A stretch of DNA of 64,000 nt, from positions 1 to 64,000 of the forward strand of contig NZ_BOOO01000020.1 of the NCBI RefSeq assembly GCF_016863275.1. Direction: 5' to 3'. Shown piece after piece: positions 1-64,000 of the stretch (the stretch's first letter is position 1; each line of letters begins with the position of its first letter). A model generated the notes under the pieces. The model had not been told where the DNA came from. It did no database searches and worked only from the letters and a program-made list of their open reading frames with translations. This stretch comes from Planotetraspora mira (GTDB taxonomy: Bacteria; Actinomycetota; Actinomycetes; Streptosporangiales; Streptosporangiaceae). Both the position numbers and the translations under genes were made by a program.

Positions 1-231
1 TTTCCTCCACTGACGCGCATGGCATCAACGGCACCGTCGTCTCGCTCGGCCGAACCGCAGGCTCACTCAAGTCATTCACCTTCCAGGTCGCCCGGCGATG
101 CTTGCACCCTTCGGCGAAACTCGCATATAGATCAGCCTGCTGCAAACCGCTCGCCGCCGTTACACGCAGTTGTTCACGCACCCGACCCCCGACGAGCATT
201 TCTGCTGGTCAGGGGCCATATTTCCTGCTGG

Positions 232-282
232 TGGCAGGTGCAAGGTTCGAACTTGCGGTCGGCTGAGCCGACGGTTTTACAG
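232..282 (-). repeat. attachment-site copy: 3' half of tRNA-Tyr (left end of island array)
   Basis: This 51-bp stretch, read on the minus strand, repeats the anticodon-loop-to-3'-end half of the tRNA-Tyr gene at 20415-20496. It matches except in the variable arm, where GTC replaces TA and adds one base. Upstream of the anticodon loop the similarity stops, so this is not a functional tRNA. It is best read as the tRNA-distal att site of the outermost integrated element. The altered variable arm suggests that the half-site came from another tRNA-Tyr allele carried in by an element. Confidence 0.85.
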
Positions 283-350
283 GTGACCGAGGTTGTCCGC
301 TGCTTGGTACCCACGAGCTGCGTATACGACTATGGAATGGGCCTCGACGG

Positions 351-377
351 GAAAGATCATCCCGCGCATATCCCGCG
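351..377 (+). repeat. element-A terminal repeat (possible integrase arm site)
   Basis: The motif GATCATCCCGCGCATATCCC lies about 70 bp inside the left att copy. A near copy (one inserted base and a few substitutions) sits at 14239-14264, just inside the next att copy, in the same orientation. A weaker third copy is at 10828-10855. Recombinase arm-type sites are commonly placed like this; that role is inferred. Confidence 0.5.
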
Positions 378-428
378 ACGACCCCTGCGGCGCCTTCTGT
401 TAGTAAGTGCACTGACGGCCAGTAGATC

Positions 429-995
429 TCACATGTCACTGTTCATGCGGACGTGTAGGTGCCCCTTGTGCGGGAAAGCCGGCGGTTGGGCAGGGAGCAC
501 GGAGCGAAGGACATATCGGCACTTCTCTGCCACACGGCACGAACCATGGTTATCGACAGCATGCAGCAGATCGAGGCGGGCCAGAGGCATTATGCGCTGC
601 GCGCCGAGCGCCCAACGCGATACAACCTCAAGGGCCCGGCTGGCGATGCCTTGCCCTCGGACTTCGGCCGATGTCCAGTAACCGACTGTTGCCGCAGCCT
701 CGTTCGGGTCGGTCGCCTTGACCACGATGTGCCCAACCGGACGACCAGGATCGCGCTCCTCGCCTCCGCACTCCAGGACGGCGAAGCTGAGCCGGACGCC
801 GGCGGCCCACCCTTCGCTCTGATCATCGATCCATCGACGCGCCTCTGTATCGCTGACAAGTGAGGTGGTCAGCCAGCGGCGCAGAAGCGGATCGCGGTGA
901 GCCGCCACAAGGGCTACCGCATCCTCTGCTCGCCAGGGACGCAGGCGCAACGCAGGTGCGGACGCAGTCGGCTCCACAGACAGGATTGCCGTCAT
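429..995 (-). CDS. GNAT-family N-acetyltransferase (RimJ/RimL-like)
   Basis: This 188-residue protein has the layout of RimJ/RimL-type acetyltransferases. An N-terminal LRLRPWRAEDA strand-helix is followed by a central ATVGYWTSAEVRGQGIASRA block (about residues 102-121), which holds the R/Q-x-x-G-x-G/A acetyl-CoA pyrophosphate loop. The family moves acetyl from acetyl-CoA to an amine, often a protein N-terminus or a small molecule; the substrate cannot be read here. The C-terminal part (ARLDLLHAVDNHGSCRVAEK) is family-like but lacks the usual A-x-x-Y, having CRVAEKCRY instead. The gene is alone just inside the left att site, with a 740-bp gene-poor stretch upstream of its start, so it is island cargo. 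Confidence 0.85.
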   Translation of the reverse strand: MTAILSVEPTASAPALRLRPWRAEDAVALVAAHRDPLLRRWLTTSLVSDTEARRWIDDQSEGWAAGVRLSFAVLECGGEERDPGRPVGHIVVKATDPNEAAATVGYWTSAEVRGQGIASRALEVVSRWALGAQRIMPLARLDLLHAVDNHGSCRVAEKCRYVLRSVLPAQPPAFPHKGHLHVRMNSDM

Positions 996-1677
996 AAACG
1001 CTCATTCTCCGACGCTTGGCCGGCCCTCGGAACTTTCCATGGCCCTCGCATCCTTGGGCAGGACGGGGTCGAACCCACGCTGTCAGCTAGGGAAGTGTAT
1101 GGATCACGCCTCGTAGCGCCGCTGAGCGGGCTTCGGTCAATTCAAGGCAACGGGCTTAACGGGCTCGCCGGGGTAGCCATGGAATCCTGCAAACGCAATC
1201 TTGGATTACTTTCGCTCGATCACAGTGGTCCCGATCGTAAATGGACTGCCGTTTGGAGAACACCCTAGGTCCACGACTCGCGTTGTCTAGTCCCACGAGA
1301 TGCTTGACGTTATCGATGCGACAAAATGGCTTCCGAAGAATTCGTCTGGCGGCCTCTCAAACTTGCGCCTCATCAGCATGCGGTGCAGGGCGCGCAACTC
1401 GTGGACAGAATCGATCTTGAACAGCGGTTCCTTATCCTTCACACGAACAGCATCCCAGCGGAGAGCGAGTCATCAGCTTGGGAAGTCTTTCATGATCTTG
1501 ACGCCGGAGCTGAGAAAAGGGTGGCCTCGAGGTATGCGGGTCGAGTGACCGTGAGTCCCTGTGGTTCACCGCTGGTCGCTGATCGAACGGGCACGCAACG
1601 GGCACGCGGCGTACGCCGTGACGGTGTCGGCGTGCGGCCCCGCTGAGGGCCGTTATTGATAGTGGGGACAACGGTTC
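996..1677. other. gene-poor stretch between the acetyltransferase and the MerR promoter
   Basis: About 680 bp separate the GNAT start from the MerR-type promoter. No full gene is convincing. The only coherent reading I see is a short minus-strand frame at 1287-1442, listed separately. Two short tandem ACGGGCACGC units occur near 1588-1606. The stretch is probably decayed island DNA. Confidence 0.5.
1287..1442 (-). pseudogene. possible C-terminal remnant of an unknown protein
   Basis: From a GTG on the minus strand this frame reads 51 residues with good amino-acid composition, including DSVHELRALHRMLMRRKFER and FFGSHFVASI, and ends in a stop. Stops just upstream in frame mean it cannot extend to a normal-sized protein. 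I do not recognise the family with certainty. It is either a small unknown protein or, more likely, the tail of a degraded gene. Confidence 0.25.
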
Positions 1678-1708
1678 TTGACCTTGACACTAATGTCAGG
1701 GTCTTAGC
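1678..1708 (+). promoter_or_regulatory. MerR-type promoter/operator with 19-bp spacer
   Basis: A -35-like TTGACC at 1678-1683 is followed by exactly 19 bp and then a weak -10-like CTTAGC. The 19-bp spacer is filled by the dyad ACCTTGACA-CTAA-TGTCAGGGT (1681-1702 including the overlap), which has only one mismatch between arms. MerR-family activators act on over-long 19-20-bp spacers containing such a dyad, so this should be the site of the regulator starting 36 bp downstream. That implies autoregulation and co-control of the F420-type oxidoreductase gene. Confidence 0.75.
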
Positions 1709-1737
1709 GTCGGCGCGTGCGAAGGAGAACCGTCGAG

Positions 1738-2118
1738 ATGCGCATCGGGGAGTTGTCCCGCAGGACCGGCGTCAGCGCGAGGTCGTTGCGGTACTACGAG
1801 CAGCAGGGTCTGATCCACGCCGGGCGTGGGGCCAACGGATACCGAGAATACGATGAGGCGGTCGCTGTCCGTGCGGCCAACATCCGGGATCTGCTGGATG
1901 CGGGCCTGACCGTGGAGGATATCCGCGACGCGTTGGACAAGGGGTGTCTGGAGCGGCCGCTCGGTACTCTGCCCCGGTGCGAGGGTGCGCTGCGGACGGC
2001 GACCGACCGTCTGGCAGTGCTGGACGGGCGGATAGCCACGCTGCTGGAAGTGCGCGAGCGGCTGGCTAAGCAGGTATTGCGGACGCGTGCCGCGCTCGGC
2101 CAGACCGTAGGGAGCTGA
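1738..2118 (+). CDS. MerR-family transcriptional regulator
   Basis: This 126-residue protein opens directly with the MerR winged helix, MRIGELSRRTGVSARSLRYY (residues 1-20), followed by the wing GYREYDEAV. A dimerisation coiled coil lies at about residues 77-115 (LRTATDRLAVLDGRIATLLE). The short C-terminus has one cysteine (TLPRCEGAL), so it lacks the multi-cysteine metal loop of MerR, CueR or ZntR; it looks like the small-molecule or redox-responsive class common next to oxidoreductases. The ATG at 1738 was chosen because AAGGAG lies 12 bp upstream and the HTH starts there. The next gene begins 4 bp after the stop, so the two are probably coupled. Confidence 0.9.
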   Translation: MRIGELSRRTGVSARSLRYYEQQGLIHAGRGANGYREYDEAVAVRAANIRDLLDAGLTVEDIRDALDKGCLERPLGTLPRCEGALRTATDRLAVLDGRIATLLEVRERLAKQVLRTRAALGQTVGS

Positions 2119-2122
2119 CGCC

Positions 2123-3004
2123 ATGCGGTTGGGAATCGCCCCGCATCGGCTCTGGCCTGACCGGGACGGTGATCTGGAAGGTGTCCTGGAGACCGCCCGC
2201 ACAGCCGAGCGGCTGGGCTTCGATCACGTCATCGCGGGCAGCCACGTGCTGCGCACCGGCTTGGGCGCGACCCTGGACCCCATCGTGCTCCTGTCGGCCG
2301 TCGCCGGAGCCACCTCGCGGATCCGCATCGCGACCAGCGTCCTCATCGCGCCGCTGTACCAGCCCGTCATCCTTGCCCATCAGACCGCCTCGCTGGATTT
2401 CCTGTCCGGTGGGCGGTTCGTGCTCGGGGTCGGAACCGGCTGGGATGCCGCTGAGTTCTCCGCAGTCGGGGTGCCGTTCGGACAGCGGGGGAGACGTACC
2501 GACGAGAACCTGGCCACGATGAAGGCGCTGTGGCAGGAGGAGTTCACCGAGGCCCGCATCGGCGTTTCACCGCTCACTCCCGGAGGGCCGCCGGTCTGGG
2601 TGGGCGGAGACAGCGATGCGGCACTTCGACGGGCGCTGTGCTTCGGTGATGCTTGGCATGGGTCGGGAAACCCTGCTGCCATGGCCGGAGTCCGCAGGCG
2701 CATAGCTGACCTGGCCGAGAGCATCGGCCGCGATCCGGCGACGCTGGCACTGACCTCGGTAGCTTTCCTGGTCCCGCCGGGAGTCCGCCAGATCGGGCGA
2801 GTGCCGGTCTCTCCGCTGGGTGGAACGCGACCCTCAGCCGGGAGCGTGGTGGAGGAACTCGGTCAACTAAAGGCGGCGGGCGTGACCACGTGCTCGCTGT
2901 GGCTGCCAGTGTCCGCAGCGGCGCTGCCCGACGCGCTGGCCTGGATCGCCGAACAGGTCATGCCAAGCCTCGACGCTGGAAGTTCCCGTCCCTCCCCTTT
3001 GTAG
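2123..3004 (+). CDS. LLM-class F420-dependent oxidoreductase (luciferase-like fold)
   Basis: This 293-residue protein has the bacterial-luciferase-like TIM-barrel signatures of the actinobacterial F420 group: an N-terminal AERLGFDHVIAGSH strand-helix, ATSVLIAPLYQPVILAHQTA near residues 72-91, and the hallmark GGRFVLGVGTGW (about 98-109) that contacts the phosphate of the deazaflavin. A C-terminal barrel helix (LKAAGVTTCSLWLP) is also present. Such enzymes use F420H2 or FMNH2 to reduce or hydroxylate small hydrophobic substrates. It is the only partner of the upstream MerR regulator, so its expression is probably inducer-dependent. The cofactor is inferred from family, not shown. Confidence 0.85.
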   Translation: MRLGIAPHRLWPDRDGDLEGVLETARTAERLGFDHVIAGSHVLRTGLGATLDPIVLLSAVAGATSRIRIATSVLIAPLYQPVILAHQTASLDFLSGGRFVLGVGTGWDAAEFSAVGVPFGQRGRRTDENLATMKALWQEEFTEARIGVSPLTPGGPPVWVGGDSDAALRRALCFGDAWHGSGNPAAMAGVRRRIADLAESIGRDPATLALTSVAFLVPPGVRQIGRVPVSPLGGTRPSAGSVVEELGQLKAAGVTTCSLWLPVSAAALPDALAWIAEQVMPSLDAGSSRPSPL

Positions 3005-3097
3005 TTTGCAACCCCGGCTCAACCAGGTCGCCCACATTCCGGTTCACTGATCCACGGGATGCATGCAAACGTTAGCTCCCCCGTTCCGTACGACACA

Positions 3098-3520
3098 TCA
3101 ATGATCAACCACGTGCCCCGATAAGCCAGGGTGAGGAACGAACCCTGGATCTTCGATCGCCCCCGACCACGACAGACCTCGGCCACCCCGTGGCGATCGT
3201 CGTGCTGCATGGGGCGGCGGCGCGACCAGAGGCCGGCCGATCGCGTGGGTACGGCGCGGCGGGCGGGCGGCGACGGCCCAGAGTCCTGCGCGCTGCCGGG
3301 GAGGCGTCTGAGCCTCTAGGGCGTCCAGCCTAGAACTCAGCGTGCGCATGTGCTGACGGATCTCTTTCAGCTGGTCAGAGATGACCCGGAACTCCTCGCT
3401 GTGACCGTCCGCCTGCGTCTGGCGCTCGATGTCACCGGCAGGCGAGGCGGTCACGAAGCTTCCCGACCCTTGGCGGGTCTCGATCAGGCCGTCATCGCGC
3501 AACACTGCCAACGCGTTCAC
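3098..3520 (-). pseudogene. GntR-family regulator fragment
   Basis: On the minus strand the frame from GTG at 3520 reads NALAVLRDDGLIETRQGSGSF, the recognition-helix end and wing of a GntR winged helix. A plausible linker and a heptad-like helix (ISDQLKEIRQHMRTLSSRLDALEAQ, residues 47-71) follow, and then low-quality Pro/Arg-rich sequence. The first two helices of the DNA-binding domain are missing, and the fragment is butted against the Ada-like gene 13 bp upstream. The downstream part from about 3307 to 3098 has no recognisable homology. I read it as a truncated, non-functional regulator. Confidence 0.65.
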
Positions 3521-3532
3521 GGCTGCGACCGG

Positions 3533-3826
3533 TTATCGAGATTCCTCTTCTGTCGGGCGTAGATCTGTTTCGCGTTTCCATGCCTGGTATCTGTCCGGGA
3601 GGCACCGTGCACAGGGCCGGTATCCGGCGGCCAAGGCAGTCTCCTCGTCGGCGAAGAACACCCGGTTGTTCACATAGCCGCCCCGGGCTATCGCGCGGAG
3701 AGCTGACCGGCAATCCAGCCGCCCGTAGATTCTTCTGGGCCTGTGGCCCCCGAGCGCACCAGGCACCGCACTTTCGTAGTGGTCGCGACCTGCGCCGAGA
3801 AGCCTGTAGATCTTTTCCTTCGGCAT
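3533..3826 (-). CDS. Ada-type zinc-binding domain protein (methylphosphotriester domain)
   Basis: This stand-alone small protein (97 residues; 105 if the ATG at 3850 is used) matches the N-terminal zinc domain of Ada: GGHRPRRIYGRLDC, SALRAIARGGYV, RVFFADEETALAAGYRPC and CARCLPDRY. Cys39, Cys72 and Cys75 are visible. The cysteine four residues after Cys39 that Ada would supply is absent (Leu43), so zinc ligation must differ. Full-length Ada moves methyl from DNA phosphotriesters onto a cysteine and then activates alkylation-repair genes. No AraC or methyltransferase domain follows. It sits downstream of an iron dioxygenase and an AlkA-like glycosylase on the same strand, which supports a repair role. 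Confidence 0.8.
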   Translation of the reverse strand: MPKEKIYRLLGAGRDHYESAVPGALGGHRPRRIYGRLDCRSALRAIARGGYVNNRVFFADEETALAAGYRPCARCLPDRYQAWKRETDLRPTEEESR

Positions 3827-3862
3827 TGCGCCGCCGCTTCCCTGGTCCATTGTGAATCCGGG

Positions 3863-4621
3863 TCAGGTGGCGTCGTGGAAGACCAGGCCGAGGGTATGCC
3901 TCCGGCCTGTTCGGACGGTGGACACACCATGGCGTACGGGTGCCGCCGACCAGCCACGTGCAGACGGCACAGGTCTGTCACGGGTGGTGAAGATCAGACC
4001 GTGGCCTTGAGGAATGAGGACCGCCGTTCCGCGAGACTGCGCCCGAGGGCGTTGTTCGACCAGCAAGAACTCACCTCCGGTGTGCTCTTCGTTGGGGGTG
4101 TTCAAATTGATGACGACCTGGAGCGGGAAGACTTTCTCGCCGAAGATGTCTCGGTGGAGCGCGTTCCAGCCGCCCGCCTCGTAGCGCAGGAGGATCGGAG
4201 AGGGTTTGCCCTGGCCGGCGCTGTGGCAGATCTCCAGCCATTCAGCCAGGGTGTCGGGCCATTCCGCGTCGCGGCCGAGCTTGCCGTACCAGTCGCGGGC
4301 GATGGGCAGCAGCCGCGGATACAGTTCTTCGCGCAGCCGCTGCACGGCCTCGGGGAAGGGATGGTCGAAGTAGCGGTACTCCCCCTCGCCGAACCGGTGC
4401 CGTCGCATGTTGACAGTGGAGCGGAACAGTTCCGGCTGGTCGTACAGTCCGGCCAGGTCGGAGCATTCGGCGGGCGTGAGCAGTTGCGGCAGCAGCGCGC
4501 ATCCGTATTCGTCGACCTCGCCGGTGACCGAGTCCCAGTCCGCGGCGGCGACCCGCTGGGCGAACGGGTTCCCAACGGCGGTGTTCCGTCCCGCGCGCGA
4601 CGTGGCGGTGATGGCGTTCAT
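3863..4621 (-). CDS. 2-oxoglutarate-Fe(II) dioxygenase, alkylation-repair neighbourhood
   Basis: This 252-residue double-stranded beta-helix protein has the iron triad His156-x-Asp158 (LHRDIFGEK) and His231 (VRHGVST), plus Arg240/241 for 2-oxoglutarate before TLGLVFHDA. The SRGTAVLIPQGHGLIFTTRD stretch matches a group of uncharacterised bacterial 2OG oxygenases (COG3826-like, from memory) rather than classical AlkB. The ATG at 4621 was chosen for a GGAGG 5-6 bp upstream; the frame is open 129 bp further with no family sequence. It is 12 bp from the Ada-domain gene and co-directional with the glycosylase, so oxidative dealkylation of DNA or a related repair step is likely but inferred. Confidence 0.85.
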   Translation of the reverse strand: MNAITATSRAGRNTAVGNPFAQRVAAADWDSVTGEVDEYGCALLPQLLTPAECSDLAGLYDQPELFRSTVNMRRHRFGEGEYRYFDHPFPEAVQRLREELYPRLLPIARDWYGKLGRDAEWPDTLAEWLEICHSAGQGKPSPILLRYEAGGWNALHRDIFGEKVFPLQVVINLNTPNEEHTGGEFLLVEQRPRAQSRGTAVLIPQGHGLIFTTRDRPVPSARGWSAAPVRHGVSTVRTGRRHTLGLVFHDAT

Positions 4622-4826
4622 GTCGCCTCCAACGTAAGAAGGGCGGCCATGCCTTTTGTCCTTCCACGGCGTGGGCCGCTGGTGCGGTCTTCCACGCGTG
4701 TAGACGCTCGGTGGCCGCGAAACGTGAGAACGCATCACCCGAAGTCGCATGAGCGACGTGGGCTACCCAGACGACTCCCTACGCCCGCGTTTTCGCCCAG
4801 ACCGCCTGCACCGAAGGCCTCCATGC

Positions 4827-5573
4827 TTAAGTTACGAACCGATCGGCCTGGCCGGAATCATGCAGGTCCACGTTCCTTACGTGCCTGTTTCGCGACTCGA
4901 TAGCGGCTTCCCGGCTCAAGGCGCGGGCCTTGGGGTCGGACAACTCGTCTGCGGGTCGCAGGGATCTCCATAGCAGCGTGGCCGCATACGTCCGGTGGGG
5001 CGCCCATGCGGTCGCCATCTTCTGCACGGCCTCCACAGTAGGCAGATCCTCGCGTTGCCACGCCTTGCGGATGGCGCGGCGGATGCCGACGTCGCCGGCG
5101 GGCAGGATGTCGCTGCGATGGAGTTGGTGGATCAGGAACGTCTGTGCCGACCACAGCCCGATACCTTTCACCGCGGTCAGCGCGGCTATCGCCGCGCTGT
5201 CGTCCAGGTCGGCCATGTCCTCAATATCGATGAGGCCACTCACCTGCCTGCGTGCAAGGTCGAGGACGTAAGCCGCCTTCGCTCGGGACAGCCCGCACTC
5301 GCGCAATCGTTCGGCACCCAACGCGATGACGCCGTCGGGCGTGGGGATACCGCCGACGGTGGCCGCGATCCGATCGAAGACGATGAACGCCACGACGGCG
5401 GAGATCTGCTGTCCGACGATATGCAGCGTCATCGCCGCGAAATTGCTCGATCCGGTACGGCCGCCGTCGTGCCACTCGAAAGGGTCCGGATGACCGTACG
5501 CCTCTACCAGGCGTGCGAGGACTGGATCACGATCGGCGAGAAACCGGTACTGGCGCTCATGATCGCTGTTCAT
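4827..5573 (-). CDS. AlkA-like DNA-3-methyladenine glycosylase II (HhH-GPD)
   Basis: This 248-residue protein is an HhH-GPD base-excision glycosylase. It has NFAAMTLHIVGQQISAVVA (residues 44-62), the helix-hairpin-helix AVKGIGLWSAQTFLI (134-148), and the catalytic aspartate Asp161 in ILPAGDVGIRRAI. It would remove alkylated purines such as 3-methyladenine from DNA, leaving abasic sites. AlkA family members also carry an N-terminal domain, which is missing here, as in many short actinobacterial versions. A 205-bp gap separates it from the dioxygenase gene on the same strand. Confidence 0.9.
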   Translation of the reverse strand: MNSDHERQYRFLADRDPVLARLVEAYGHPDPFEWHDGGRTGSSNFAAMTLHIVGQQISAVVAFIVFDRIAATVGGIPTPDGVIALGAERLRECGLSRAKAAYVLDLARRQVSGLIDIEDMADLDDSAAIAALTAVKGIGLWSAQTFLIHQLHRSDILPAGDVGIRRAIRKAWQREDLPTVEAVQKMATAWAPHRTYAATLLWRSLRPADELSDPKARALSREAAIESRNRHVRNVDLHDSGQADRFVT

Positions 5574-5648
5574 GATGGTTTCCCTTCCAGGCGGCCGGCC
5601 TCTGATCCGTCTGACCCGACAGGCGCGGGCCGCGGCCTGCGGAAGAGG

Positions 5649-6044
5649 TCACACGGCTGCGACGCAGTCGATTTCGATGTCGAAGGGGCCGGGCCATGCG
5701 GGAACGCACACGAAGATCCGCGCGGGTGGATCGCTGGGGAAGTACCGGCTGTATACGGCGTTGACCGCGGCGAACTTGTCGACGGATGTGCAGTACACGT
5801 TGCATTTGAGGACGTTCTCCAGGGTCGAGCCCGCCGTCTCCAGACAGAGTTTCATCTGCTCCAGGACGAGCTCGGTCTGACGCTCGATCGAGGCGCCCTC
5901 CAGGACGTCACCGGTGTCAGGGTCGAAGGGCGGGAATCCCGAGACATAGATGGTGTCACCGCTTCGGGTGACGGCCGAGGTCGGCGCTTTCCACCGCTCC
6001 AGGTAGGTCGACAACGGCTCGACGCGGATGATCTGTCTGTTCAT
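5649..6044 (-). CDS. RidA/YjgF-family enamine/imine deaminase
   Basis: This 131-residue protein has the RidA fold markers: DTIYVSGFPPFDPDTG (30-45), an ASIERQTELVLEQMK helix, Arg109 in PPARIFVCV (binds the substrate carboxylate) and Glu124 in FDIEIDCVAAV. RidA enzymes hydrolyse reactive 2-aminoacrylate-type intermediates; paralogues act on other enamines. A GGGAG lies 7 bp before the ATG. It follows the decayed ABM monooxygenase and precedes the glycosylase on the same strand, 75 bp upstream of it. RidA-like proteins are often paired with degradative oxidoreductases. Confidence 0.9.
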   Translation of the reverse strand: MNRQIIRVEPLSTYLERWKAPTSAVTRSGDTIYVSGFPPFDPDTGDVLEGASIERQTELVLEQMKLCLETAGSTLENVLKCNVYCTSVDKFAAVNAVYSRYFPSDPPARIFVCVPAWPGPFDIEIDCVAAV

Positions 6045-6056
6045 CGTCGACTCCCG

Positions 6057-6381
6057 TTAGTGAGTATGCGCGGGTCTATTTAGACCGGCGAGTCCTGCTC
6101 TCGCCGGTTTCGGCTTCCCGCAACTCCCGGCGTCGCGCCAGTCGTCTACGTCGTAGGTCTCGAGGGTGCGCTCGTCCAGCAGCGGAATGATCTGGCCGAT
6201 GACGATGTCCTTGAAGTGCGGCGTCCTGCTGATGGGCTGCGAACGCGCGCTGCGATACAGAACGCTCCAGGACGATGACCTCGAGGTCGCCTTCGAGCTG
6301 CTGATAAGGAATGAAACAGATGTTGCCCGGCTCTGTGCGGGTCGCCTCGGTGATTTTCGAGAGCAGGGTGCGCACCCCCCT
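6057..6381 (-). pseudogene. antibiotic-biosynthesis-monooxygenase (ABM) family pseudogene
   Basis: The minus strand reads VRTLLSKITEATRTEPGNIC, FIPYQQLEGDLEVIVLER and AFAAHQQ. One extra G near 6228 (CAGCAGGACGCCGCAC) shifts the frame, and the protein resumes as TPHFKDIVIGQIIPLLDERT and LETYDVDDWRDAGS. Together these give the small dimeric ABM/quinol-monooxygenase fold of about 95 residues. The first strand and start codon are also missing. The gene therefore appears to be inactivated by an N-terminal truncation and a frameshift. Confidence 0.8.
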
Positions 6382-6461
6382 ATGCCAGGTCGCTGACGGG
6401 TCGCCTCGCATGTGCCCGTCTCCGGCGGCGGGTGCGTGATCCCGGCGGCTCCGTGCGTGGC

Positions 6462-7199
6462 CTACGAGCGCCATCGCTGGATGAGCTGGTCGGCCAGGCC
6501 GGGCAGGTCCGGTGCGACGATGTTGGGCTGAGGCAGCGAGGTGACGGGCAGAGGCGCGTTGCCCGGCCGGGTGATCAGCCCAGCTGTGTAGCCGGCGCTT
6601 TGGGCGCCCACGGTGTCCCAGACATGGCAGGCGACCATGAAGCATGTGGACGGCGGCACCGCCAACCCCTGGGCGACCAGGTGGTAGACGTGTGTGTCGG
6701 GCTTGTAGGCGCGGACGGTCTCGACGGTGAACTGCCGCTCGAAGAACGGCGCGAGGCCGGCGTGCTCCAGCGGGCTCTGCCCGCCGGGGTTGGCCGGCGA
6801 GTTGGTCAGCGTGACCAGGCGGAAGCCCGCGTCTCTGAGCTTGGTCAGACCCGGCTCGACGTCGGGATGGGCGGGCATGGTCAGCATGGCCTGCCCGATC
6901 TCCTCCACGTCGTCGTCGGTGACCTGGACGCCGTGGACGTCGCCGACCATCTTCAGCAACCCCTGGCCCAGAGCGAAGTAGCCCTCCCAGAGGCCGGACA
7001 GAGTGATCGTCATCGAGTACATGATCAGCTGGCTGAGCCACTCGCGCATGACCCGAGCGTCGCCGAAGATCTTCTCGAAGAGCGGGTCCATCGACTCGAA
7101 GTCAATCAGCGTCTCGTTCACGTCGAAGACGAGAACGTGGGGCTCGCCACCGATCCACTCGCCGTCGGCGCCGGCGGGCGTGGCCAGGTTGTGGTTCAT
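6462..7199 (-). CDS. haloacid dehalogenase type II (HAD superfamily)
   Basis: This 245-residue protein has the HAD nucleophile motif VLVFDVNETLID (Asp26), a four-helix cap-like segment (about 40-120), motif II LVTLTNSPA, motif III lysine in RAYKPDTHVYHLVAQ, and the acidic motif FMVACHVWDTVGAQSAGY. This is the type II layout in which Asp attacks C2 of a 2-haloacid and releases halide. Many homologues act on phosphoesters or fluoro/chloroacetate, so the substrate is open. The ATG at 7199 has GGGGGAT about 8 bp upstream; an in-frame ATG 9 bp earlier is the alternative. The protoglobin gene lies 53 bp upstream on the same strand. Confidence 0.85.
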   Translation of the reverse strand: MNHNLATPAGADGEWIGGEPHVLVFDVNETLIDFESMDPLFEKIFGDARVMREWLSQLIMYSMTITLSGLWEGYFALGQGLLKMVGDVHGVQVTDDDVEEIGQAMLTMPAHPDVEPGLTKLRDAGFRLVTLTNSPANPGGQSPLEHAGLAPFFERQFTVETVRAYKPDTHVYHLVAQGLAVPPSTCFMVACHVWDTVGAQSAGYTAGLITRPGNAPLPVTSLPQPNIVAPDLPGLADQLIQRWRS

Positions 7200-7252
7200 C
7201 GTTGTCATCCCCCATTCAGTTCCGCGGGTGGTTGGTCCGCCTCCCCCGGCGG

Positions 7253-7882
7253 TCACCAGTCGGCGGCGTCCACGTAGGGCCGGGTCCAGACCGTGACGTG
7301 CAGCATGACCGACTTGGTGAAGGCCGCGTGCATGCGGTCGACCTGCTCGGGCGAGGCGCCCTTGGCGGCCAGGTACTCCCGCGCCGTGGCGATCACGACG
7401 GCGGTGAAGGCCAGCAGGTAACGCATCGGAATGTGGTCGAGGGAGTCCGCATGATCGGTGGCGTTCTTCTTGGCCCGGGTGTGACGCAGCCCGATCTCCT
7501 GCTGGTAGTTCAACCAGTCCTGATCCAGCGGGCGGGTACAGGCGTCGATGATGAACCGGTCGAAACGTGGCTTGGACGCCGCGCCGTACTCGGGATTGGA
7601 CCTGCCGTCGGGATGGCCGGAGTACGGGCGCATGAACGGCAACTCGCCGAGCCGTTGGCGGTAGGCGGTCACCATGTCGTCGGCCTGGTCGGCGAGGATG
7701 CGCGCGGCATCCGCGAGAGCTCGCTGATCCTCTTCGGTGAGCCCCACCACTTCCTTGAGCCGTTCCAGGTCCTGCATGGTCAACGGCGAGGTGGCGGCCT
7801 CGGCCGTGCCGTAGGTGTAGCCGGGTATGGCGTCGGCATGCTCGGTGACGAGTTTCGGTGTCGGAGTGTGCTCAGTTTTCAC
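7253..7882 (-). CDS. protoglobin-family haem protein
   Basis: This 209-residue single-domain protein resembles archaeal protoglobins and globin-coupled-sensor domains. It has an N-terminal extension with IPGYTYGTAEA, the LTEEDQRALADAARILADQ helix, and the probable proximal histidine His134 in QEIGLRHTRAKKNATD. Helices rich in Tyr/Phe and Met complete the fold. No kinase, cyclase or methyl-accepting domain follows, so it is a stand-alone haem protein that may bind O2, NO or CO. GTG is the start, preceded by a purine-rich AAGGGGGCT. It is probably transcribed together with the dehalogenase. Confidence 0.85.
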   Translation of the reverse strand: MKTEHTPTPKLVTEHADAIPGYTYGTAEAATSPLTMQDLERLKEVVGLTEEDQRALADAARILADQADDMVTAYRQRLGELPFMRPYSGHPDGRSNPEYGAASKPRFDRFIIDACTRPLDQDWLNYQQEIGLRHTRAKKNATDHADSLDHIPMRYLLAFTAVVIATAREYLAAKGASPEQVDRMHAAFTKSVMLHVTVWTRPYVDAADW

Positions 7883-8228
7883 AGGAGCCCCCTTGGTACG
7901 ACGTCACAATCGGGCCTTGAAGGATCACAGTGCTCCGGCCCCGGCATCCTGCGCCGCGCCTTTGATCAGCGGAGACGTGTCCATTTCATGGATAGAACCG
8001 AGATGTCTCTGACCTGGGCCGCGAGTCCCTTGAGATCCGGCTTCTCCCTGGCCTACCCATTCGGTAGGTGCTACACATCGACCGTAAGCGCGCGATGCTT
8101 CGACGGCGCTCGAATAGTGCTGGGCTTGACCTGGTCCGATTGTGGCGAGGAGCCGCGGTTCGGCAGACGCGGCCTCGTCCGCCGGGAACGGCGTCCGGTC
8201 AGGCGGCCCCTCGCGAGTGGCTGAGGCG
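7883..8228. promoter_or_regulatory. upstream region of the protoglobin gene, with a perfect dyad
   Basis: This 346-bp non-coding stretch lies between the SDR pseudogene and the protoglobin start. It contains the perfect inverted repeat CCTACC-CATTC-GGTAGG at 8052-8068, which looks like the site of a small dimeric regulator. No reading frame here is credible. The dyad is about 170 bp upstream of the protoglobin GTG. It could also be an operator left over from a lost divergent gene. Confidence 0.45.
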
Positions 8229-8830
8229 TCACATATGGAACTGGTTGAGGCCGCCGTCCACAAAGATCTCAGCTCCGGTGGTGAACGTGCTCTGGTCGCC
8301 GGCCAAGAACAAGACCGCGTTAGCCACCTCCTCGGGACTCCAGTCTGTTCATGGGGACTGTGCCTGCCAGCGCCGCCTTGAAGCCGGCGACCTGTGCCTG
8401 GTCAGGGGCCAGGCCGTCGACTCCTGGTGTGTCGATGGGTCCGGGGCTGACGACGTTGACGCGAATGCCCTTGACTTGCAGTTCGTTGGCGAAGGAGCGG
8501 GCGAGTGTGCGGACGGCACCCTTCGTGGCTGCGTACACGCTCAGCCCGGGATGTGCCGCCGAGGCTTCGGTTGAGGACGTCAGAATGATCGAGGCGCTCT
8601 TCCAGAAGAGGGAGAGCCTTCTGCACGGTGAAGAAGATGCCTTTGACGTTGGTGGCGAACGTGGGGTCGTAGTACTCCTCCGTCACGGTTTCGAGAGGAT
8701 GGATCGCGCCACCTCCGCGTCCGGTCACGTAGACGTGCGCGCCCTGTTCAGCCAGCCGACGGGCGGCCGCGAGTCCGATGCCCGTCGATCCTCCGGTGAC
8801 GAGGGCTGTCTTGCCGTCAAGCTGTCCCAT
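8229..8830 (-). pseudogene. short-chain dehydrogenase/reductase pseudogene
   Basis: Pieces of one SDR appear in order on the minus strand: the Rossmann start GKTALVTGGSTGIGLAAARR, then VTGR fused directly to GGGAIHPLETVTEEYYD (about 45 residues lost between them), FATNVKGIFFTVQKALPLLE, a frame change, YAATKGAVRTLARSFANELQ and RVNVVSPGPIDTPG, a second frame change, and the C-terminal [15 protein letters not shown] and [14 protein letters not shown]. The catalytic Tyr and Lys codons survive, but the reading frame is broken at least twice. It lies 53 bp downstream of an intact SDR on the same strand and was presumably its operon partner. Confidence 0.85.
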
Positions 8831-8883
8831 CCCAGGTCTCCCCTGTGTGTCGCGGTGGTCTCGGGTGTTGTCGCTGACGGATG

Positions 8884-9654
8884 TCAGGCGGCGGGAAAGA
8901 GCGGCCAGCCCGCCATGAGACCGCCGTCAAGGGTGATTGCCTGCCCGGTGACGTAGGCGGACTTCGCGGAACCGAGGTAAATGACGGCTTCCGCGATCTC
9001 CTCCGGGGTGCCGGGGCGGTGCATGGGCAGCACGGAGTTGACCGCGTTGCGGACGGCGTCGTTGCCTGTGACGCGTTCGTACATGGCCGTCTGGGTGAAG
9101 CCGGGCGCCACGACGTTGACCCGGATTCCGCTGGCGGCACCTTCGAGAGCAGCGGCCTTCGTAATGCCGATGATGGCGTGTTTGCTGCCGACATAGAGAG
9201 CGGCGTCGGGGAAGCCCATGAGTCCGTAGGTGGAGCTCACGTTGACGATGCTGCCGCCGCCCTCTTGGGCACGCATGGCGCGGAACTCATGCTTCATGCT
9301 CAGCAGCGTGCCGAGCACGTTGGTGTCGAACGTGGCCGCGTAGGTCTCCTTAGTGACCTCCGTGACAGGGCCAGGCTGTCCTTCGGTGCCGGCGTTGTTG
9401 AAAGCGACGTCGAGGCGGCCGAACCGTTCGAGGGTGCGGTCGACGAGGCTGGCGATGTCGTCATCGAGGCGGACGTCGGCGCGGACGAACTGCGCGTGCG
9501 CGCCGACGTCGCCGAGTTCCTTCGCCAGGGCGTTACCGACGTCCTGATGACGCCCCGACACGACGAGTTCGGCACCCAGCCGGGCGTAAGCGAAGGCGGT
9601 GGCACGGCCGATGCCAGTGAGCGCGCCAGTGATGAGAACGACAGGTGCAGCCAT
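8884..9654 (-). CDS. SDR-family oxidoreductase, TetR-controlled
   Basis: This 256-residue classical SDR has the NAD(P) loop TGALTGIG (9-16), the NNAG motif (86-89), catalytic Ser140/141 (NVSST), Tyr154-x3-Lys158 (YVGSK), and the C-terminal YVTGQAITLDGGLMAG. The basic residue after the glycine loop and the arginine at the end of strand 2 (SGRHQ) suggest NADP preference. The ATG at 9654 was chosen for the GGAGG upstream. It is divergent from a TetR gene, and three similar palindromes lie between them, so it is probably repressed by that protein. The downstream SDR copy is dead. Confidence 0.9.
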   Translation of the reverse strand: MAAPVVLITGALTGIGRATAFAYARLGAELVVSGRHQDVGNALAKELGDVGAHAQFVRADVRLDDDIASLVDRTLERFGRLDVAFNNAGTEGQPGPVTEVTKETYAATFDTNVLGTLLSMKHEFRAMRAQEGGGSIVNVSSTYGLMGFPDAALYVGSKHAIIGITKAAALEGAASGIRVNVVAPGFTQTAMYERVTGNDAVRNAVNSVLPMHRPGTPEEIAEAVIYLGSAKSAYVTGQAITLDGGLMAGWPLFPAA

Positions 9655-9716
9655 GAGGGAGTCCTCCGAGGTGAACGCGACAGGAAAGTCGCAGAGAGAT
9701 CGATACGTCGCCATTT

Positions 9717-9823
9717 TGGGTTGGCAATCCCAGAAGCTACGCCGGGGCAGAATGGGATGTCAAACCCAATTTCCAAACCTGGCTGCACCCCTGAGATCCG
9801 CATCTAGTGGGATCTGCAACCCA
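9717..9823. promoter_or_regulatory. three-copy operator array between SDR and TetR genes
   Basis: Three 16-bp imperfect palindromes share the consensus TGGGWT-N4-AWCCCA: TGGGTTGGCAATCCCA at 9717-9732, TGGGATGTCAAACCCA at 9753-9768 and TGGGATCTGCAACCCA at 9808-9823. They lie in the 191-bp space between two divergent genes, one encoding a TetR-family protein. This is the expected arrangement of a self-regulated TetR divergon. Confidence 0.75.
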
Positions 9824-9845
9824 CTTTTGTTGGTAGGGTGGCGTC

Positions 9846-10487
9846 ATGGTCGACGCGACGAAGGAACCTGCGCGCCTGACTCGCAAGGGGCAGGCCACTC
9901 GGAAGCGCATCCTCGGAGCGGCTGCGGACCTGATCCTCAAACAAGGCGTGGCCGCCACCCACATCACCGACGTTCGTGAGGCCGCAGGCGTAAGCGGCTC
10001 ACAGATGAGCCACTACTTCCACGACAAGCAGGCTCTGATCAAGGACGTCATCGCCTGGCAGGCGGAGAGCGCATTGGACGCTCACCGCCACCCCGAGCTG
10101 GGCAAACTGGACAGTTTCGACGCCTGGCGCCTGTGGGCGAAGCTCATCACCGAAAAGCAGGCGGCACGCGGCTGCGCGGGTGGCTGCGAATTCGGATCGC
10201 TGGCCGGCCAACTCGTCGAGTCCGACCCCGAGACTCGCGCCGACATCGCCGTCGGTTATGAGCAATGGCTCGACCTGTTCCGTCAGGGCCTGCACATCAT
10301 GCGGGATCGTGGGGACCTGCGCCGCGACGCCGATCCTGATGCTCTCGCCCACGCCTTGCTCGGCACCATGCAGGGTGGCATGCTCCTGGCCCAGACCCTC
10401 CGCCGCATCGATCCCCTGCGCGACGCACTCAACGCCGCCGTCTCCTACCTAGAGACTTTCGCCACCGAAAGAAGCCTTGACGACTGA
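9846..10487 (+). CDS. TetR/AcrR-family transcriptional regulator
   Basis: This 213-residue protein has a standard TetR N-terminal HTH: TRKRILGAAADLILKQGV (18-35), the turn THITDVREAAGVSGSQMSHY (38-57) and the FHDKQALI helix. The remainder is a ligand-binding helical domain with two cysteines in ARGCAGGCEFGSL, a pattern found in the TetR_C subfamily with the CxxCxxG-like motif. It starts 22 bp after the third operator palindrome and is divergent from the SDR gene, which it probably represses. The natural ligand is likely the SDR substrate or product; this is inference. Confidence 0.9.
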   Translation: MVDATKEPARLTRKGQATRKRILGAAADLILKQGVAATHITDVREAAGVSGSQMSHYFHDKQALIKDVIAWQAESALDAHRHPELGKLDSFDAWRLWAKLITEKQAARGCAGGCEFGSLAGQLVESDPETRADIAVGYEQWLDLFRQGLHIMRDRGDLRRDADPDALAHALLGTMQGGMLLAQTLRRIDPLRDALNAAVSYLETFATERSLDD

Positions 10488-10827
10488 GCCACACACCGGC
10501 TGACGCAATCGTCGTCGAGTTCGTCCCCAAATCTCGTTCAGGGCCCCGATCCACCCGCTTCGCACAAGACAAATACGGCATCCCTGCGCGCCTGCCGCCC
10601 ACACCCAGAGCCTCATCCAGGCATGCAACACGGTCAGCGTCAGCAGAACGAGTTGCGGATAAGACGGCCGAGGAGCTTCGCGTCCGGCACTACACGCTCC
10701 GCGCTCACGGCCCGCAACGGTCCGCCGTCGTAGAACTGATCCAGCGCCTCGGGAAATGGCACAAGCATCTGGATGAGGCCTGAGGCCCGAGGGCTGGCAC
10801 TCAGGCGGGGTACAAGCGCTGACCGCG

Positions 10828-10855
10828 GGAAAGGTCATCCCGTAGATATCCCGCG
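10828..10855 (+). repeat. internal copy of the element-A terminal repeat
   Basis: GGTCATCCCGTAGATATCCC repeats the sequence found just inside both ends of the 14-kb element (351-377 and 14239-14264) with three to four changes. It sits about 50 bp before the duplicated 210-bp module. It may mark the end of an earlier, now internal, element. Confidence 0.4.
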
Positions 10856-10905
10856 CTGGTCTGATCTCGTGCGGGCCCGCACGCTTCGCCCCCTCCGCGC
10901 ATCCC

Positions 10906-11115
10906 GTCTGCCGTCGACCCATCGCGAAGCGACAGCGGGCCGGCAACGGAGGTGCAAGCCCGTCTTCGCGTGTACGTCAGCCGGTCGCCGTTCCACGGCC
11001 ATTGGACGTCAAGGGACACAGACGGGCTTGCGCCGGAGGAGTTGGTCTGCTGGGCTCTGCCTGGGTCGGTGGCAGACGGGGATGCGCGGGCCTCTACCTC
11101 AGCCAGCTACGGCCC
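10906..11115 (+). repeat. diverged 210-bp module shared by both tandem elements (copy 1)
   Basis: This segment aligns with 17697-17905 in the neighbouring element. Shared blocks include GTCGACCCATC, ACAGCGGGCCGGC, TCGCGTGT, GGTCTGCTGGGCTCTGCCTG and CAGCTACGGCCC, all in the same order and orientation. Spacing differs by a few bases, and stops interrupt both copies, so it does not behave like a coding sequence. Its conservation in non-coding DNA of two elements suggests a cis-acting or RNA role, or a shared origin. Confidence 0.6.
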
Positions 11116-11249
11116 TGCGGTCGCGTGCCAGCGATCATCCCGGAGCCGAGTGCCCCCGCCGGAGGCATCGTCTTTGGGTTCGGCTCCCTCTGAGGGACTT
11201 GCGTTCCGATCTGTGATCTAGGAGCCGACCTGCTTCTAGATACGCCCTA

Positions 11250-12206
11250 TCAGACGGAGGTCCCGGGAGGGGATTTGAGTAGCGGTGCTGCCTCGGCGGG
11301 ATAGCCGGCGCGGCGCTGCCGCAACGCGTTTGCTGCTATGCGGATCAGGTCGATGGTCACCCCGGCGCCACCGCTGGGGTCGTGTACCTTGAGCTTCAGA
11401 TCGAGGCTGACCGAGGTCCCGCCCCAGGCCTGCGCCTCGATGTTGATGTGCGCCACCTTGTGTGACTCCAGATGCGGCAGGTAACCGAGCGGAGCCAGCT
11501 CCACCCGGCCTGCTGCGGATTCATCTGCGGTCAGGGCATTGAGTTTGGACTGCATTTTGGTGTTGCTGTTCTCGACCAGGTTGCGGAAGTCCTCCGTGCC
11601 TCCCAAGTTGACCTGGTAGGAGCTGATCAGGGTGAGGCCCCGCTCCTCCAGCAGCCGCAGCAGGGCATGATGCACGACCGACGTGCCGAACTGGCTGGTC
11701 AGGTCGTCACCCAGCAGGGGCAGCCCAGCCGCGACAAACCGATCCAGCAACTGCGGATCGCGGGCCACCGCATCGGAGGTGATATTGATGAACGCCGCCC
11801 CTGCCCGCAGCGCCGCCTCGGCATAAGCCTGCGCCGTCTCCTGCCGACCACTGGGAGCCGCATAAAGCACTACCTCAGCTCCGGCAAGCTCCCCGGCCAC
11901 GCGCTCCACCTCGGTGGCACCGGTGAGGCCGCGGCGCACCGTGACGCCCGATAGCGGCAGCTCGCTGGTGAGCCGCGGAAAGTTGTTGGGCGGCACGAAA
12001 ATCGCCTCGGTGAGATCCTTCCCGACCTTCTCCGGGGACAAGGCGAACGCCGCCACGAAGTCGATGTCACCCACGCCCAATCCGTCGAGCACCGGCCGGC
12101 GGACCCCGACCAGCCGCCCCGTGGCACAGTGCAGAGCTATCCCTTGCACCAGTGCGGAAACATTGTTGCCGACCCCTATGACTGCGACTTTTACTCGCTC
12201 GATCAT
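11250..12206 (-). CDS. inositol-3-phosphate-synthase-like protein
   Basis: This 318-residue protein carries the NAD-binding start VKVAVIGVGNNVSALVQGI and the family blocks GDDLTSQFGTSVVHHALLRL and SYQVNLGGTEDFRNLVE, then KLNAL and HINIEAQAWGG. These are the active-site and tetramer regions of myo-inositol-1-phosphate synthase, which converts glucose 6-phosphate to inositol 1-phosphate, the first step to mycothiol and phosphatidylinositol. Actinobacterial enzymes usually run about 360 residues; this one is shorter in the first half. As it is inside an integrated element it is probably an accessory paralogue, and it may make a modified inositol or supply a cargo pathway. Confidence 0.8.
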   Translation of the reverse strand: MIERVKVAVIGVGNNVSALVQGIALHCATGRLVGVRRPVLDGLGVGDIDFVAAFALSPEKVGKDLTEAIFVPPNNFPRLTSELPLSGVTVRRGLTGATEVERVAGELAGAEVVLYAAPSGRQETAQAYAEAALRAGAAFINITSDAVARDPQLLDRFVAAGLPLLGDDLTSQFGTSVVHHALLRLLEERGLTLISSYQVNLGGTEDFRNLVENSNTKMQSKLNALTADESAAGRVELAPLGYLPHLESHKVAHINIEAQAWGGTSVSLDLKLKVHDPSGGAGVTIDLIRIAANALRQRRAGYPAEAAPLLKSPPGTSV

Positions 12207-12371
12207 GGACGCCAGGGTACGGCGGCTGATGCTTCCACATCCGCATCGCTATCAGGGTCGCCCCGGGTAGTCTCGGGTGTTCAAGCCACGAAGTCGTATC
12301 CGTCCTGGTAGCGGACCTGGTGATGGTGGTCGAGGTGGAAACCAGCCAGAAGGCGTGATCAATTTCGTCTG

Positions 12372-12527
12372 CTATAGAGGGTGGGTCACCGGCGACGAAC
12401 CGCAGCCATGGCCGTCGTCCGGGTCGTCATCGAGCCCAGCCGTTGCCAGACCTGGGTTCTCTGTCAGCAGTCGGCGCAAGAGTTCCTGATCGCCGCTGTG
12501 GATCGCGCCGACCACGGCGACGGCTAG
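12372..12527 (-). pseudogene. ankyrin-repeat protein fragment
   Basis: The minus-strand frame reads AVVGAIHSGDQELLRRLLTE and NPGLATAGLDDDPDDGHG, the typical opening helix pair of actinobacterial ankyrin-repeat proteins, then stops. No clear start codon and no following repeats are present. It faces away from the integrase gene and appears to have been cut off when the flanking DNA was rearranged. An unrelated-looking tail (HLDHHHQVRYQDGYDFVA) precedes a stop at 12281 on the same strand and could not be assigned. Confidence 0.5.
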
Positions 12528-12606
12528 CGGATCCTTGTGCCGATGACCAGCATGAGGCGTCCTCTCGAAGGGACGTTTTCTGCGACCGTACCGCTCCCCC
12601 TGGGGG

Positions 12607-13569
12607 ATGCTTCTCCCCGAGAGCAAGCGGGGCGAGATACCTCCCGAAATGGCTCGGGCCGTCCACTGGCTGGAATCCGCCTCGCTCGCCCTGACCGACC
12701 TGAACGACGCGAAAGCCGTACGGCTGGCGCTCGACGCACTGGCGCTCCGCCTCGACGGACAAGCGGCGAGCGCGAACTCGGTCCGGCGCAAGAGGGCGGT
12801 CCTGCACCACGTCCTTGAGTACGCGGTGGAGCTTGAAGAGTTGCCCTCCAACCCACTACACAAGATCAAGTGGACGCCTCCCAAGACCACGGAGACCGTC
12901 GACCCTCGCATGGTCATCAATCCTCGGCAGGCCGAGGAGCTGCTCACCGCGGTTTCCTACGTAGGCAAGCGCGGCCGGGGCCGGCGACTCGTGGCTCTGT
13001 TCGCCTGCATGTACTACGCGGCTCTTCGTCCCGGCGAGGCTGTCGCCCTTCGAGAGCAGGACTGCAACCTTCCGGCAACCGGCTGGGGTCGGCTCCTCGT
13101 GGACGTCTCCCGGCCTGAGGTCAAAACCAAGTGGACAGACAGCGGCGACGCCCACGAGCAACGCGGCCTCAAGCACAGGGGCCGCGATGACGTACGGCCG
13201 GTGCCGATCCCGCCCGCCTTGGTCAAGATCCTTCGGCAACACATCAAAGAGTTCGGCATCGGGTCGGATGGCCGAATCTTCCACAGTGAGCGCGGCGGAG
13301 TGATCGCCTCGACGGCCTACACGGAGGTGTGGCAAGAAGCTCGAACGCTCGCCTTCACTCCTGCCCAGGTCGCCTCACCGCTGGCGCGCAGGCCGTACGA
13401 CCTTCGACACGCGGCCGTATCCCTCTGGCTCAATGCAGGCGTGCCGGCTCCTGATGTGGCCGAGAGAGCCGGGCACGGCGTTGACGTCCTCCTCCGCGTG
13501 TACGCCAAGTGCGTCGACGGACAGCAGGAGATCGCCAACCGGCGGATTGATGACGCCTTGGCAGCGTGA
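12607..13569 (+). CDS. tyrosine-family site-specific integrase, N-terminally shortened
   Basis: This 320-residue protein has the core-binding SAM-like region (SANSVRRKRAVLHHVLEYAV, 55-74) and the tyrosine-recombinase catalytic set: Arg141 (YYAALRPGEAVAL), Arg267-His268 (YDLRHAAVSLWLNAG), His290 (ERAGH) and Tyr299 (RVYAKCV). Related integrases of tRNA-targeted actinobacterial elements are about 120-150 residues longer at the N-terminus, with an arm-binding domain. Here a stop at 12553-12555 in frame prevents such extension. It could still bind the core sites but may not recombine normally. It lies about 790 bp from the internal tRNA-Tyr half-site, as expected for the element's integrase. Confidence 0.85.
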   Translation: MLLPESKRGEIPPEMARAVHWLESASLALTDLNDAKAVRLALDALALRLDGQAASANSVRRKRAVLHHVLEYAVELEELPSNPLHKIKWTPPKTTETVDPRMVINPRQAEELLTAVSYVGKRGRGRRLVALFACMYYAALRPGEAVALREQDCNLPATGWGRLLVDVSRPEVKTKWTDSGDAHEQRGLKHRGRDDVRPVPIPPALVKILRQHIKEFGIGSDGRIFHSERGGVIASTAYTEVWQEARTLAFTPAQVASPLARRPYDLRHAAVSLWLNAGVPAPDVAERAGHGVDVLLRVYAKCVDGQQEIANRRIDDALAA

Positions 13570-13646
13570 CGTGCGAAGCCTTAGGACAGGGTCCCGGAAG
13601 CCCTCCGGGGCTCTGCCGCGTTCCTACGTCCTGATCTGCGAAACAA

Positions 13647-14069
13647 TCACCGACTCGTCAAGCGCTGACGCCACCATGCGGCCGCATGCCATGCGCTTAT
13701 GGCCTCTGCTTTCGGATCGGGCAAGGTGCGGTTACGGAACTGCTCGTCCAATCGCGCCACAAACAGGCGTAGCTCGGAGTGAGCAGGCTCCGGGAGGGCT
13801 CGCAAGGCCTTTTCCAAGAGATCACGAGCCTCTACTGGATCACAGCAGGGGCATTCCGGGTTCACATAGAGGTACTGGCCCGGACGTCGCAGAAAGCTTG
13901 CGTACTGATCCAACGCATTGGCAACGGCATTCGGCCAGAGACGTTGATCTTCCAGTCGCTGTACGGCCCTATGGGCTTTGGCAGAGAGTCCACGGATGTG
14001 CTTATGTGGCGTGGCCTCGGGTGATCGCTTCCACCGAGACCGCAGAGTTCCGGGCGGCTTACGCGGCAT
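13647..14069 (-). CDS. small basic island protein, family member 1 (unknown function)
   Basis: I do not recognise this 140-residue protein by name. It opens with MPRKPPGTLRSRWKRSP, carries IRGLSAKAHRAVQRLEDQRL, a two-cysteine patch (NPECPCCDPVEA), a long amphipathic helix (RDLLEKALRALPEPAHSELR) and ends in AWHAAAWWRQRLTSR. The protein at 15074-15484 in the next element shares the opening, the IRGLSA block, the middle helix and the WW-x-QR end, so the two are paralogues. Each lies next to an att site. The basic, Arg-rich start suggests DNA binding, for example an excisionase or accessory factor; that is inference. Confidence 0.7.
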   Translation of the reverse strand: MPRKPPGTLRSRWKRSPEATPHKHIRGLSAKAHRAVQRLEDQRLWPNAVANALDQYASFLRRPGQYLYVNPECPCCDPVEARDLLEKALRALPEPAHSELRLFVARLDEQFRNRTLPDPKAEAISAWHAAAWWRQRLTSR

Positions 14070-14238
14070 GTCCCTTTCGGATCAGCATGCACCACATCCT
14101 GGCACGCCATCGCGGACAGCCGGAGGGTCATCTCCGCGCCACACGTGTTCGACGACGCGTTCCCGGCCTACGATGGCGGCGACGCGGTTTCATCCCGCAG
14201 TCATCCCGTACATGGCCGCTGAACTGGCGAAACGCGCC

Positions 14239-14264
14239 AAGATCCATCCCGCGTATATCCCGTG
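14239..14264 (+). repeat. element-A terminal repeat (right end)
   Basis: AGATCCATCCCGCGTATATC followed by CCGTG repeats the 351-377 motif with one inserted C and two substitutions. It lies about 95 bp inside the internal att copy. A related pair of CATCCCG words (14197-14213) precedes it. Together with the left copy it gives the 14-kb element matching ends. Confidence 0.5.
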
Positions 14265-14321
14265 AGCACCTACAAACGGCCGCTCAGGGCGGCACATGGC
14301 TGCATGGCCCTGGAAAGCAAA

Positions 14322-14341
14322 AGAGGCCCCGGAGGGCCTCT
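14322..14341. terminator. hairpin between small island gene and att site
   Basis: AGAGGCCC-CGGA-GGGCCTCT forms an eight-pair perfect stem with a four-base loop, preceded by AAAA on the plus strand, which would be U-rich after the stem for minus-strand transcription. A similar GAGGCCCG hairpin sits in the corresponding place of the other element (20364-20406). Confidence 0.6.
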
Positions 14342-14357
14342 GAGCTGGGAAAATCCC

Positions 14358-14410
14358 GTGTGGCAGGTGCAAGGTTCGAACTTGCGTAGGCTGAGCCGAC
14401 GGTTTTACAG
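14358..14410 (-). repeat. internal attachment site: 3' half of tRNA-Tyr
   Basis: These 53 bp are identical to 20412-20464, the 3' half of the tRNA-Tyr gene plus three flanking bases, in the same orientation. Similarity fades beyond the anticodon stem (AGCGCTGCC against ACCGCTCCC). It separates the 14-kb and 6-kb elements and is where one integrated next to, or was accreted onto, the other. Confidence 0.9.
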
Positions 14411-15073
14411 AGCGCTGCCAGCCGGAGTATCACCTACCACCTGACGTGCTAAAACACCGTGGAAACGATTAAGCGAGCCCAAGCAGCGACGCGCATACGA
14501 CGCGAGCGTTCGGTCTACAGCGGTGTGCATGTAAAAGTGCCCCGCCTCAGCCGCCAAGGTTCTAGCGTCAGACTATGACGACGAGCATCAAGCAGATCCT
14601 CGATCCTCAGCCACCCAGTTGGTACAAGAAGCAAGATCGAACGGCTGCGCGAGGTGGCTGCAGCGCTCATGGCACACCACCCTGCCATGAGCCCATCGTT
14701 CATAGTCTCGTGCTAGCGGATGACGGCAGCGATGACATCCAGTGGGCTGTCTGCCAGCGAGGGTTTGACGAGCTTCTCAGGCGGGTTCGCGGCGGCGGTC
14801 CAGCGACTAGCCCCGCACCCTGAGCCGCCTGACACTCCCTCGCCTAGACCCCTTCGATGCGAACTATTGGCAAGTCCCCGGTGTCTGGCCTTATCCCGCG
14901 CTGAGGTGTGTGATCGTGTTCGGCCTTCGGCGGTGTCGTGCGCCCCCGTTGCTGTACCTCACTGCTGTACACAGCTGGACTCCGCCGGCCGCGTGGTGGG
15001 CCTGTGGCGTGGGACCTGCCGATGCGGCTATGGTCGACGTACTTCGTCGAACATGAGCATTCTGGAAGTCCAC
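14411..15073. other. left end of the 6-kb element, no clear gene
   Basis: This 660-bp stretch follows the internal att site. It contains the left element-B repeat (14487-14507). An 82-codon frame at 14575-14823 begins MTTSIKQILDPQPPSWYKKQ but has no ribosome-binding site and no recognisable fold. Other frames are short or compositionally odd. I see no gene that can be supported before 15074. Confidence 0.45.
14487..14507 (+). repeat. element-B terminal repeat (left end)
   Basis: The 21-bp word CGACGCGCATACGACGCGAG plus C is repeated with one mismatch at 20298-20318, just inside the tRNA-proximal end of the same 6-kb element. Both copies have the same orientation. It parallels the different terminal repeat of the 14-kb element and may be an integrase arm site. 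Confidence 0.55.
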
Positions 15074-15484
15074 ATGCCTCGCCGATCATCGGGCGAGATC
15101 AGGTCCCGTCTTCCACACAGGAAAACCAGGGCCGACAAGCGAACCGTGATCCGAGGTCTCTCCGCCTCGGCAAATCGTCAAATAGCACAGTTCGAGCGTG
15201 ACCGCGGACTATACAGAGGAGACATCGCCCTAGCGTTCCGGCGATGGGCGTTACGCGCCGGACGTCCCCGCAATGCTGAGGAATGGCTCCACGGGTACTC
15301 CGACGTACCGACCGGCCACATCCGCACTCTGCTCGAAGTTACCCTTTGGAACCTGCGACCCCGCGCACAACGCGAACTGAGGGCCGCCATCGCCCCCATC
15401 GACGCACGGATCCTCAAGCGAACGGTCAACGACCCCTTTGCTCCGCAGTCCCTTCCATGGTGGCAACGACGCATCGAGATCTAG
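15074..15484 (+). CDS. small basic island protein, family member 2 (unknown function)
   Basis: This 136-residue protein is a paralogue of the one at 13647-14069: MPRRSSGEIRSRLPHRK aligns with MPRKPPGTLRSRWKRSP, TVIRGLSASANRQIAQFERD with HIRGLSAKAHRAVQRLEDQR, and the ends SLPWWQRRIEI and AAWWRQRLTSR match. It lacks the CPCC patch. The start at 15074 was set by that alignment; an ATG 21 bp upstream is also possible. It lies near the tRNA-distal end of its element, whereas its relative lies at the tRNA-proximal end, so the pair straddles the internal att site. The function is unknown. Confidence 0.7.
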   Translation: MPRRSSGEIRSRLPHRKTRADKRTVIRGLSASANRQIAQFERDRGLYRGDIALAFRRWALRAGRPRNAEEWLHGYSDVPTGHIRTLLEVTLWNLRPRAQRELRAAIAPIDARILKRTVNDPFAPQSLPWWQRRIEI

Positions 15485-15703
15485 CCCTGCTGCTGCCGCC
15501 AGGGGGTGCAAAGCGGACCCACTCACACGCGGTCTCGCTCGACCCCTTCTATGCGAAGCCAACGCGCGGGTACCACGACGTGTGCTGTTGCCGCGGTTGA
15601 CCTGCTCAAACGGACCATTACTGCTCGCTGAGGTTCGCGGATGTTCGCGACGGTTGTCACTCAGTTCGTCACGCACGAGGGAACAGTCAGTAATCTTTTT
15701 AAG

Positions 15704-16264
15704 ATGGACTGGATACCATTACTAAGCACGGTACTTGGCGCCGTGATTGGCGTCGGCGCAACGCTTGTTGCTGACTGGACACGGGCAAGTCGCAGCGAAC
15801 GAGAAGGCGACCGTGCTATCAAACGTCAGGTATATGGGGACTACCTCGCAGCACTGTCTCTGACGCGGCATAACCTTCGAGTCGCCGCTCGGCTTTCGGT
15901 GGCATCCGTTGACGACAGGGCTCGCCTGGCCTTTGATGCCTTCAAGGATGCCAGAGCATATGAGATGCGGTACCAAGTTGCACTGGTCGCACCAGACCAG
16001 GTGATCGAGGCATCCACCTCTGCATTCAATGCTCTGAGAAGCCTGCGCGATCTTGTGGAAGGCGGAGGAGGGACACACGATGACCCGGCCTACCGTGCCG
16101 CTCAGGATCAGTGGGCGAACCGATTTGCCGAGTTGCGCCATTGCATGCGGGGCGACCTAGATCGCAACAAACGTCGGGGGACAGTGATCATCCGTCAGCA
16201 CCCAGCAAATAGCCAAGCCGTAGGAGGCGCCCATCACGACGCCGAGGGGTTGGGTCGTCGATAG
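15704..16264 (+). CDS. small membrane-anchored protein of unknown function
   Basis: This 186-residue protein starts with a single N-terminal membrane helix (WIPLLSTVLGAVIGVGATLV, residues 3-22). A mostly helical cytoplasmic or external part follows, with DYLAALSLTRHNLRVAARLS and ARAYEMRYQVALVAPDQVIE. The helix-rich pattern after a TM resembles unnamed actinobacterial proteins next to mobile DNA. The last 30 residues (RQHPANSQAVGGAHHDAEGL) look atypical and may lie beyond a small frameshift. The ATG at 15704 was preferred over one 63 bp upstream because the hydrophobic helix follows directly; no strong ribosome-binding site is visible. Confidence 0.6.
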   Translation: MDWIPLLSTVLGAVIGVGATLVADWTRASRSEREGDRAIKRQVYGDYLAALSLTRHNLRVAARLSVASVDDRARLAFDAFKDARAYEMRYQVALVAPDQVIEASTSAFNALRSLRDLVEGGGGTHDDPAYRAAQDQWANRFAELRHCMRGDLDRNKRRGTVIIRQHPANSQAVGGAHHDAEGLGRR

Positions 16265-16540
16265 CCGTGTCAACAGGGCGTGGCTGTAGACCTGCGCGAG
16301 TCGGCCTGTAGGCCGGGTTCTGATTCCGCATTCTCTCTACCTGCACGGATTCGCACTGAACCGCAGGCGACCAGGGAAAACGCTTCCGTTCGTTGTCATC
16401 GCTTGCCAGTGCTTTCCGGAGCCGTGTGCCCCCAAAGTGCCCCCGGCCCGGCATGCCTTCGTGAACAACCTGACCCGAGTGCTTCTTAGGTACCTGCCAT
16501 CGAGGCATATCTCGTCGTTTCATCCCGATAGGGTCGGCCG
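16265..16540. other. 276-bp gap with no supported gene
   Basis: No reading frame, RNA gene or clear repeat was found here. Two GTGCCCCC-type words near 16428-16442 are the only local repetition. Confidence 0.4.
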
Positions 16541-16827
16541 GTGATCAATATGCAGGTGCGATCTGAGAACGGCGATGTCGTCGCCACGGCGGGTTGTGGC
16601 TTGCCGTGGTTCGAGACTGTGGGCGGCCTGGACCAGGCGGAGTTTCCGACGCTGGGCGGCCTCGACCCGTATGGCGACGCGATCTTCAATCAGCGCCAAG
16701 TCCCGGTCCTGCTGAAGGAGTTGGAGCGACTGCCAACCGAGAGTCACAGTGGGTCGACGAAGTCCGTGCCCTCGGCCGGACCGTGCTCAAGGCCCCGCAC
16801 CGCTATCTGTGGTTTATCGGCGATTGA
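16541..16827 (+). pseudogene. frameshifted gene of unknown function
   Basis: Two parts of one small protein are in different frames. The first reads MQVRSENGDVVATAGCGLPW, FETVGGLDQAEFPTLGGLDP and YGDAIFNQRQVPVLLKELER. After a one-base shift near 16735-16755 the second reads QWVDEVRALGRTVLKAPHRY and ends LWFIGD-stop. The join makes sense as a single protein of about 93 residues. Similar small unnamed proteins are common in actinomycetes, but I cannot name a function. It appears inactivated. Confidence 0.65.
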
Positions 16828-16980
16828 CCGTCGTCGACTTCTTCCTTATCAGGGAAGCGGAACTGGCTTTCGAACTGCCCGAACACGGTTCTTCACCTGT
16901 AGGGATCGTCCGCAGCCGTACGCCAGTGTCCAAGGTTGTACGTCGGCGTTGTCACGCAGTTGAACACGCAGGGCGGCGCC

Positions 16981-17487
16981 TCAGCCGTCGAGTCCAACAA
17001 GCAGTCCAGCGACGCTAAGCCCTGTCGTCAGGTAGTCAACGAACAAGTGATTGTTCAGCGCCCACTTCGAACGCCGGTAACGGACAAGGAATATCGCGTC
17101 ATCCACTGAGTATCCGAGGGTCAGGAGCGCCTGGACGATGACGAGGCCCGACCGGTTGTAGCCGGCGTGGCAACGAACCAGGACTTTGCGCTCAGCCTCC
17201 ACGGCTGCCGCAGCAAACTCCCCGAGTTCTAAGACCTCAGCGAGTTGTTGAGATGTGAGCGGTCCGTCCGGCATCTCACAGCAGCGGTGGATGACTGCTT
17301 CAGCTGGGCCATGCCCGTCACGACGGTAGAGGCTGATGACAACATCGAACTCGTCGCGAACGACTACCGGAAGAAGTTCACCGGACGATTCGCGGTAGTG
17401 ATGACCGCCCATGAACAGACCAGGAACAATCTCGCTCCAAGGCGAGTCGGCGTAGGGTGCGCCCCGGCCCTCGATGCGCATCTGCAC
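16981..17487 (-). CDS. dual-specificity/tyrosine phosphatase-like protein
   Basis: This 168-residue protein contains the Cys-based phosphatase loop VLVRCHAGYNRSGLV with Cys106 and Arg112 (C-x5-R), and upstream segments typical of dual-specificity phosphatases: SEIVPGLFMGGHHYR (18-32), DEFDVVISLYRRDG (45-58) and, after the loop, VIVQALLTLGYSVDDAIFLV. The general-acid aspartate is probably in EMPDGPLT (Asp74). Such enzymes dephosphorylate Ser/Thr/Tyr or small phosphorylated ligands; the target is unknown. It stands alone inside the 6-kb element, facing away from the neighbouring frameshifted gene, with no obvious kinase partner. Confidence 0.8.
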   Translation of the reverse strand: MQMRIEGRGAPYADSPWSEIVPGLFMGGHHYRESSGELLPVVVRDEFDVVISLYRRDGHGPAEAVIHRCCEMPDGPLTSQQLAEVLELGEFAAAAVEAERKVLVRCHAGYNRSGLVIVQALLTLGYSVDDAIFLVRYRRSKWALNNHLFVDYLTTGLSVAGLLVGLDG

Positions 17488-17696
17488 CTCTCCATCACAC
17501 GACCCGGCCGTGTATGGACGGGCGAATCAGCAAGTCACGAGATTCACCCTACATTCGAAGCCAGACCAACATCATTTGATCGATGCTCGGCAGGGCGATT
17601 TCGGGCAGTGCTGGGCGCAATCCCACCCCCGCCAGCAGGGCGTAGCGCGCAGGCATGAGAGGTGCCGCCAGTATCCGCCGCCGGTCCTGATCTCTC

Positions 17697-17905
17697 GTCT
17701 GCTGTCGACCCATCCGAAGGACAGCGGGCCGGCGACGGAGGGGCAGGCCCGGCGTCGCGTGTTCCATGTTCCCGGTGACCTTCCACGCGCACTGGTTGCC
17801 CTGCCTGCACGGCCGGGTTTGACCTGGAGGAGTCGGTCTGCTGGGCTCTGCCTGGGTCGATGGCAGGCGAGCGATCAGGACTTCCACCTCAACCAGCTAC
17901 GGCCC
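17697..17905 (+). repeat. diverged 210-bp module shared by both tandem elements (copy 2)
   Basis: This copy aligns along its length with 10906-11115. The best-preserved blocks are GTCGACCCATC, GACAGCGGGCCGGC, GGTCTGCTGGGCTCTGCCTG and CAGCTACGGCCCG. Weak similarity may continue for another 40 bp. Frame-disrupting length differences argue against a protein. Confidence 0.6.
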
Positions 17906-18681
17906 GCCATGGTGCGGGCATCCTTCTCTCGGAGCTGGAGCGCCCCGGGGTTCGGGGCGGAGCCTCGAGGTCATCCCCGGCATTCCTCCGCCTCTCACTC
18001 CCACTTTCTCTTTCTCTCGCACAGCGTCGCCTCTGGTCTCCGGTCATGTTCGGCTGCTCTGCCTGCCCCGTGCTTATGACCGTTCACCCATTGGGGAGAG
18101 ACCTTCATTGGCACAAGCCGCTATGCCGTCGATCCGATGGTCACCGCCGCTTGTCGGCGGTGGTGCGCGCCGCCGCCGGCGGGACCGGCCGAAGAGCCGC
18201 AGCCCGCCGGTGGGCGGGCGCGCGGCCAACCGGTAGACCATTGAGTCCGTGCACCTTGCGAGAGTGCGGGGCCATGATGACGACCTGGGCAGCGCTGTGC
18301 ATCCCCCTCGATCGACCCCCTGCAGTGTCCCGGAAGCAGCTTCGGAAACGTCTCCTCCGCCGACCCAACTTCCCCAGCGTGCCCATCCCCGCGGGCCGCC
18401 TTCCTCCTTGGATCGTCGAGGTGCCTACCCGGCTTCCCTTCACCTCTCCCCGGCAACCGGCTGTCCGCCGAAGGCGGCTTGACCACGGGAGGAAATCTGT
18501 AACAGCTCAGCTGATCGGGATCTTGTCCTGCCCCAGAGACTTGCTTGACGCGACCGCCGCTTCGGCGGCACGTTCTGAAACGAGGAGCTGGTCCAGTTCG
18601 ACAAGGCGTAGCCGGTCCCCGAGCTGTTGGTGGGTCCCGGTACGATCACGGCTCGGCAGCGCGACAACCCTGGGAGTGGCC
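17906..18681. other. gene-poor segment upstream of the YcxB-like gene
   Basis: About 775 bp contain no supported gene. A long open plus-strand frame running through it from 17860 has low-complexity Arg/Pro/Ser composition and joins the real gene only near its end, so it is a high-GC artefact. A pyrimidine-rich tract lies at 17995-18022. Confidence 0.5.
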
Positions 18682-19194
18682 GTGCAGGAACCGAGCTCAG
18701 TGGAGTTGGCTTACCTGCCAACGACCGCGGACGCGGTGGGGGCGATCCGCGCGCGGAGGCGAACCAGCCGCCTGTGGAACGGGGTGCTCCTGGCCAGCGC
18801 GATCGTTGTGCTGAGCGTTCTTATCCTGAACTTCATGGGTCCGAGGAAACCCGGCTCGACGGTGCTCTGCCTCGCGGCGTTGGCCCTGTTCATCGGTATG
18901 CATGTACTGGTTCCTACGCTCAAGGGGCGGCAGATACACAAGATGGTCGCCCCGCAAGGGGAATTCCAGGCCATCGTGGACGACAGCGGGGTGCGGGTGA
19001 CCTCGCGGGATAGCGAGATGACGTTCCGGTGGCCGATGCTCACCCGGTACGCAGAGACGGATGAGCTGTTCGTCCTGATGACGCCCGACAAGTATCGCGT
19101 CGCATTCGTCGTCCTCCCCAAGCGCGGTGTCGCGGAACCGGCGGACGTCGACCGATTGCACGCCGTCCTCAACCGGAACGCCACCCGAGTCTGA
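18682..19194 (+). CDS. YcxB-like two-helix membrane protein
   Basis: This 170-residue protein has two adjacent membrane helices (WNGVLLASAIVVLSVLILNF, about 32-52, and TVLCLAALALFIGMHVLVPT, about 60-80). A C-terminal beta-rich domain follows: GEFQAIVDDSGVRVTS, MTFRWPMLTRYAETDELFVL, and DKYRVAFVVLPKRG. This is the layout of YcxB-family proteins, whose biochemical role is not established. The GTG at 18682 was chosen because GGGAG lies just upstream and the frame before it is compositionally unlike protein. It is an isolated cargo gene in the 6-kb element. Confidence 0.75.
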   Translation: MQEPSSVELAYLPTTADAVGAIRARRRTSRLWNGVLLASAIVVLSVLILNFMGPRKPGSTVLCLAALALFIGMHVLVPTLKGRQIHKMVAPQGEFQAIVDDSGVRVTSRDSEMTFRWPMLTRYAETDELFVLMTPDKYRVAFVVLPKRGVAEPADVDRLHAVLNRNATRV

Positions 19195-19248
19195 CCCCGG
19201 GGAACCCGGCAACACACTCCAGCAGACAGGCGAACAGGCAGGATGGTC

Positions 19249-19677
19249 TCAGTGCGCCCACCCGTCGTTTCCGGGTGGGAACTCTCCGCGGAGCAGGCTG
19301 ATGAAGGCACGACCGCATGCCAGCAGTGGGCCGGTGGGCAGGTCCGCGTTGAATGACTCCTGCTCGCCGCCCGTGCCGAAGGAGTTCACGAGATCCTTCG
19401 GGATGGCCGGAGACCACGTGAGCAGTCGCCGCTGGACCCGCTCCGACAGGTCAAGGGCAAGCGCAACGCGATCTGGTTCCGTTCCGAGATGGTCGTCCAT
19501 GTAGGACGACACGCATCCCATGAAGCCGGCCGTGGCCTGTGTCAGCCAGTCATCCCGGGCACCAGCGAGCCATGCGGGAGCCTCGGGGATCGTGTCGGCC
19601 CCCTCCTGCGCCAGGAGGTACAGCCACACTTCTGCCTGGTAGTCGCGGACCCAGAAACCAGATCCGCGGTAGTCCAT
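19249..19677 (-). CDS. conserved protein of unknown function
   Basis: This protein of 142 residues (147 if an upstream GTG is used) begins MDYRGSGFWVRDYQAEVWLY, followed by LAGARDDWLTQATAGFMGCV and DRVALALDLSERVQRRLLTW. It is soluble, acidic and helical, with aromatic clusters. Comparable unnamed proteins occur in many actinomycetes, often near mobile or regulatory genes. No catalytic motif is visible. It is convergent with the YcxB-like gene and separated by 54 bp. Confidence 0.6.
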   Translation of the reverse strand: MDYRGSGFWVRDYQAEVWLYLLAQEGADTIPEAPAWLAGARDDWLTQATAGFMGCVSSYMDDHLGTEPDRVALALDLSERVQRRLLTWSPAIPKDLVNSFGTGGEQESFNADLPTGPLLACGRAFISLLRGEFPPGNDGWAH

Positions 19678-19878
19678 GTACGAGCTGCCCACACGGGCAG
19701 TAGATCACGTAGCCGCGGAGAGGCTCCACGGGATTCAGGCCGTAGCCAGCATCCCTCTTGTCCGCTGGCAACAGGCTGGCGTCACAGGACGGTGATCTGC
19801 TGAGCAGATCGCATGACGAGGCGACCATGGACGGGTCCCGGCCCTTCGGAAGGGGCGGGCCCGGACACTCAGAGCAGG

Positions 19879-20107
19879 TTAGACAAGATGCACGCCGTCG
19901 TGCTGCCTGATGGCTGGTGCACCTTCGTGCAAGGCGTCGAGCACGCGGACCGCAAATGCCTCGGTAACCATCTGGGACACCTCGGTCGGCGTAGCCCAGT
20001 GGAAGCTCTGGACCTCCTTATTGAGGGAGAGGCTTCCTCTGGTGGCCTCGCAGCGAAAAACCAGGGCGACGATTCCCCGCGACATGTTCTTGTAGACGCC
20101 GGTTTAC
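19879..20107 (-). pseudogene. Nudix hydrolase C-terminal fragment
   Basis: On the minus strand the frame reads TGVYKNMSRGIVALVFRCEA, then LNKEVQSFHWATPTEVSQMV and a helical end. This is the part of a Nudix hydrolase after its catalytic box; the GX5EX7REUXEEXGU helix itself is missing. A stop and foreign sequence begin exactly at 20102-20104, where an integrase remnant starts on the other strand. The gene was cut at that junction and cannot be active. Confidence 0.75.
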
Positions 20108-20293
20108 GATCTGCGGCACGCGTGTGTCTCGACATGGCTCAATGCCGGGGTTCCGGCTCCGCAGGTTGCCGAGTGGGCGGGGCATAGCGTCAACGTGCTG
20201 CTGCGGGTCTATGCCAAGTGCATCGTCGGCCAAGATGACCTTGCCCGGAAGCTGATCGCCGACGCTCTGAAACCATCCCAAGACACCGACTGA
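20102..20293 (+). pseudogene. tyrosine integrase C-terminal remnant next to tRNA-Tyr
   Basis: These 63 codons read VYDLRHACVSTWLNAGVPAP, QVAEWAGHSVNVLLRVYAKC, then a short basic tail and a stop. They match the end of the integrase at 12607-13569 almost residue for residue, including Arg-His, the AGH histidine and the catalytic Tyr. Everything upstream is replaced by a reversed Nudix fragment. It sits 120 bp from the tRNA gene, where an element's integrase normally lies, and shows that the 6-kb element has lost mobility. Confidence 0.85.
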
Positions 20294-20297
20294 TCGC

Positions 20298-20318
20298 CGA
20301 CGCGTATACGACGCGAGC
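20298..20318 (+). repeat. element-B terminal repeat (right end)
   Basis: CGACGCGTATACGACGCGAG plus C matches 14487-14507 at 20 of 21 positions in the same orientation, so the 6-kb element has direct repeats just inside both ends. It starts 5 bp after the stop of the integrase remnant. Confidence 0.55.
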
Positions 20319-20363
20319 ATCCGTAGATCGCCGTTGACGACCATGAACAGCCGGACACACAGC

Positions 20364-20406
20364 AAGAGGCCCGCCGCCGCGTTTCCGCTGGTGACGGGCC
20401 TCTTTT
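20364..20406. terminator. hairpin downstream of tRNA-Tyr and the integrase remnant
   Basis: AAGAGGCCCG and CGGGCCTCTT form a ten-pair perfect stem around a 21-base loop. The plus strand continues TTTT-like (TCTTTTGG), giving a factor-independent terminator for the integrase direction. It is also correctly placed, 8 bp past the tRNA 3' end, to stop minus-strand tRNA transcription. Confidence 0.7.
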
Positions 20407-20414
20407 GGCTGGTG

Positions 20415-20496
20415 TGGCAGGTGCAAGGTTCGAACTTGCGTAGGCTGAGCCGACGGTTTTACAGACCGCTCCCTTTGGCCACTCGGGCAACCTGCC
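20415..20496 (-). tRNA. tRNA-Tyr (anticodon GUA), integration target
   Basis: The minus strand folds as a complete type II tRNA: acceptor GGCAGGT/ACCTGCC, D-arm GCCCGAGTGGCCAAAGGGAGC, anticodon stem GCGGT/ACCGT around loop CTGTAAA (anticodon GTA), long variable arm, T-arm GCAAG-TTCGAAC-CTTGC and discriminator A. CCA is not encoded. The downstream 3' half is repeated twice more in the window as att sites. A functional tRNA-Tyr gene is the known target of the Streptomyces element SLP1, so this locus is a natural hotspot. Confidence 0.95.
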
Positions 20497-20634
20497 GTGT
20501 CAGCTGCTCACCGCAGCGACAGCAAGAAGGATAGCGGACTTCCAGGGTGCACGTGACGCCCGTTTTCCCGGGGAAGGACTCGGGCGAACCGGAGATTTCG
20601 CCACCCGGCCGCCGAGGCACGCCATAGTAGAAGC

Positions 20635-21114
20635 GTGATCAGATGGGCCGAGACCGGTGACCTTGAAACGCTGGTGACGGTGGAGCTCGCGGCCGACGGG
20701 ATGTTCGCGCCCCTGGGCATCTTCTTCCCTCCCGGAACCACGATGATCGAGGAATGCGACGACCCGGAGAGCGTGATCGTCGCGGGCCGGCCGCCGGTGG
20801 GGTTCGCCATGCTCGGGACCGTCGACGGGCTCGCGCACCTCGAACAGCTCGCCGTACATCCTGATCACGGGAGACGCGGCATCGGCACGGACCTGCTCAG
20901 CGCCGCCTGCGACGCGGCGTCGGCAGCCGGTGCGGCGGCGATGACATTGACGACGTTCCGCGATGTCCCGTGGAACGCCCCCTGGTACGCCGTCCGCGGC
21001 TTCGCCGTGCTGCCTTCCGAGGAGTGGGGTCCCGAGCTGACCGCACTCGTACGGCAGGAGCACGCGCTGGGCATCGACTTGGCACCCCGTGTTGTCATGC
21101 GCAAAGACCTCTGA
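20635..21114 (+). CDS. GNAT-family N-acetyltransferase
   Basis: This 159-residue single-domain acetyltransferase has the acetyl-CoA binding stretch [20 protein letters not shown] (about 67-86), in which R-x-x-G-I-G grips the cofactor, then [19 protein letters not shown] and the C-terminal strand of the V-shaped fold. The NAPWY-x-x-x-GF segment supplies the tyrosine often used as general acid. The substrate is unknown. GTG at 20635 is preceded 8 bp upstream by CATAGT, so the mRNA may be leaderless. It is the first chromosomal gene beyond the tRNA and is followed by yajQ. Confidence 0.9.
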
Positions 21115-21167
21115 TCACGCCTGGGCCACTAATCTCAGAAGGCAACGAGGAGAGGACACGGACACCG

Positions 21168-21656
21168 ATGGCCGACAGCAGTTTCGACGTGGTCAGCAAG
21201 ATCGACCGGCAGGAGGTCGACAACGCCCTGAATCAGACGGCCAAGGAGGTCGGGCACCGATTCGACTTCAAGGGCACCGGGGCGGAGATCTCCTGGTCGG
21301 GCGAGAGCATCGAGATCAAGGCGAACAGCGAGGAGCGCGCGAACGCCGTCCTCGATGTGTTCAAGGAGAAGCTCGTCAAGCGGGGCCTTTCGCTGAAGGT
21401 CCTCGACGCGGGCGAGCCGAGGCTCTCCGGCAAGGAATACCGGCTGACGGTCGCCCTCAAGGAGGGCATCGACCAGGAGAACGCGAAGAAGATCTCGAAG
21501 CTGATCCGCGACGAGGGCCCCAAGGGCATCAAGGCGCAGATCCAGGGCGATGAGCTCCGGGTCAGCAGCAAGAAGAAGGACGACCTCCAGGAGGTCATCT
21601 CCCTGCTCAAGGGCAAGGATCTCGACATCGCCCTGCAGTTCACGAACTACCGCTAG
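21168..21656 (+). CDS. yajQ: YajQ-family nucleotide-binding protein
   Basis: This 162-residue protein matches YajQ throughout: [60 protein letters not shown] and the end [12 protein letters not shown]. The fold is two ferredoxin-like domains. Family members bind nucleotides or RNA, and the Xanthomonas and Pseudomonas homologues bind cyclic di-GMP, so it is a candidate effector; the ligand here is not shown. A GAGGAGAGGA lies 12 bp before the ATG. It is 53 bp downstream of the GNAT gene. Confidence 0.95.
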
Positions 21657-21682
21657 AACACGAGCTCTGACCTGGCATTTCA

Positions 21683-21945
21683 TCAACGGCTGACCTTGTC
21701 AGGGCACATGCCGGGCACACGGCCCAAGGCATCGTCCACGATGCGGCGGGTCTTCTCATGAGGCTCAGGCCACTCCCCCACGTAGGTGTCAAGCGTGATC
21801 GTGGGAGTGGCATGGCCCGGCGCCATCTGTACCGTCTTCACGCTTGCGCCATTGTGAATCAGAAGCGTGGCGAACCAGTGACGGAAGGAGTGCAGGCCCG
21901 CCCCCTTGGGGATGCCTGCCGCGTCACGGTCTGGTGCCCGGCGGA
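21683..21945 (-). pseudogene. C-terminal fragment of a second integrase family
   Basis: The minus strand reads GIPKGAGLHSFRHWFATLLI, HNGASVKTVQMAPGHATPTI and TLDTYVGEWPEPHEKTRRIV before the stop. This is the catalytic end of a phage-type tyrosine recombinase with RH, GH and Tyr; the usual ALGHS is here APGHA. It is not the same family as the tRNA-Tyr element integrases. The upstream coding part is replaced by the XRE gene ending at 21951. A shorter piece of the same gene recurs at 23076-23135. Confidence 0.85.
21758..21817 (-). repeat. 60-bp direct repeat flanking the XRE gene (copy 1)
   Basis: This part of the integrase fragment is repeated at 23076-23135 with about nine differences in the middle and identical ends (ATGAGGCTCAGGCCACTCCC and GTGGGAGTGGCATGGCC). 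Both lie in the same orientation on either side of the regulator at 21951-22814, so the regulator is framed by partial copies of one integrase gene. Confidence 0.75.
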
Positions 21946-21950
21946 CGGGC

Positions 21951-22814
21951 TCACCGAGAAGTGTGCTGGGCGGCGAGCGGTCCCAGGGAACAGAGAAGTG
22001 TGAGACGCTCCGCCGTCGGTGTGCCCGCCGCCGGCGAGAACAGGGCGAGGATCTGTGTGCGCTCCTCGTCGACGAGCATCTGGCAGTCGAATTCCAGTAG
22101 ACCCACCTCGGGATGCTGGATCCGCTTGCGTCTGCTGCGCATCACTCCCACCGAATGCAGACGCCACAGGGCCTCGAACTCGGGACTCGCCCGTAGCAGC
22201 CGTTTGACCAGGTCCTTCGCCTGCGCGTCGTCGCGGCGGACGGCTGCGGCCCGCAAGTCGGCGACGAGCGCCTGGGACTCCATCGCGTGATCCTGAACCG
22301 GATACCCGGCCCGGGTGCGGGGATCGGTAAACCACCGGTACACCATCGTGCCCGCGGCACCGCGCAGCCGGGTGAGGTCGCCGAAGACGGCCCGTGCCAG
22401 GTCGTTCTGGACCAGGGTGGCACCGAGGTCGGTCATCACCTGAGCCGGGACATCGGAAAGGCGGTCCAGCACACCGAGCAGGCTCGGCGCGACATGGTCG
22501 TCGGAGCGCCTGCGGTCCGGCGGTCGGTGCCCGGCCAGCCGGAAGAGATGGTCGCGCTCGTCCAAGGTCAGGCGCAGTGCCCTGGTGATCGCCCGCAGCA
22601 CGCCCGGCGACGGCTGCGGCGCACGATCCTGCTCCAGACGGGTGTAGTAGTCCGTGGAGATGTCGGCCAGGCGCGCGACCTCCTCACGGCGCAGTCCGGG
22701 AGTACGCCGACGCCCCGTGCCCGGGAGGCCGACGTCCCCGGGGCCGAGCGCCTCCCTGCGCACCCGCAGGAAATCCGCCAACTGCTTGGTGTCCACCCTT
22801 CGAGTCTGCGTCAC
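21951..22814 (-). CDS. XRE-family regulator with MmyB-type ligand domain
   Basis: This 287-residue protein has an N-terminal lambda-repressor-like HTH (LADFLRVRREALGPGDVGLP, then RRTPGLRREEVARLADISTD and YYTRLEQDRAPQPSP, residues 12-70). A large C-terminal MmyB-type PAS-like domain follows, with AQVMTDLGATLVQNDLARAV, MVYRWFTDPRTRAGY and LLEFDCQMLVDEERTQILAL. The domain binds fatty-acid-like ligands in a solved Chloroflexus homologue. Such regulators usually control an adjacent SDR or other oxidoreductase, but none is present here. The gene is bracketed by integrase fragments, so it may have arrived by insertion and lost its target. Confidence 0.9.
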   Translation of the reverse strand: MTQTRRVDTKQLADFLRVRREALGPGDVGLPGTGRRRTPGLRREEVARLADISTDYYTRLEQDRAPQPSPGVLRAITRALRLTLDERDHLFRLAGHRPPDRRRSDDHVAPSLLGVLDRLSDVPAQVMTDLGATLVQNDLARAVFGDLTRLRGAAGTMVYRWFTDPRTRAGYPVQDHAMESQALVADLRAAAVRRDDAQAKDLVKRLLRASPEFEALWRLHSVGVMRSRRKRIQHPEVGLLEFDCQMLVDEERTQILALFSPAAGTPTAERLTLLCSLGPLAAQHTSR

Positions 22815-23075
22815 AGCCAGACCGGCAGCCAGAGACCGCCGATCCCTGGGTAAGGCGACTCCGCCTGACGGCTCCGATCGGCGAAACGCTGGTCACCGGC
22901 CCGGAAGCCGCCCGGCCGGATGACTCAGGCCGGCTCGCCGGGCTGGAGCAGTGGGACCACGTCGCGCGCCTCGCGCAGGGAAAGCCGAGCGGATCATGAG
23001 GCGCTCCGACCGGCACGCCGAGCGCACGCAAGCATGTCCCGGGACAGGACCCGACCGAGTGCTTGAACCCTTCCC

Positions 23076-23135
23076 ATGAGGCTCAGGCCACTCCCACACG
23101 CGGGTATACGGCGTGATCGTGGGAGTGGCATGGCC
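23076..23135 (-). repeat. 60-bp direct repeat flanking the XRE gene (copy 2, integrase fragment)
   Basis: The minus strand encodes ATGHATPTITPYTRVWEWPE, the recombinase segment that contains the GH histidine, but the tyrosine at the expected place is changed (PYTRVW instead of LDTYVGEW). It is degraded on both sides. It matches 21758-21817 in the same orientation. Confidence 0.75.
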
Positions 23136-23197
23136 TGTCGCCGTAGATGTCGTCTCTCTGCGCTTGCGTGGCGAGATGGGCGCGAGCCCCGGCTGCG

Positions 23198-24400
23198 TCA
23201 GTTCGGCGCCGTGTCGGTCCATTCCGCGACCGCGTACACCTCGTACTGGGACAACTCTCCGGGCTTGTGGAACCGGTCAGGCTGACTGGCGACCGTCAGG
23301 CGGCGGGGCTTGCCGTCGTCTCCCGGGGGGAGTTGCCGGGAGCCGTGCGGCGGCGTCGCCACGAGATCCCGTATGGCCAGGAGTGTCCCGTCGCCGGGGT
23401 CGATGATCCACTGCCGCCGGTAGGTGCCGAGTTGCTTGGGCGCCGTATAGATGCCGAGAGGGACCGTCGTCTCCACCGGCAGGGAGATCACCGTTCCCGG
23501 GCGGCCCAGGGGGTCGGTCGCCTTACCCTCGGCCTTGACGCCGGGCAGGGTGGCGAGCATCCGGAACGCCGCCGCTCGCACCGCCGGGGGGGTGGGCGCA
23601 CCGGCCAGCAGGGTGCCGGCCGCATCACTCAGCGCCCGGACCCGCTTGTCGCCCTTCAGCGCCCGGATCGGCCGCTCCCCCGCCTTCGAGGTGTACGCCT
23701 CCCAGTCGCCCTTGAGGTTGAGCAGGACGCTCTCCAGGTTCTCGGGCTCGGTCGGCAAGGCGGCCAACTGTTTCGGCGTCATGCCGAGGAATCGCCGATC
23801 ACCGAGCTTGCGGCACGGTGCCCCCGGTTGCATGTCTTTCAAGAACAAGGCGGCCGGCCCCTCCGCGGTCGGGACCTTCACCACCGTGGGGGCCCCCGCC
23901 TTCTGCCACTTCTGCTTGTCGACGGCGGTCCACGGGCGGGCCGGCAGCCCTTCGACGGTGACGCACTCCTTGCCTCGCGGGTCGGTCCACTCGTCGTACT
24001 GCGTTCTCGATTCGACCTTGTAGTGGTCCGCCGCGGTCTTGCCGACCGCGTAGATCTCTCCGCTGATGCGCGTGGTGTGCCAGTACTCGCGGGTCGGCCC
24101 CTTCTGCACGTTCGTGGCGGCCACCAGCAGCGCGTTGCCCGGCTCGTGAGCACCGCCGTTCTCGCCCAGACGAACCGGCGGGACCCCATCCGGTGCCGGA
24201 GAGGACGTCACAGAGATGACGACGACGGCCCCGGCGACCAGAGCGGCCGTCGAGATCACGCTCACGATCGGAACCTTGAAGCTACGGCGGCGGCGTGATG
24301 GAGTGCCGGACCGCCAGTTGGTACGCAGGGCGAGCCGGTCCGGGCTCTCCTCACGGGCCAGCGCCGTCCGCATCTGCCGCAGCGCGTCGAGTTCATCCAT
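23198..24400 (-). CDS. CU044_5270-type membrane-anchored protein, sigma-factor partner
   Basis: This 400-residue protein has a cytoplasmic N-terminus (MDELDALRQMRTALAREESP), one membrane helix (VPIVSVISTAALVAGAVVVI, about 43-62) and a large outside domain with WHTTRISGEIYAVGK, RYRRQ-type strands and GDGTLLAIRDLVATPP. Actinobacterial proteins of this type are routinely encoded directly after an ECF sigma gene, as here (2 bp after its stop). The exposed domain may sense the cell surface and the short N-terminus may hold the sigma factor, but no zinc-binding anti-sigma motif is visible. ATG at 24400 has GAGGAG 8 bp upstream. Confidence 0.85.
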   Translation of the reverse strand: MDELDALRQMRTALAREESPDRLALRTNWRSGTPSRRRRSFKVPIVSVISTAALVAGAVVVISVTSSPAPDGVPPVRLGENGGAHEPGNALLVAATNVQKGPTREYWHTTRISGEIYAVGKTAADHYKVESRTQYDEWTDPRGKECVTVEGLPARPWTAVDKQKWQKAGAPTVVKVPTAEGPAALFLKDMQPGAPCRKLGDRRFLGMTPKQLAALPTEPENLESVLLNLKGDWEAYTSKAGERPIRALKGDKRVRALSDAAGTLLAGAPTPPAVRAAAFRMLATLPGVKAEGKATDPLGRPGTVISLPVETTVPLGIYTAPKQLGTYRRQWIIDPGDGTLLAIRDLVATPPHGSRQLPPGDDGKPRRLTVASQPDRFHKPGELSQYEVYAVAEWTDTAPN

Positions 24401-24402
24401 CG

Positions 24403-24978
24403 TCACTTCTCCTCGGGAAGGGCCTTGCGGAGCTTCGTCCGAGCCCGGTGGATCTTGGCTTTGACAGTGCCGAGGGGCAGATCCAACGTCGCTGCGATCT
24501 CGGCGTACGACAGTTCGCCCCAGGCGAGCAGCAGAACGGCGCTGCGGTCCTGTGCGCTCAGTGAGGCGAGGGCCCTGGCCAGATGAGGGCCGCGCGCCGC
24601 GGCGTCCACGCGATCGCCGGCCAAGTCGGCGACGCCGTCCTCGGCGGGGTCCACACCCGTCCGGGCGAACGCCCTGTACATGCGGGTCTCCTGCCGGTGG
24701 TGCCTGGCGATCAAATTGCCGGCGATGCCCCATAACCACGCGGCGAACTCCGCCCGCCCGTCGAATCTCCCCCGCTGCCGGAACGCGGTGGCGAACGTCT
24801 CCGCCACGACGTCATCGGCGAGAGCGCCCCCGAGGCGCCGCTTGATGTAGGCGTGGAGTCGTGGCGCGTGGCGGCGGAACAATTCACCGAACGCCTCGGG
24901 GTCCTCCAGAGAAGCGGCGACGATTCCCGAATCGTCGAGCTTCTCCGCAGGTTGACTCACCACTCTCGCCGTAGCCAT
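24403..24978 (-). CDS. ECF-type RNA polymerase sigma factor
   Basis: This 191-residue protein has sigma region 2 (FGELFRRHAPRLHAYIKRRL and ADDVVAETFATAFRQRGRFD, about 32-74) with the WLWGIAGNLIARHHR segment, a linker, and region 4 (LSAQDRSAVLLLAWGELSYA and EIAATLDLPLGTVKAKIHRA, about 139-178) with its HTH. It lacks region 3, as ECF factors do. ATG at 24978 was chosen because the region 2 homology starts soon after. It is co-transcribed with the following CU044_5270-type gene. The 269-bp space upstream is shared with a divergent XRE gene and contains a 22-bp direct repeat. Confidence 0.9.
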   Translation of the reverse strand: MATARVVSQPAEKLDDSGIVAASLEDPEAFGELFRRHAPRLHAYIKRRLGGALADDVVAETFATAFRQRGRFDGRAEFAAWLWGIAGNLIARHHRQETRMYRAFARTGVDPAEDGVADLAGDRVDAAARGPHLARALASLSAQDRSAVLLLAWGELSYAEIAATLDLPLGTVKAKIHRARTKLRKALPEEK

Positions 24979-25096
24979 GGGCCGGTGTGTCCCTTCATGG
25001 GTGCCTCCTCCGTGTCCAAGGTGCTGACAACGTCCTCTATCCCGAAGGCCGCTCCCCGGTTGCGCCCGCCGTACGACGGCGTGCGGATGCCGGGCC

Positions 25097-25150
25097 GTGA
25101 ACACCCGGCGTGGCAGTGCGCCGTGGCGGTGAACACCCGGCGTGGCAGTG
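25097..25150 (+). repeat. 22-bp direct repeat between sigma and XRE genes
   Basis: GTGAACACCCGGCGTGGCAG followed by TG occurs perfectly twice, at 25097-25118 and 25129-25150, 32 bp (about three helical turns) apart. It lies between two divergent regulator genes, about 120 bp before the sigma-factor start, so it could be a tandem binding site. The length of the perfect match also allows a recent slippage duplication. Confidence 0.6.
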
Positions 25151-25247
25151 AGATCGCGCGGATCAGCGGCTGGGCCGGGGCGGAAGGCGCCGTACAGAGG
25201 AGTGAGACACCTACCCTGCCGCAAGCGTCGCGTCGTAACGTGACGGA

Positions 25248-26081
25248 ATGGAAGGCAGGAGCGCGCTCGGGGACTTCCTTCGCGCTCGGCGCCAGGCCAC
25301 GACCGTCGACCAGGTCGGGCTGCCGAGTTTCGGCCGCCGCCGCACCCCCGGGCTCCGTCGCGACGAGGTCGCGCTGCTGGCGGATGTCAGCGCCGACTAT
25401 TACGTGCGGCTGGAACAGGGACGGGAACGCAACCCCTCGGCTCAGGTGCTGGAAGCCCTGGCACGGGTCTTCCAGCTCGACGCCGAGGCGACCGGACACC
25501 TTTACGATCTCGCGCGCCCCCGGGCCAGGCGCCCCCATGCCCCCGGAGCCGAGCAGGTGTGCCCGAACGCTTTGCGGTTCATCCTCGGCTGCGATCACGC
25601 CGTGATGCTGGTGATGAACATTCGGCTGGACATTCTCGCCAAGAACCCGCTGGCCACAGCTCTTTTCGCGGGGATGGACCACTGCGACAACCTGATACGG
25701 CTGACCTTCCTCAATCCCCTGGCGCGGGACTTCTACATGGACTGGACCGAGCAGGCCCGAGATTTGACGGCCCACCTCCGCGCCACAGTGGGGACGAATG
25801 TCGACGACCCGTCCGTACAGGAACTGGTCGAGGAGCTGTCACGCGACAGCGAAGACTTCCGGCGCCTGTGGAACCGCCACGACGTCCGATCCAGAACGCA
25901 CAGGTCGATCCGCTATCGGCACGGCGAAGTCGGCGAGATGACCCTCCACTTCGAGGTGTTCCACATCGGCAGCGCCCCCCGCCAGCAGCTCGTCATCGGC
26001 CAGGCGGAGCCGTACGGGGCATCGCGAAACGCCTTCGCCAAGCTGGCCTCACTGGCGGCCGCGAAGACTGCCCGTAACTGA
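25248..26081 (+). CDS. XRE-family regulator with MmyB-type ligand domain (second copy)
   Basis: This 277-residue protein is a paralogue of the one at 21951-22814. Its HTH carries LGDFLRARRQATTVDQVGLP, RRTPGLRRDEVALLADVSAD and YYVRLEQGRERNPSAQVLEA. Its C-terminal MmyB domain contains HAVMLVMNIRLDILAKNPLA, LIRLTFLNPLARDFYMDWTE and EMTLHFEVFHIGSAPRQQLV. A fatty-acid-like ligand is plausible from the family. No oxidoreductase target lies next to it; the closest divergent unit is the ECF sigma operon, which it might control. The ATG has a weak upstream purine tract. Confidence 0.9.
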   Translation: MEGRSALGDFLRARRQATTVDQVGLPSFGRRRTPGLRRDEVALLADVSADYYVRLEQGRERNPSAQVLEALARVFQLDAEATGHLYDLARPRARRPHAPGAEQVCPNALRFILGCDHAVMLVMNIRLDILAKNPLATALFAGMDHCDNLIRLTFLNPLARDFYMDWTEQARDLTAHLRATVGTNVDDPSVQELVEELSRDSEDFRRLWNRHDVRSRTHRSIRYRHGEVGEMTLHFEVFHIGSAPRQQLVIGQAEPYGASRNAFAKLASLAAAKTARN

Positions 26082-26371
26082 TCGGTCACGATAGGTGGAC
26101 CGATAGACTCGCCGGTCGGCGGTGGCCACGAGACACGGCGGCGAGGGGGACACGGTCGACGACGCGGGGCCTCCGACATGGGCTCCGATGGGTTCCAGCG
26201 AGGGCTCCACCCTTGTAACGCCACGGTCTCTAAACAACTGTCGTTTTTGTTGGGTCTGTTGTTATATATGGGGATTCGACCCTAAAGTTCAGCCCGAAGA
26301 CGGCCTGTTGCAATGAGCCTCTAAACTGCGCATGCAGGAAGTTCGATTTGTACCAAAATGAGGAGGCCTGC
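26082..26371 (+). promoter_or_regulatory. A+T-rich upstream region of the amino-acid transporter operon
   Basis: These 290 bp include an unusually A+T-rich patch (about 26230-26300) with GTTATATATGGGGATT, the best -10-like hexamer of the interval at 26263-26268. No paired -35 is clear. The remaining part holds the GAGGAGG ribosome-binding site of the lipoprotein gene. I saw no riboswitch fold. Confidence 0.4.
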
Positions 26372-27220
26372 GTGGCTCTCTGGTCCACCATCCCGCGAGC
26401 GGCCGCGATCGGCACGACTGCGCTGGCGATCACGCTTGCCGCTGCGGCCTGCGGCGGAGACTCCGGCGGGGACTCCACCGCCGCCCCGGCTCCGGGGGGA
26501 GTCAAGCTCGTCAACGCAGGAAAGATCACGACCTGCACGAACATCCCCTACGAGCCGTTCGAGTTCAACCAGGGCAGTGACGTCGTCGGGTTCGACGTGG
26601 ACATCGTCAACCTGGCGGCCAAGAAGCTCGGGGTGACGCAGGACATCGTCGACATCGACTTCGCCGCCATCAAGAGCGGCGCGGCCATGAACTCCGGCAA
26701 GTGCGACGTCGCGGCGGCCGGCATGACGATCACCGACGAGCGCAAGCAGAACATCCTCTTCTCGGACCCGTACTTCGACGCCACCCAGTCACTCATGGCG
26801 AAGAAGGACAGCGGGGTCACCTCGCTCGACGACGTCAAGGCCAAGAACCTCAAGCTGGGTGCCCAGGCGTCCACGACGGGTCTCGACTACGTCAAGGGCA
26901 AGGGCTTCGACCCGGTCGAGTACGCCGACTCCCCCAAGGAACTGCTCGCTCTGCAGACCGGCCAGGTCGACGTGATCGTGCAGGACCTTCCCGTCGTGCA
27001 GACCTGGCTGAAGAAGCCGGAGATCGGCGCCAAGTTCGCGCAGGTCGCCAGCCTCGACACCGGCGAGCAGTACGGCATCGGCATGAAGAAGGGCAACACC
27101 GCCCTGGCCACGGTCGTCAACGACGCCATCAAGGCCGCCAAGGCCGACGGCACCTACGACGCGATCTACAAGAAGTGGTTCGGCACCGAGCCGAGCCCGG
27201 CCGCGACCCCGACTCCGTGA
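26372..27220 (+). CDS. amino-acid ABC transporter substrate-binding lipoprotein
   Basis: This 282-residue protein has a lipoprotein signal (ITLAAAAC, Cys27) and the periplasmic-binding fold type II of polar amino-acid receptors: KLVNAGKITTCTNIPYEPFE, VVGFDVDIVNLAAKKLGV, CDVAAAGMTITDERKQNILF and GTYDAIYKKWFGTEP. It should be anchored outside the membrane and pass an amino acid to the permease encoded next. The GTG at 26372 was chosen because GAGGAGG lies 8 bp upstream and the lipobox is then at a normal distance. It is the first gene of a three-gene operon. Confidence 0.95.
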   Translation: MALWSTIPRAAAIGTTALAITLAAAACGGDSGGDSTAAPAPGGVKLVNAGKITTCTNIPYEPFEFNQGSDVVGFDVDIVNLAAKKLGVTQDIVDIDFAAIKSGAAMNSGKCDVAAAGMTITDERKQNILFSDPYFDATQSLMAKKDSGVTSLDDVKAKNLKLGAQASTTGLDYVKGKGFDPVEYADSPKELLALQTGQVDVIVQDLPVVQTWLKKPEIGAKFAQVASLDTGEQYGIGMKKGNTALATVVNDAIKAAKADGTYDAIYKKWFGTEPSPAATPTP

Positions 27221-27224
27221 CGTG

Positions 27225-28049
27225 ATGGCCGACCAACAGGCAGCCGCCTCTCCCCAGAGGCGGCTCAGCCCCCGTCAGAAGCAGCGGATCAGCCGGGGCA
27301 TCCAGTACGGCGTGCTGCTCGTCATCGTCGTCGTGCTCGCACTGCTGGCCGACTGGCCGGCCATCAAGGAGTCGTTCCTCAGCTCCAAGGTCGCGGGTGA
27401 GGGCCTGCCGGCGCTGTTCACGGTGGCGTTGAAGAACACGGTGATCTACACGATCAGCGGGTTCGTCATCGGGTTCGCGCTCGGGTTGGTGCTGGCGCTC
27501 ATGCGGCAGTCCTCCGTGGCGCCGTACCGGTGGATCGCGGCGGGGTACGTCGAGGTCTTCCGCGGCCTGCCGGCGCTGCTGATCTTCCTTCTGATCGGCA
27601 GCCTGCCGCTCGCCTTCCCCGGTTTCCAGGTTCCCGGTGAGGTGTACGGCCAGGCGGCGCTCGGCCTCGGCGTCGTCTCGGCGGCCTACATGGCCGAGAC
27701 GTTCCGGGCCGGTCTGCAGGCCGTCCCCAAGGGGCAGATGGAGGCGGCGCGCTCACTCGGCATGCCTCACATGCGGGCGATGGTCTCGATCGTGATCCCG
27801 CAGGCGATCCGCATCGTGATCCCCCCGCTCACCAACGAGCTGGTTCTGCTGTTCAAGGACTCCTCGCTGGTGCTGTTCCTCGGGGTGACGGCGAGCCAGG
27901 TCGAGCTGGCCAAGTTCGGCAACGACCAGGCCTCCACGTTCGCCAACCCGACGCCGATCCTGGTGTCCGGTCTGACCTATCTGCTGATCACGATCCCTCT
28001 GGGATACGCGGCACGCCGCCTGGAGGCACGCCAGGGAGCGAGCCGATGA
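27225..28049 (+). CDS. amino-acid ABC transporter permease (HisM/GlnP type)
   Basis: This 274-residue integral membrane protein follows the lipoprotein gene after 4 bp. Its membrane segments include [15 protein letters not shown] and [16 protein letters not shown], and it has the permease coupling loop [20 protein letters not shown] that contacts the ATPase. The [20 protein letters not shown] block is typical of polar amino-acid permeases, which act as homodimers or pairs; only one permease is encoded, so a homodimer is likely. GTG at 27222 is an alternative start. The stop overlaps the ATPase start by 4 bp. Confidence 0.95.
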
Positions 28050-28786
28050 GCACCGTAGAGATCAGGAAGCTGCACAAGTCCTTCGGGAAGCTCGAGGTCC
28101 TGAAGGGCATCGACTTCAGCGTCGAGAGCGGGCAGGTCGTCTGCGTCATCGGGCCGTCGGGCTCGGGCAAGTCGACGCTGCTGCGCTGCGTCAACCTGCT
28201 GGAGCAGCCGACCTCGGGCCAGGTGTTCGTCGACGGGATCGAGCTCACCCATCCCGACGTGGACATCGACGCCGCGAGGCGGCGACTCGGCATGGTGTTC
28301 CAGCAGTTCAATCTGTTCTCACACCTCACCGTGCTGCGCAACGTCGCCATCGCCCAGGAGCGCGTCCTGAAGCGCTCACGTGCGGAGGCCGTACGGGTCG
28401 CCAGGGAGAACCTGGAGAAGGTGGGGCTCAGCGAGAAGGCGGAGTCCTACCCCGCCCAGCTCTCCGGCGGCCAGCAGCAGCGCGTGGCGATCGCCAGGGC
28501 CCTCGCGATGAACCCGTCGTTGATGCTCTTCGACGAGCCGACCTCGGCGCTCGACCCCGAGCTCGTCGGCGACGTGCTGCAGGTCATGCGGAAGCTCGCT
28601 GAGGACGGCATGACCATGCTGGTGGTCACCCACGAGATGGGCTTCGCCCGCGAGGTGGCCGACAGGGTGGTCTTCATGGACCAGGGCGTCATCGTCGAGG
28701 ACGGACCGCCCGAGCAGGTGATCTCCGCTCCGCAGCACGACAGGACCCGGGAGTTCCTCCACCGCGTCCTGCATCCCGGGGTCTAG
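28046..28786 (+). CDS. amino-acid ABC transporter ATP-binding protein (GlnQ-like)
   Basis: This 246-residue ATPase has Walker [10 protein letters not shown] (36-44), Q-loop [13 protein letters not shown], signature [15 protein letters not shown] (139-153), Walker [15 protein letters not shown] and the switch histidine in [10 protein letters not shown]. The [17 protein letters not shown] region is typical of GlnQ/HisP enzymes. It energises uptake by the permease and lipoprotein encoded upstream. ATG overlaps the permease stop (ATGA). Its stop codon overlaps the stop of the convergent FUSC gene, leaving no room for a terminator between them. Confidence 0.95.
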
Positions 28787-30156
28787 GCGGGCCGCCCCGC
28801 GACGGTCGCGTGGACCTGCCTGAGGGTCCGGTCGAGCGTCGCGAGCGGCGACCCGGCGTCGGGCACGGCCACCGGCACCAGTTCGGGGACGGGCCGCCGG
28901 GCGAGGGCCAGCCGGGTGGCTCCGATGTTGCGCCGCAGCGCTCCACGGGCCACCCGTCCGGCCGGCCCACCGGCGGCGTCCGCCTCCTCGGCCAGGGCTC
29001 CGCAGGACGCCAGCGGTTCGACGCAGTCCGCCAGGCCCGGCCGCCGGATGATCCGCCGCCAGGCCAGGGCGGGTTCGGCGGCCACGCGGAGCGCCGCCAC
29101 GTTCCTGTCGAACTCGCGCCGGCTGTCCTCGCCGGGCTTGTCGAGCAACGCCCCCAGCGCGGCCAGGGTTCGCGCCAGGTTCTTCCGCATGACCGCCTCG
29201 GTCCTGACCGGGACGAGGAGCCAGGCCGGCAGGACCCCGCACAGGCACCCGGCGACGACCGCGGCCAGCCTCTCCCCGAGGACCTCGATCCCCGAGACCC
29301 CCGCAGGAGCGGCGAGCCCGTACAGCAGCGCGAGGATGCTGGTGACGCAGAAGGACCAGTACGCGTAGTCGCGGTCGCGCAGGATGAGCCCGGCCAGAAG
29401 GTATCCGAAGATCATCGCGGCCACGAGCCATCCGTGGCCGAGGACGAGGACGCCGACGAGGGTGGAGGTGGCCGTTCCGAGGAGGGCGCCGCCGGTGCGC
29501 TGGACGCTCCGGTGCACGACGTGACCTCGGGACCGCGCCCCCACCGACACGGTGAACGCGCTGATCACCACCCAGGGCCAGTGGCCGGGGAAGAGCAGGT
29601 GACCGATGGAGAAGGCCAGGGCCAGCGCGGTCGCCGACTGCGCGGCGAATCTCGTGTGAACCGATCCGGCGGTTCCCTCCTGGATTCGCTCCGAGGTGCG
29701 GATCGAGGCCCCGCGGATCGAGGTGAGGGCGGTCCACCCGACCGCGACGGCGCTCGCCACGACCGCCCACACCAAGGCGCTCCACGGGTCGTGGCCCACG
29801 GGAACCGGTGCGATGAAGAGCCCGACCAGCGGAAACAACATCATGCGGCCGATCGCGGAGGCCCGGGAGCCGTACCGGCGCAGGTGGATCGACAGGAAGA
29901 CCGCGGCCACGAAGACGGCCTCTCCCAGCAGCGGCGACCAGTGCATCAGGGCGCCGATCAGGCCGGTCACGGCGACCACAGGCACGACCAGCAGAGAGCG
30001 GCGGCCGGCTCCCGTGCGTTCCAGCGAGATCGCCAGGACGACGCCCAGGATGACGGCGCCCAGCGGTTGCCGCTCTCCCGCGACCGAGCAGAGCACGCCC
30101 AGCGTCGCGGCGGTGCCGACGGCCGCGATGAAGGACCGGGGAATTATCGTAAGCAT
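28783..30156 (-). CDS. FUSC-family inner-membrane protein (aromatic-acid exporter type)
   Basis: This 457-residue protein has two blocks of membrane helices (about 5-150 and 200-320) and a hydrophilic C-terminal helical region. The second block begins [23 protein letters not shown] and continues [21 protein letters not shown], the FUSC hallmark also found in AaeB and fusaric-acid resistance proteins. Such proteins probably export aromatic acids or polyols. It is divergent from a MarR gene 61 bp away, which probably represses it in response to a phenolic ligand. Start at 30156 is the first ATG before the hydrophobic part; upstream TTG or GTG codons are possible. Confidence 0.85.
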
Positions 30157-30217
30157 ATGCGTACGATTTTCGCCCTCACTGGGACCCACTAGCAAGCCTC
30201 AGCGTAGGATCTTGAGC

Positions 30218-30649
30218 ATGGAGGAGCACGAAGGGACAGCCGCGGTACGGCGTGGCGCGATGCGGCTCGCCAGACGGCTGCGCGCGGAGAGGCCGGCGGA
30301 GAGCCTCAGCGGCGCCAAGCTGAGCGTGCTCGCCCACCTCTACCGGAACGGCGGCATGACGCCGAAGGAGATCGCCGCGGCGGACCACGTGCGAGCCCAG
30401 TCGATGACCCGCGTGCTGGCCGACCTGGAAACGCACGGGCTCGTGGCGCGCGAGCGCGATCCCTCCGACGGACGGCAGTCGCTGCTGACCCTCACGCCGG
30501 CCGGTGAGGCCGCGCTCATCGAGGACATGTCACACCGAGACGATTGGCTCGGGGCCGCGATCGCCCGGCACCTGTCGCCCGCCGAGCGCCACCTGCTCTA
30601 CCTGGCCGGCGAACTCATGGACCGCCTCGCGGCGGCGCAGGACGTCTGA
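30218..30649 (+). CDS. MarR-family transcriptional regulator
   Basis: This 143-residue protein has the MarR winged helix: LSVLAHLYRNGGMTPKEIAA, DHVRAQSMTRVLADLETHGL and the wing VARERDPSDGRQSLLTLTPA, with flanking dimerisation helices. MarR proteins are usually repressors relieved by phenolic compounds, which fits the divergent FUSC exporter. The ATG at 30218 was chosen by family length. The intergenic 61 bp include ATGCGTACGATTTTCG, but I found no perfect palindrome. Confidence 0.9.
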   Translation: MEEHEGTAAVRRGAMRLARRLRAERPAESLSGAKLSVLAHLYRNGGMTPKEIAAADHVRAQSMTRVLADLETHGLVARERDPSDGRQSLLTLTPAGEAALIEDMSHRDDWLGAAIARHLSPAERHLLYLAGELMDRLAAAQDV

Positions 30650-30709
30650 CCGCGTTCGCGGAAGTCACCGGGGATTTCCCGGTATGTCCCCTCGGGATAT
30701 GGTCGCGAC

Positions 30710-31285
30710 ATGGGGAAGATCTATGAGCGGCTCACCGACCGGTTGCGCGACTTCATCTCCGCCCAGCCGGTCTACTTCGTCGCGACGGCGCCGCAGAGCG
30801 GCGGCCACGTGAACGTGTCCCCCAAGGGATACGCCGACACCTTCGCGGTCATCGACGACATCACGGTCGCCTACCTGGATCTGGACGGGAGCGGCGTCGA
30901 GACGATCGCCCACCTGCGTGACAACGGCCGCATCACCGTGATGTTCTGCGCCTTCAGCGGTCCGCCCAACATCGTCCGCCTGTACGGCACGGGCCGCGTC
31001 GTCACGCCGCACGACCCGGACTTCGACGACCTGCTCAAGCTCTTCGGCCCACACCCGGGGGTCAGGTCGATCATCGTCGTCGACTGCGACCGGATCTCCG
31101 ACTCGTGCGGGTACTCCGTCCCCTTCATGAGCCACGACCGGGACAGGACCCTGCTCGACGAGTGGGCCGGGCGCAAGGACGTCCAGCAGAAGCGGGACTA
31201 CCGGGCCAGGAACAACCGCGAGAGCATCGACGGCCTGCCCGGACTGCGGGCCGAGGAGACCGACCCGGCGACCCTGCGCTCCTGA
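30710..31285 (+). CDS. pyridoxamine-5'-phosphate-oxidase-like flavoprotein
   Basis: This 191-residue protein has the split-barrel FMN fold: FISAQPVYFVATAPQSGGHV, NVSPKGYADTFAVIDDITVA, NGRITVMFCAFSGPPNIVRL and YGTGRVVTPHDPDF. Many actinobacterial relatives bind FMN, F420 or haem rather than oxidise pyridoxamine, so the reaction is open. A C-terminal helix with basic residues (DVQQKRDYRARNNRESIDGL) distinguishes this subgroup. It is convergent with htpX with only a 5-bp gap. Confidence 0.85.
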   Translation: MGKIYERLTDRLRDFISAQPVYFVATAPQSGGHVNVSPKGYADTFAVIDDITVAYLDLDGSGVETIAHLRDNGRITVMFCAFSGPPNIVRLYGTGRVVTPHDPDFDDLLKLFGPHPGVRSIIVVDCDRISDSCGYSVPFMSHDRDRTLLDEWAGRKDVQQKRDYRARNNRESIDGLPGLRAEETDPATLRS

Positions 31286-31290
31286 CCGCC

Positions 31291-32139
31291 TCAGCGGCGG
31301 TAGCCGGCCATCCGCTCCAGGCGGGAGATCCGCTCGGCGATCGGCGGGTGTGTGGAGAACAGCCTGCCGATCCCGGCCTGGCGGAACGGGTTCGCGATCA
31401 TCATGTGGCTCGCCGACGCCAGCCGTCCGTTCTCGGGGAGCGGCAACTGGCGGATGCCCATCTCGATCTTCCGCAGCGCCGAGGCCAGCGCGAGCGGGTC
31501 GCCCGTCAGCCGGGCCCCGGACTCGTCGGCCGCGAACTCCCGTGACCGGGAGATCGCCATCTGGATCATCGACGCGGCGACGGGCCCCAGGATCATGACG
31601 AGGAGGGCGCCCAGGATCCCCGGGCCCTCGTCGTCGTCCGAGCCGAAGAACAGGCCGATGTACCCGAAGTAGGTGATCATCGTGGCCAGCGCGCCGGCGA
31701 TCGAGGAGATCAGGATGTCGCGGTTGTACACGTGCGACAACTCGTGCCCGATGACCCCCTTGAGTTCGCGCTCGTTGAGGATGCCGAGGATGCCGTGGGT
31801 CACGCAGACGGCCGCGTTGCGCGGATTGCGGCCCGTGGCGAACGCGTTGGGCTGCATGGTCGGGGACACGTACAGCCGGGGCATGGGCTGGCGGGCGTCG
31901 TAGGAGAGTTCCCGCACGATCCGGTACAGCACCGGCTGCTCGACCTCGGCGACCGGCCGGGCCCGCATCGCGGACAGTGCGATCTTGTCGGAGAAGAAGT
32001 ACGAGAGACCGTTCGCGAAGAGCGCGACCACCAGCGCGAACCGCAGGCCCGCGCCACCCCCGACCCAGGCCCCCACCGCCAGGATCAACGCGGACAGCGC
32101 TCCCAGAAGGACCGCGGTCCGCAGGCTGTTGTGGTGCAC
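31291..32139 (-). CDS. htpX: HtpX-family membrane zinc metalloprotease
   Basis: This 282-residue protein has N-terminal membrane helices (VLLGALSALILAVGAWVGGG and FALVVALFANGLSYFF), the zinc-binding HELSH (132-136) in ELKGVIGHELSHVYNRDILI, a second helix pair, and the third ligand in SREFAADESGARLT. It degrades damaged membrane proteins under stress. PTMQPNAFATGRNPRNAAVC is the family substrate-site segment. GTG at 32139 follows GGAGGAGG. Upstream, GTTCAGCC (32163-32170) and GGCTGAAC (32190-32197) form an inverted pair that may be an operator or leader hairpin. It lies downstream of nuoN on the same strand but has its own 85-bp leader. Confidence 0.95.
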   Translation of the reverse strand: MHHNSLRTAVLLGALSALILAVGAWVGGGAGLRFALVVALFANGLSYFFSDKIALSAMRARPVAEVEQPVLYRIVRELSYDARQPMPRLYVSPTMQPNAFATGRNPRNAAVCVTHGILGILNERELKGVIGHELSHVYNRDILISSIAGALATMITYFGYIGLFFGSDDDEGPGILGALLVMILGPVAASMIQMAISRSREFAADESGARLTGDPLALASALRKIEMGIRQLPLPENGRLASASHMMIANPFRQAGIGRLFSTHPPIAERISRLERMAGYRR

Positions 32140-32224
32140 GCCTCCTCCTCACGGTTCGGTGTGTTCAGCCTTACTAACGCCTACTGCCTGGCTGAACGTT
32201 CCCCGCTGAACAGGCGCTGTGATC

Positions 32225-33709
32225 TCAGCCCACCGCCGACAGCACCACCTGGGGAGCGACGGAGAAGACCAGCGTGACGATCACGGCCAGTCCCACGGCC
32301 ACCGCGACGGGCGCGGACCCCGATCGGGTCGTGCCCGTGGACAGCGGGGTGAAGAGCCGGGCCGTCCAGGCGATGTAGTAATAGAGCCCGATGACCGTGT
32401 TGACGGCCATCACCACGGCGAGCCAGCCGAGCCCTCCGTCGACGATCGCGCGGAAGACGACCACCTTGGCGAACAGCCCCGCGAGCCCGGGGGGAAGCCC
32501 CGCCAGGCAGATGAGCGAGAAGGCGAGGGACAGCGCCGTGACCGGGCTGTGGAAGGCCAGGCCCTGGTAGTCGTCCAGGTCGTTCCGCTCCCGCGTCCGG
32601 GACACCAGCATGACGACGCCGAACGCCACGAGGTTCATCGCCGCGTAGAACGCCAGGTAGGCCACGGACGCGTCCACGGCGTCCCGCGGGACACCGGCGA
32701 AGGCGGCCAGCGGAGCGAGGATGTAACCGGACTGGGCGACCGACGACCAGGCGAGCAGCCGTACGGCATGGCGTTGGCGCATCGCCAGCACATTGCCGGC
32801 GGTCATGGTCAGCGCGGCGATGACGGCGACGACGGGCGCCCACACGGCGGCCTGGCTCGCCAGCGCGATCGTCAGGATCAGGACGAGCCCGGCGAACCCG
32901 GCGGCCTTGGAGATGACCGAGAGCAGCGCCGCCACCGGGATCGGCGCGCCCTGGTAGACGTCGGCCGCCCAGAAGTGGAACGGCACGGCGGCGACCTTGA
33001 ATCCGAATCCGGCCAGCACCAGCACGATCGCGACGGTCGTGACCCCCTGGCCGACCCCGGCCGGCGCGGCGCTCTGCCCGGACGCGTAGAAGGCGGCGAT
33101 GCGGTCCAGATGCACCGAGCCGGTCACGCCGTACAGGAGCGAGACGCCGAACAGCATGATCGCGGTGGAGACCACGGACACGAGGAACAGCTTGAGGGCC
33201 GCCTCGGAGGCACGGCCGTCGTAGCGCCGCATCGCCGTCAGCGCGAACACCGGCAGGGACACCAGTTCCAGCGAGACGACGAGCATGATCAGATCACGTG
33301 AGGCCGCCAGCAGCACCGCCCCGGTAAGCGTGCCGAGCAGCAGGAAGTACCACTCGCCGACCGGAACGCGCCCACCGGACGTCTCCGCCATGGACAACAG
33401 CACGACGACGACCCCGGCGGCGAGCACGAGCGCCGTGAAGACGAGCGTGAACCGGTCGAGGACGAACGAGCACGACTCGGCGAGCCCCAGCGAGGGGGGC
33501 ACGCAGAAGGTGCGCCGCTCCCCTCCTCGTACGGCCTGCGCCACGAGGACGGCCAGCGACACGGCGACGCCGCCGAGCGCGACGACGCCCAGCAGACGCC
33601 CGCCGCCGGGCCGCGCGGGCAGGAAGGCGTCAAGCAACAGGACCAGCCCCGCCGTCAGCGCGAGGATCAGCGGGACGGCGATGGCGGAGTAGTCGATCGA
33701 CTGGATCAT
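32225..33709 (-). CDS. nuoN: NADH-quinone oxidoreductase-like subunit N
   Basis: This 494-residue antiporter-like subunit has about 14 membrane helices. Family segments include LFLVSVVSTAIMLFGVSLLY, FGFKVAAVPFHFWAADVYQG and AMRQRHAVRLLAWSSVAQSG. The lysine in the first broken helix (FKVAAVPFHFW) and that of the second half support proton translocation. It ends the nuo-like operon; its start overlaps the nuoM stop by 4 bp. NuoN is one of three Mrp-type subunits of complex I and here belongs to a complex without an NADH-oxidising module. Confidence 0.95.
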   Translation of the reverse strand: MIQSIDYSAIAVPLILALTAGLVLLLDAFLPARPGGGRLLGVVALGGVAVSLAVLVAQAVRGGERRTFCVPPSLGLAESCSFVLDRFTLVFTALVLAAGVVVVLLSMAETSGGRVPVGEWYFLLLGTLTGAVLLAASRDLIMLVVSLELVSLPVFALTAMRRYDGRASEAALKLFLVSVVSTAIMLFGVSLLYGVTGSVHLDRIAAFYASGQSAAPAGVGQGVTTVAIVLVLAGFGFKVAAVPFHFWAADVYQGAPIPVAALLSVISKAAGFAGLVLILTIALASQAAVWAPVVAVIAALTMTAGNVLAMRQRHAVRLLAWSSVAQSGYILAPLAAFAGVPRDAVDASVAYLAFYAAMNLVAFGVVMLVSRTRERNDLDDYQGLAFHSPVTALSLAFSLICLAGLPPGLAGLFAKVVVFRAIVDGGLGWLAVVMAVNTVIGLYYYIAWTARLFTPLSTGTTRSGSAPVAVAVGLAVIVTLVFSVAPQVVLSAVG

Positions 33710-35358
33710 CCGGCGCCACCCCCGAGACCGAAGATCGCCTGCACGGCGGGCCCCGTGAGGGCGAGCAGCGCCTTGGGCCAGACGCCGAACAGGATGGTCA
33801 GCGCCACGAGCGGCACCCAGGCGGCCAGTTCGCCGGCCGTCACATCCGCCAGGCGGCCGGCCCGCGGCGGACGGGCGCCGGAAGGCGCGGGCCCGGAGTC
33901 CTCCACGTCGGCGACGGCCGTCCCCGTGGCGTCGGGCTCGACCGGCTCACCGGGACCGAGCACCACACGGACCTCCTCCGACGAGGCGAGCGCCGGGCCG
34001 ACGGGGACGGTCTCCCGCGCCCTGCCGTGGGTGACCCTCGACAACATCACCAGGAAGTAGGCCGCCGTGAGCACCGTGCCGATGCCGCCGACGGCCATGA
34101 ACACGAGGAAGAGCGGCCGGGACAGCCCGGCGGCGGGCCGGAACGCCCCCAGCAGGGCAAGCATCTCGCCCCAGAACCCGGCCAGCCCCGGCAGGCCGAG
34201 CGAGGCGACGCAGGCGAAGGTGAGCAGCGAGCCGATGTACGGCAGGCGGCGCAACATGCCGCCGCCGAGCCTGACCATGTCCGCCGTGCCGTACCGTTCC
34301 TTGATCCCTCCGGCGACGAAGAACAACAGGCCGGTGATCAGACCGTGCGCGATGTTGCCGAAGAGCGCGGCGTTCATGCCCACCGGGGTGAGCGTCGCGA
34401 AGCCGAGCAGCACGAAGCCCATGTGGCCGACCGAGGAGTAGGCGATCATGCGCTTGAGATCGCGCTGGGCGAGACAGGCCAGCGATCCGTAGATGATCCC
34501 GACCACGGCGAGCGCCCCGAGCCAGGGAGCGAGGGCGGCGGCGCCCTCGGGCAGGATCGGGATCGCGATCCTGGCGAAGCCGTACGAGCCCATCTTGAGC
34601 AGCACACCCGCCAGCAGAACCGAGCCGACCGTCGGCGCCTCGGTGTGGGCGTCGGGCAGCCAGGTGTGGAGGGGCCACATCGGCGTCTTGACCGCGAGGC
34701 CGATGCCGACGGCCAGGAACGCCACGATCTGCACGGATCTCGCGATCCCCGCCCCGTGCCGCGCGGTCAGCTCGACCATGTCGAGGGTGCCCGTCTGGGT
34801 CCAGATCACCAGCAGGCCGAGCAGGAGGACGGCCGAGCCGAGCAGCGTGTAGAGGATGAACTTCACCGCGGCCGCTCGCCGGTCGCGGCCGCCCCAGATC
34901 GCGATCACGAAGTACATCGGGATCAGCACGACCTCGAAGAACACGAAGAACAGCAGCAGATCGAGGGCGAGGAAGGTGCCGATCATCCCGACCTCGAGCA
35001 CGAGCAGCGTGAACACCAGCGCCCGGAGGCGCCCGCCGCCCGGTGGATGCCCGGCGAGGTGGACGAAGCACAACAGGCTCAGCAACGCGGTCAGCACGAC
35101 CAGCGGCAGCGAGATGCCGTCGACCCCGAGGTGGAACCGCAGGTCGAGCCCCGGGATCCACGACCAGTCGGTCTGGAGCTGCATGCGGCCCGCGTCCCCG
35201 TAGTCGAAGACCGCGGCGACGACGACCGCGAGCACGAAGGTCGCCGCCGAGACGGCGATCCCGTACAGGCTCACCGCCCGTTCCCTGAACGTCGGCGCGG
35301 TCAGGCTCGCGGCACCGGCCAGAGGCACCGCGAGCAGCGCGAGGAGAAGCCAGCTCAT
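33706..35358 (-). CDS. nuoM: NADH-quinone oxidoreductase-like subunit M
   Basis: This 550-residue protein is a Mrp-type antiporter-like subunit: VLIPMYFVIAIWGGRDRRAA, IGLAVKTPMWPLHTWLPDAH (key lysine and histidine of the proton path), LARDLKRMIAYSSVGHMGFV-like stretch and LPGLAGFWGEMLALLGAF. It is some 50 residues longer than usual because of a hydrophilic Ala/Pro-rich insertion near 455-510 before the last helix (VVLGPGEPVEPDATGTAVAD). ATG at 35358 was chosen for the hydrophobic start [13 protein letters not shown]; it overlaps the nuoL stop by 4 bp. Confidence 0.95.
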   Translation of the reverse strand: MSWLLLALLAVPLAGAASLTAPTFRERAVSLYGIAVSAATFVLAVVVAAVFDYGDAGRMQLQTDWSWIPGLDLRFHLGVDGISLPLVVLTALLSLLCFVHLAGHPPGGGRLRALVFTLLVLEVGMIGTFLALDLLLFFVFFEVVLIPMYFVIAIWGGRDRRAAAVKFILYTLLGSAVLLLGLLVIWTQTGTLDMVELTARHGAGIARSVQIVAFLAVGIGLAVKTPMWPLHTWLPDAHTEAPTVGSVLLAGVLLKMGSYGFARIAIPILPEGAAALAPWLGALAVVGIIYGSLACLAQRDLKRMIAYSSVGHMGFVLLGFATLTPVGMNAALFGNIAHGLITGLLFFVAGGIKERYGTADMVRLGGGMLRRLPYIGSLLTFACVASLGLPGLAGFWGEMLALLGAFRPAAGLSRPLFLVFMAVGGIGTVLTAAYFLVMLSRVTHGRARETVPVGPALASSEEVRVVLGPGEPVEPDATGTAVADVEDSGPAPSGARPPRAGRLADVTAGELAAWVPLVALTILFGVWPKALLALTGPAVQAIFGLGGGAG

Positions 35359-37265
35359 CCCAGCACCACCGCCGCCACCGTGATCAGCAGGAGCCCCGCC
35401 AGCAGGCCCGTCACGTAGAGCTGGGCGTTGCCCTTCTGCGCCAGGCGCACGAACCCGGACAGGCTCATCGTCAGCCGGCCCGCCCCCCGGACGGCGCCGT
35501 CGACCACCTGCCCGTCCGTCCTGACGACCCCGCGAGCCAGGCGGAGGACCGGTCGCGCGAACACCGCGCGGTACGCCTCGTCCACGTAGAACGCCCGCTC
35601 GCACGCCGTGCGGAACGGGCCGAGCATCCGGGCCGGGTCCTGGTGCGGGGCGCCGCGCCAGAAGGCGTAGACGACGCCCGCGCCCAGCAGGGCGACGATC
35701 AGGCTCACCAGCGCGGACCCCCAGTCGACCTCGGTGACCCCGGCGAATCCCAGGAGCAGGGCGGGCACGGCGAGCACGCCGATCGGCCAGAGCATCGACC
35801 TCGGCGCCTCGCGGCCGTCGAACACGTGGGCCGTGCCCGGCGGCGGCTCCGGCAGCGCCTCGACCCTCGCGGGGCCGAAGAAGGTCCGCAGCCAGGCGCG
35901 CATCGCGTACGCACCGGTCACCCCGACGGTCAGCAGCGCCGCGCCGTACAGGAACGGCTGGGCCGGAGAGTGCGAGTGCTCGATGGCGGCGATCACCGCG
36001 TCCTTGCTGAAGAATCCGCTCGCCGGGGGCAGCCCCATCAGGGCGGCGAAGCCGACCGTCATCGCGGCGAACGTGATCGGAACGGAGGTGCGCAGCCCGC
36101 CCATGTGGGTCATCAGGTTGGATCCGACATGGTGGATCACCGCGCCCGCCCCCAGGAACAGCAGCGCCTTGAAAGCGCCGTGCGTCAGCAGGTGGAAGAT
36201 CGCCGCCTTGTCCGATCCCGCGGCGAGCCCCGCGGCCATGTACGCGAGCTGGCTGATCGTCGAGTAGGCGAGGACACGTTTGAGGTCGTCCTGCGCGAGG
36301 GCGGCCAGCGCCGCACCCAGCATGCCGATGGCGGCGACGACGGCCAGCACGTCGAGCGTCGGCTGGGCACCGAGGAAGGCCGGGTAGAGCCGGGCGACGA
36401 TGAAGATGCCCGCCGCGACCATCGTGGCCGCGTGGATGAGCGCGCTGATCGGGGTGGGGCCGGCCATGGCGTCCGGCAGCCAGGTCTGCAGCGGCACCTG
36501 GGCGCTCTTGCCTGCGACGCCGGCGAGCAGCAACATCGTCGCCGTGATCAGGGTTCCCCTGGGGATGTCGGCGCTCAGCACGTCGTCGATCCGGAAGCTG
36601 CCGGCCGCGAACCCCAGCGTGAAGATCCCGAACAGGAATCCGACGTCACCGAGCCGGGTGACGAGGAACGCCTTCACCGCGGCCCGGGAGTTCGCCCGGT
36701 CCTCCCACCAGTGCCCGATCAGGAGGTAGGAGCACAGGCCCATGATCTCCCAGCCGGCGTAGAGGACGATCAGGTCCCCCGCGTAGACCACCAGCAACAT
36801 CGCGCTGGTGAACAGGCTGATGAAGGCGCTGTAGGACGGATGGCGCGGATCGTCGCGCATGTATCCGACCGAGTAGACCTGTACGGCGAGCGCCACGACG
36901 ACCACCAGCACGCCGATGAGGATCGACAGCCCGTCGGCCCGCAGCGTGAACGAGATGGGAACCGACCCGGTCTCGACCATCGTGAGCGTGCCCTCGGTGC
37001 TTCCCGGGAGAAGCCCCGCCCAGAATTCCGCACCCGGATAGGACGCCGAACCGCGCGGCAGCGCGCGGGCCGACCACGACGCCAGCCAGAGCGTCAACAG
37101 CAGTGCCGCCGTGATGGGCGCGATCGCGAACCACGCCGCCCTGCGTGCGGCGGCGCGGTCGTTCTCCTTCGTACGGCTCCCGCCGCGCGGCCATCGGGAA
37201 CCGAGCAGCCCCGCCACGGCGGCCGCGAACGGTAATAGGACGATCAGGACGACCACAGAGATCAC
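35355..37265 (-). CDS. nuoL: NADH-quinone oxidoreductase-like subunit L
   Basis: This 636-residue antiporter-like subunit has the N-terminal NuoL signature ([20 protein letters not shown]), [20 protein letters not shown] with the key lysine replaced in context by [24 protein letters not shown] and [16 protein letters not shown]. The C-terminal amphipathic lateral helix region is present but short. GTG at 37265 overlaps the nuoK stop (GTGA). It should form the distal proton channel of the membrane arm. Confidence 0.95.
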
Positions 37266-37645
37266 GGCCGGGCCTCCCTGTCGGCGTCTTCGCCCACGCC
37301 CACCGGCTCCTCCGGCGGGCCGGCCTCCCCGGACGCCCCGGTCTCCGACAGGTCGCGGAGGCGGTCGACGTCGATGCTCTGCCGGTTGCGGTAGACGGCC
37401 AGCACGATGGCCAGCCCCAGGCCGATCTCGGCGGCCGCGATCACGATGACGAACAGGGTGAGCACCTGGCCGCCGTGCAGCCGGTCCCTCAGCCACACGT
37501 CGAAGGCGACGAGGTTGAGGTTGACCGCGTTGAGCATGAGCTCGACCGACATCAGCACGAGGATCGCGTTGCGCCGGGCCAGCACGCCGTACACGCCGAT
37601 CGAGAAGAGCAGGGCGGAGACGACGACGGGATAGACGATGTGCAC
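37262..37645 (-). CDS. nuoK: NADH-quinone oxidoreductase-like subunit K
   Basis: This 127-residue protein has the three helices of Nuo[41 protein letters not shown] with the essential membrane glutamate, and [20 protein letters not shown] with the second glutamate. A hydrophilic tail of about 35 residues after the last helix ([20 protein letters not shown]) is longer than in E. coli NuoK. It lies 33 bp after nuoJ. Confidence 0.95.
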
Positions 37646-37678
37646 CTCAGCCCACCGCCCCGTCGCAGGTGTTCGGAG

Positions 37679-38218
37679 TCATTCCCGCCCCCTGATGTCG
37701 GTGCGGGAAAGGACGATGGCCCCGATCAGAGCGGCCAGCAGGAGCACCGACAGCGCCTCGAACGGCAACACCCAGGTCCTGAAGATGCTCGACCCGAGCG
37801 GCTTGGCCGCCCCCTGACCGGGCTCCAGCGGCGCGTAGGCCGTGCCGAACCCCGCGACGACGACGCTCACGAGCACCCCGGCCGTGGCGAGGGCGACCAG
37901 GACGGCGGCCCATCGGTTGCCGGAGTCGAGATCGGCCGAGCGTCCGATGGGCGCCCGGGTCAGCATGATCCCGAACAGCAGCAGCACGACGATCGCGCCC
38001 ACGTAGATGAGCACCTGCACCCATGCGACGAACTCCGCCGTCAACACGAGATAACCTCCGGCCAGCGCGCCGAAGCACAGGACCAGCCACAGCGCCGCGT
38101 GGACGAGTTGCCTCGTCGTGACCACCAGCAGCGCGGATCCGACCGCGACGAGGCCGAGCAGCAGGAACACCACCTCGGGCCCGCTGGGTGGCCAGAACCC
38201 CGGCGCCTCGAATGTCAC
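37679..38218 (-). CDS. nuoJ: NADH-quinone oxidoreductase-like subunit J
   Basis: This 179-residue membrane protein has five helices with the conserved NuoJ stretch [20 protein letters not shown] (helix 3 with its pi-bulge region) preceded by [20 protein letters not shown]. It belongs to the proton-wire section near the quinone site. GTG at 38218 overlaps the nuoI stop by 4 bp, so the two are translationally coupled. Confidence 0.95.
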
Positions 38219-39081
38219 GCGTCCTCCCCAGGCCCGTCCTTCGCAGGGTTCCCAGGGCCTTCGGGATTCTCGGGGGTGCTCGGCTTCTTCGGCAGCGCGC
38301 CCGGCGGCCGGATGGAGCGGATGTCCCGCATGGGCCTCGGCGGCTCCCGGCGCGGCGCGCTCTCTTCCGACGTCACGCCCTTGTCTGAGGGAGTGCTCTT
38401 GTCTGACGGGGTGCTCTCGCCTGACGGAGTGCTCTCGCCGGAGGACGTTTCCGGCGTCCCCGCCGGTCCGCCGGCCGCCTTCTCGGCTGTTTTCTCGGCT
38501 GTCTTCTCGCCGGCGCGGCCGGCGACTCCACTGTCCGTACGGCCGGCCGCGGCGGGCCGTCGTGCCGTGTCGGATGTGCGTGCGGGACGCGAGCCGGCGG
38601 CGATCTCCTTCGGCGGCTCGGCCCCGGCCTCGTGGGGCGGCGGCGGGGGCACGGTCGCCGCCCACTCGCCCAGCCGGTCCTTCTCATGGAGAAGATCGCG
38701 GATGTCGTATTCCGTGTATTCGAACTCGGGCGTCCAGAACAACGCGTCGAACGGGCAGACCTCGATGCAGATGCCGCAGTACATGCACAGGGAGAAGTCG
38801 ATCGCGAACCGGTCGAGCATGTTCCGCGCCCGGGGCCTGCCCCCCTCGGGGGCCGGGAGCGTCTCCTTGTGCGAATCGATGTAGATGCACCAGTCGGGGC
38901 ACTCACGGGCGCACAACATGCACACCGTGCAGTTCTCCTCGACCAGCGCGATCACGCCCCGGCTGCGGGGCGGCAGGTCGGGTTTGACCTCGGGATACTG
39001 CTGCGTCTCTGATTTGCGCAGCATGTGCCTCAGAGTCACCGCCAGCCCCTTGGCCAGCCCTTCTCCTGGTATGCGCGCCAT
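38215..39081 (-). CDS. nuoI: NADH-quinone oxidoreductase-like subunit I with long C-terminal tail
   Basis: This 288-residue protein carries two [4Fe-4S] ferredoxin motifs, [12 protein letters not shown] (Cys51, 54, 57, 61) and [12 protein letters not shown] (Cys99, 102, 105, 109), that form clusters N6a and N6b passing electrons to the quinone site. The core ends near residue 140. A tail of about 145 residues rich in Pro, Ser, Glu and Lys follows, with short repeats ([11 protein letters not shown], and three ESTPS units encoded by 18-bp DNA repeats at 38381-38434). The start is uncertain; ATG at 39088-39093 is also possible and no ribosome-binding site is strong. Confidence 0.9.
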
Positions 39082-39139
39082 ATTCAACATCATGACGCAC
39101 AAGCGCCGACAGGTGAATCCAGTGGCGCGACCATATCGG

Positions 39140-39180
39140 TTATCCACAATTTCCACAGGCAACCGGCCGGCTTATCCACA
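39140..39180 (+). promoter_or_regulatory. pair of perfect DnaA boxes upstream of nuoI
   Basis: TTATCCACA occurs at 39140-39148 and again at 39172-39180 in the same orientation, 32 bp apart, with a partial box TTTCCACAG at 39150-39158. No replication genes are near, so it is not oriC. It lies between nuoI and the PIN fragment, in what would otherwise be a simple operon gap. Confidence 0.65.
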
Positions 39181-39228
39181 GATGTGCACGAGGACCGGCC
39201 CGCGACCCACCGGGGAGCGGGCAGATCC

Positions 39229-39294
39229 TCAGAGCCTGATGACTTCAATGGCTGGCATCTGGTCGTAGTCGGCGTCCTGCGTGACGACCGCCAC
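39229..39294 (-). pseudogene. PIN-domain (VapC-like) toxin C-terminal fragment
   Basis: The minus strand reads VAVVTQDADYDQMPAIEVIR and one more residue before a stop. This is the typical end of a PIN-domain ribonuclease, including the last acidic residues (QDADYD). Only about 21 codons remain, adjoining the stop of the membrane-protein gene. No antitoxin is visible. It is a relic of a VapBC module once inserted in the nuo operon. Confidence 0.6.
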
Positions 39295-40293
39295 CTAGGG
39301 ACAGCCGTCGCGGGCGGCCACGGCGAGGGTGGCGTACTCACCTCGGGGGAGGTCACGGATCTCGAAGGTGATGCCGTGCCGTACGGCGAAGCGGTTCGTG
39401 TCCTCCGGGTGCCACCTGCCGGGGAAGTGGTAGAGCGGGAACCCGGTCTCGTCGATGACGAACAGACCGTTCAGGCCTTCACAGCGGTAGATCAGCATCC
39501 TGAGCCGGTCCAGCGGGGACTTCCTGACCGTCCTCGTCCCCGGGGTCGGTCCCAGACCGGCGACCGCGAGCCGCCTTCCTCTGACACACATGCGCGGCGC
39601 CATAGGCCGGTCCATGGCGGCCAGGCCGCTGCCGCGCACGACCCTTCGCCGGAAGACGGCCCTGTCGAGCCGTCTGAACACCGGAGCGAGCAGCACGCCC
39701 AGCGGGCTGGCGGCCAGGGCCAGCCACTTGAGTTCCAGAACGTCGGCGAAGTTCAGCACCGTGAAGCGGAAGAAACGCCACATGTGCGGCGGCAGGAAGT
39801 AGAGCGTGCACACCATGCACACCAGTCCGGACAGCGCCACGGTCCACCAGGCGACGCGCCGCCGTCGTGAGGCGGGCGGGCGTACGGGCAACCCCCGAAG
39901 GACACCCCAGCCGGGTGCGCGGCACGACAGGAAGGTCCGCGCCTGGGCCGGAGTGAATCCCCATGTGTGGAACTCCAGACCGTGAACGGCCGCGAAGGCG
40001 GCCACGGCGTCCGCTGCCCACTGACCGGGGAGATCAAGGAGGACGAGCCTGTCGGCGTCGAGAACGGCGAGGCCGAAGAGCATCACGGGCTTGTCCTTCT
40101 TGCCCTTCTCGGCCGTTTCACGGGTGAACGAGTAGCAGGCCAGCGCCCGGGGCACCCCGGGCGGCAGCCGTACCGACCTGCCGGAGGCCTCGTCGGACGC
40201 GACCAGCCGGTCCTCGTCCCACGACAGATGCGTCGCGGGGCGGGGTCCGCCTCCGAGACCGGCCGGGCCCAGTGGCAGCAGATCGCCGGTCAT
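39295..40293 (-). CDS. uncharacterised membrane protein inside the nuo operon
   Basis: I do not recognise this 332-residue protein. It has a soluble N-terminal part with RALACYSFTRETAEKGKKDK and MLFGLAVLDADRLVLLDLPG, two central membrane helices (VALSGLVCMVCTLYFLPPH, about 150-170, and LKWLALAASPLGVLLAPVF, about 188-206), and a C-terminal soluble part with GLFVIDETGFPLYHFPGRWH. The two soluble parts resemble each other (LDLPGQW and YHFPGRWHPEDTNRFAVRHG), suggesting an internal duplication like a PH-type fold. Its ATG overlaps the nuoH stop by 4 bp, so it is translated with nuoH. A role in assembly or regulation of the complex is a guess from position. Confidence 0.75.
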   Translation of the reverse strand: MTGDLLPLGPAGLGGGPRPATHLSWDEDRLVASDEASGRSVRLPPGVPRALACYSFTRETAEKGKKDKPVMLFGLAVLDADRLVLLDLPGQWAADAVAAFAAVHGLEFHTWGFTPAQARTFLSCRAPGWGVLRGLPVRPPASRRRRVAWWTVALSGLVCMVCTLYFLPPHMWRFFRFTVLNFADVLELKWLALAASPLGVLLAPVFRRLDRAVFRRRVVRGSGLAAMDRPMAPRMCVRGRRLAVAGLGPTPGTRTVRKSPLDRLRMLIYRCEGLNGLFVIDETGFPLYHFPGRWHPEDTNRFAVRHGITFEIRDLPRGEYATLAVAARDGCP

Positions 40294-41243
40294 GCCAGCA
40301 GGACTCTGACGACCCCCGTGAGCGCGAGTTGCAGCAGAGCGAGCGGCACGAGGCCGATCCAGGCGAGCTTCTGGAGTTGGTCCTCACGGAAGCGGGGGAA
40401 GCTCACGCGGACCCAGATCACCACGAACGCCAGGACGAAGATCTTGATGAGCGTCCACACGGGGCCGGGGAGGATCGGCCCCTGCCAGCCGCCCAGGAAC
40501 AACACGGTCGTCAGCGCGGAGAGCACCACGATGCCGACGTACTCCGCCAGCATGAACAGCGCGAACCGGATCCCGGTGTACTCCGTCATCGGGCCCATGA
40601 TGATCTCGGATTCGGCGATCGGCATGTCGAACGGCGGCCTGCGCAGCTCCGCCAGGCCGGCGACGAAGAACACCACGGCCCCGATCGCCTGCCACGGGAG
40701 CCACCACCACCGCCACTGCTCGGCGATGCCCTCCAGCGACAGGGTCCCGGCGGCCATCGCCACGCTGGAGGCGGCCAAAACCAGCGGCAGCTCGTAGGAC
40801 ATGAGCTGGGCCGCCGCCCGCATGCCGCCCAGCACGCTGTACTTGTTGGCCGACGCCCACCCGGCCATGATCGAGCCGAGCACGCCGATGCCCATCACGG
40901 CGAGAACGAAGAACAGCCCCGCGTCGAGGTCCGCGCCCACCAGGCCGGGCCCCACCGGGATCACGACCATCACCACGAGGTACGGCACGAGCGCGACGGC
41001 CGGGGCGATGGCGAAGACGCGACGGTCGGCGGCGGCCGGGATCACGTCCTCCTTCTGGGCGAACTTGACGCCGTCGGCGATGAGCTGCGCCCACCCGTGG
41101 AACCCGCCCGCGTACATGGGCCCCAGGCGCGACTGCATGTGCGCCATGGCCTTGTGCTCCATCTGCCCGACGATCAGGGGCAGCACCAGGAAGGCCACCA
41201 CGATCACGATCAACCGGACCGCGATGTCGAGCACCTCAGCCAT
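40290..41243 (-). CDS. nuoH: NADH-quinone oxidoreductase-like subunit H
   Basis: This 317-residue membrane subunit carries the quinone-site signatures RLGPMYAGGFHGWAQLIADG with following KFAQKEDVIP, GWASANKYSVLGGMRAAAQL with MSYELPL, and AELRRPPFDMPIAESEIIMG with P-F-D and E residues. It anchors the peripheral arm and helps form the quinone cavity. ATG at 41243 follows GGGGAGG and lies 8 bp before the nuoC stop. In a normal order nuoD and nuoE-G would lie between nuoC and nuoH; here they are absent. Confidence 0.95.
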   Translation of the reverse strand: MAEVLDIAVRLIVIVVAFLVLPLIVGQMEHKAMAHMQSRLGPMYAGGFHGWAQLIADGVKFAQKEDVIPAAADRRVFAIAPAVALVPYLVVMVVIPVGPGLVGADLDAGLFFVLAVMGIGVLGSIMAGWASANKYSVLGGMRAAAQLMSYELPLVLAASSVAMAAGTLSLEGIAEQWRWWWLPWQAIGAVVFFVAGLAELRRPPFDMPIAESEIIMGPMTEYTGIRFALFMLAEYVGIVVLSALTTVLFLGGWQGPILPGPVWTLIKIFVLAFVVIWVRVSFPRFREDQLQKLAWIGLVPLALLQLALTGVVRVLLA

Positions 41244-41817
41244 CGCCCTCCTCCCCCTCCGGTACGGCCGGCGTACCCGGGGGCCTCGCCCAGTCGGCGG
41301 GGACACCGGGCGGAAGCATCTTGCGGCGGCTCGGGGACCCGTGGTCGGACTCGCCCGGCTCCTTCGCGCCGGGCCACGCCTTGGCCACCCGGGCCGCGAG
41401 CACGAAGTCCTTGCGCAGGGGATGGCCCTCGAAACCTTCGGGCAGCAGCAACGACCGCAGCCCCGGGTGCCCGTCGAAGATCACACCGAACATCTCGAAG
41501 GTCTCGCGCTCGTGCCAGTCGGCCCCGCGGAACACGCCCGTCACACTCGGCAGCCGGGGATCGGCACGCGGCACCCGGGTCCTGACGAGCAGGTGCGCGA
41601 CGGCGCCGGTGTCGACGACGTGGGCGACGACCGCGAACTCGTCCGGCGGCTCGTCGACCCCGGTCAGCCAGTCGAAGAACTCGAAGCCCTCCGACCGGGC
41701 GAAGGCCAGCGCGTCGAGCCAGTCCCCCGGCTCCACGTCGGCCACGACGTGCCCGAAAGAGTCGGAGACTCGGGCGCGCGAGCCGTACCGCGCCTCGATC
41801 GCGGCGCCGATGCTCAT
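41236..41817 (-). CDS. nuoC: NADH-quinone oxidoreductase-like subunit C
   Basis: This 193-residue protein is the 30-kDa-type subunit: [40 protein letters not shown] and [20 protein letters not shown], then [16 protein letters not shown] Pro-rich C-terminal tail of about 50 residues follows. It is separate, not fused to NuoD. NuoC normally sits beside NuoD in the connecting part of the complex, but no NuoD is encoded in this window. It overlaps nuoB by 4 bp. Confidence 0.95.
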
Positions 41818-42332
41818 GGGCGCCCGCCGGGGAGGTAACGGTCGCTCAGCGTCTCACCGGCGATCTTCTCCTGAAGCTTCATGATGCCGTGGAGCAGCGC
41901 CTCGGGGCGCGGCGGGCAACCGGGGACGTAGACGTCGACGGGGATGATCTGGTCGACCCCCTTCGTCACGCAGTAGGAGTCCCAGTAAGGGCCGCCGGAG
42001 TTGGAGCAGGCCCCGAACGAGATGACGTACTTGGGGTCGGGCATCTGCTCATAAAGCCGCTTCACCGCGGGCGCCATCTTGTCGGTCACGGTGCCGCTGA
42101 CGATCATCAGGTCGGCCTGCCGCGGCCCGTTCGCGAACGGGATCACCCCGAACCGGATGAAGTCGTGCCTGCTCATCGAGGTCGCGATGAACTCGATCGC
42201 GCAACAGGCCAGCCCGAAGTTGAACACCCAGAGCGAGTAGCGCCGGCCCCAGTTGAGGACGAACTTCATCGGTTTGGGCGCCAGGCGGGACGCCGGGCCC
42301 ACCGTGGGCATCGGGAGATCGCTCACAGGCAT
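41814..42332 (-). CDS. nuoB: NADH-quinone oxidoreductase-like subunit B
   Basis: This 172-residue protein carries the ligands of iron-sulfur cluster N2: the tandem Cys43-Cys44 in [13 protein letters not shown], Cys109 in [16 protein letters not shown] and Cys139 in [11 protein letters not shown]. It gives electrons to the quinone. The family-like N-terminal end is present. The start follows the nuoA stop by 25 bp. Confidence 0.95.
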
Positions 42333-42357
42333 AGGGCCATTCTCCTCTCCACGGCCC

Positions 42358-42738
42358 TCACGTCCAGGCGAGCACCCGCTTGCGCCAGGCGTAGAGGATG
42401 CCGAGGGCGATGAAGGCCAGGAAGACGAACATCTCGACCAGTGTGGTCATGCCGAATCCGGGAGCCGCGAAGACGGTCGCCCACGGGAAGAGGAAGACCG
42501 CGTCCACGGCGAAGACGACATAGAGATACGTGAAGACGTAGTAGCGGATCTGCGACTGCGCCCAGCCCTCGCCGACGGGGTCGACGCCACACTCGTAGGT
42601 CATCAACTTCTCGGGCGTCGGCCGGTCCGGCCGCAACATCCGGTTGACGAACAGGCCACCCGCGAAGATCCCGACACCGATGAGCAGAAGGACGACAACG
42701 ACGACGTACGAGCCGAAATACCCGTCCATGGACGCCAT
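42358..42738 (-). CDS. nuoA: NADH-quinone oxidoreductase-like subunit A
   Basis: This 126-residue protein has three helices and the conserved loop [20 protein letters not shown], with the cysteine that reports the active/deactive state of complex I, followed by [17 protein letters not shown] with its conserved acidic residue. GGAGG lies 11 bp upstream of the ATG. The aminotransferase gene ends 18 bp before the start, so nuoA is not at a promoter of its own. Confidence 0.95.
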
Positions 42739-42756
42739 CGTAATCCTGCCCTCCGA

Positions 42757-44100
42757 TTAGTGAATGCGCCGCGGCGCCGCGTATCGCCGCAGAGCGGGTG
42801 CGACCGGACGGCCCTGGAGGAAGCCATCCACGCTGCCCGCCTCCAGCGCCTTGCGGTAGACCAGCATCGCCTCCCGCGCCGCTGTGATCGTCTGCTCGAC
42901 GTCCTCGCGCGTGTGCGCCGCCGAGACCACGAAGTTCTGGCCGAGCACGCCTCGCTTCAGCAGTTCCTGCAGGAAGAGGGTGCGGAAGGGCTGGGACGGC
43001 GAGCCTGACCCGTCCTTCGTCCCGAACAGCAGGCAGGACGGCCTCCCGGTGACCGTCACGTGACGGTCCACGCCCACGTCTCTCGCGGCGGCGTTGACCC
43101 CGTCGGCGAGTTCACGGCCGCGCTCCTCCATCGTGCCGATCGGGTCGCCCTCGGCGTAGGCCCGCAGCACCGCGCGGAGCGCCGCCAGGGACACGCTCTC
43201 CGGACCGTGCGTGGTGGACATCAGGAAGACCCGCGGCTCATCGGTGCGCAGGCCGCCCAACTCCATGATCTCCCTGCGGCCGGCCAGCGCGGAGATCGGG
43301 AAGCCGTTCCCGAGTGCCTTGCCCCAGCACGACAGGTCCGGCCGGACGCCGTACACCGCCTGGGCCCCGCCTGCGGCCCAGCGCAACCCTGTGATCATCT
43401 CGTCGAAGACGAGCAACGTTCCGTGCCTGTCGCACAGGTCGCGGACGCCCTCCAGGAAGCCGGGAGCCGGTTCGGCGGCCGCGGTGGCCGCCTCCATGAT
43501 CACGCATGCGATCTCGTTCTGCTCGAGCACCTCTCGCAGCGAGTCGAGGTCGTTGTAGCGGAAGCGGACGCTGAGTTCGCGCACCGCGGTGGGGATGCCG
43601 GCGTTCATCTTCAGGCCGCCGATGAACCAGTCGTGGACGGAGAAGAACGGCTGCTCGCACACCGCGACGACATTCCGGCCGGTCACCGCCCGCGACAGCC
43701 GTACGGCGGCCGAGGTGGCGTCCGATCCGCCCTTCCCGAACTTCACCATGTCCGCGCCCGGCACCAGCGCCAGGAATTCCTCCGCCGCTTGGAGTTCCAA
43801 CTCGGTCGGACGGGTGAAACTCAGCCCGTCGTCCAGAACGGCGCGAACCGCGTCCAGGACCGGCCGGTAGGCATGGCCGAGCGTGACGGAGCGCAGTCCC
43901 ATGTTGTATTCGACGAAACAGTTGCCGTCGGCGTCCCAGACACGGGCTCCCTCGCCGCGCACCAGCACGGGGGCCATGCCCTCGGGGTACTGGTCAGAGC
44001 CGCGGGCGTATGTGTGCGCCCCGCCGGGCACCAGTTCGTGGAGACGACGCTGCAACTGTTCGGATCGTGGGAAACGGGGCCAATTAGTCGGATCAACCAC
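42757..44100 (-). CDS. class III PLP-dependent aminotransferase (GSA-aminomutase-like)
   Basis: This 447-residue protein matches the glutamate-1-semialdehyde-aminomutase branch: LVPGGAHTYARGSDQYPEGM, GNCFVEYNMGLRSVTLGHAY, the PLP aspartate in LVFDEMITGLRWAAGGAQ and the Schiff-base lysine in DLSCWGKALGNGFPISALAG, followed by STTHGPESVSLAA. The N-terminal and C-terminal lobes are complete. True haem-pathway GSA aminomutases lie with other hem genes; members next to nucleotide-sugar or secondary-metabolism genes act on other amino donors. It is encoded 18 bp upstream of nuoA on the same strand, an unusual operon partner. Confidence 0.85.
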   Translation of the reverse strand: MVDPTNWPRFPRSEQLQRRLHELVPGGAHTYARGSDQYPEGMAPVLVRGEGARVWDADGNCFVEYNMGLRSVTLGHAYRPVLDAVRAVLDDGLSFTRPTELELQAAEEFLALVPGADMVKFGKGGSDATSAAVRLSRAVTGRNVVAVCEQPFFSVHDWFIGGLKMNAGIPTAVRELSVRFRYNDLDSLREVLEQNEIACVIMEAATAAAEPAPGFLEGVRDLCDRHGTLLVFDEMITGLRWAAGGAQAVYGVRPDLSCWGKALGNGFPISALAGRREIMELGGLRTDEPRVFLMSTTHGPESVSLAALRAVLRAYAEGDPIGTMEERGRELADGVNAAARDVGVDRHVTVTGRPSCLLFGTKDGSGSPSQPFRTLFLQELLKRGVLGQNFVVSAAHTREDVEQTITAAREAMLVYRKALEAGSVDGFLQGRPVAPALRRYAAPRRIH

Positions 44101-44603
44101 CTAACCCAGAATAGGGATTGAGCCCATGAAGCGCCATACAAGATATGTCACAAAAACGTTGAACAGCATTACCGCTTTAGAAAATGCCACGTCGCCCCAT
44201 GTGCGGCATTCATTATGAAATGCGCGGCGACAGAATGGCTTCGCCTACGAGGCGGGACCGGGAGGGGAGAGGGAGACCCGCGGTCGTCGGCGTCGTCCAG
44301 CCCGGACCGGCCTCCAGAGGGCCTGACCCGGCTGTCCGAAGAGCCCGACCCAGACTGTCCGAGGGCCTGACCCGGACACCCTGTCGGGCCGTCACGCCGG
44401 AGTCAAGTCCGGCGCCGCCATGTGACGCATGCCACCCACCGGTCCGTCTCCCCGCCCGCGCACGGATTCCCGCGGGGAACCCGACGTCAGACCGATCGTG
44501 CCGGGCGCGCCCCGGTGCGGGCCCCGGGCGGGCGCGTTCATCGGCGCCCGGCCATGGCCCAGGTGCCCGCGCCGTCCCGGTTGTGGACGTATAGTTGGGC
44601 CTC
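44101..44603. other. divergent intergenic space between aminotransferase/nuo and kor units
   Basis: About 500 bp lie between the aminotransferase start and the leader peptide. The region 44320-44400 contains short tandem CTGACCCGG/CTGTCCGA-type words. TATAGT at 44590-44595, 9 bp before the leader-peptide GTG, is a good -10 element for a leaderless transcript. No protein gene is convincing here. Confidence 0.5.
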
Positions 44604-44693
44604 GTGAGCATTACCTTCCTCTTCGCCCGCCTGCACGTGGACCTGTGTCGGCTCGCGGGGGGGCTGTGTCATTCAGACCGTTCACCACACTGA
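44604..44693 (+). CDS. cysteine-containing leader peptide upstream of korA
   Basis: GTG at 44604 opens a 29-residue peptide, MSITFLFARLHVDLCRLAGG followed by LCHSDRSPH and a stop. HVDLCR-x2-x2-LC closely matches the actinobacterial small leader peptides that precede sulfur-assimilation and cysteine genes. Two Cys codons sit in the core, and the start is close to a -10 box, so it is probably translated from a leaderless mRNA. Such peptides are thought to sense Cys-tRNA supply by ribosome stalling and to control the downstream operon. korA starts 197 bp further on the same strand. Confidence 0.75.
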   Translation: MSITFLFARLHVDLCRLAGGLCHSDRSPH

Positions 44694-44889
44694 CTACGCC
44701 GTAACCTCCCGCAGCCATCGACCCCTCGGTGGGACCCCGCCCCCTCCCTGGCGCACGCGACGAGGACGGGTAGTCCGCACGTCAATAATTCGCACCGCGA
44801 ACACAACGCGGTCTCGATGGATCTAGCATGGACATAAGAACGCGCTTCGGGCAGACAAGCCCGGGGCCGTCGAGGAGGACTGAGCAGCT

Positions 44890-46734
44890 GTGACCAAGCA
44901 GGTGCAGCAACTCGATCGCGTGATCATCCGATTCGCCGGCGACTCCGGCGACGGTATGCAGCTCACCGGCGACCGGTTCACGGCGGAGACGGCGCAGTTC
45001 GGCAACGACCTGTCGACGCTCCCCAACTTCCCGGCGGAGATCCGCGCCCCCGCGGGAACGCTCCCCGGCGTCTCCAGTTTCCAGCTGCACTTCGCCGATC
45101 ATGACATTCTCACGCCCGGCGACGCGCCCAACGTACTGGTCGCGATGAATCCGGCCGCGCTGAAGGCGAACCTGGTCGATCTGCCCCGCGGCGCCGACAT
45201 CATCGCGAACACCGACGAGTTCACCAAGCGCAACCTGCAGAAGGTCGGATACGCCGCCAGCCCGCTCGAGGACGAGTCCCTCAGCGAGTGGCGCGTCCAC
45301 GCCGTGCCGCTGACCTCGCTGACCCTCAAGGCCCTCGAAGAGTTCGAGATCTCCAAGAAGGACGCCGAGCGGGCCAAGAACATGTTCGCGCTCGGCCTCC
45401 TGTCCTGGCTTTACCACCGGCCCACAGAGGCGACCGTCAAGTTCCTCGAGACCAAGTTCGCCAAGAAGCCCGACATCGCCAAGGCGAACGTCGCGGCCTT
45501 CCGCGCGGGCTGGAACTACGGCGAGACCACCGAGTCGTTCTCGGTCTCCTACGAGATCCGGCCGGCCAAGCTCGCCGAGGGCGTCTACCGGAACATCTCG
45601 GGCAACCAGGCGCTGGCCTACGGCCTGATCGCGGCCTCGGTCCAGTCGGGCCTACCGCTGTTCCTGGGGTCCTATCCGATCACCCCTGCCTCGGACATCC
45701 TCCACGAGTTGTCCAAGCACAAGCGGTTCGGCATCCGGACGTTCCAGGCCGAGGACGAGATCGCGGGTGTCGGCGCCGCGCTGGGAGCCGCGTTCGGCGG
45801 CGCCCTCGGTGTGACCACCACCTCGGGCCCCGGCGTCACGCTCAAGGCCGAGACCGTCGGCCTCGCGGTGACGACCGAGCTTCCGCTGATCGTCGTGGAC
45901 GTGCAGCGGGCCGGGCCCTCCACCGGCATGCCGACCAAGACCGAGCAGACCGACCTGCTCATGGCGCTCTACGGCCGTAACGGCGAGTCGCCGGTCCCGG
46001 TCATCGCGCCCTCGACGCCGTCGGACTGCTTCGACGCCGCCATCGAGGCCGCGCGGATCGCGCTGCGCTACCGCACGCCGGTCATCCTGCTGTCGGACGG
46101 CTACCTGGCCAACGGCTCCGAGCCGTGGCGGGTCCCCGAGACCGCCGACCTGCCGGACATCTCCGTCGAGTTCACGACCGAACCCAACGCGGAGGACGGT
46201 TCCTACCTGCCGTTCAAACGCGATACGGAGACCCTGGCCCGTCCCTGGGCCGTTCCCGGGACCCCCGGTCTGGAACACCGCATCGGCGGCATCGAGAAGG
46301 CCGACGGCACCGGCAACATCTCCTACGACCCCGACAACCACGACAAGATGGTCCGGCTGCGTCAGGCCAAGATCGACGGGATCGACGTCCCCGACCTGAC
46401 CGTGGACGACCCCGACGGCGACGCGAGGGTCCTCGTGCTTGGCTGGGGCTCCACCTTCGGCCCCATCGCGGCAGCCGTACGTCGGGTCCGCAAGACCGGC
46501 GCCAAGGTCGCCCAGGCTCACCTGCGGCACCTCAACCCGCTTCCCGCCAACACCGGCGACGTGCTGCGGTCCTACGACAAGGTGCTGCTGCCCGAGATCA
46601 ACCTCGGCCAGCTGGCTCTGCTGCTCCGGGCCCGCTTCCTAATCGACGTGATCAGCTACAACCGCGTACGAGGGCTCCCGTTCAAGGCCGAGGAACTGGC
46701 CGCCGTGATTCAGGACGTGATCGACAGTGAGTAG
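44890..46734 (+). CDS. korA: 2-oxoacid:ferredoxin oxidoreductase, alpha subunit (fused gamma-alpha)
   Basis: This 614-residue protein carries an N-terminal gamma domain (VIIRFAGDSGDGMQLTGDRF, FPAEIRAPAGTLPGVSSFQL) fused to the alpha pyrimidine-type domain (SGNQALAYGLIAASVQSGLP, FLGSYPITPASDILHELSKH, FQAEDEIAGVGAALGAAFGG). With KorB it oxidatively decarboxylates a 2-oxoacid, most often 2-oxoglutarate in actinobacteria, and reduces ferredoxin. GTG at 44890 follows GAGGAGG by 11 bp. It is the first structural gene after the Cys leader peptide. Confidence 0.95.
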   Translation: MTKQVQQLDRVIIRFAGDSGDGMQLTGDRFTAETAQFGNDLSTLPNFPAEIRAPAGTLPGVSSFQLHFADHDILTPGDAPNVLVAMNPAALKANLVDLPRGADIIANTDEFTKRNLQKVGYAASPLEDESLSEWRVHAVPLTSLTLKALEEFEISKKDAERAKNMFALGLLSWLYHRPTEATVKFLETKFAKKPDIAKANVAAFRAGWNYGETTESFSVSYEIRPAKLAEGVYRNISGNQALAYGLIAASVQSGLPLFLGSYPITPASDILHELSKHKRFGIRTFQAEDEIAGVGAALGAAFGGALGVTTTSGPGVTLKAETVGLAVTTELPLIVVDVQRAGPSTGMPTKTEQTDLLMALYGRNGESPVPVIAPSTPSDCFDAAIEAARIALRYRTPVILLSDGYLANGSEPWRVPETADLPDISVEFTTEPNAEDGSYLPFKRDTETLARPWAVPGTPGLEHRIGGIEKADGTGNISYDPDNHDKMVRLRQAKIDGIDVPDLTVDDPDGDARVLVLGWGSTFGPIAAAVRRVRKTGAKVAQAHLRHLNPLPANTGDVLRSYDKVLLPEINLGQLALLLRARFLIDVISYNRVRGLPFKAEELAAVIQDVIDSE

Positions 46735-47791
46735 TGCGGAATCACTCAACGGCAAGGGTCTCGCCCTGATCCCCAGGGCCGAGGGCGCGCAGACCATGAA
46801 GGACTTCAAGTCCGACCAGGAGGTCCGCTGGTGCCCGGGCTGCGGCGACTACGCCATCCTGGCCGCGGTCCAGAGCTTCCTGCCCGAACTGGGCCTGCGC
46901 CGGGAGAACATCGTGTTCGTCTCGGGCATCGGCTGCTCGTCGCGATTCCCGTACTACCTGAACACCTACGGGTTCCACTCGATCCACGGCCGCGCCCCGG
47001 CCATCGCGACCGGGCTGGCCACCTCACGGCCCGACCTGTCGGTGTGGGTGATCACCGGTGACGGCGACGGGCTGTCGATCGGCGGCAACCACCTGATCCA
47101 CGCGCTGCGCCGCAACGTCAACCTCAACATCCTGCTGTTCAACAACAGGATCTACGGCCTGACCAAGGGGCAGTACTCCCCCACCTCGGAGATCGGGAAG
47201 ATCACCAAGTCGACGCCGATGGGCTCGCTCGACAAGCCGTTCAACCCGATCTCGCTCGCGCTCGGGGCGGAGGCCGGGTTCGTCGCCCGAACCATCGACT
47301 CCGACCGCAAGCACCTGCAGGGCGTGCTGCGGGAGGCCGCCGCGCACCGGGGCACCTCGCTGGTCGAGATCTACCAGAACTGCAACATCTTCAACGACAA
47401 CGCCTTCGAGGCGCTGAAGGACCCGAGCACACGCGACGAGATCACGGTCAAGCTGGAGCACGGCCGGCCGATCGTCTTCGGCACCGGTGAGAACGAGAAG
47501 GCCGTCCGGCTCTCGCCGTACGGCGGCGTGGAGGTCGTGCGCCGCTCCGAGGTCGCCGACGACGAGATCCTCGTCCACGACATGCACAGCCCCGATCCGT
47601 CACTCGCCTTCGCGTTGTCACGGCTGGACGACCCGTCCTTCGAGCACGTGCCGATCGGCATCTTCCGCTCGGTCGACCGTCCGGCCTACGACCAGCTCAT
47701 GGCCGAGCAGTTGGCCGCCGCCACCGCCGAGGACGGCAAGGGGTCGCTCGACGCGCTGCTCCACGGTGGAGACACCTGGCGTATCGGCTGA
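46727..47791 (+). CDS. korB: 2-oxoacid:ferredoxin oxidoreductase, beta subunit
   Basis: This 354-residue protein binds thiamine diphosphate and one [4Fe-4S] cluster. RWCPGCGDYAILAAVQ (Cys36, Cys39), GIGCSSRFPYYL (Cys70) and a later cysteine in YQNCNIFND supply the ligands; ITGDGDGLSIGGNHLIHALR with NNRIYG is the thiamine/Mg motif. It delivers electrons to ferredoxin with KorA. GTG at 46727 overlaps the korA stop by 8 bp. A hairpin at 47807-47833 ends the unit. Confidence 0.95.
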   Translation: MSSAESLNGKGLALIPRAEGAQTMKDFKSDQEVRWCPGCGDYAILAAVQSFLPELGLRRENIVFVSGIGCSSRFPYYLNTYGFHSIHGRAPAIATGLATSRPDLSVWVITGDGDGLSIGGNHLIHALRRNVNLNILLFNNRIYGLTKGQYSPTSEIGKITKSTPMGSLDKPFNPISLALGAEAGFVARTIDSDRKHLQGVLREAAAHRGTSLVEIYQNCNIFNDNAFEALKDPSTRDEITVKLEHGRPIVFGTGENEKAVRLSPYGGVEVVRRSEVADDEILVHDMHSPDPSLAFALSRLDDPSFEHVPIGIFRSVDRPAYDQLMAEQLAAATAEDGKGSLDALLHGGDTWRIG

Positions 47792-47806
47792 GCCGAAATC
47801 GGGTGG

Positions 47807-47833
47807 GGGGCCGTCTCGTGGCGAGGCGGCCCC
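47807..47833. terminator. terminator hairpin between korB and the Gfo/Idh gene
   Basis: GGGGCCG and CGGCCCC form a seven-pair stem around a loop that contains a TCTCG/CGAGG-type inner pairing. It lies between two convergent genes (stops at 47791 and 47837), so it can serve both. No long T-run is present, as is common in actinobacteria. Confidence 0.55.
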
Positions 47834-47836
47834 TCC

Positions 47837-48724
47837 TCACGCTCCGATGAGCTGCGTGCTCACCTGGTCCATCAGGCGCTGCAGGTAGAGGCCGCGGTGG
47901 ACGCCGATGGGGTGTGAGGATCCGCTCCGGACCGCCGCCGCGAACTCCGAGCGCACGTTGGACCGCGTCTGCGCCGAATCCTCGGCCAGTTCACGCACGT
48001 CCAGCGTCAAGCGGCCCTTCGGGCCGTACAGGTCCAGCGTCTTGTAATGCCCCTGAGGCGTGGGGATCGAGCCGGACAGGGCCAACTGGCTCACGGCCCC
48101 GCCCTCGTGCAGGCATGTCAGCGCCATGTAGCCGTGCAGGTCGCCGGCCGCGCTGACGTCCTTGATCCAGCCGACTGTCGCGTCGAGCAGATCCAGCGCG
48201 TGCGGAGCGAAATCGGTGAGCACTCCGTTGCGGCGCCGCCAGGCGGCCGGGTGGGCGCCCGCGAGCAGTTCGTCCGTGAGATGCCGGGCCTGCGCACCCG
48301 CCACCGGGAAGTCCTCAGCGCGCCGCAGGAAGTCCCGCACCTGTGGCCGGAAGCGCCGGGTGAGCAACAACTGGCTGGGAACGCCCGTGGCGTCGATGGT
48401 CTCGGCCAGCGCTTCGGCGTCGGCCAGCGTGAGCGCCAGCGGCTTCTCCAGCAGTACGGCACGCCCCGCCCTCGCGGCCTCCCCGGCGAGAGACGGCTGT
48501 GCGCCGGGGGCGACCGCGAAGGCGACCGCCTCACAGGCCCTCAGGAACTCCCTGTAGTCGACGAAGGCGGGCACGGAGAACTTCGCGGCCAGCGCCCGCG
48601 CCGCCTCCGGCCGACGAGCCCAGACGCCGGCCAGGCGGGTCTCCGGCCCGGCGGCGAGCATGGGTGCGTGAAAGCCGGCGGCCCACGCCCCCGAGCCGAC
48701 CAGGCCGACTGCTACAGGTCTCAT
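47837..48724 (-). CDS. Gfo/Idh/MocA-family oxidoreductase
   Basis: This 295-residue protein has an N-terminal Rossmann domain (AVGLVGSGAWAAGFHAPMLA), the conserved EKPLALTLADAEAL (lysine in the cofactor/catalytic EKP motif), and a C-terminal alpha/beta domain with VLTDFAPHALDLLDATVGWI, whose aspartate and histidine are typical catalytic residues. The family oxidises or reduces sugars and nucleotide sugars with NAD(P). GAAGGGCGA precedes the ATG. It is the first gene of the exopolysaccharide region and faces away from it. Confidence 0.85.
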   Translation of the reverse strand: MRPVAVGLVGSGAWAAGFHAPMLAAGPETRLAGVWARRPEAARALAAKFSVPAFVDYREFLRACEAVAFAVAPGAQPSLAGEAARAGRAVLLEKPLALTLADAEALAETIDATGVPSQLLLTRRFRPQVRDFLRRAEDFPVAGAQARHLTDELLAGAHPAAWRRRNGVLTDFAPHALDLLDATVGWIKDVSAAGDLHGYMALTCLHEGGAVSQLALSGSIPTPQGHYKTLDLYGPKGRLTLDVRELAEDSAQTRSNVRSEFAAAVRSGSSHPIGVHRGLYLQRLMDQVSTQLIGA

Positions 48725-49065
48725 TCGCCCTTCTGCCGCTGGTCGGAGCAGTACGCCACCCCGATGGGGCGGCTCTGTTTCATGCCTGCGGCGGACGGCG
48801 AGGAACAGCCGGACACCGGAAGAGTCTCGTGCGTTGAGGTACTCATGTCCCGATCCAGGGACACCGGTGGTCACCCGTGCCCCTCTTCCCAGTCGATCTT
48901 CAGTTACCAGGGGGGCGTAGGCCGGGATCGAGCCCGAGTGCCGGATGAAATTCACGTGCACTCTGAGGAAACCGCTCGATGGCGAAGCGGAACGGTACCG
49001 GCGTTATCTGCTGACGACGCTAACATGCGCATGGACGGAACGTTTCAATCCCCTTGGAGCGGCTG
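48725..49065. other. 341-bp gap with no supported gene, divergent promoters expected
   Basis: This interval separates the minus-strand Gfo/Idh gene from the first plus-strand glycosyltransferase. No frame, RNA or repeat can be supported. It must contain the promoters of both genes. Confidence 0.4.
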
Positions 49066-49977
49066 ATGTCCGGCACCCCCCGGATCGCGATCGTGATCGT
49101 GACGTACAACAGCGCGCGGGTGCTGGAGGGTTGCCTGAGTTCCCTCGCGCCGGGAGCACGAGGTGTGGATCTCGCCAAGGTCATCGTGGCGGACAACGCG
49201 TCGAAGGACGACTCGACCCTCATGGCGGACAAGGCCGGGGCCACGGTCGTGCAACTCGGCAGGAACGCGGGCTACGCCGCCGCGATCAATGCCGGGATCG
49301 ACGCACTCGACCTCGACCACATCGACGCGGTCCTCGTGCTCAATCCCGACTGCCGCCTGGGCGAGGGAAGTCTCGCGCGCCTCGCGGAGCCTCTGAGCCG
49401 GTCCCGGACGGGCATCGCCGCGCCCCGGCTGATGGGCCCGGACGGGCACGTCCACCCCTCACTGCGCCGGGCGCCGACCGTGCGGGGCGCGTGGGCGGAG
49501 GCCGTGATCGGCGGACGGCTCGCCGGACGGCTGGGCTCACTCGGCGAGGTGATCACCGATCCCGAGCGGTACGACCGCCCGGGGCCCGCCACGTGGGCGA
49601 CAGGTGCGGCCATGCTGATCTCCGTACCGGCCCTGCGCGAGATCGGCCCATGGGACGAGTCGTTCCTGCTTTACAGCGAGGAGACGGAGTACGCCCTGCG
49701 CGCCGCCGACCTCGGCTGGACCCTCTGGTACGAGCCCGCGGCCGTGGTCGAGCACATCGGCGGCGACGCCAAGGTCAACCCGATGCTGGCCGCGCTGCTC
49801 ACGGTCAACAAGGTGCGGCTGTTCCGGCGCCGCCGGGGACCGCTCCCGTCGCTCCTCTACTACCTGGCCGTGCTCCTCGGAGAGGGCGTGCGCGCCGCGA
49901 CGGGCCGGAGCACGGCCCGGGCCGCGGTGCTGTGGCTGGTCAGGCCCTCACGCCGCATCCGCGCGCTTCCGGGCTGA
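49066..49977 (+). CDS. glycosyltransferase family 2 (rhamnosyltransferase-like)
   Basis: This 303-residue protein has the GT-A core: IAIVIVTYNSARVLEGCLSS, VIVADNASKDDSTLMADKAG, the NPDCRLGEG acceptor/metal motif (D-x-D-like NPDC) and GPWDESFLLYSEETEYALRA, in which the E-E/D pair is catalytic. The EETEYALRAADLGWTLWYEP stretch is typical of rhamnosyltransferases. GGAG lies 7 bp before the ATG. Its end overlaps the convergent acyltransferase by 30 bp. Confidence 0.9.
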   Translation: MSGTPRIAIVIVTYNSARVLEGCLSSLAPGARGVDLAKVIVADNASKDDSTLMADKAGATVVQLGRNAGYAAAINAGIDALDLDHIDAVLVLNPDCRLGEGSLARLAEPLSRSRTGIAAPRLMGPDGHVHPSLRRAPTVRGAWAEAVIGGRLAGRLGSLGEVITDPERYDRPGPATWATGAAMLISVPALREIGPWDESFLLYSEETEYALRAADLGWTLWYEPAAVVEHIGGDAKVNPMLAALLTVNKVRLFRRRRGPLPSLLYYLAVLLGEGVRAATGRSTARAAVLWLVRPSRRIRALPG

Positions 49978-51045
49978 CAGCCGCCGCGCCATGGGCCGTT
50001 CGACGAACCGGTAGAGAGCCCAGGCCACCCCGACCGCAAGCGCGAGAGCGCCAAGCATGGCGGCGACGGCGTGGGGCGTCGGCGCCTCATGCCCGGACAC
50101 GCGTTCGACCAAGCCGATCAACGGCTGGTGGACCAGGTAGAAGGCGAACGACACCTCGCCCAGCCAGACCAGGGCGGGCGCCCTCAGGATGGACCGCGTG
50201 CCGCGCAGGTCGGAGGTGGCCGCTGCGGCCACCAGAAGCGCGAAGGGGCCCGCCATCCAGGCGACCCAGCCCCAGCGCTCCCAGACGAGGGGCACCGTCG
50301 CGTACGCCGCGAGCACGAGCACCGACGACATGAGCACACCCGGCCCGCGCCACCGGCCTTCCCGGATCAAAAGTGCCACCGTCATGCCCAGTGCGAACTC
50401 CAGGGCGCGGGTGACCGGGAACACCCAGACGAACCAGTAGGCGAGGTCCGGCGACAACACCTGGGACACGAGCGGAACCAGCCAGATGCCGCCGAGCAGG
50501 CCCAGCGCCACCAGCCAGAGTCTGTTCCCCGGGATCCGCCGCCCCAGGCGCAGCAGCAGGGGGAAGGCCGCGTAGAAGGCCATCTCGCAGGAGAGCGACC
50601 AGGCGGGGGTGTTGCCCCCGAAGTAGTACGCCTCGTCGGGAACCCAGGCCTGGAAGAGGAACAGCCCGGTGACCGAGGGGCCGGGCGCGGCCGCCCGCCC
50701 GACCACCGCGAGCATGACGAGCACCACGAGCCACGTGACGACGTGGTTGGGGACGACCCTGGCCACCCGCCGGCGCAGGAACGCCGAGGGGCGGTCGCCT
50801 TGGCGGGACGACCAGGTGAGGACCATTCCGGACAGGATGAAGAAGAACGGCACCCCCACCGAACCTGAAGCGAAGAGCACCTCGAGGACCCGCCGCAATC
50901 CCGGGTCGGCGGCCATGTCGCCGGTGTGGACATGAAAGCCAAATACCACAAAAGCGGCAAACCATCTTAAACCGGTCAGAGATGGCAGGCGCTGTGCAGA
51001 AGTCGGCACCTCCGACGAGGTCGGAAGAGTCCGGGATTCGGTCAT
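49948..51045 (-). CDS. acyltransferase 3 family membrane protein
   Basis: This 365-residue protein has ten or more membrane helices in the acyltransferase-3 layout: LTGLRWFAAFVVFGFHVHTG with the catalytic histidine (HVH), VGVPFFFILSGMVLTWSSRQ, SLSCEMAFYAAFPLLLRLGR and SFAFYLVHQPLIGLVERVSG. Such proteins O-acetylate or succinylate exopolysaccharides. ATG at 51045 has AGGGAA upstream; an upstream open frame of 93 bp is not family-like. It is divergent from the dehydrogenase gene, 164 bp away. Confidence 0.9.
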   Translation of the reverse strand: MTESRTLPTSSEVPTSAQRLPSLTGLRWFAAFVVFGFHVHTGDMAADPGLRRVLEVLFASGSVGVPFFFILSGMVLTWSSRQGDRPSAFLRRRVARVVPNHVVTWLVVLVMLAVVGRAAAPGPSVTGLFLFQAWVPDEAYYFGGNTPAWSLSCEMAFYAAFPLLLRLGRRIPGNRLWLVALGLLGGIWLVPLVSQVLSPDLAYWFVWVFPVTRALEFALGMTVALLIREGRWRGPGVLMSSVLVLAAYATVPLVWERWGWVAWMAGPFALLVAAAATSDLRGTRSILRAPALVWLGEVSFAFYLVHQPLIGLVERVSGHEAPTPHAVAAMLGALALAVGVAWALYRFVERPMARRLSARKRADAA

Positions 51046-51209
51046 GGATTCCCTGTCGTAGGCGATTCCGGGAGGCAGGCAGACGCCATCCAACCAAATG
51101 AGGAAGGAACGATCCACGTCAACTCCCATTACGCCCATACTCGTAACGATCGACGCGTATCCTCCGACTACTGATGAAATTCGTGCGGCGACAGAGGGGG
51201 CACATCCCA

Positions 51210-52526
51210 GTGAGAATCAGCGTGTTCGGGTTAGGCTACGTCGGTTGCGTCTCCGCAGCCTGCCTGGCGGCCCGCGGACACGAGGTCGTCGGTGTGGATG
51301 TGAATCCCGTGAAGGTCGATCTCATCGCGCGTGGACAGGCTCCCGTCGTCGAGGAGCGTATCGGGGAACTGACCGCGGACGTCGTCCGCAACGGCAGCCT
51401 ACGCGCGACCACCGACGTGGCCGAGGCGATCCGCACGAGCGACGTCTCACTCATCTGCGTCGGTACCCCGTCGGCGCCGAACGGCAGTCTGTCCACCGAA
51501 TACCTCGAGCGGGTCGCCGAGGAGATCGGCGCCGCGCTGGCCGAGCGGGACGACTGGCACACCGTCGTCTTCCGCAGCACCATGCTCCCCGGGACGTGCA
51601 CCTCGCTGCTCATCCCGATCCTGGAGAAGTCCTCCGGCAAGACGGCCGGAGTCGACTTCGGGGTCGCGGTGAACCCGGAGTTCCTCCGCGAGGGCACGAG
51701 CGTGCGGGACTTCTTCGAGCCGCCGAAGACCGTCATCGGCCAACTCGACGAGACCAGCGGCGACATGGTGGCCAAGCTGTACGAGGGGCTGCCCGGTGAG
51801 GTGTTCCGGGTGCCCGTCGCGGTAGCCGAGATGACGAAATATGCCGACAACTCGTTTCACGGATTGAAGATCGCCTTCGCGAACGAGCTCGGCGCCGTCA
51901 GCGCCGCGCTCGGCCTCGACTCGCACGCGGTCATGGACGTCTTCCTCGCCGACACCAAGCTGAACATCAGCCCGGCCTATCTGCGCCCCGGCTTCGCCTT
52001 CGGCGGCTCGTGCCTGCCCAAGGACCTCCGCGGGCTCGTGTACGCCGCCAGGAGGGCCGACGTCTCGGTCCCGCTCCTGTCGCACGTGCTGCCCTCCAAC
52101 GAGGAGCACCTGCGCCGCGCCTTCGACCTGGTCGCCGCGACGGGGAAGCGCCGCGTCGGGCTGTTCGGCCTGTCGTTCAAGCCCGGTACGGACGACCTGC
52201 GCGAGAGCCCGCTGGTCGAGCTCGCCGAGCGGCTTCTCGGTAAGGGATACGACCTCCGGATCTACGATGCGAACGTGTCGTTGTCGCGCCTCATCGGCGC
52301 CAACCGGGACTACATCGAGGGCAGGCTGCCGCACCTGGGCCAGTTGCTGACCAACTCGGTGGACGATGTGATGGCCCATGCCGATGTCTGCGTCATCGGC
52401 TGCAAGGACCCGGCCGTCATCACCGCCCTCGACAACGCCGAAGACCGCACCATCATCGACCTCATCCGCCTGCCCGACGCGCAGACGCGTCGTCTACACC
52501 CTGGATACGTTGGCCTTGCCTGGTAA
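51210..52526 (+). CDS. nucleotide-sugar 6-dehydrogenase (AlgD/UDP-glucose DH family)
   Basis: This 438-residue protein has the NAD loop VFGLGYVGCVSAACLA (5-20), the VGTPSAPNGSLSTEYLERVA segment, VNPEFLREGTSVRDFFEPPK with its conserved glutamate, and the catalytic cysteine Cys268 in FAFGGSCLPKDLRGLVY, followed by GLSFKPGTDDLRESPLVELA. It oxidises C6 of a nucleotide sugar to the uronic acid. The VRDFFEPPK context and the location of Cys268 resemble GDP-mannose dehydrogenase AlgD more than UDP-glucose enzymes, but substrate is not certain. GTG at 51210 was chosen by family start. It overlaps the next gene. Confidence 0.9.
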   Translation: MRISVFGLGYVGCVSAACLAARGHEVVGVDVNPVKVDLIARGQAPVVEERIGELTADVVRNGSLRATTDVAEAIRTSDVSLICVGTPSAPNGSLSTEYLERVAEEIGAALAERDDWHTVVFRSTMLPGTCTSLLIPILEKSSGKTAGVDFGVAVNPEFLREGTSVRDFFEPPKTVIGQLDETSGDMVAKLYEGLPGEVFRVPVAVAEMTKYADNSFHGLKIAFANELGAVSAALGLDSHAVMDVFLADTKLNISPAYLRPGFAFGGSCLPKDLRGLVYAARRADVSVPLLSHVLPSNEEHLRRAFDLVAATGKRRVGLFGLSFKPGTDDLRESPLVELAERLLGKGYDLRIYDANVSLSRLIGANRDYIEGRLPHLGQLLTNSVDDVMAHADVCVIGCKDPAVITALDNAEDRTIIDLIRLPDAQTRRLHPGYVGLAW

Positions 52527-53694
52527 AGCACTGATCCTCGTCGAGAACCTCTCCGTCCCGTTCGACCGGCGTGTCTGGCAGGAGAGCACAACACTGCGCG
52601 ATGCCGGGTGGGAGGTGCACGTCATCTGCCCGCAGGGCACCAAGCGGGACACCGAGCGGGAAGTCGAGATCGACGGGGTGAAGATCCACCGCTACCCCCT
52701 GCGCGCCGCGACCGGGGGCCCGCTCGGCTACCTGTCGGAGTACGGCTCGGCCCTGTGGCACACCTACCGCCTCGCGAAGCGGATCGGGCCGGTCGACGTC
52801 GTGCACGCCTGCAACCCGCCGGACCTGTTCTACCTCATCGGCCGGAGGCTCAAGCGGCGCGGAGCGAGCTTCATCTTCGACCAGCACGACCTCGTGCCCG
52901 AGCTCTACCTGTCCCGGTTCGACCGCGGCCAGGACTTCCTCTACCGGCTCGTGTGCCGGCTCGAGCGGGCGACCTACCGGACCGCCGACGTGGTCATCGC
53001 GACCAACGAGAGCTACCGGGAGGTCGCGCAGTCGCGGGGCGGCAAGAAGCCGGATGAGGTGTTCGTCGTGCGCAGCGCGCCGGCGATCGAGCGGTTCCAC
53101 TCGGTCCCGCCGGACGAGTCGCTCAAGCGCGGCAAGCCGTACATGTTGTGCTACCTCGGCGTGATGGGCCCGCAGGACGGCGTCGACTACGCCTTACGGT
53201 CGCTGGCCAGGCTCCGCGACGAGCAGGGCCGTACGGACTGGCACGCCGCCTTCGTCGGCGGCGGCGACACCTTCGACGCCATGGTCGCCCTCTCCAAGGA
53301 ACTCGGTCTGGCCGACTTCGTCGACTTCACCGGGCGCATCCCGGACGAGGACCTGCTGCGGTACCTGTCCACCGCGGACGTGTGCCTGTCGCCGGACCCG
53401 CTCAACCCCCTCAACGACGTCTCCACGATGAACAAGGTCATGGAGTACATGGCCATGGGCCGTCCGATCGTCTCGTTCGACCTGCGTGAGGCCAAGGTCT
53501 CGGCCGGGGAGGCCGCGCTGTACGCCCCTCCCAACGACGAGTCCGAGTTCGCGAAGCTGATCGCGCTCCTGCTCGACGACCCGGAGGAGCGCCGGCGCAT
53601 GGGCGAGCTCGGCCAGGCCCGCGTCCACGGCCCGCTGTCCTGGGAGAACTCCAGGAAGGCTCTGCTGGCCGCCTACGACGCCGCCCGTCCATGA
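52510..53694 (+). CDS. glycosyltransferase family 4
   Basis: This 394-residue GT-B enzyme has ILVENLSVPFDRRVWQESTT at the N-terminus, VDVVHACNPPDLFYLIGRRL, and the C-terminal nucleotide-sugar domain with YLGVMGPQDGVDYALRSLAR, FTGRIPDEDLLRYLSTADVC and NDVSTMNKVMEYMAMGRPIV, which includes the EX7E-like site. TTG at 52510 is the likely start, overlapping the dehydrogenase by 17 bp; a second TTG six bases later is an alternative. It transfers a sugar during repeat-unit assembly. Confidence 0.9.
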   Translation: MALPGKALILVENLSVPFDRRVWQESTTLRDAGWEVHVICPQGTKRDTEREVEIDGVKIHRYPLRAATGGPLGYLSEYGSALWHTYRLAKRIGPVDVVHACNPPDLFYLIGRRLKRRGASFIFDQHDLVPELYLSRFDRGQDFLYRLVCRLERATYRTADVVIATNESYREVAQSRGGKKPDEVFVVRSAPAIERFHSVPPDESLKRGKPYMLCYLGVMGPQDGVDYALRSLARLRDEQGRTDWHAAFVGGGDTFDAMVALSKELGLADFVDFTGRIPDEDLLRYLSTADVCLSPDPLNPLNDVSTMNKVMEYMAMGRPIVSFDLREAKVSAGEAALYAPPNDESEFAKLIALLLDDPEERRRMGELGQARVHGPLSWENSRKALLAAYDAARP

Positions 53695-54527
53695 GCCCGA
53701 TCGCCAGTGTCGTGATCCCGGCGCACAACGAGGAGCGCGTGCTGTCGCGCAACCTCGGCCTGTTGTTCGCCGGGACCGCGCCGGGGGATCTGGACGTCGT
53801 CGTCGTCGCGAACGGGTGCACGGACGGGACCGCGCGCGTCGCCCGCGAGGCGGGTGCGCGCGTGGTTGAGACCTCCACGCCGGGCAAGGCCAACGCGCTG
53901 CGCCTCGGCGACGCCGAGTGCCTCGCCTTCCCCCGTGTGTATCTCGACGCGGATGTCGAGTTGTCCGCCGCGTCGGTCCGCGCTCTGGCGGCCGCCCTGG
54001 CCCGGCCCGGCATCCTCGCGAGCTCCCCCGTCCCGGATTGGGACCTCGACGGCGCGAGCCGTACGGCACGGCGGGTGCATCGTGTCCACGAGCGGCTCAT
54101 CGGCCCGCGCAGGGCCCTGGCGGGTGTGGGGGTCTACGCCCTCAACGAGGCGGGGCACGCACGGGTGTTCCCGATCCCGGACGTGGTGGCCGACGACGAG
54201 TTGGTGAACCGCAGCTTCGCTCCTGACGAGCGCGCGGTGGTGCCCGAGGCCCGTTCGGTGGTGCGACCCGCCCGGACGATACGGGCGCATCTGCGCCGTC
54301 GTGTGCGCGTCCGGCTCGGAAACCGGCAACTCGAGGAGATGGGCCTACCGGCTCACGGGGGGCGGCTGGGGCTACGCTCGATCGTGGGGCTGGTGACCGC
54401 ACGATCGGTGAGCCCGCTGGACGCGGCCTGTTACCTCGCCGTCCTCATCGCCGATCGCTCCATGTCCCGCAAAGCGACCACTCGCACGGCGCAGATCGTC
54501 TGGACGACGGACTCGAGCAGCAGGTAG
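53691..54527 (+). CDS. glycosyltransferase family 2
   Basis: This 278-residue protein has a GT-A start SVVIPAHNEERVLSRNLGLL, DVVVVANGCTDGTARVARE, the D-x-D in YLDADVELSA and the PDVVADDELVNRSFAPDERA acceptor block. The ATG overlaps the preceding gene by 4 bp. It has no membrane segment, so it works on the inner face of the membrane on a lipid-linked or nucleotide-linked substrate. Confidence 0.85.
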   Translation: MSPIASVVIPAHNEERVLSRNLGLLFAGTAPGDLDVVVVANGCTDGTARVAREAGARVVETSTPGKANALRLGDAECLAFPRVYLDADVELSAASVRALAAALARPGILASSPVPDWDLDGASRTARRVHRVHERLIGPRRALAGVGVYALNEAGHARVFPIPDVVADDELVNRSFAPDERAVVPEARSVVRPARTIRAHLRRRVRVRLGNRQLEEMGLPAHGGRLGLRSIVGLVTARSVSPLDAACYLAVLIADRSMSRKATTRTAQIVWTTDSSSR

Positions 54528-54541
54528 AAGGGACTTTTCAG

Positions 54542-55090
54542 ATGCGAGTTGAGCACACGGCGCTGGACGGAGTGCTCCTTTTCGTTCCGACGCCCCACCG
54601 CGACGACCGCGGCCTGTTCACCAGGACCTTCGACTCCGCCGTCGCGGCCGAGCACGGTCTGGACCCGAACGCGTTCATCCAGGACAGCCAGTCACGATCC
54701 CGGCAGGGAACGCTTCGCGGCATGCACGGCAGGTTCGGGCGCGGCGAGGCGAAGCTGGTGCGGTGCGCGCGGGGCGCCGTCCACGACGTCCTGATCGACG
54801 CGCGGCCGGACTCTCCCACCTTCGGCGAGCACATCTCCGTCCGTCTCGACGACGAGTCCTTCGTGACCCTGTACGTCCCTCCGGGCTTCCTGCACGGCTT
54901 CCAGGCACTGACCGAGCAGACGGACATCTGCTACCGCATCGACCGGGAGCACGACCCGGCTGAAGACGTCTCCGTGCGCTACGACGATCCCGACCTGAAA
55001 ATCCCATGGCCGCTACCGGTGTCCGCGATCAGCGATCGCGACCGGTTCGCGCCTACTTGGGCGGAACTGCGGGAACGCCTGTCGACGTGA
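54542..55090 (+). CDS. dTDP-4-dehydrorhamnose 3,5-epimerase-like (RmlC family)
   Basis: This 182-residue cupin has the RmlC pattern: HRDDRGLFTRTFDSAVAAEH, FIQDSQSRSRQGTLRGMHGR, KLVRCARGAVHDVLIDARPD and VTLYVPPGFLHGFQALTEQT, where the His in RGMHG and the tyrosine/aspartate pair are the base and acid. The canonical H-F-Q after RGLH is GRF here. It epimerises C3/C5 of a 4-keto sugar nucleotide. rmlA, B and D are not in the window. The next gene starts inside its stop codon. Confidence 0.85.
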   Translation: MRVEHTALDGVLLFVPTPHRDDRGLFTRTFDSAVAAEHGLDPNAFIQDSQSRSRQGTLRGMHGRFGRGEAKLVRCARGAVHDVLIDARPDSPTFGEHISVRLDDESFVTLYVPPGFLHGFQALTEQTDICYRIDREHDPAEDVSVRYDDPDLKIPWPLPVSAISDRDRFAPTWAELRERLST

Positions 55091-56001
55091 GACGACTCAT
55101 CCTGCCCCTCGCCGGGGCGATGGCCGGCCTGGCAATGTGTACGCCCGCGTCCCCGAGCACGGTCTCGCCCAGCGCGGGGACGCCCAGCGCGGCGTCACCC
55201 GGTGCGAGTTCGCCGCGGCCGACCAGAACACCCGACGAACGCAGGTGCGCCGGCCATCCGACGCCCGAGTGCACCGGAGTCCCCGAAGGCACGGCGCTGA
55301 AGCCGTTGCAGCCGAACTTCTACGACGCCTACCGCGTCACCAAGGACGGCACCGTCCTCGACGGCGTCCACGTCCCCGGGGACCTGCTGATCACCGCCAA
55401 CAACGTGACGATCCGCAACAGCATGATCGACGGTCAGGTGCAGGACCATTACGAGCGCCGGACGTACTCCTTCACCATCAGCGACTCGACGGTCGGCCCC
55501 GCCACGGGCTGCGACCCCAACCCCGGGCTGCAGGATGCCGGCTTCACGGCCAACCGTGTGCTCGTGCGCAACCACGTGGACGGTTTCAGCGTCTCCGGTG
55601 ACAACGTCAAGATCACCAACTCGTTCGTGATCCTCTGCTCGCGTCCCGGCGACCACTCCGACGGGATCCAGACCGTCGGCTCCGGGAACGGGCTCATCTT
55701 CCACCACAACACCGTGGACCAGCGCAAGGCGGCGGACCACACCGCACCGGTCTTCCTCGTCGACCCGAACACGGGCGTGTCCGTGACCGACAACCTGCTC
55801 ATGGGCGGCACGTACACGATCAGACTGCGGGCCGCCGCCGGCACGATCGCGAAGAACAACGCGGTCGTCGAAGGCACATGGGACTACGGCCCGACCGATG
55901 TGGACTGCGCGTCCACCCAGTGGTCGGGCAACACCATCGTCCGGATCAACGCGAAGTACAAGATCACCTCGACGATCGGACCACTGCCATGCGTCGGTTG
56001 A
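55087..56001 (+). CDS. exported right-handed beta-helix protein 1
   Basis: This 304-residue protein has a hydrophobic start LILPLAGAMAGLAMCTPASP that looks like a signal peptide with a non-canonical lipobox, a low-complexity Ser/Pro/Thr linker (25-60), and parallel-beta-helix repeats such as VTIRNSMIDGQVQDHY, VLVRNHVDGFSVSGDNVKIT and GLIFHHNTVDQRKAADHTAP. Such folds bind or cut polysaccharides (lyases, epimerases, hydrolases). GTG at 55087 overlaps the RmlC stop. It is paralogous in plan to the next gene, and both are probably cell-surface polysaccharide-handling factors. Confidence 0.8.
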   Translation: MRRLILPLAGAMAGLAMCTPASPSTVSPSAGTPSAASPGASSPRPTRTPDERRCAGHPTPECTGVPEGTALKPLQPNFYDAYRVTKDGTVLDGVHVPGDLLITANNVTIRNSMIDGQVQDHYERRTYSFTISDSTVGPATGCDPNPGLQDAGFTANRVLVRNHVDGFSVSGDNVKITNSFVILCSRPGDHSDGIQTVGSGNGLIFHHNTVDQRKAADHTAPVFLVDPNTGVSVTDNLLMGGTYTIRLRAAAGTIAKNNAVVEGTWDYGPTDVDCASTQWSGNTIVRINAKYKITSTIGPLPCVG

Positions 56002-56996
56002 TGTTCGCGGCGACCGCGTTCTTACTCGTCGGCTGCCAGACCTCCGAATCCGTTCAGGGGCAGGCCGCCGCAGCCGGGGCCGCCGCGGCGGCCGTCACGT
56101 CCACCGACCCGGCCGCTCCGAAGGCGAGTCCCACGCCGAAGGCCGTCCGCAAGGTGAAGCCCAAACCCAAGCCCAAGCCGAAGCCCACGCCGACGGTCAC
56201 ACGCATGGCCTCGCGTTCGGGCTTCCCCACCGAGGCCACCACCGGAGTGCCCAGCGGAACCCGCCTGACCGTCGTCACCGGCGACCAGGTGTTCTCCGCG
56301 GGGGGACAGACCATCGTGGGCAAGGACTTCCACGGGTTCGTGAAGGTGCGCGGAAAGAACATCACGTTCCGGAACTGCATCTTCAGAGGACGCGCCACCA
56401 GCGACAACGCCGGCCTGCTCGACACCGAGTCCGGCATCAACACGGTCGTCGAAGACTCCGAGTTCGTCCCCTCGCATCCGTCGGCGACCATCGACGGGAT
56501 CTGGGCCAAGGAGACCCGCATCTCCCGGGTCAACGTGCACGGCAGCGTGGACGGGATCAAGGCCGACAGCGACACCCTGGTCGAGGACTCCTACATCCAC
56601 GACATGCGCTGGTTCGCCCACGACCCCAACCAGGGCGGCGGCCCCACGCACAACGACGGCGTGCAGTCGTTCGGCGGCGAGGCCAGGGTGACCCTGCGGC
56701 ACAACAGGATCGACATGTCGGGGCTGAAGGAGGCCAACGCGGCCTGGCAGAGCTCGGCCCGCGATTCGCTCGCAGAAGGCAATCTGTTCGACGGCGGGGG
56801 CTGCACCCTGAACTTCAGCCACCAGGTGCTCAACGGTTCGCTCACGGGGATCCGCCTGGTGGGCAACCGGTTCGGCCGCAACTCGTTCTTCGACTGCCCG
56901 ATCCTGCTGAGCACCAAGTCGTTCCTGGCGGAGAACCGCGGCAACGTGTGGAACGACACCGGCGGGCCGATCCCGGCGCCGCAACGCCACGACTGA
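55989..56996 (+). CDS. beta-helix lipoprotein 2
   Basis: This 335-residue protein has a clear lipobox (LLVGC, Cys16), an Ala-rich stretch, a K-P repeat linker (KPKPKPKPKPTPT, about 55-70) likely to span the wall, and beta-helix repeats (VKVRGKNITFRNCIFRGRAT, ISRVNVHGSVDGIKADSDTL, RVTLRHNRIDMSGLKEANAA). ATG overlaps the stop of the preceding gene by 13 bp. It should be anchored outside the membrane next to the polymer. The fold and context suggest a polymer lyase or epimerase, but no catalytic triad is identified. Confidence 0.8.
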   Translation: MRRLMFAATAFLLVGCQTSESVQGQAAAAGAAAAAVTSTDPAAPKASPTPKAVRKVKPKPKPKPKPTPTVTRMASRSGFPTEATTGVPSGTRLTVVTGDQVFSAGGQTIVGKDFHGFVKVRGKNITFRNCIFRGRATSDNAGLLDTESGINTVVEDSEFVPSHPSATIDGIWAKETRISRVNVHGSVDGIKADSDTLVEDSYIHDMRWFAHDPNQGGGPTHNDGVQSFGGEARVTLRHNRIDMSGLKEANAAWQSSARDSLAEGNLFDGGGCTLNFSHQVLNGSLTGIRLVGNRFGRNSFFDCPILLSTKSFLAENRGNVWNDTGGPIPAPQRHD

Positions 56997-57028
56997 GGAC
57001 AGCACGCGCAACGGCCCGGCGACATGAG

Positions 57029-57062
57029 AAGGCGCCCTGCCCCTCACGGGCCGGGCGCCTTT
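57029..57062. terminator. bidirectional terminator between beta-helix and Wzy-like genes
   Basis: AAGGCGCCC pairs perfectly with GGGCGCCTT, with a 15-base loop and TTT after the stem on the plus strand. It lies between convergent stops at 56996 and 57071. The stem and position fit a shared factor-independent terminator. Confidence 0.75.
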
Positions 57063-57070
57063 CCTCACAG

Positions 57071-58426
57071 TCAGGGCGTGGGGGTGAGCACCTGCTCCCG
57101 CGGAGCGGAGGCGTCCCCTGCCGCCTTCTGTTTCCGCTCGGCCTCCGCGATGCGCAACAAGGCGCCCGCGGCCCCGAGAAGCAGGAAGAACAAGCCGGTG
57201 ACCTGCGGGAAGGCCATCATGTCGAACGTCAGCGATCCGACCAGGGGGACCAGCAGGCAGGCGGCCAGGACAAGTCCGAGGTCGCGGATGGCCGGATCGA
57301 CGCTCAGGTAGCGAGCCCGTAGCGCCGCACCGACACCGACGAAGATGATCAACGCGAACGCCGCCAGTCCGACGATCCCGGCCTCCACCATCGTCAGGAG
57401 GTACTGGTTGTCGAAGATCTGATGCTTCGGCGCGTACCAGGTGCCGACTCCACGCCCGAACCACGGGCTGCTGAGAAACTCCTTCAGCGCGTTCGGATAG
57501 TCGTGGACGCGGAACTGGATGCTCTCGTCGTTACCGACCCCGGCGAACAGTTGGTAGAACGTGTAGAGCATCCCCGGGATGAAGATCTGGATCGCCACCC
57601 CGAAGACGCCCACGGCGGCGAGCGCCTGTAGCCGTCGCTTGCCCGGCCAGCCCAGAAACATGACCAACCCCACGACGGTGGCCGCGAGGACGCCCGAGCG
57701 CGACAGGGAGAAGATCAGGCCCGTCGCCACCAGCGCGGTGCACACCCACCAGCGTTTCGCCGGAAGGCCGCGATCGCGCGAGTGGAAGCCGTAGTGCGCC
57801 GCGATGGGCAGGATCATCGCGGTGATGACGGCGAACTCGATGGGATGTCCCGTGGTCGAGGCGACCCTCAGGAACGACGACCGGTCGATCACCGTCTCGA
57901 CGCCCTCGACCGAGTTGGCGCGCAGGATGGGGAGTTCCAGGTAGTGGGTCAGGTCGAACTCGAACAGGAACTGCAGGCCGCCGATGAACGAGATGATCGC
58001 CCCGGCGACGCAGATCGACTTCAGGACGAAGTCCAGTCGTGCGCGGCTCCGGACGCCGTCACAGACGGCGAGCGCCAGCCCCAGGTTCCCGATGATCAGC
58101 ACCAGGGCGTGGTCGGCGATGTTGAGCTCGTCGGAGGGCAGGTAGGAGTAGGCCCCGTGGCCGTACACCACCAACATCGCGATGGCGTAGGCGAAGATCG
58201 CGGTACGGACGATGTTGCGGCCTTTGGCCGCCCCCAGCGTCTTGGTGAAGTGGCTGAAGAACCAGACGACTCCGATGATCAGGCTCAGCACGTCGGACAG
58301 CGCGAGCGACATCGGGAGCCCGCGCAGAACCAACCGCGCGGGGATCACCAGCAGGGCCAGCGCGAAGAGGCTGACCAGTGTCGCGCCGTCGGCACGCTGC
58401 CGCAGCACGGTGGGGCTCGGGGACAT
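57071..58426 (-). CDS. O-antigen ligase/polymerase-like membrane protein (Wzy type)
   Basis: This 451-residue protein has about 12 membrane helices and a central loop with SLSRSGVLAATVVGLVMFLG, then the large external loop FLSSPWFGRGVGTWYAPKHQ, matching the O-antigen ligase/polymerase (Wzy_C/WaaL) signature that carries the essential R/H residues. It probably polymerises repeat units or ligates polymer outside the membrane. ATG at 58426 is the first plausible start. It lies 5 bp after the Wzz-like gene on the same strand. Confidence 0.85.
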   Translation of the reverse strand: MSPSPTVLRQRADGATLVSLFALALLVIPARLVLRGLPMSLALSDVLSLIIGVVWFFSHFTKTLGAAKGRNIVRTAIFAYAIAMLVVYGHGAYSYLPSDELNIADHALVLIIGNLGLALAVCDGVRSRARLDFVLKSICVAGAIISFIGGLQFLFEFDLTHYLELPILRANSVEGVETVIDRSSFLRVASTTGHPIEFAVITAMILPIAAHYGFHSRDRGLPAKRWWVCTALVATGLIFSLSRSGVLAATVVGLVMFLGWPGKRRLQALAAVGVFGVAIQIFIPGMLYTFYQLFAGVGNDESIQFRVHDYPNALKEFLSSPWFGRGVGTWYAPKHQIFDNQYLLTMVEAGIVGLAAFALIIFVGVGAALRARYLSVDPAIRDLGLVLAACLLVPLVGSLTFDMMAFPQVTGLFFLLLGAAGALLRIAEAERKQKAAGDASAPREQVLTPTP

Positions 58427-58431
58427 CGTGC

Positions 58432-59172
58432 TCAGCCGTGCAGCACGGGGCTGACACCCGGCCTGTTGGGATCCGGCGCGGGCTTGACCGCGCCCCACTC
58501 GGCGACTGCGGCCTTGGCCTGCTTGGCCCGGCGGGCCTGCAGGAAGCTCTCCATTCCGAAGGCGGCGAAGAAGCTGAGGATGAGACCGACTCCGGCTGCT
58601 GCGGCGGCAGCACGGCTCTTGCTTCCCGTTTCAGCGATCGCAGTGGTGGGCGGCACCACCACGGTGGCGTTCAGGTAGGTCTGCTGCGGGGCGCCGACGG
58701 CGGCCTGTCTCTTGGCCATCTCCTCCTTGGCCCGCGCGACCAGCTTGGTGACGATGCTCTCCGCGCCCTCCGCGGTGTCGCTCTCCGCCTCGATGAAGAC
58801 GAAGGGACCGCTCATCATCCACTCCGGGTTGGTGCTTCCGTTGCTGACCGTGAAGCCGGTCTTCCCCCCGGGGGTCACCCCGAGTTCCGTTCCGACCTCC
58901 GGCGCGCTGAGGGCCTGGATGAGGATCGAGGCGGACATGCTCAGACCGTCGTCGAAGTTCAGCAGCGGGTTGGTGACCGGATTCGGCTGCTTCGTGTTCT
59001 GCGGAAGGCTGCTCCCCGTCTTGGGGATGGTGAGCACGATCCCGGCCGAGGACACGTAGGTCAACGGGACCGACGCGTACATGCCTATCGCCGCGCCGAT
59101 GCAGATCAGGAAGGTCGGCACCACCACATACCACCTGCGGAGCACGATCAGGACCGCCCCCCAGAAGTCCAT
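58432..59172 (-). CDS. Wzz/chain-length-determinant-like protein 1
   Basis: This 246-residue protein has two membrane helices (WYVVVPTFLICIGAAIGMYA, about 14-33, and AAAAAAGVGLILSFFAAFG, about 187-205) around an external domain, the arrangement of Wzz co-polymerases that set polymer length. The NPLLNFDDGLSMSASILIQA stretch is shared with the second copy at 60255-61211. It lacks the C-terminal tyrosine-kinase domain of Wzc. GGGAGG lies 8 bp before the ATG at 59172. Confidence 0.8.
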   Translation of the reverse strand: MDFWGAVLIVLRRWYVVVPTFLICIGAAIGMYASVPLTYVSSAGIVLTIPKTGSSLPQNTKQPNPVTNPLLNFDDGLSMSASILIQALSAPEVGTELGVTPGGKTGFTVSNGSTNPEWMMSGPFVFIEAESDTAEGAESIVTKLVARAKEEMAKRQAAVGAPQQTYLNATVVVPPTTAIAETGSKSRAAAAAAGVGLILSFFAAFGMESFLQARRAKQAKAAVAEWGAVKPAPDPNRPGVSPVLHG

Positions 59173-59363
59173 GCGCATTCCCTCCCAAGTAGACGGAGGC
59201 GACCCGAACCGCATGTCACCTATTTGGAGCATCGGGACAACCAATGCACCACGTTACGTTCCCTTTAGGGTCATGTTAGAGGAATTGGCATGACCATGTC
59301 CCCGATGATGCGGAACCGCTAGCCTGTCCGGCATCGACGTCCCGGAAGTGGAGACCTTCACCC

Positions 59364-60236
59364 ATGCCCGAGCTCGCTGTCATCACCCCGACGTGGCGGC
59401 CCGATGCCGAGTTCTTCGCCGACCTGCACCAGTCAGTCCTGAAGTACACGTCCGAGGACACGGTCCACCACGTGATCGTGCCGGCCGCGCACCGATCCGA
59501 CTTCACCCGGTTCGAGGGCCCGCGCTGCCGCATCTGGACGCACCCCGAGTTGCTGCCCCGCCGATACGTGCGACTCCCGGGCGGCGTGTGGGGCAACATG
59601 GCGGCGCCCTGGCCCCCCGTCCGGGGGTGGGTCATGCAGCAGGCGGCGAAGATAGCCGCCGCGGCGGTCGTCGACGCCGACGCCGTCCTCATGACCGACT
59701 CCGACGTGGTCCTCGTGCGCCCCACCACTGCGGCCAAGTACGTCGTCGACGGCAGGCTCAGCCTCTTCCGGGAGAAGGACGCGATCAGCCCGGAGATGGA
59801 GCGGCACGTGCTCTGGCACCAGGTCGCCAGGAACCTCCTCGGTCTGCCGCCGGGACCGCCGCCCCCCTTGACGGACTACGTCGGGGCGATGATCTTCTGG
59901 GACCCCGTCGTCGTGCGGGCCCTGCAGGAGCGCATCAGCAAGGTGACCGGGCGGCACTGGGTGGACGCCTTCACCTCGCAGCTGCACATCTCGGAGTTCA
60001 TCGTCTACGGGGTGTTCGCCGACGAGGCCCTCGGGGAGGAGGGACGGCCGCCGGAGAGCCCGCCGGCCTGCCTCAACTACTACGACAGGACGCCGTTGAC
60101 CCCTGAGTCGATGGCCGACTTCGCCGATCGACTGAGGCCCGACCAGACGGGCATCATGATCTCCTCGCACTCCGGGACTCCGAGTGACGTCCGTCTTGCC
60201 ACCGCGCGGATGTGCGAGCAGGTCGGCCAGGGATAG
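59364..60236 (+). CDS. DUF6492-type glycosyltransferase-like protein
   Basis: This 290-residue protein resembles DUF6492, a GT-A-like group: ELAVITPTWRPDAEFFADLH at the start, AVVDADAVLMTDSDVVLVRP with the D-x-D (TDSDV) metal motif, and GAMIFWDPVVVRALQERISK. Homologues accompany exopolysaccharide genes but most are uncharacterised. It is transcribed alone, divergent from Wzz 1 and convergent with Wzz 2. Confidence 0.7.
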   Translation: MPELAVITPTWRPDAEFFADLHQSVLKYTSEDTVHHVIVPAAHRSDFTRFEGPRCRIWTHPELLPRRYVRLPGGVWGNMAAPWPPVRGWVMQQAAKIAAAAVVDADAVLMTDSDVVLVRPTTAAKYVVDGRLSLFREKDAISPEMERHVLWHQVARNLLGLPPGPPPPLTDYVGAMIFWDPVVVRALQERISKVTGRHWVDAFTSQLHISEFIVYGVFADEALGEEGRPPESPPACLNYYDRTPLTPESMADFADRLRPDQTGIMISSHSGTPSDVRLATARMCEQVGQG

Positions 60237-60254
60237 TCGTCCTTGGGGCGAGGC

Positions 60255-61211
60255 TCAGTCGCGAGCCTCGCCTCGCCTGTCACGGGCCTTTCCGTTGATG
60301 GACGAGCGGGCCCCGATGCCCGCGTCCCCGCCCGACATGTCGGACAGCACGATCACGACCTGGGTGTCGTCGTCGTTGAGCTCGGCCGACCCGCGAGCCG
60401 GCTCGTAGTCCCCCTGCTGCTGCTCGATGGTGCCGGGGCCGGCCTGGAGGAGCGGCCGGTAGGAATCCGCCGTCCGGCTCTCCCCCGGCGGCAGGCTCAG
60501 GCGCTCGGTGTCCCCCGCCGCCCAGTAGAACCCCTGGTCGGAATCCGCCGAGGGCTCGGCGGGACTCTTGGCGAGCTTCGAGCGGACCCGGGCGTAGGCC
60601 ACGCCGAAGCCGACGGCCGCGCAGAGCAGGAACGCCGCGAGGGCGGCCTGGAGCTTGCCGGTCAGCACCTGCTCCGGCACCGTCGCCGGCGACACGTCCG
60701 CGGCCGTGATGAAGGTGCCCTTCGGAGCGCCGAGCTCCTTCTGCCGGGCGTCCAGCTCGGCCCGGACGCGCTGCTGGGCGCGCCCGACGATCGTCGAAGC
60801 CTCGGCGGCGGTCCTGGCGTCCACCGCGATGTAGACGAACGGACCGGTGGTGTCCAACAGGCTCGGGTTGGTCCTGCCGTCGTCGACGGTGATCTGGGTG
60901 GCGCTGTTCTCCGGCGCGCCGAGCTCCGCCTTCACGTCCGGGTCGTTCATCGCCTGGATCAGGATCGCCGAGGTGGTCTTCAGCCCGTCGCCGAAGGTGA
61001 GCAGCGGATTGCTCAGCCCGTCCGGACGTGCGGGGTCGAGGGACAGCGTCGGTCCCTTGGTCGACGTGGTCAGCACCATCAACACGCCGGAGGTGTAGTG
61101 GACCGGCATCAGGAAGAACGCGACCGAGGCCGCGGAAACGGCCAGCAAGATGATGGGTGGCCCAACGAATTTCCGTTTGATCAGGCCAAAAACGATCTTC
61201 CAGAAATCCAC
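60255..61211 (-). CDS. Wzz/chain-length-determinant-like protein 2
   Basis: This 318-residue paralogue of the 58432-59172 protein has helices IILLAVSAASVAFFLMPVH and AALAAFLLCAAVGFGVAY around an external domain with SNPLLTFGDGLKTTSAILIQ, DGRTNPSLLDTTGPFVYIAV. It differs by a 95-residue acidic, low-complexity C-terminal tail (QQQGDYEPARGSAELNDDDT) that may be cytoplasmic. GTG at 61211 follows a GGGCGGGGG purine tract; the frame is open further upstream but is not family-like. Confidence 0.8.
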   Translation of the reverse strand: MDFWKIVFGLIKRKFVGPPIILLAVSAASVAFFLMPVHYTSGVLMVLTTSTKGPTLSLDPARPDGLSNPLLTFGDGLKTTSAILIQAMNDPDVKAELGAPENSATQITVDDGRTNPSLLDTTGPFVYIAVDARTAAEASTIVGRAQQRVRAELDARQKELGAPKGTFITAADVSPATVPEQVLTGKLQAALAAFLLCAAVGFGVAYARVRSKLAKSPAEPSADSDQGFYWAAGDTERLSLPPGESRTADSYRPLLQAGPGTIEQQQGDYEPARGSAELNDDDTQVVIVLSDMSGGDAGIGARSSINGKARDRRGEARD

Positions 61212-61448
61212 TGCTACCCCCGCCCTTCCCAAGTGCACGGAGTGCCTCGGGCGGCCCCGACCATACACGGAAGCATCGTATGAGCCATACTGATCGTTAC
61301 TCCCTCGTTTGGACATGTCCATTACACCTCAGAAGAGATCGCCTGGTACAGCACGGATCCTTTGCCCGGCGCATCGAAATGAACTCGATCCGTTTCGCCA
61401 GCCGGCCGTACGGCGGGCAAGCAGTTCGGATCCGCCGTGTCGACACCA
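61212..61448. other. 237-bp gap with promoter-like sequence only
   Basis: No gene is visible. On the minus strand CATACGATG precedes the Wzz 2 start by about 60 bp and may be its -10. The remainder separates two minus-strand genes, so the second gene probably has its own promoter here. Confidence 0.4.
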
Positions 61449-62339
61449 CTAACGTCGGCCACCACCTGTAGCCAGGCGGACGACCTTACGACTGCGGCGA
61501 CTCAGCGTCTGCCCTTGGCGGCGAAGGTAGGTCTTGGCCACCTCCGCGCGCGCCCGGCGGATCTGTTCCGGCGTGAGGTCGAGGGTGTTCAGATGCTGGA
61601 GGACGGCACGGAACTGCAGTGTGTTCGCGAAGTGCGCCGTCCATCCGGGGACTCCAAGGGTATGGGCCACGTCCGGTAGCCGTCGGCGGCGCAGGTTCCG
61701 ACTCGACAACACCTCGGGAACGTGGCCCCAGGGAGCCGCCAGCGCGAGGATCATCGCGAATACCTCGTCCTCACGGATCATGACGGGACGGGGAAGAGCC
61801 GCGACCCGTTCCCGGCGCAGCAGCGCGTACAGGGGATCGAGCAGCAGGTGCTCCGCCGTGAGCACACGCAGTATCTCGGCGAGGCGGTCGACGGGGTCGT
61901 CGGACAGCAGGCCGGTCGCCCGGTATGTCGGAGGCGTCATGACGGAACCGTCGGGCTCGTTGTAGCTCATCCCCGACGTCACCAGGATGAGGCGCTCGTC
62001 GTCCGCGAAGACCTCCAGGGACTTGGAGATGCAACTGGGCTCGAGCACGTCGTCGTCGCCCATGCAGCGCAGGAAGTCCCCCTTGGCGAGGGTCTGGACA
62101 TGCCTGAAGTTGGCGATGATGCCCACGTCCTGCGGATGACGGTGGTAGACGACACGGCTGTCCGAGCGCGCGAGGTCCCGGCAGTACTCCTCGGTGTGGT
62201 CCGTGGAGGCGTTGTCGGAGATCACCAGTTCCAGGCGCTCGTGGTCCTGCGCGAGCACCGACGTGACGGCATCCCTCATCGTGTCCGCGCCGTTGCGGAC
62301 CGGAAGGCCGATGGACACCAACATGTCGGTCGTCCGCAT
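61449..62339 (-). CDS. glycosyltransferase family 2
   Basis: This 296-residue protein has the family GT-A motifs LVSIGLPVRNGADTMRDAVT, LELVISDNASTDHTEEYCRD and the metal site GDDDVLEPSCI. The helix YRATGLLSDDPVDRLAEILR and a basic C-terminus (RRQGQTLSRRSRKVVRLA) follow. GGGGAG lies 6 bp before the ATG at 62339, and a GTG immediately before it is an alternative. The flippase gene ends 27 bp upstream on the same strand. Confidence 0.9.
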   Translation of the reverse strand: MRTTDMLVSIGLPVRNGADTMRDAVTSVLAQDHERLELVISDNASTDHTEEYCRDLARSDSRVVYHRHPQDVGIIANFRHVQTLAKGDFLRCMGDDDVLEPSCISKSLEVFADDERLILVTSGMSYNEPDGSVMTPPTYRATGLLSDDPVDRLAEILRVLTAEHLLLDPLYALLRRERVAALPRPVMIREDEVFAMILALAAPWGHVPEVLSSRNLRRRRLPDVAHTLGVPGWTAHFANTLQFRAVLQHLNTLDLTPEQIRRARAEVAKTYLRRQGQTLSRRSRKVVRLATGGGRR

Positions 62340-62366
62340 CACGTTCTCCCCTAGTGGCAGCTTGAA

Positions 62367-63899
62367 TCAGACGAAGCGGGCGACCCGCGAGCCGACGTGC
62401 CTGAGCGACCCGAGCGGGACGACGATCAGTCCGTAGACCACCAGGCCCGCACCGCCCGCGACGCCGAGCTCGAGTAGGTAGTGGCCGTCCAGCGCCGCGG
62501 ACAGCAGCGCCGTCACCGCGCAGGAGACGATCCCGCCCAGCGCCGGACGGATGAGCGTGGGCGGGATCGGCGCCAGCTTCACACCCGCCCGGTGCACCCC
62601 CAGGATCGCGAGGGGAAGGGCGACCAACAGGGCCGCGGAGGCCTGCCCGAGCGCGGCGCCCCGGATCCCGTCCAGATGCGTGCCGACGATCACCGCGGGA
62701 ACCATCGCGGCGCCGTAGCCGATGTTCATCCAGACGGTGGCCTTGGTCGCCCCCTGCCCGTTGAGGATGTCCAGAGCCAGTGAGGTCAGCATCCGCACCA
62801 CCATCAGGACGGCGAGGAAGCGCAGGACACCGGCAGCCTGGTCCCATTTGGCGCCGTAAAGGAACATGATGAGCGGGTGCGCGAGCACGCCCATGACGAT
62901 GGCGAGCGGGAGTACCCCGGCGAACAGCAGCGGGACCGACCGCTGCACGCCCTTCGACAGCGACTCCGGCTTGTCCTCGGCGAGGCGCGAGAAGCCGGCG
63001 ATCGAGACCGTGCGGATGGCGGTGCCGATCAGGCCGGGAACCCAGCTCGACACGTTGAACGCCAGCAGGTAGAAACCGAGCCAGACCGGACCGAGGATGT
63101 AGCCGACGATGATGTAGCCGACGTTCAGCAACACCGCCTCGAGGCCGATGCCGACCGCCGACGGGATGCCGAAGCGCAGCAGCTTCTTGGCGATCTCCCG
63201 GTCCAGGCCGAACCGGAACGGAAGCTTGGCCAGCCGGAGCACGATCACGCCGGTGACCACCGCCGCCGCGACCTGTCCCCACGCGAAGCTGTACGGCCCC
63301 GCGCCGTTGGCGGCGAGCGTGATGGCGACCGCCGCGTTCACCACGAACCCGGCGAGGATGGCGATGCTGCTCTTGTCCTGCTGGAACCTGCGCAACAACG
63401 CGGCGCTGCGCACCGCGGTCACGGCCTCGACGAGGATGACGGCGGTGAGCAGCCGCACCACCGGTGCGGCCTCCGCGCTGCCGGCCGCGGCCGCGAAGTA
63501 CGGCGCACCCACCCAGAAGACCCCGTAAAGGGTGGTGGCGGACACGAGGTTGAGCACGGTGGCGGTGGGAGCCATCTCATCGAGCGAACCGCGCCACTGG
63601 ATGGTCGCCGCCATGATGCCGAGGTCCTTGACCACCATCACGAACGCCGTCGCGGCGAGCGCGACGGCGTAGATGCCGAAGTCGGAGGGCGAGAGCAGGC
63701 GCGCCAGGATCAACCCCATGACGAAGGAGCCTGCCTTCATCACCAGGTTCCCCAGCAGGCTCCAACCGAAGCCCCGACCGGCCTGCCGGCCGATGGCCCG
63801 GGCCCCGGTCTTGGGAGGGCTCACGTTCTCGGCGGGATTCCCATTCTCGGCGACCTCAGAAGGTCGCACGAGATTCCCGACGCCCTGCTCCTGTTCCAT
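62367..63899 (-). CDS. Wzx-type oligosaccharide flippase
   Basis: This 510-residue protein has about 12-14 membrane helices in the MATE/PST (polysaccharide transporter) pattern: GRGFGWSLLGNLVMKAGSFV with LARLLSPSDFGIYAVALAAT at the start, FQQDKSSIAILAGFVVNAAV, YIIVGYILGPVWLGFYLLAF and ALGQASAALLVALPLAILGV. It should flip lipid-linked repeat units to the outer face for Wzy-type polymerisation. It is the last complete gene of the window on this side; the 101 bp beyond contain no supported feature. Confidence 0.9.
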   Translation of the reverse strand: MEQEQGVGNLVRPSEVAENGNPAENVSPPKTGARAIGRQAGRGFGWSLLGNLVMKAGSFVMGLILARLLSPSDFGIYAVALAATAFVMVVKDLGIMAATIQWRGSLDEMAPTATVLNLVSATTLYGVFWVGAPYFAAAAGSAEAAPVVRLLTAVILVEAVTAVRSAALLRRFQQDKSSIAILAGFVVNAAVAITLAANGAGPYSFAWGQVAAAVVTGVIVLRLAKLPFRFGLDREIAKKLLRFGIPSAVGIGLEAVLLNVGYIIVGYILGPVWLGFYLLAFNVSSWVPGLIGTAIRTVSIAGFSRLAEDKPESLSKGVQRSVPLLFAGVLPLAIVMGVLAHPLIMFLYGAKWDQAAGVLRFLAVLMVVRMLTSLALDILNGQGATKATVWMNIGYGAAMVPAVIVGTHLDGIRGAALGQASAALLVALPLAILGVHRAGVKLAPIPPTLIRPALGGIVSCAVTALLSAALDGHYLLELGVAGGAGLVVYGLIVVPLGSLRHVGSRVARFV

Positions 63900-64000
63900 T
63901 CGTGCCTTCCCGATTACTTAGGCTCGGTGACCCGTTCGAGCCAAATCTCCCGCCAGAATGGGACGAACTGGCGCGGGCAGTTCGATTTGTACACGCCGGA

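Follow-up and report, generated by a model that had tools for sequence, protein, structure and literature searches.

The window analysed here, the opening 64 kb of contig C20 in the genome of the soil actinomycete Planotetraspora mira (GCF_016863275.1, NZ_BOOO01000020.1, positions 1 to 64,000, forward strand), carries several copies of the 3' half of a tRNA-Tyr gene and raises a question that applies to any stack of elements with one common core: how does each integrase excise its own element rather than the entire stack? A single tRNA was detected in the window by ARAGORN, and a genome search for further tRNA-Tyr copies (9.03 Mb, 100 contigs) returned no other full-length match. The gene and the half-sites are as follows.

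20414..20496, minus strand: intact tRNA-Tyr gene (gta) that serves as integration site
20412..20464: tRNA-side att core, which closes segment 2 on the right
14358..14410: att core at the boundary of segments 1 and 2, 53 bp identical to 20412-20464
231..282: left-hand att core of segment 1, deviating by an inserted base and a substitution in the portion for the variable arm

The original prediction of three tRNA-Tyr half-sites in one orientation, two of them identical over 53 bp and the leftmost deviating in the variable arm, was thus confirmed by comparison. All three copies (51-53 bp) pointed the same way, and the left core matched the tRNA at 26/26 positions in its left half and 24/25 in its right half. 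Zero matches were found when 20 shuffles of a 93-kb contig were scanned on one strand with identical thresholds. Half-sites were also observed on other contigs (C49:23948-24008 and C37:55350-55398), together with 22-bp pieces at C62:3106-3127 and C34:147065-147086 and a right-half piece at C67:3544.

Each of the two segments contained the remains of a tyrosine integrase near its right-hand core.

12607..13569, plus strand: family-B tyrosine integrase without its approximately 140-150 N-terminal residues (PF00589, 1.7e-6)
13650..14069, minus strand: 140-aa ORF between int and att, with a similar frame in Microtetraspora fusca (L080)
20105..20293, plus strand: relic of a family-A tyrosine integrase, C-terminal end (71% aa identity over 55 aa to the integrase of locus L101)

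The family-B remnant showed 75% amino acid identity to residues 152-482 of the integrase of a Nonomuraea AICE at the same site in L101, and 77% to residues 137-459 of a trimmed query, as expected of an AICE-derived remnant. The family-A relic was 84% identical over 98 codons to a sequence beside the tRNA-Tyr of locus L108, the match extending past the stop codon; apart from this integrase end, tblastx of segment 2 gave mostly short, uninformative matches. The int-side flank of the core at 14358 resembled family-B loci and that of the core at 20412 family-A loci. The stretch 13706-14163 was 78% identical at the nucleotide level to M. fusca, and the 140-aa ORF overlapping it had no PHROG, NCBIfam or PADLOC match. 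A phage origin was discarded, since integrase identity to phage records was at most 28% among the 10 of 39 matches listed. A fold search with a whole integrase model ranked Xer, Cre and Tn1549 integrases first.

Both integrase genes were broken, and in neither segment was an intact integrase found next to att, as a functional AICE would have. RepSA, RepAM or Prim-Pol proteins were not found in the 30 ORFs scanned, a subset of the total, or when a related RepSA served as tblastn query, and the same held for FtsK/TraB-type transfer proteins, including tblastn with a related FtsK-type protein. The L101 element of the family encodes RepSA, FtsK/SpoIIIE, GntR and HTH_17 proteins. With broken integrases and no replication or transfer genes found, the segments would now be remnants, mobilisable only with a helper.

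Comparison with relatives placed the right-hand boundary of the array at the core. Similarity to the sister genomes G002 and G003 ended at 20413 and 20414, respectively; similarity to G001 and G004 extended to 20364, taking in 50 bp more of the int-side flank, because the same flank type is present in both. Segments 1 and 2 were absent from the tRNA-Tyr stretches fetched from the four sister genomes, among which no fully empty tRNA-Tyr site was found. Among 75 tRNA-Tyr loci of relatives, an integrase homologue (fragments counted) lay within 1.5 kb of the tRNA in 26 and an extra half-site was present at 13; related AICEs of other genera occupy the same site with the integrase adjoining the tRNA. 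In two Planomonospora loci (L120 and L123), where no integrase homologue or extra half-site was found, tRNA-Thr lies 1.4 and 3.2 kb from tRNA-Tyr. In Planotetraspora, the tRNA-Thr sits on another contig, C59, and would be at least ~31 kb from tRNA-Tyr if C59 is the left flank.

The left side of the array is cut off, since the window starts at the contig edge; by homology, contigs C62 and C59 would lie further left. The predicted order is C59, C62 (reversed) and C20, with about 49 kb from C59:23723, where the shared left flank ends, to tRNA-Tyr. Positions 1..230 correspond to the right-hand tail of a further element: 3-187 showed 94% identity to C67:4423-4607, and 186-230 was similar to the int-side flanks of other tRNA-Tyr junctions. 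Tandem integration at tRNA-Tyr, as first predicted, is thus backed by the junctions, the synteny break and the paired ends described below, but the count of two elements was too low, as more of the array lies beyond the contig edge.

Short repeats with an 11-bp period marked the ends of the two segments, their distances from the core being fixed.

359..377: arm repeat ATCCCG at 76 bp from the core, segment 1, left side
14246..14262: arm repeat ATCCCG at 97 bp from the core, segment 1, right side
14190..14208: second arm repeat ATCCCG at 151 bp from the core, segment 1, right side
14487..14504: arm repeat CGACGCG at 76 bp from the core, segment 2, left side
20298..20315: arm repeat CGACGCG at 98 bp from the core, segment 2, right side

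The repeats matched exactly at each end of segment 1 (283-14357) and of segment 2 (14411-20411); with the mismatch limits applied, 0.08 and 0.05 matches were expected per window. The two ends of each segment therefore match each other and differ from those of the neighbour, which indicated two distinct elements with a common core and private arms. When a fixed rule was applied to all 18 Tyr segments, with at most one mismatch for a repeat to count as readable, 8 were readable at both ends and 24 of 20000 permutations paired as well; with the two segments of the window left out, 6 segments remained and 503 of 20000 permutations did so. The pairing was imperfect: L113:8398-8995 was clearly unpaired among the 8 readable segments, and several others agreed only partly. 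In the tRNA-Gly arrays there was no signal, with pairing in 5 of 11 readable cases out of 19 neighbouring pairs (2499 of 20000 permutations as good).

These observations bear on whether the half-sites could be duplications of a tRNA fragment by ordinary recombination, with no site-specific integration. The copies away from the tRNA on C49 and C37 would suit such an origin, but even these carry arm repeats (C37 on both sides, of two different types; C49 on the left). Given also the integrase remnants ending ~120 and ~790 bp from the cores, the sister similarity that stops at the core in two genomes and the paired repeats at fixed distances, ordinary duplication is hardly credible. A different proposal, that segments 1 and 2 arrived jointly as one composite with an internal att, draws on the identity of the cores at 14358 and 20412, on PMC9513070, where mobilisation of AICE/DAICE pairs as composites across tandem att sites is discussed, and on the modular excision described for PAISt (PMC4057263). 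Nevertheless, the segments differ in arm repeat and in integrase family, and neither was found in the tRNA-Tyr stretches of the four sisters; separate integrations are preferred and a joint arrival is considered unlikely.

An 11-bp-period repeat with other letters was observed at the corresponding place in 47 of the 75 tRNA-Tyr loci, other periods being found in 0-5, and in 10 of 12 additional loci outside this set. Intact Nonomuraea integrases accompany both arm types, ATCCCG in L105 and CGACGC in L108, with N-domains spanning roughly residues 1-55. Among the 47 loci there were 28 distinct 11-bp words while position and period were constant, so both halves of the repeat change jointly. A second arm site near 150 bp was rejected as a general feature: the unit (at most one mismatch) was present there again in 10 of the 47 loci, with 4.2 expected from other loci, and these were mostly TCCCG types.

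Most likely, judging from the sequences, the 11-bp-period repeats are arm-type Int binding sites. Binding of Xis, a repressor or a replication factor instead would agree with the lack of a Pfam-named arm-binding domain in three of these integrases. On both sides of the core, however, the repeats have identical letters, an arrangement to be expected for Int arm sites, and the structural model of the L105 integrase is predicted to start with strands and a helix (residues 4-53), followed by the helical and catalytic parts. Strands and a helix ahead of these parts are the layout of arm-binding domains. Another binding protein is therefore judged improbable, and arm sites for Int are retained as the reading of the repeats.

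A further question is whether the differences in arm letters have any role in separating stacked elements or are neutral drift between integrase lineages. Similarity of the N-terminal domain followed the motif given catalytic identity (p 0.014 in family B and 0.0005 in family A), and the 28 words with fixed position and period, both halves changing together, likewise speak against drift. Motif similarity, however, also followed the catalytic part in family B (partial correlation given the N-domain, p 0.0005). An explanation of the arm letters by the N-domain alone was accordingly rejected as inseparable from lineage; as the repeat tracks both parts of the protein, lineage and direct recognition are not separated, and drift has close to an even chance of being the right account. 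On the functional reading, private arm repeats may keep neighbouring elements from mobilising each other.

Segment 1 also contained sequence of another kind of array.

1062..1095, minus strand: tRNA-Gly(CCC) half-site (nt 30-64) inside segment 1 (E 5e-6)
1473..1610, plus strand: flank on the anticodon side of another, second junction of tRNA-Gly type, with a GGGCACGC 11-bp-period repeat at its end
10870..11175: repeat of ~300 bp, also present in tRNA-Gly-type arrays, with a second copy at 17687-17907

The half-site at 1062-1095 matched at 28 of 35 ungapped positions, against at most 22 in 6 shuffles scanned on one strand, and the 77 bp around it were 87% identical to a tRNA-Gly junction of G002. 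The flank in the region 1486-1610 was ~80% identical to copies adjoining tRNA-Gly half-sites. Since tRNA-Gly(CCC) half-site sequence lies inside segment 1, this segment is composite. A small composite was likewise found in G004, where it sits between two tRNA-Tyr cores and has a tRNA-Gly site within it; in G002 and G003 homologous ends surround a tRNA-Tyr core between tRNA-Gly sites, a circular permutation of that arrangement.

Other genes of the segments, cargo included, were as follows.

432..995, minus strand: GNAT acetyltransferase
1717..3004, plus strand: MerR regulator (1717-2118) and luciferase-like monooxygenase (2123-3004)
3863..6044, minus strand: Oxygenase-NA (3863-4750), HhH-GPD glycosylase (4827-5573) and L-PSP (5649-6044)
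6462..7882, minus strand: HAD hydrolase (6462-7256) and protoglobin (7253-7882)
8884..10487: SDR (8884-9714, minus strand) and TetR (9846-10487, plus strand)
11250..12206, minus strand: myo-inositol-1-phosphate synthase (PF01658, 1.1e-17)
16981..17487, minus strand: dual-specificity phosphatase-like protein, segment 2
17860..19194, plus strand: YcxB-domain protein, segment 2

Defence cargo was dismissed, PADLOC having returned just a weak 2OG match in 1 of 10 ORFs. The decay that the original prediction had placed in this region is uneven, ORFs with Pfam support spanning 62% of segment 1 and 31% of segment 2. Cargo of segment 1 (3801-8159) also occurs in a sister, on contig C50 of G003, with blocks of 89-93% identity to 3863-6044, and no half-site was found in the 20 kb examined near that copy. 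Such cargo without half-sites tells in part against an origin by integration; the junctions still stand, and the copy shows that this cargo also moves without the tRNA-Tyr att.

Taken together, the region is very probably the part nearest the tRNA of an accretion array in which decayed AICE-type elements sit at the tRNA-Tyr 3' end, with private arms and a composite segment 1. At least two segments are bounded by direct repeats of the tRNA 3' half, and a single intact tRNA stands at one end of the row; sister similarity ends at the att core (20413 for G002, 20414 for G003), and the arm repeats at the two ends of each segment match, as for the ends of a single element. In the proposed mechanism, each element would recombine its own 51-53 bp copy of the tRNA half with the tRNA, segment 1 through a family-B and segment 2 through a family-A integrase, the arm repeats presumably serving as arm-type binding sites of Int. 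Integration would rebuild the tRNA and shift older elements leftward, and one half-site would stay behind at every junction. This course of events is inferred from the anatomy and the synteny break, both of which are observed.

Tandem accretion, with att-flanked segments side by side at one site, is reportedly known from ICESt1-type elements, which belong to a different phylum. SLP1, whose site the original prediction took to be homologous to this one, integrates at the tRNA-Tyr of Streptomyces coelicolor, the same tRNA isotype. None of 11 plasmid records among the matches was named SLP1, and a literature search for SLP1-type AICE integrases at tRNA-Tyr found no paper. An SLP1 integrase subfamily is named in PMC3218068, which describes AICEs with a tyrosine integrase beside att at a tRNA 3' end and reports tandem AICEs; the layout of integrase, att and tRNA is the same here, whereas no homologue of the replication and transfer genes that the same-site relative in L101 carries was found in the segments. 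A close parallel is a Streptomyces population described in PMC9513070, in which AICEs of different families, with integrases 39-88% identical and including a remnant without traB, are stacked between direct repeats at tRNA-Arg. Both cases comprise several elements of different families, direct repeats and one tRNA; the present array differs from that description in its tRNA-Tyr site and genus, in that both segments are remnants and the array runs off the contig end, and in the arm repeats that pair the ends and the tRNA-Gly half-site sequence in segment 1. In PAISt, as described in PMC4057263, internal and flanking att copies also split an island into modules, but the site is an 8-bp palindrome in bacA, not a tRNA-Tyr half, and one integrase, intSt, was tested.

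AICE accretion is thus already known, and the points of interest are the private-arm pattern, of which a targeted literature search found no published description, and the exchange between tRNA-Tyr and tRNA-Gly arrays. We tentatively propose, at somewhat less than even chances, that competing elements diversify their arm sites around a constant core, the repeat being a private address for Int, and that small Tyr/Gly(CCC) composites with att sites of both tRNAs move between both arrays. If this is true, the arm repeat lets each integrase act on its own ends within a stack of identical cores, and the composites could explain how half-sites and cargo reach distant loci. Paired arm repeats would then be a concrete, testable answer to the excision of a single element from a stack, and a possible means of assigning the ends of decayed elements in arrays.

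The source genome (9.03 Mb in 100 contigs) contains a single full-length tRNA-Tyr match, which is also the only tRNA of the window, itself the left end of contig C20. Three tRNA-Tyr half-sites had been expected and all of them were recovered, delimiting segment 1 (283-14357) and segment 2 (14411-20411):

20414-20496, minus strand: intact tRNA-Tyr
14358-14410: copy of the tRNA-Tyr 3' half, identical over 53 bp
231-282: copy of the 3' half, one base inserted and one changed
12607-13569: family-B integrase at the end of segment 1, lacking the N-terminal part and 75% identical to residues 152-482 of the integrase of locus L101
13650-14069, minus strand: 140-aa ORF between that integrase and the core; Microtetraspora fusca (L080) has a comparable frame
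20105-20293: C-terminal relic of a family-A integrase at the end of segment 2, closest to L108 (84% over 98 codons, the match extending past the stop)
1062-1095: tRNA-Gly(CCC) half-site sequence in segment 1
1486-1610: tRNA-Gly-type flank in segment 1

The nearest relatives among the named matches were Planotetraspora phitsanulokensis, P. kaengkrachanensis and P. thailandica (90-95% identity in the DUF520 protein adjoining the tRNA). When four sister Planotetraspora genomes (G001-G004) were compared, the right-hand similarity ended at the outer tRNA edge, at 20413 for G002 (89% nt) and at 20414 for G003 (93% nt), and it extended 50 bp further, to 20364, in G001 and G004, because both share the flank type of the window. 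The tRNA-Met and tRNA-Thr of the source genome lie on contig C59, and 13.7 kb of this contig align collinearly, at 90% identity, with the left flank in G002. In two Planomonospora loci (L120 and L123) the distance from tRNA-Thr to tRNA-Tyr was 1.4 and 3.2 kb, and neither an integrase homologue nor a second half-site was found near tRNA-Tyr.

Furthermore, 80 named tRNA-Tyr loci were fetched and five dropped for having no tRNA match over 75 bp. An integrase homologue, fragments counted, lay within 1.5 kb of the tRNA 3' end in 26 of the remaining 75, and 13 had an extra half-site (three of them two) in the flank, examined over at most 10 kb. The element of L101 carries RepSA, FtsK/SpoIIIE, GntR and HTH_17 proteins beside its integrase; therefore, AICEs (actinomycete integrative elements) are among the family at this site. 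The tRNA-Tyr 3' end is thus an integration site. Across the tRNA from the segments, about 1.3 kb at 21779-23195 has no counterpart in G003, where the flanking blocks stand 113 bp apart; it holds a MmyB-type regulator (21951-22814, minus strand) adjoining an integrase C-terminal fragment (21779-21919, minus strand) and is possibly a further insertion.

Segments 1 and 2 are two elements and not one. Identity between family-A members and the L105 integrase, which is of family B, is 41-47%, and the integrases of both window segments are broken. A scan of 30 ORFs together with tblastn found no AICE replication or transfer homologues beyond the integrases. Segment 1 is rich in cargo (GNAT, MerR, LLM monooxygenase, HAD, protoglobin, L-PSP, SDR, TetR, inositol-phosphate synthase, and a pair of 2OG oxygenase and HhH-GPD glycosylase), and few ORFs of segment 2 received a family assignment. 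The cargo block at 3801-8159 (Oxygenase-NA, HhH-GPD, L-PSP, HAD, protoglobin) was also present in G003:C50 at 89-93%, and in part in G004:C100 and G001:C49; no tRNA-Tyr half-sites were found beside these copies in the stretches fetched, and the block has a life of its own. A repeat of about 300 bp occurs in both segments (10870-11175 and 17687-17907), with many further copies across the five Planotetraspora genomes searched, all of which have it; these copies often lie in tRNA-Gly-type arrays.

Each segment carries its own direct repeat of 11-bp period at both ends; the spacing from the core is 76 bp on its right and 97-98 bp on its left. In segment 1 this is ATCCCGCGNATATCCCG (359-375 and 14246-14262; 0.08 matches expected by chance per window with up to two mismatches, and one further two-mismatch match at 10837), and in segment 2 GACGCGNATACGACGCGAGC (14488-14507 and 20299-20318; 0.05 expected with up to three mismatches). 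Hence the core is shared between the segments and the arm repeats are private to each. A 7-mer repeat with at most one mismatch, ending 88-107 bp from the core, was found at period 11 in 47 of the 75 named loci, against 0-5 for each control period (7-10 and 12-16) and a mean of 1.6 (maximum 9) in 100 shuffles. The letters varied, with 28 distinct 11-bp words among the 47 loci. Among 60 further integrase loci, a tRNA-Tyr core was present in 18, 16 of which had the repeat as well, compared with 5% of random windows; six of the 18 were already within the 75, and the repeat was present in 10 of the other 12.

The pairing of ends was analyzed in 18 Tyr segments, 16 in named loci and the two of the window. 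Eight were readable under a limit of one mismatch at each end, and their paired-end likeness was 65 (shuffled mean 53.7, sd 3.2; 24 of 20,000 as high), although one, L113:8398-8995, had clearly unpaired ends. Without the window, six segments gave 503 of 20,000; at up to two mismatches the values were 12 (14 readable) and, without the window, 221 (12 readable). Across 26 integrases whose N-domain was readable, the arm motif tracked the N-domain as well as the catalytic part, and therefore the arm repeats belong to integrase lineages. Partial correlation gave p = 0.014 in family B and 0.0005 in family A for the N-domain given the catalytic part, and 0.0005 and 0.15, respectively, for the converse. 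A fold search with the L105 integrase model (mean pLDDT 79.6) returned Xer, Cre and Tn1549 integrases. At the start of the model, residues 4-53 form strands and a helix, the layout of arm-binding domains. We infer that the N-domain reads the arm repeats.

The original prediction of two tandem elements held insofar as the segments are distinct in integrase family and arm repeats, but homology on C62 and C59 extends the array:

C62:172-268, minus strand: type-A int-side flank with a damaged core

The far flank of this site matches C67:3579-3747 at 94.7% identity, and C20:3-187 matches C67:4423-4607 at 94.1%, which places C62(-) to the left of C20, about 0.7 kb away. Parts of the G003 and G004 tRNA-Tyr islands match five blocks of C62 (91-96% identity). 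The right end of C59 has a type-A flank without core, followed by a fragment (86%); in G004 the counterpart of this fragment is followed, after about 1.3 kb, by sequence that matches the start of C62(-). The order would be C59, C62(-), C20, with a total of about 49 kb, and judging from these matches the array is longer than the two window segments.

Additionally, a tRNA-Gly(CCC) accretion array was found in G002 (L146, G002:C21:152001-172000); seven half-sites lie within the 18.3 kb next to its intact tRNA:

G002, C21:171180-171253: intact tRNA-Gly(CCC)

A tRNA-Tyr core (50/51) lies among these half-sites at 162739. All seven are accompanied, on one side or both, by a repeat of 11-bp period, and the letters of such repeats vary among tRNA-Gly junctions; among 19 neighbouring tRNA-Gly pairs, 11 were readable and five matched, which is no signal (2499 of 20,000 permutations as good). 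Outside tRNA genes, the five genomes contain 11 tRNA-Tyr half-sites that reach 49 bp or more; six of them had a tRNA-Gly half-site within 2 kb, the match in the G004 member being 23 nt. In G004, a sequence (59359-60709) and a flank (61908-62158) lie toward opposite ends of one tRNA-Tyr-bounded segment, whereas in G002, and similarly in G003, the same two, 94-95% identical, flank one tRNA-Tyr core between tRNA-Gly sites. A single circle bearing two att sites would leave this arrangement on integrating via either; since the rest of the compared G004 and G002 segments gave no match, recombination between the arrays is a possible origin as well. Elsewhere, G000:C49:67166-69283 of the source genome and G002:C19:207885-210000 share 2.1 kb at 99.7% identity, compared with about 89-90% in the tRNA-Tyr flanks of the same two species, probably a recent transfer.

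Half-sites, the break in synteny, paired arm repeats in both window segments and an AICE relative at tRNA-Tyr were thus all observed. PMC9513070 describes one tRNA hosting accreted, different AICEs with different integrases plus remnants, and PMC3218068 tandem AICEs and integrase subfamilies; therefore, the tRNA-Tyr array belongs to a known kind. A limited literature search turned up no description of private arm repeats in arrays of this type. Int-mediated recombination at the 3' end of the tRNA would have brought in each element, with the arm repeats as putative Int sites. Private arms would let an integrase pick its own ends inside the stack, and the present segments would be mobile only with a helper.
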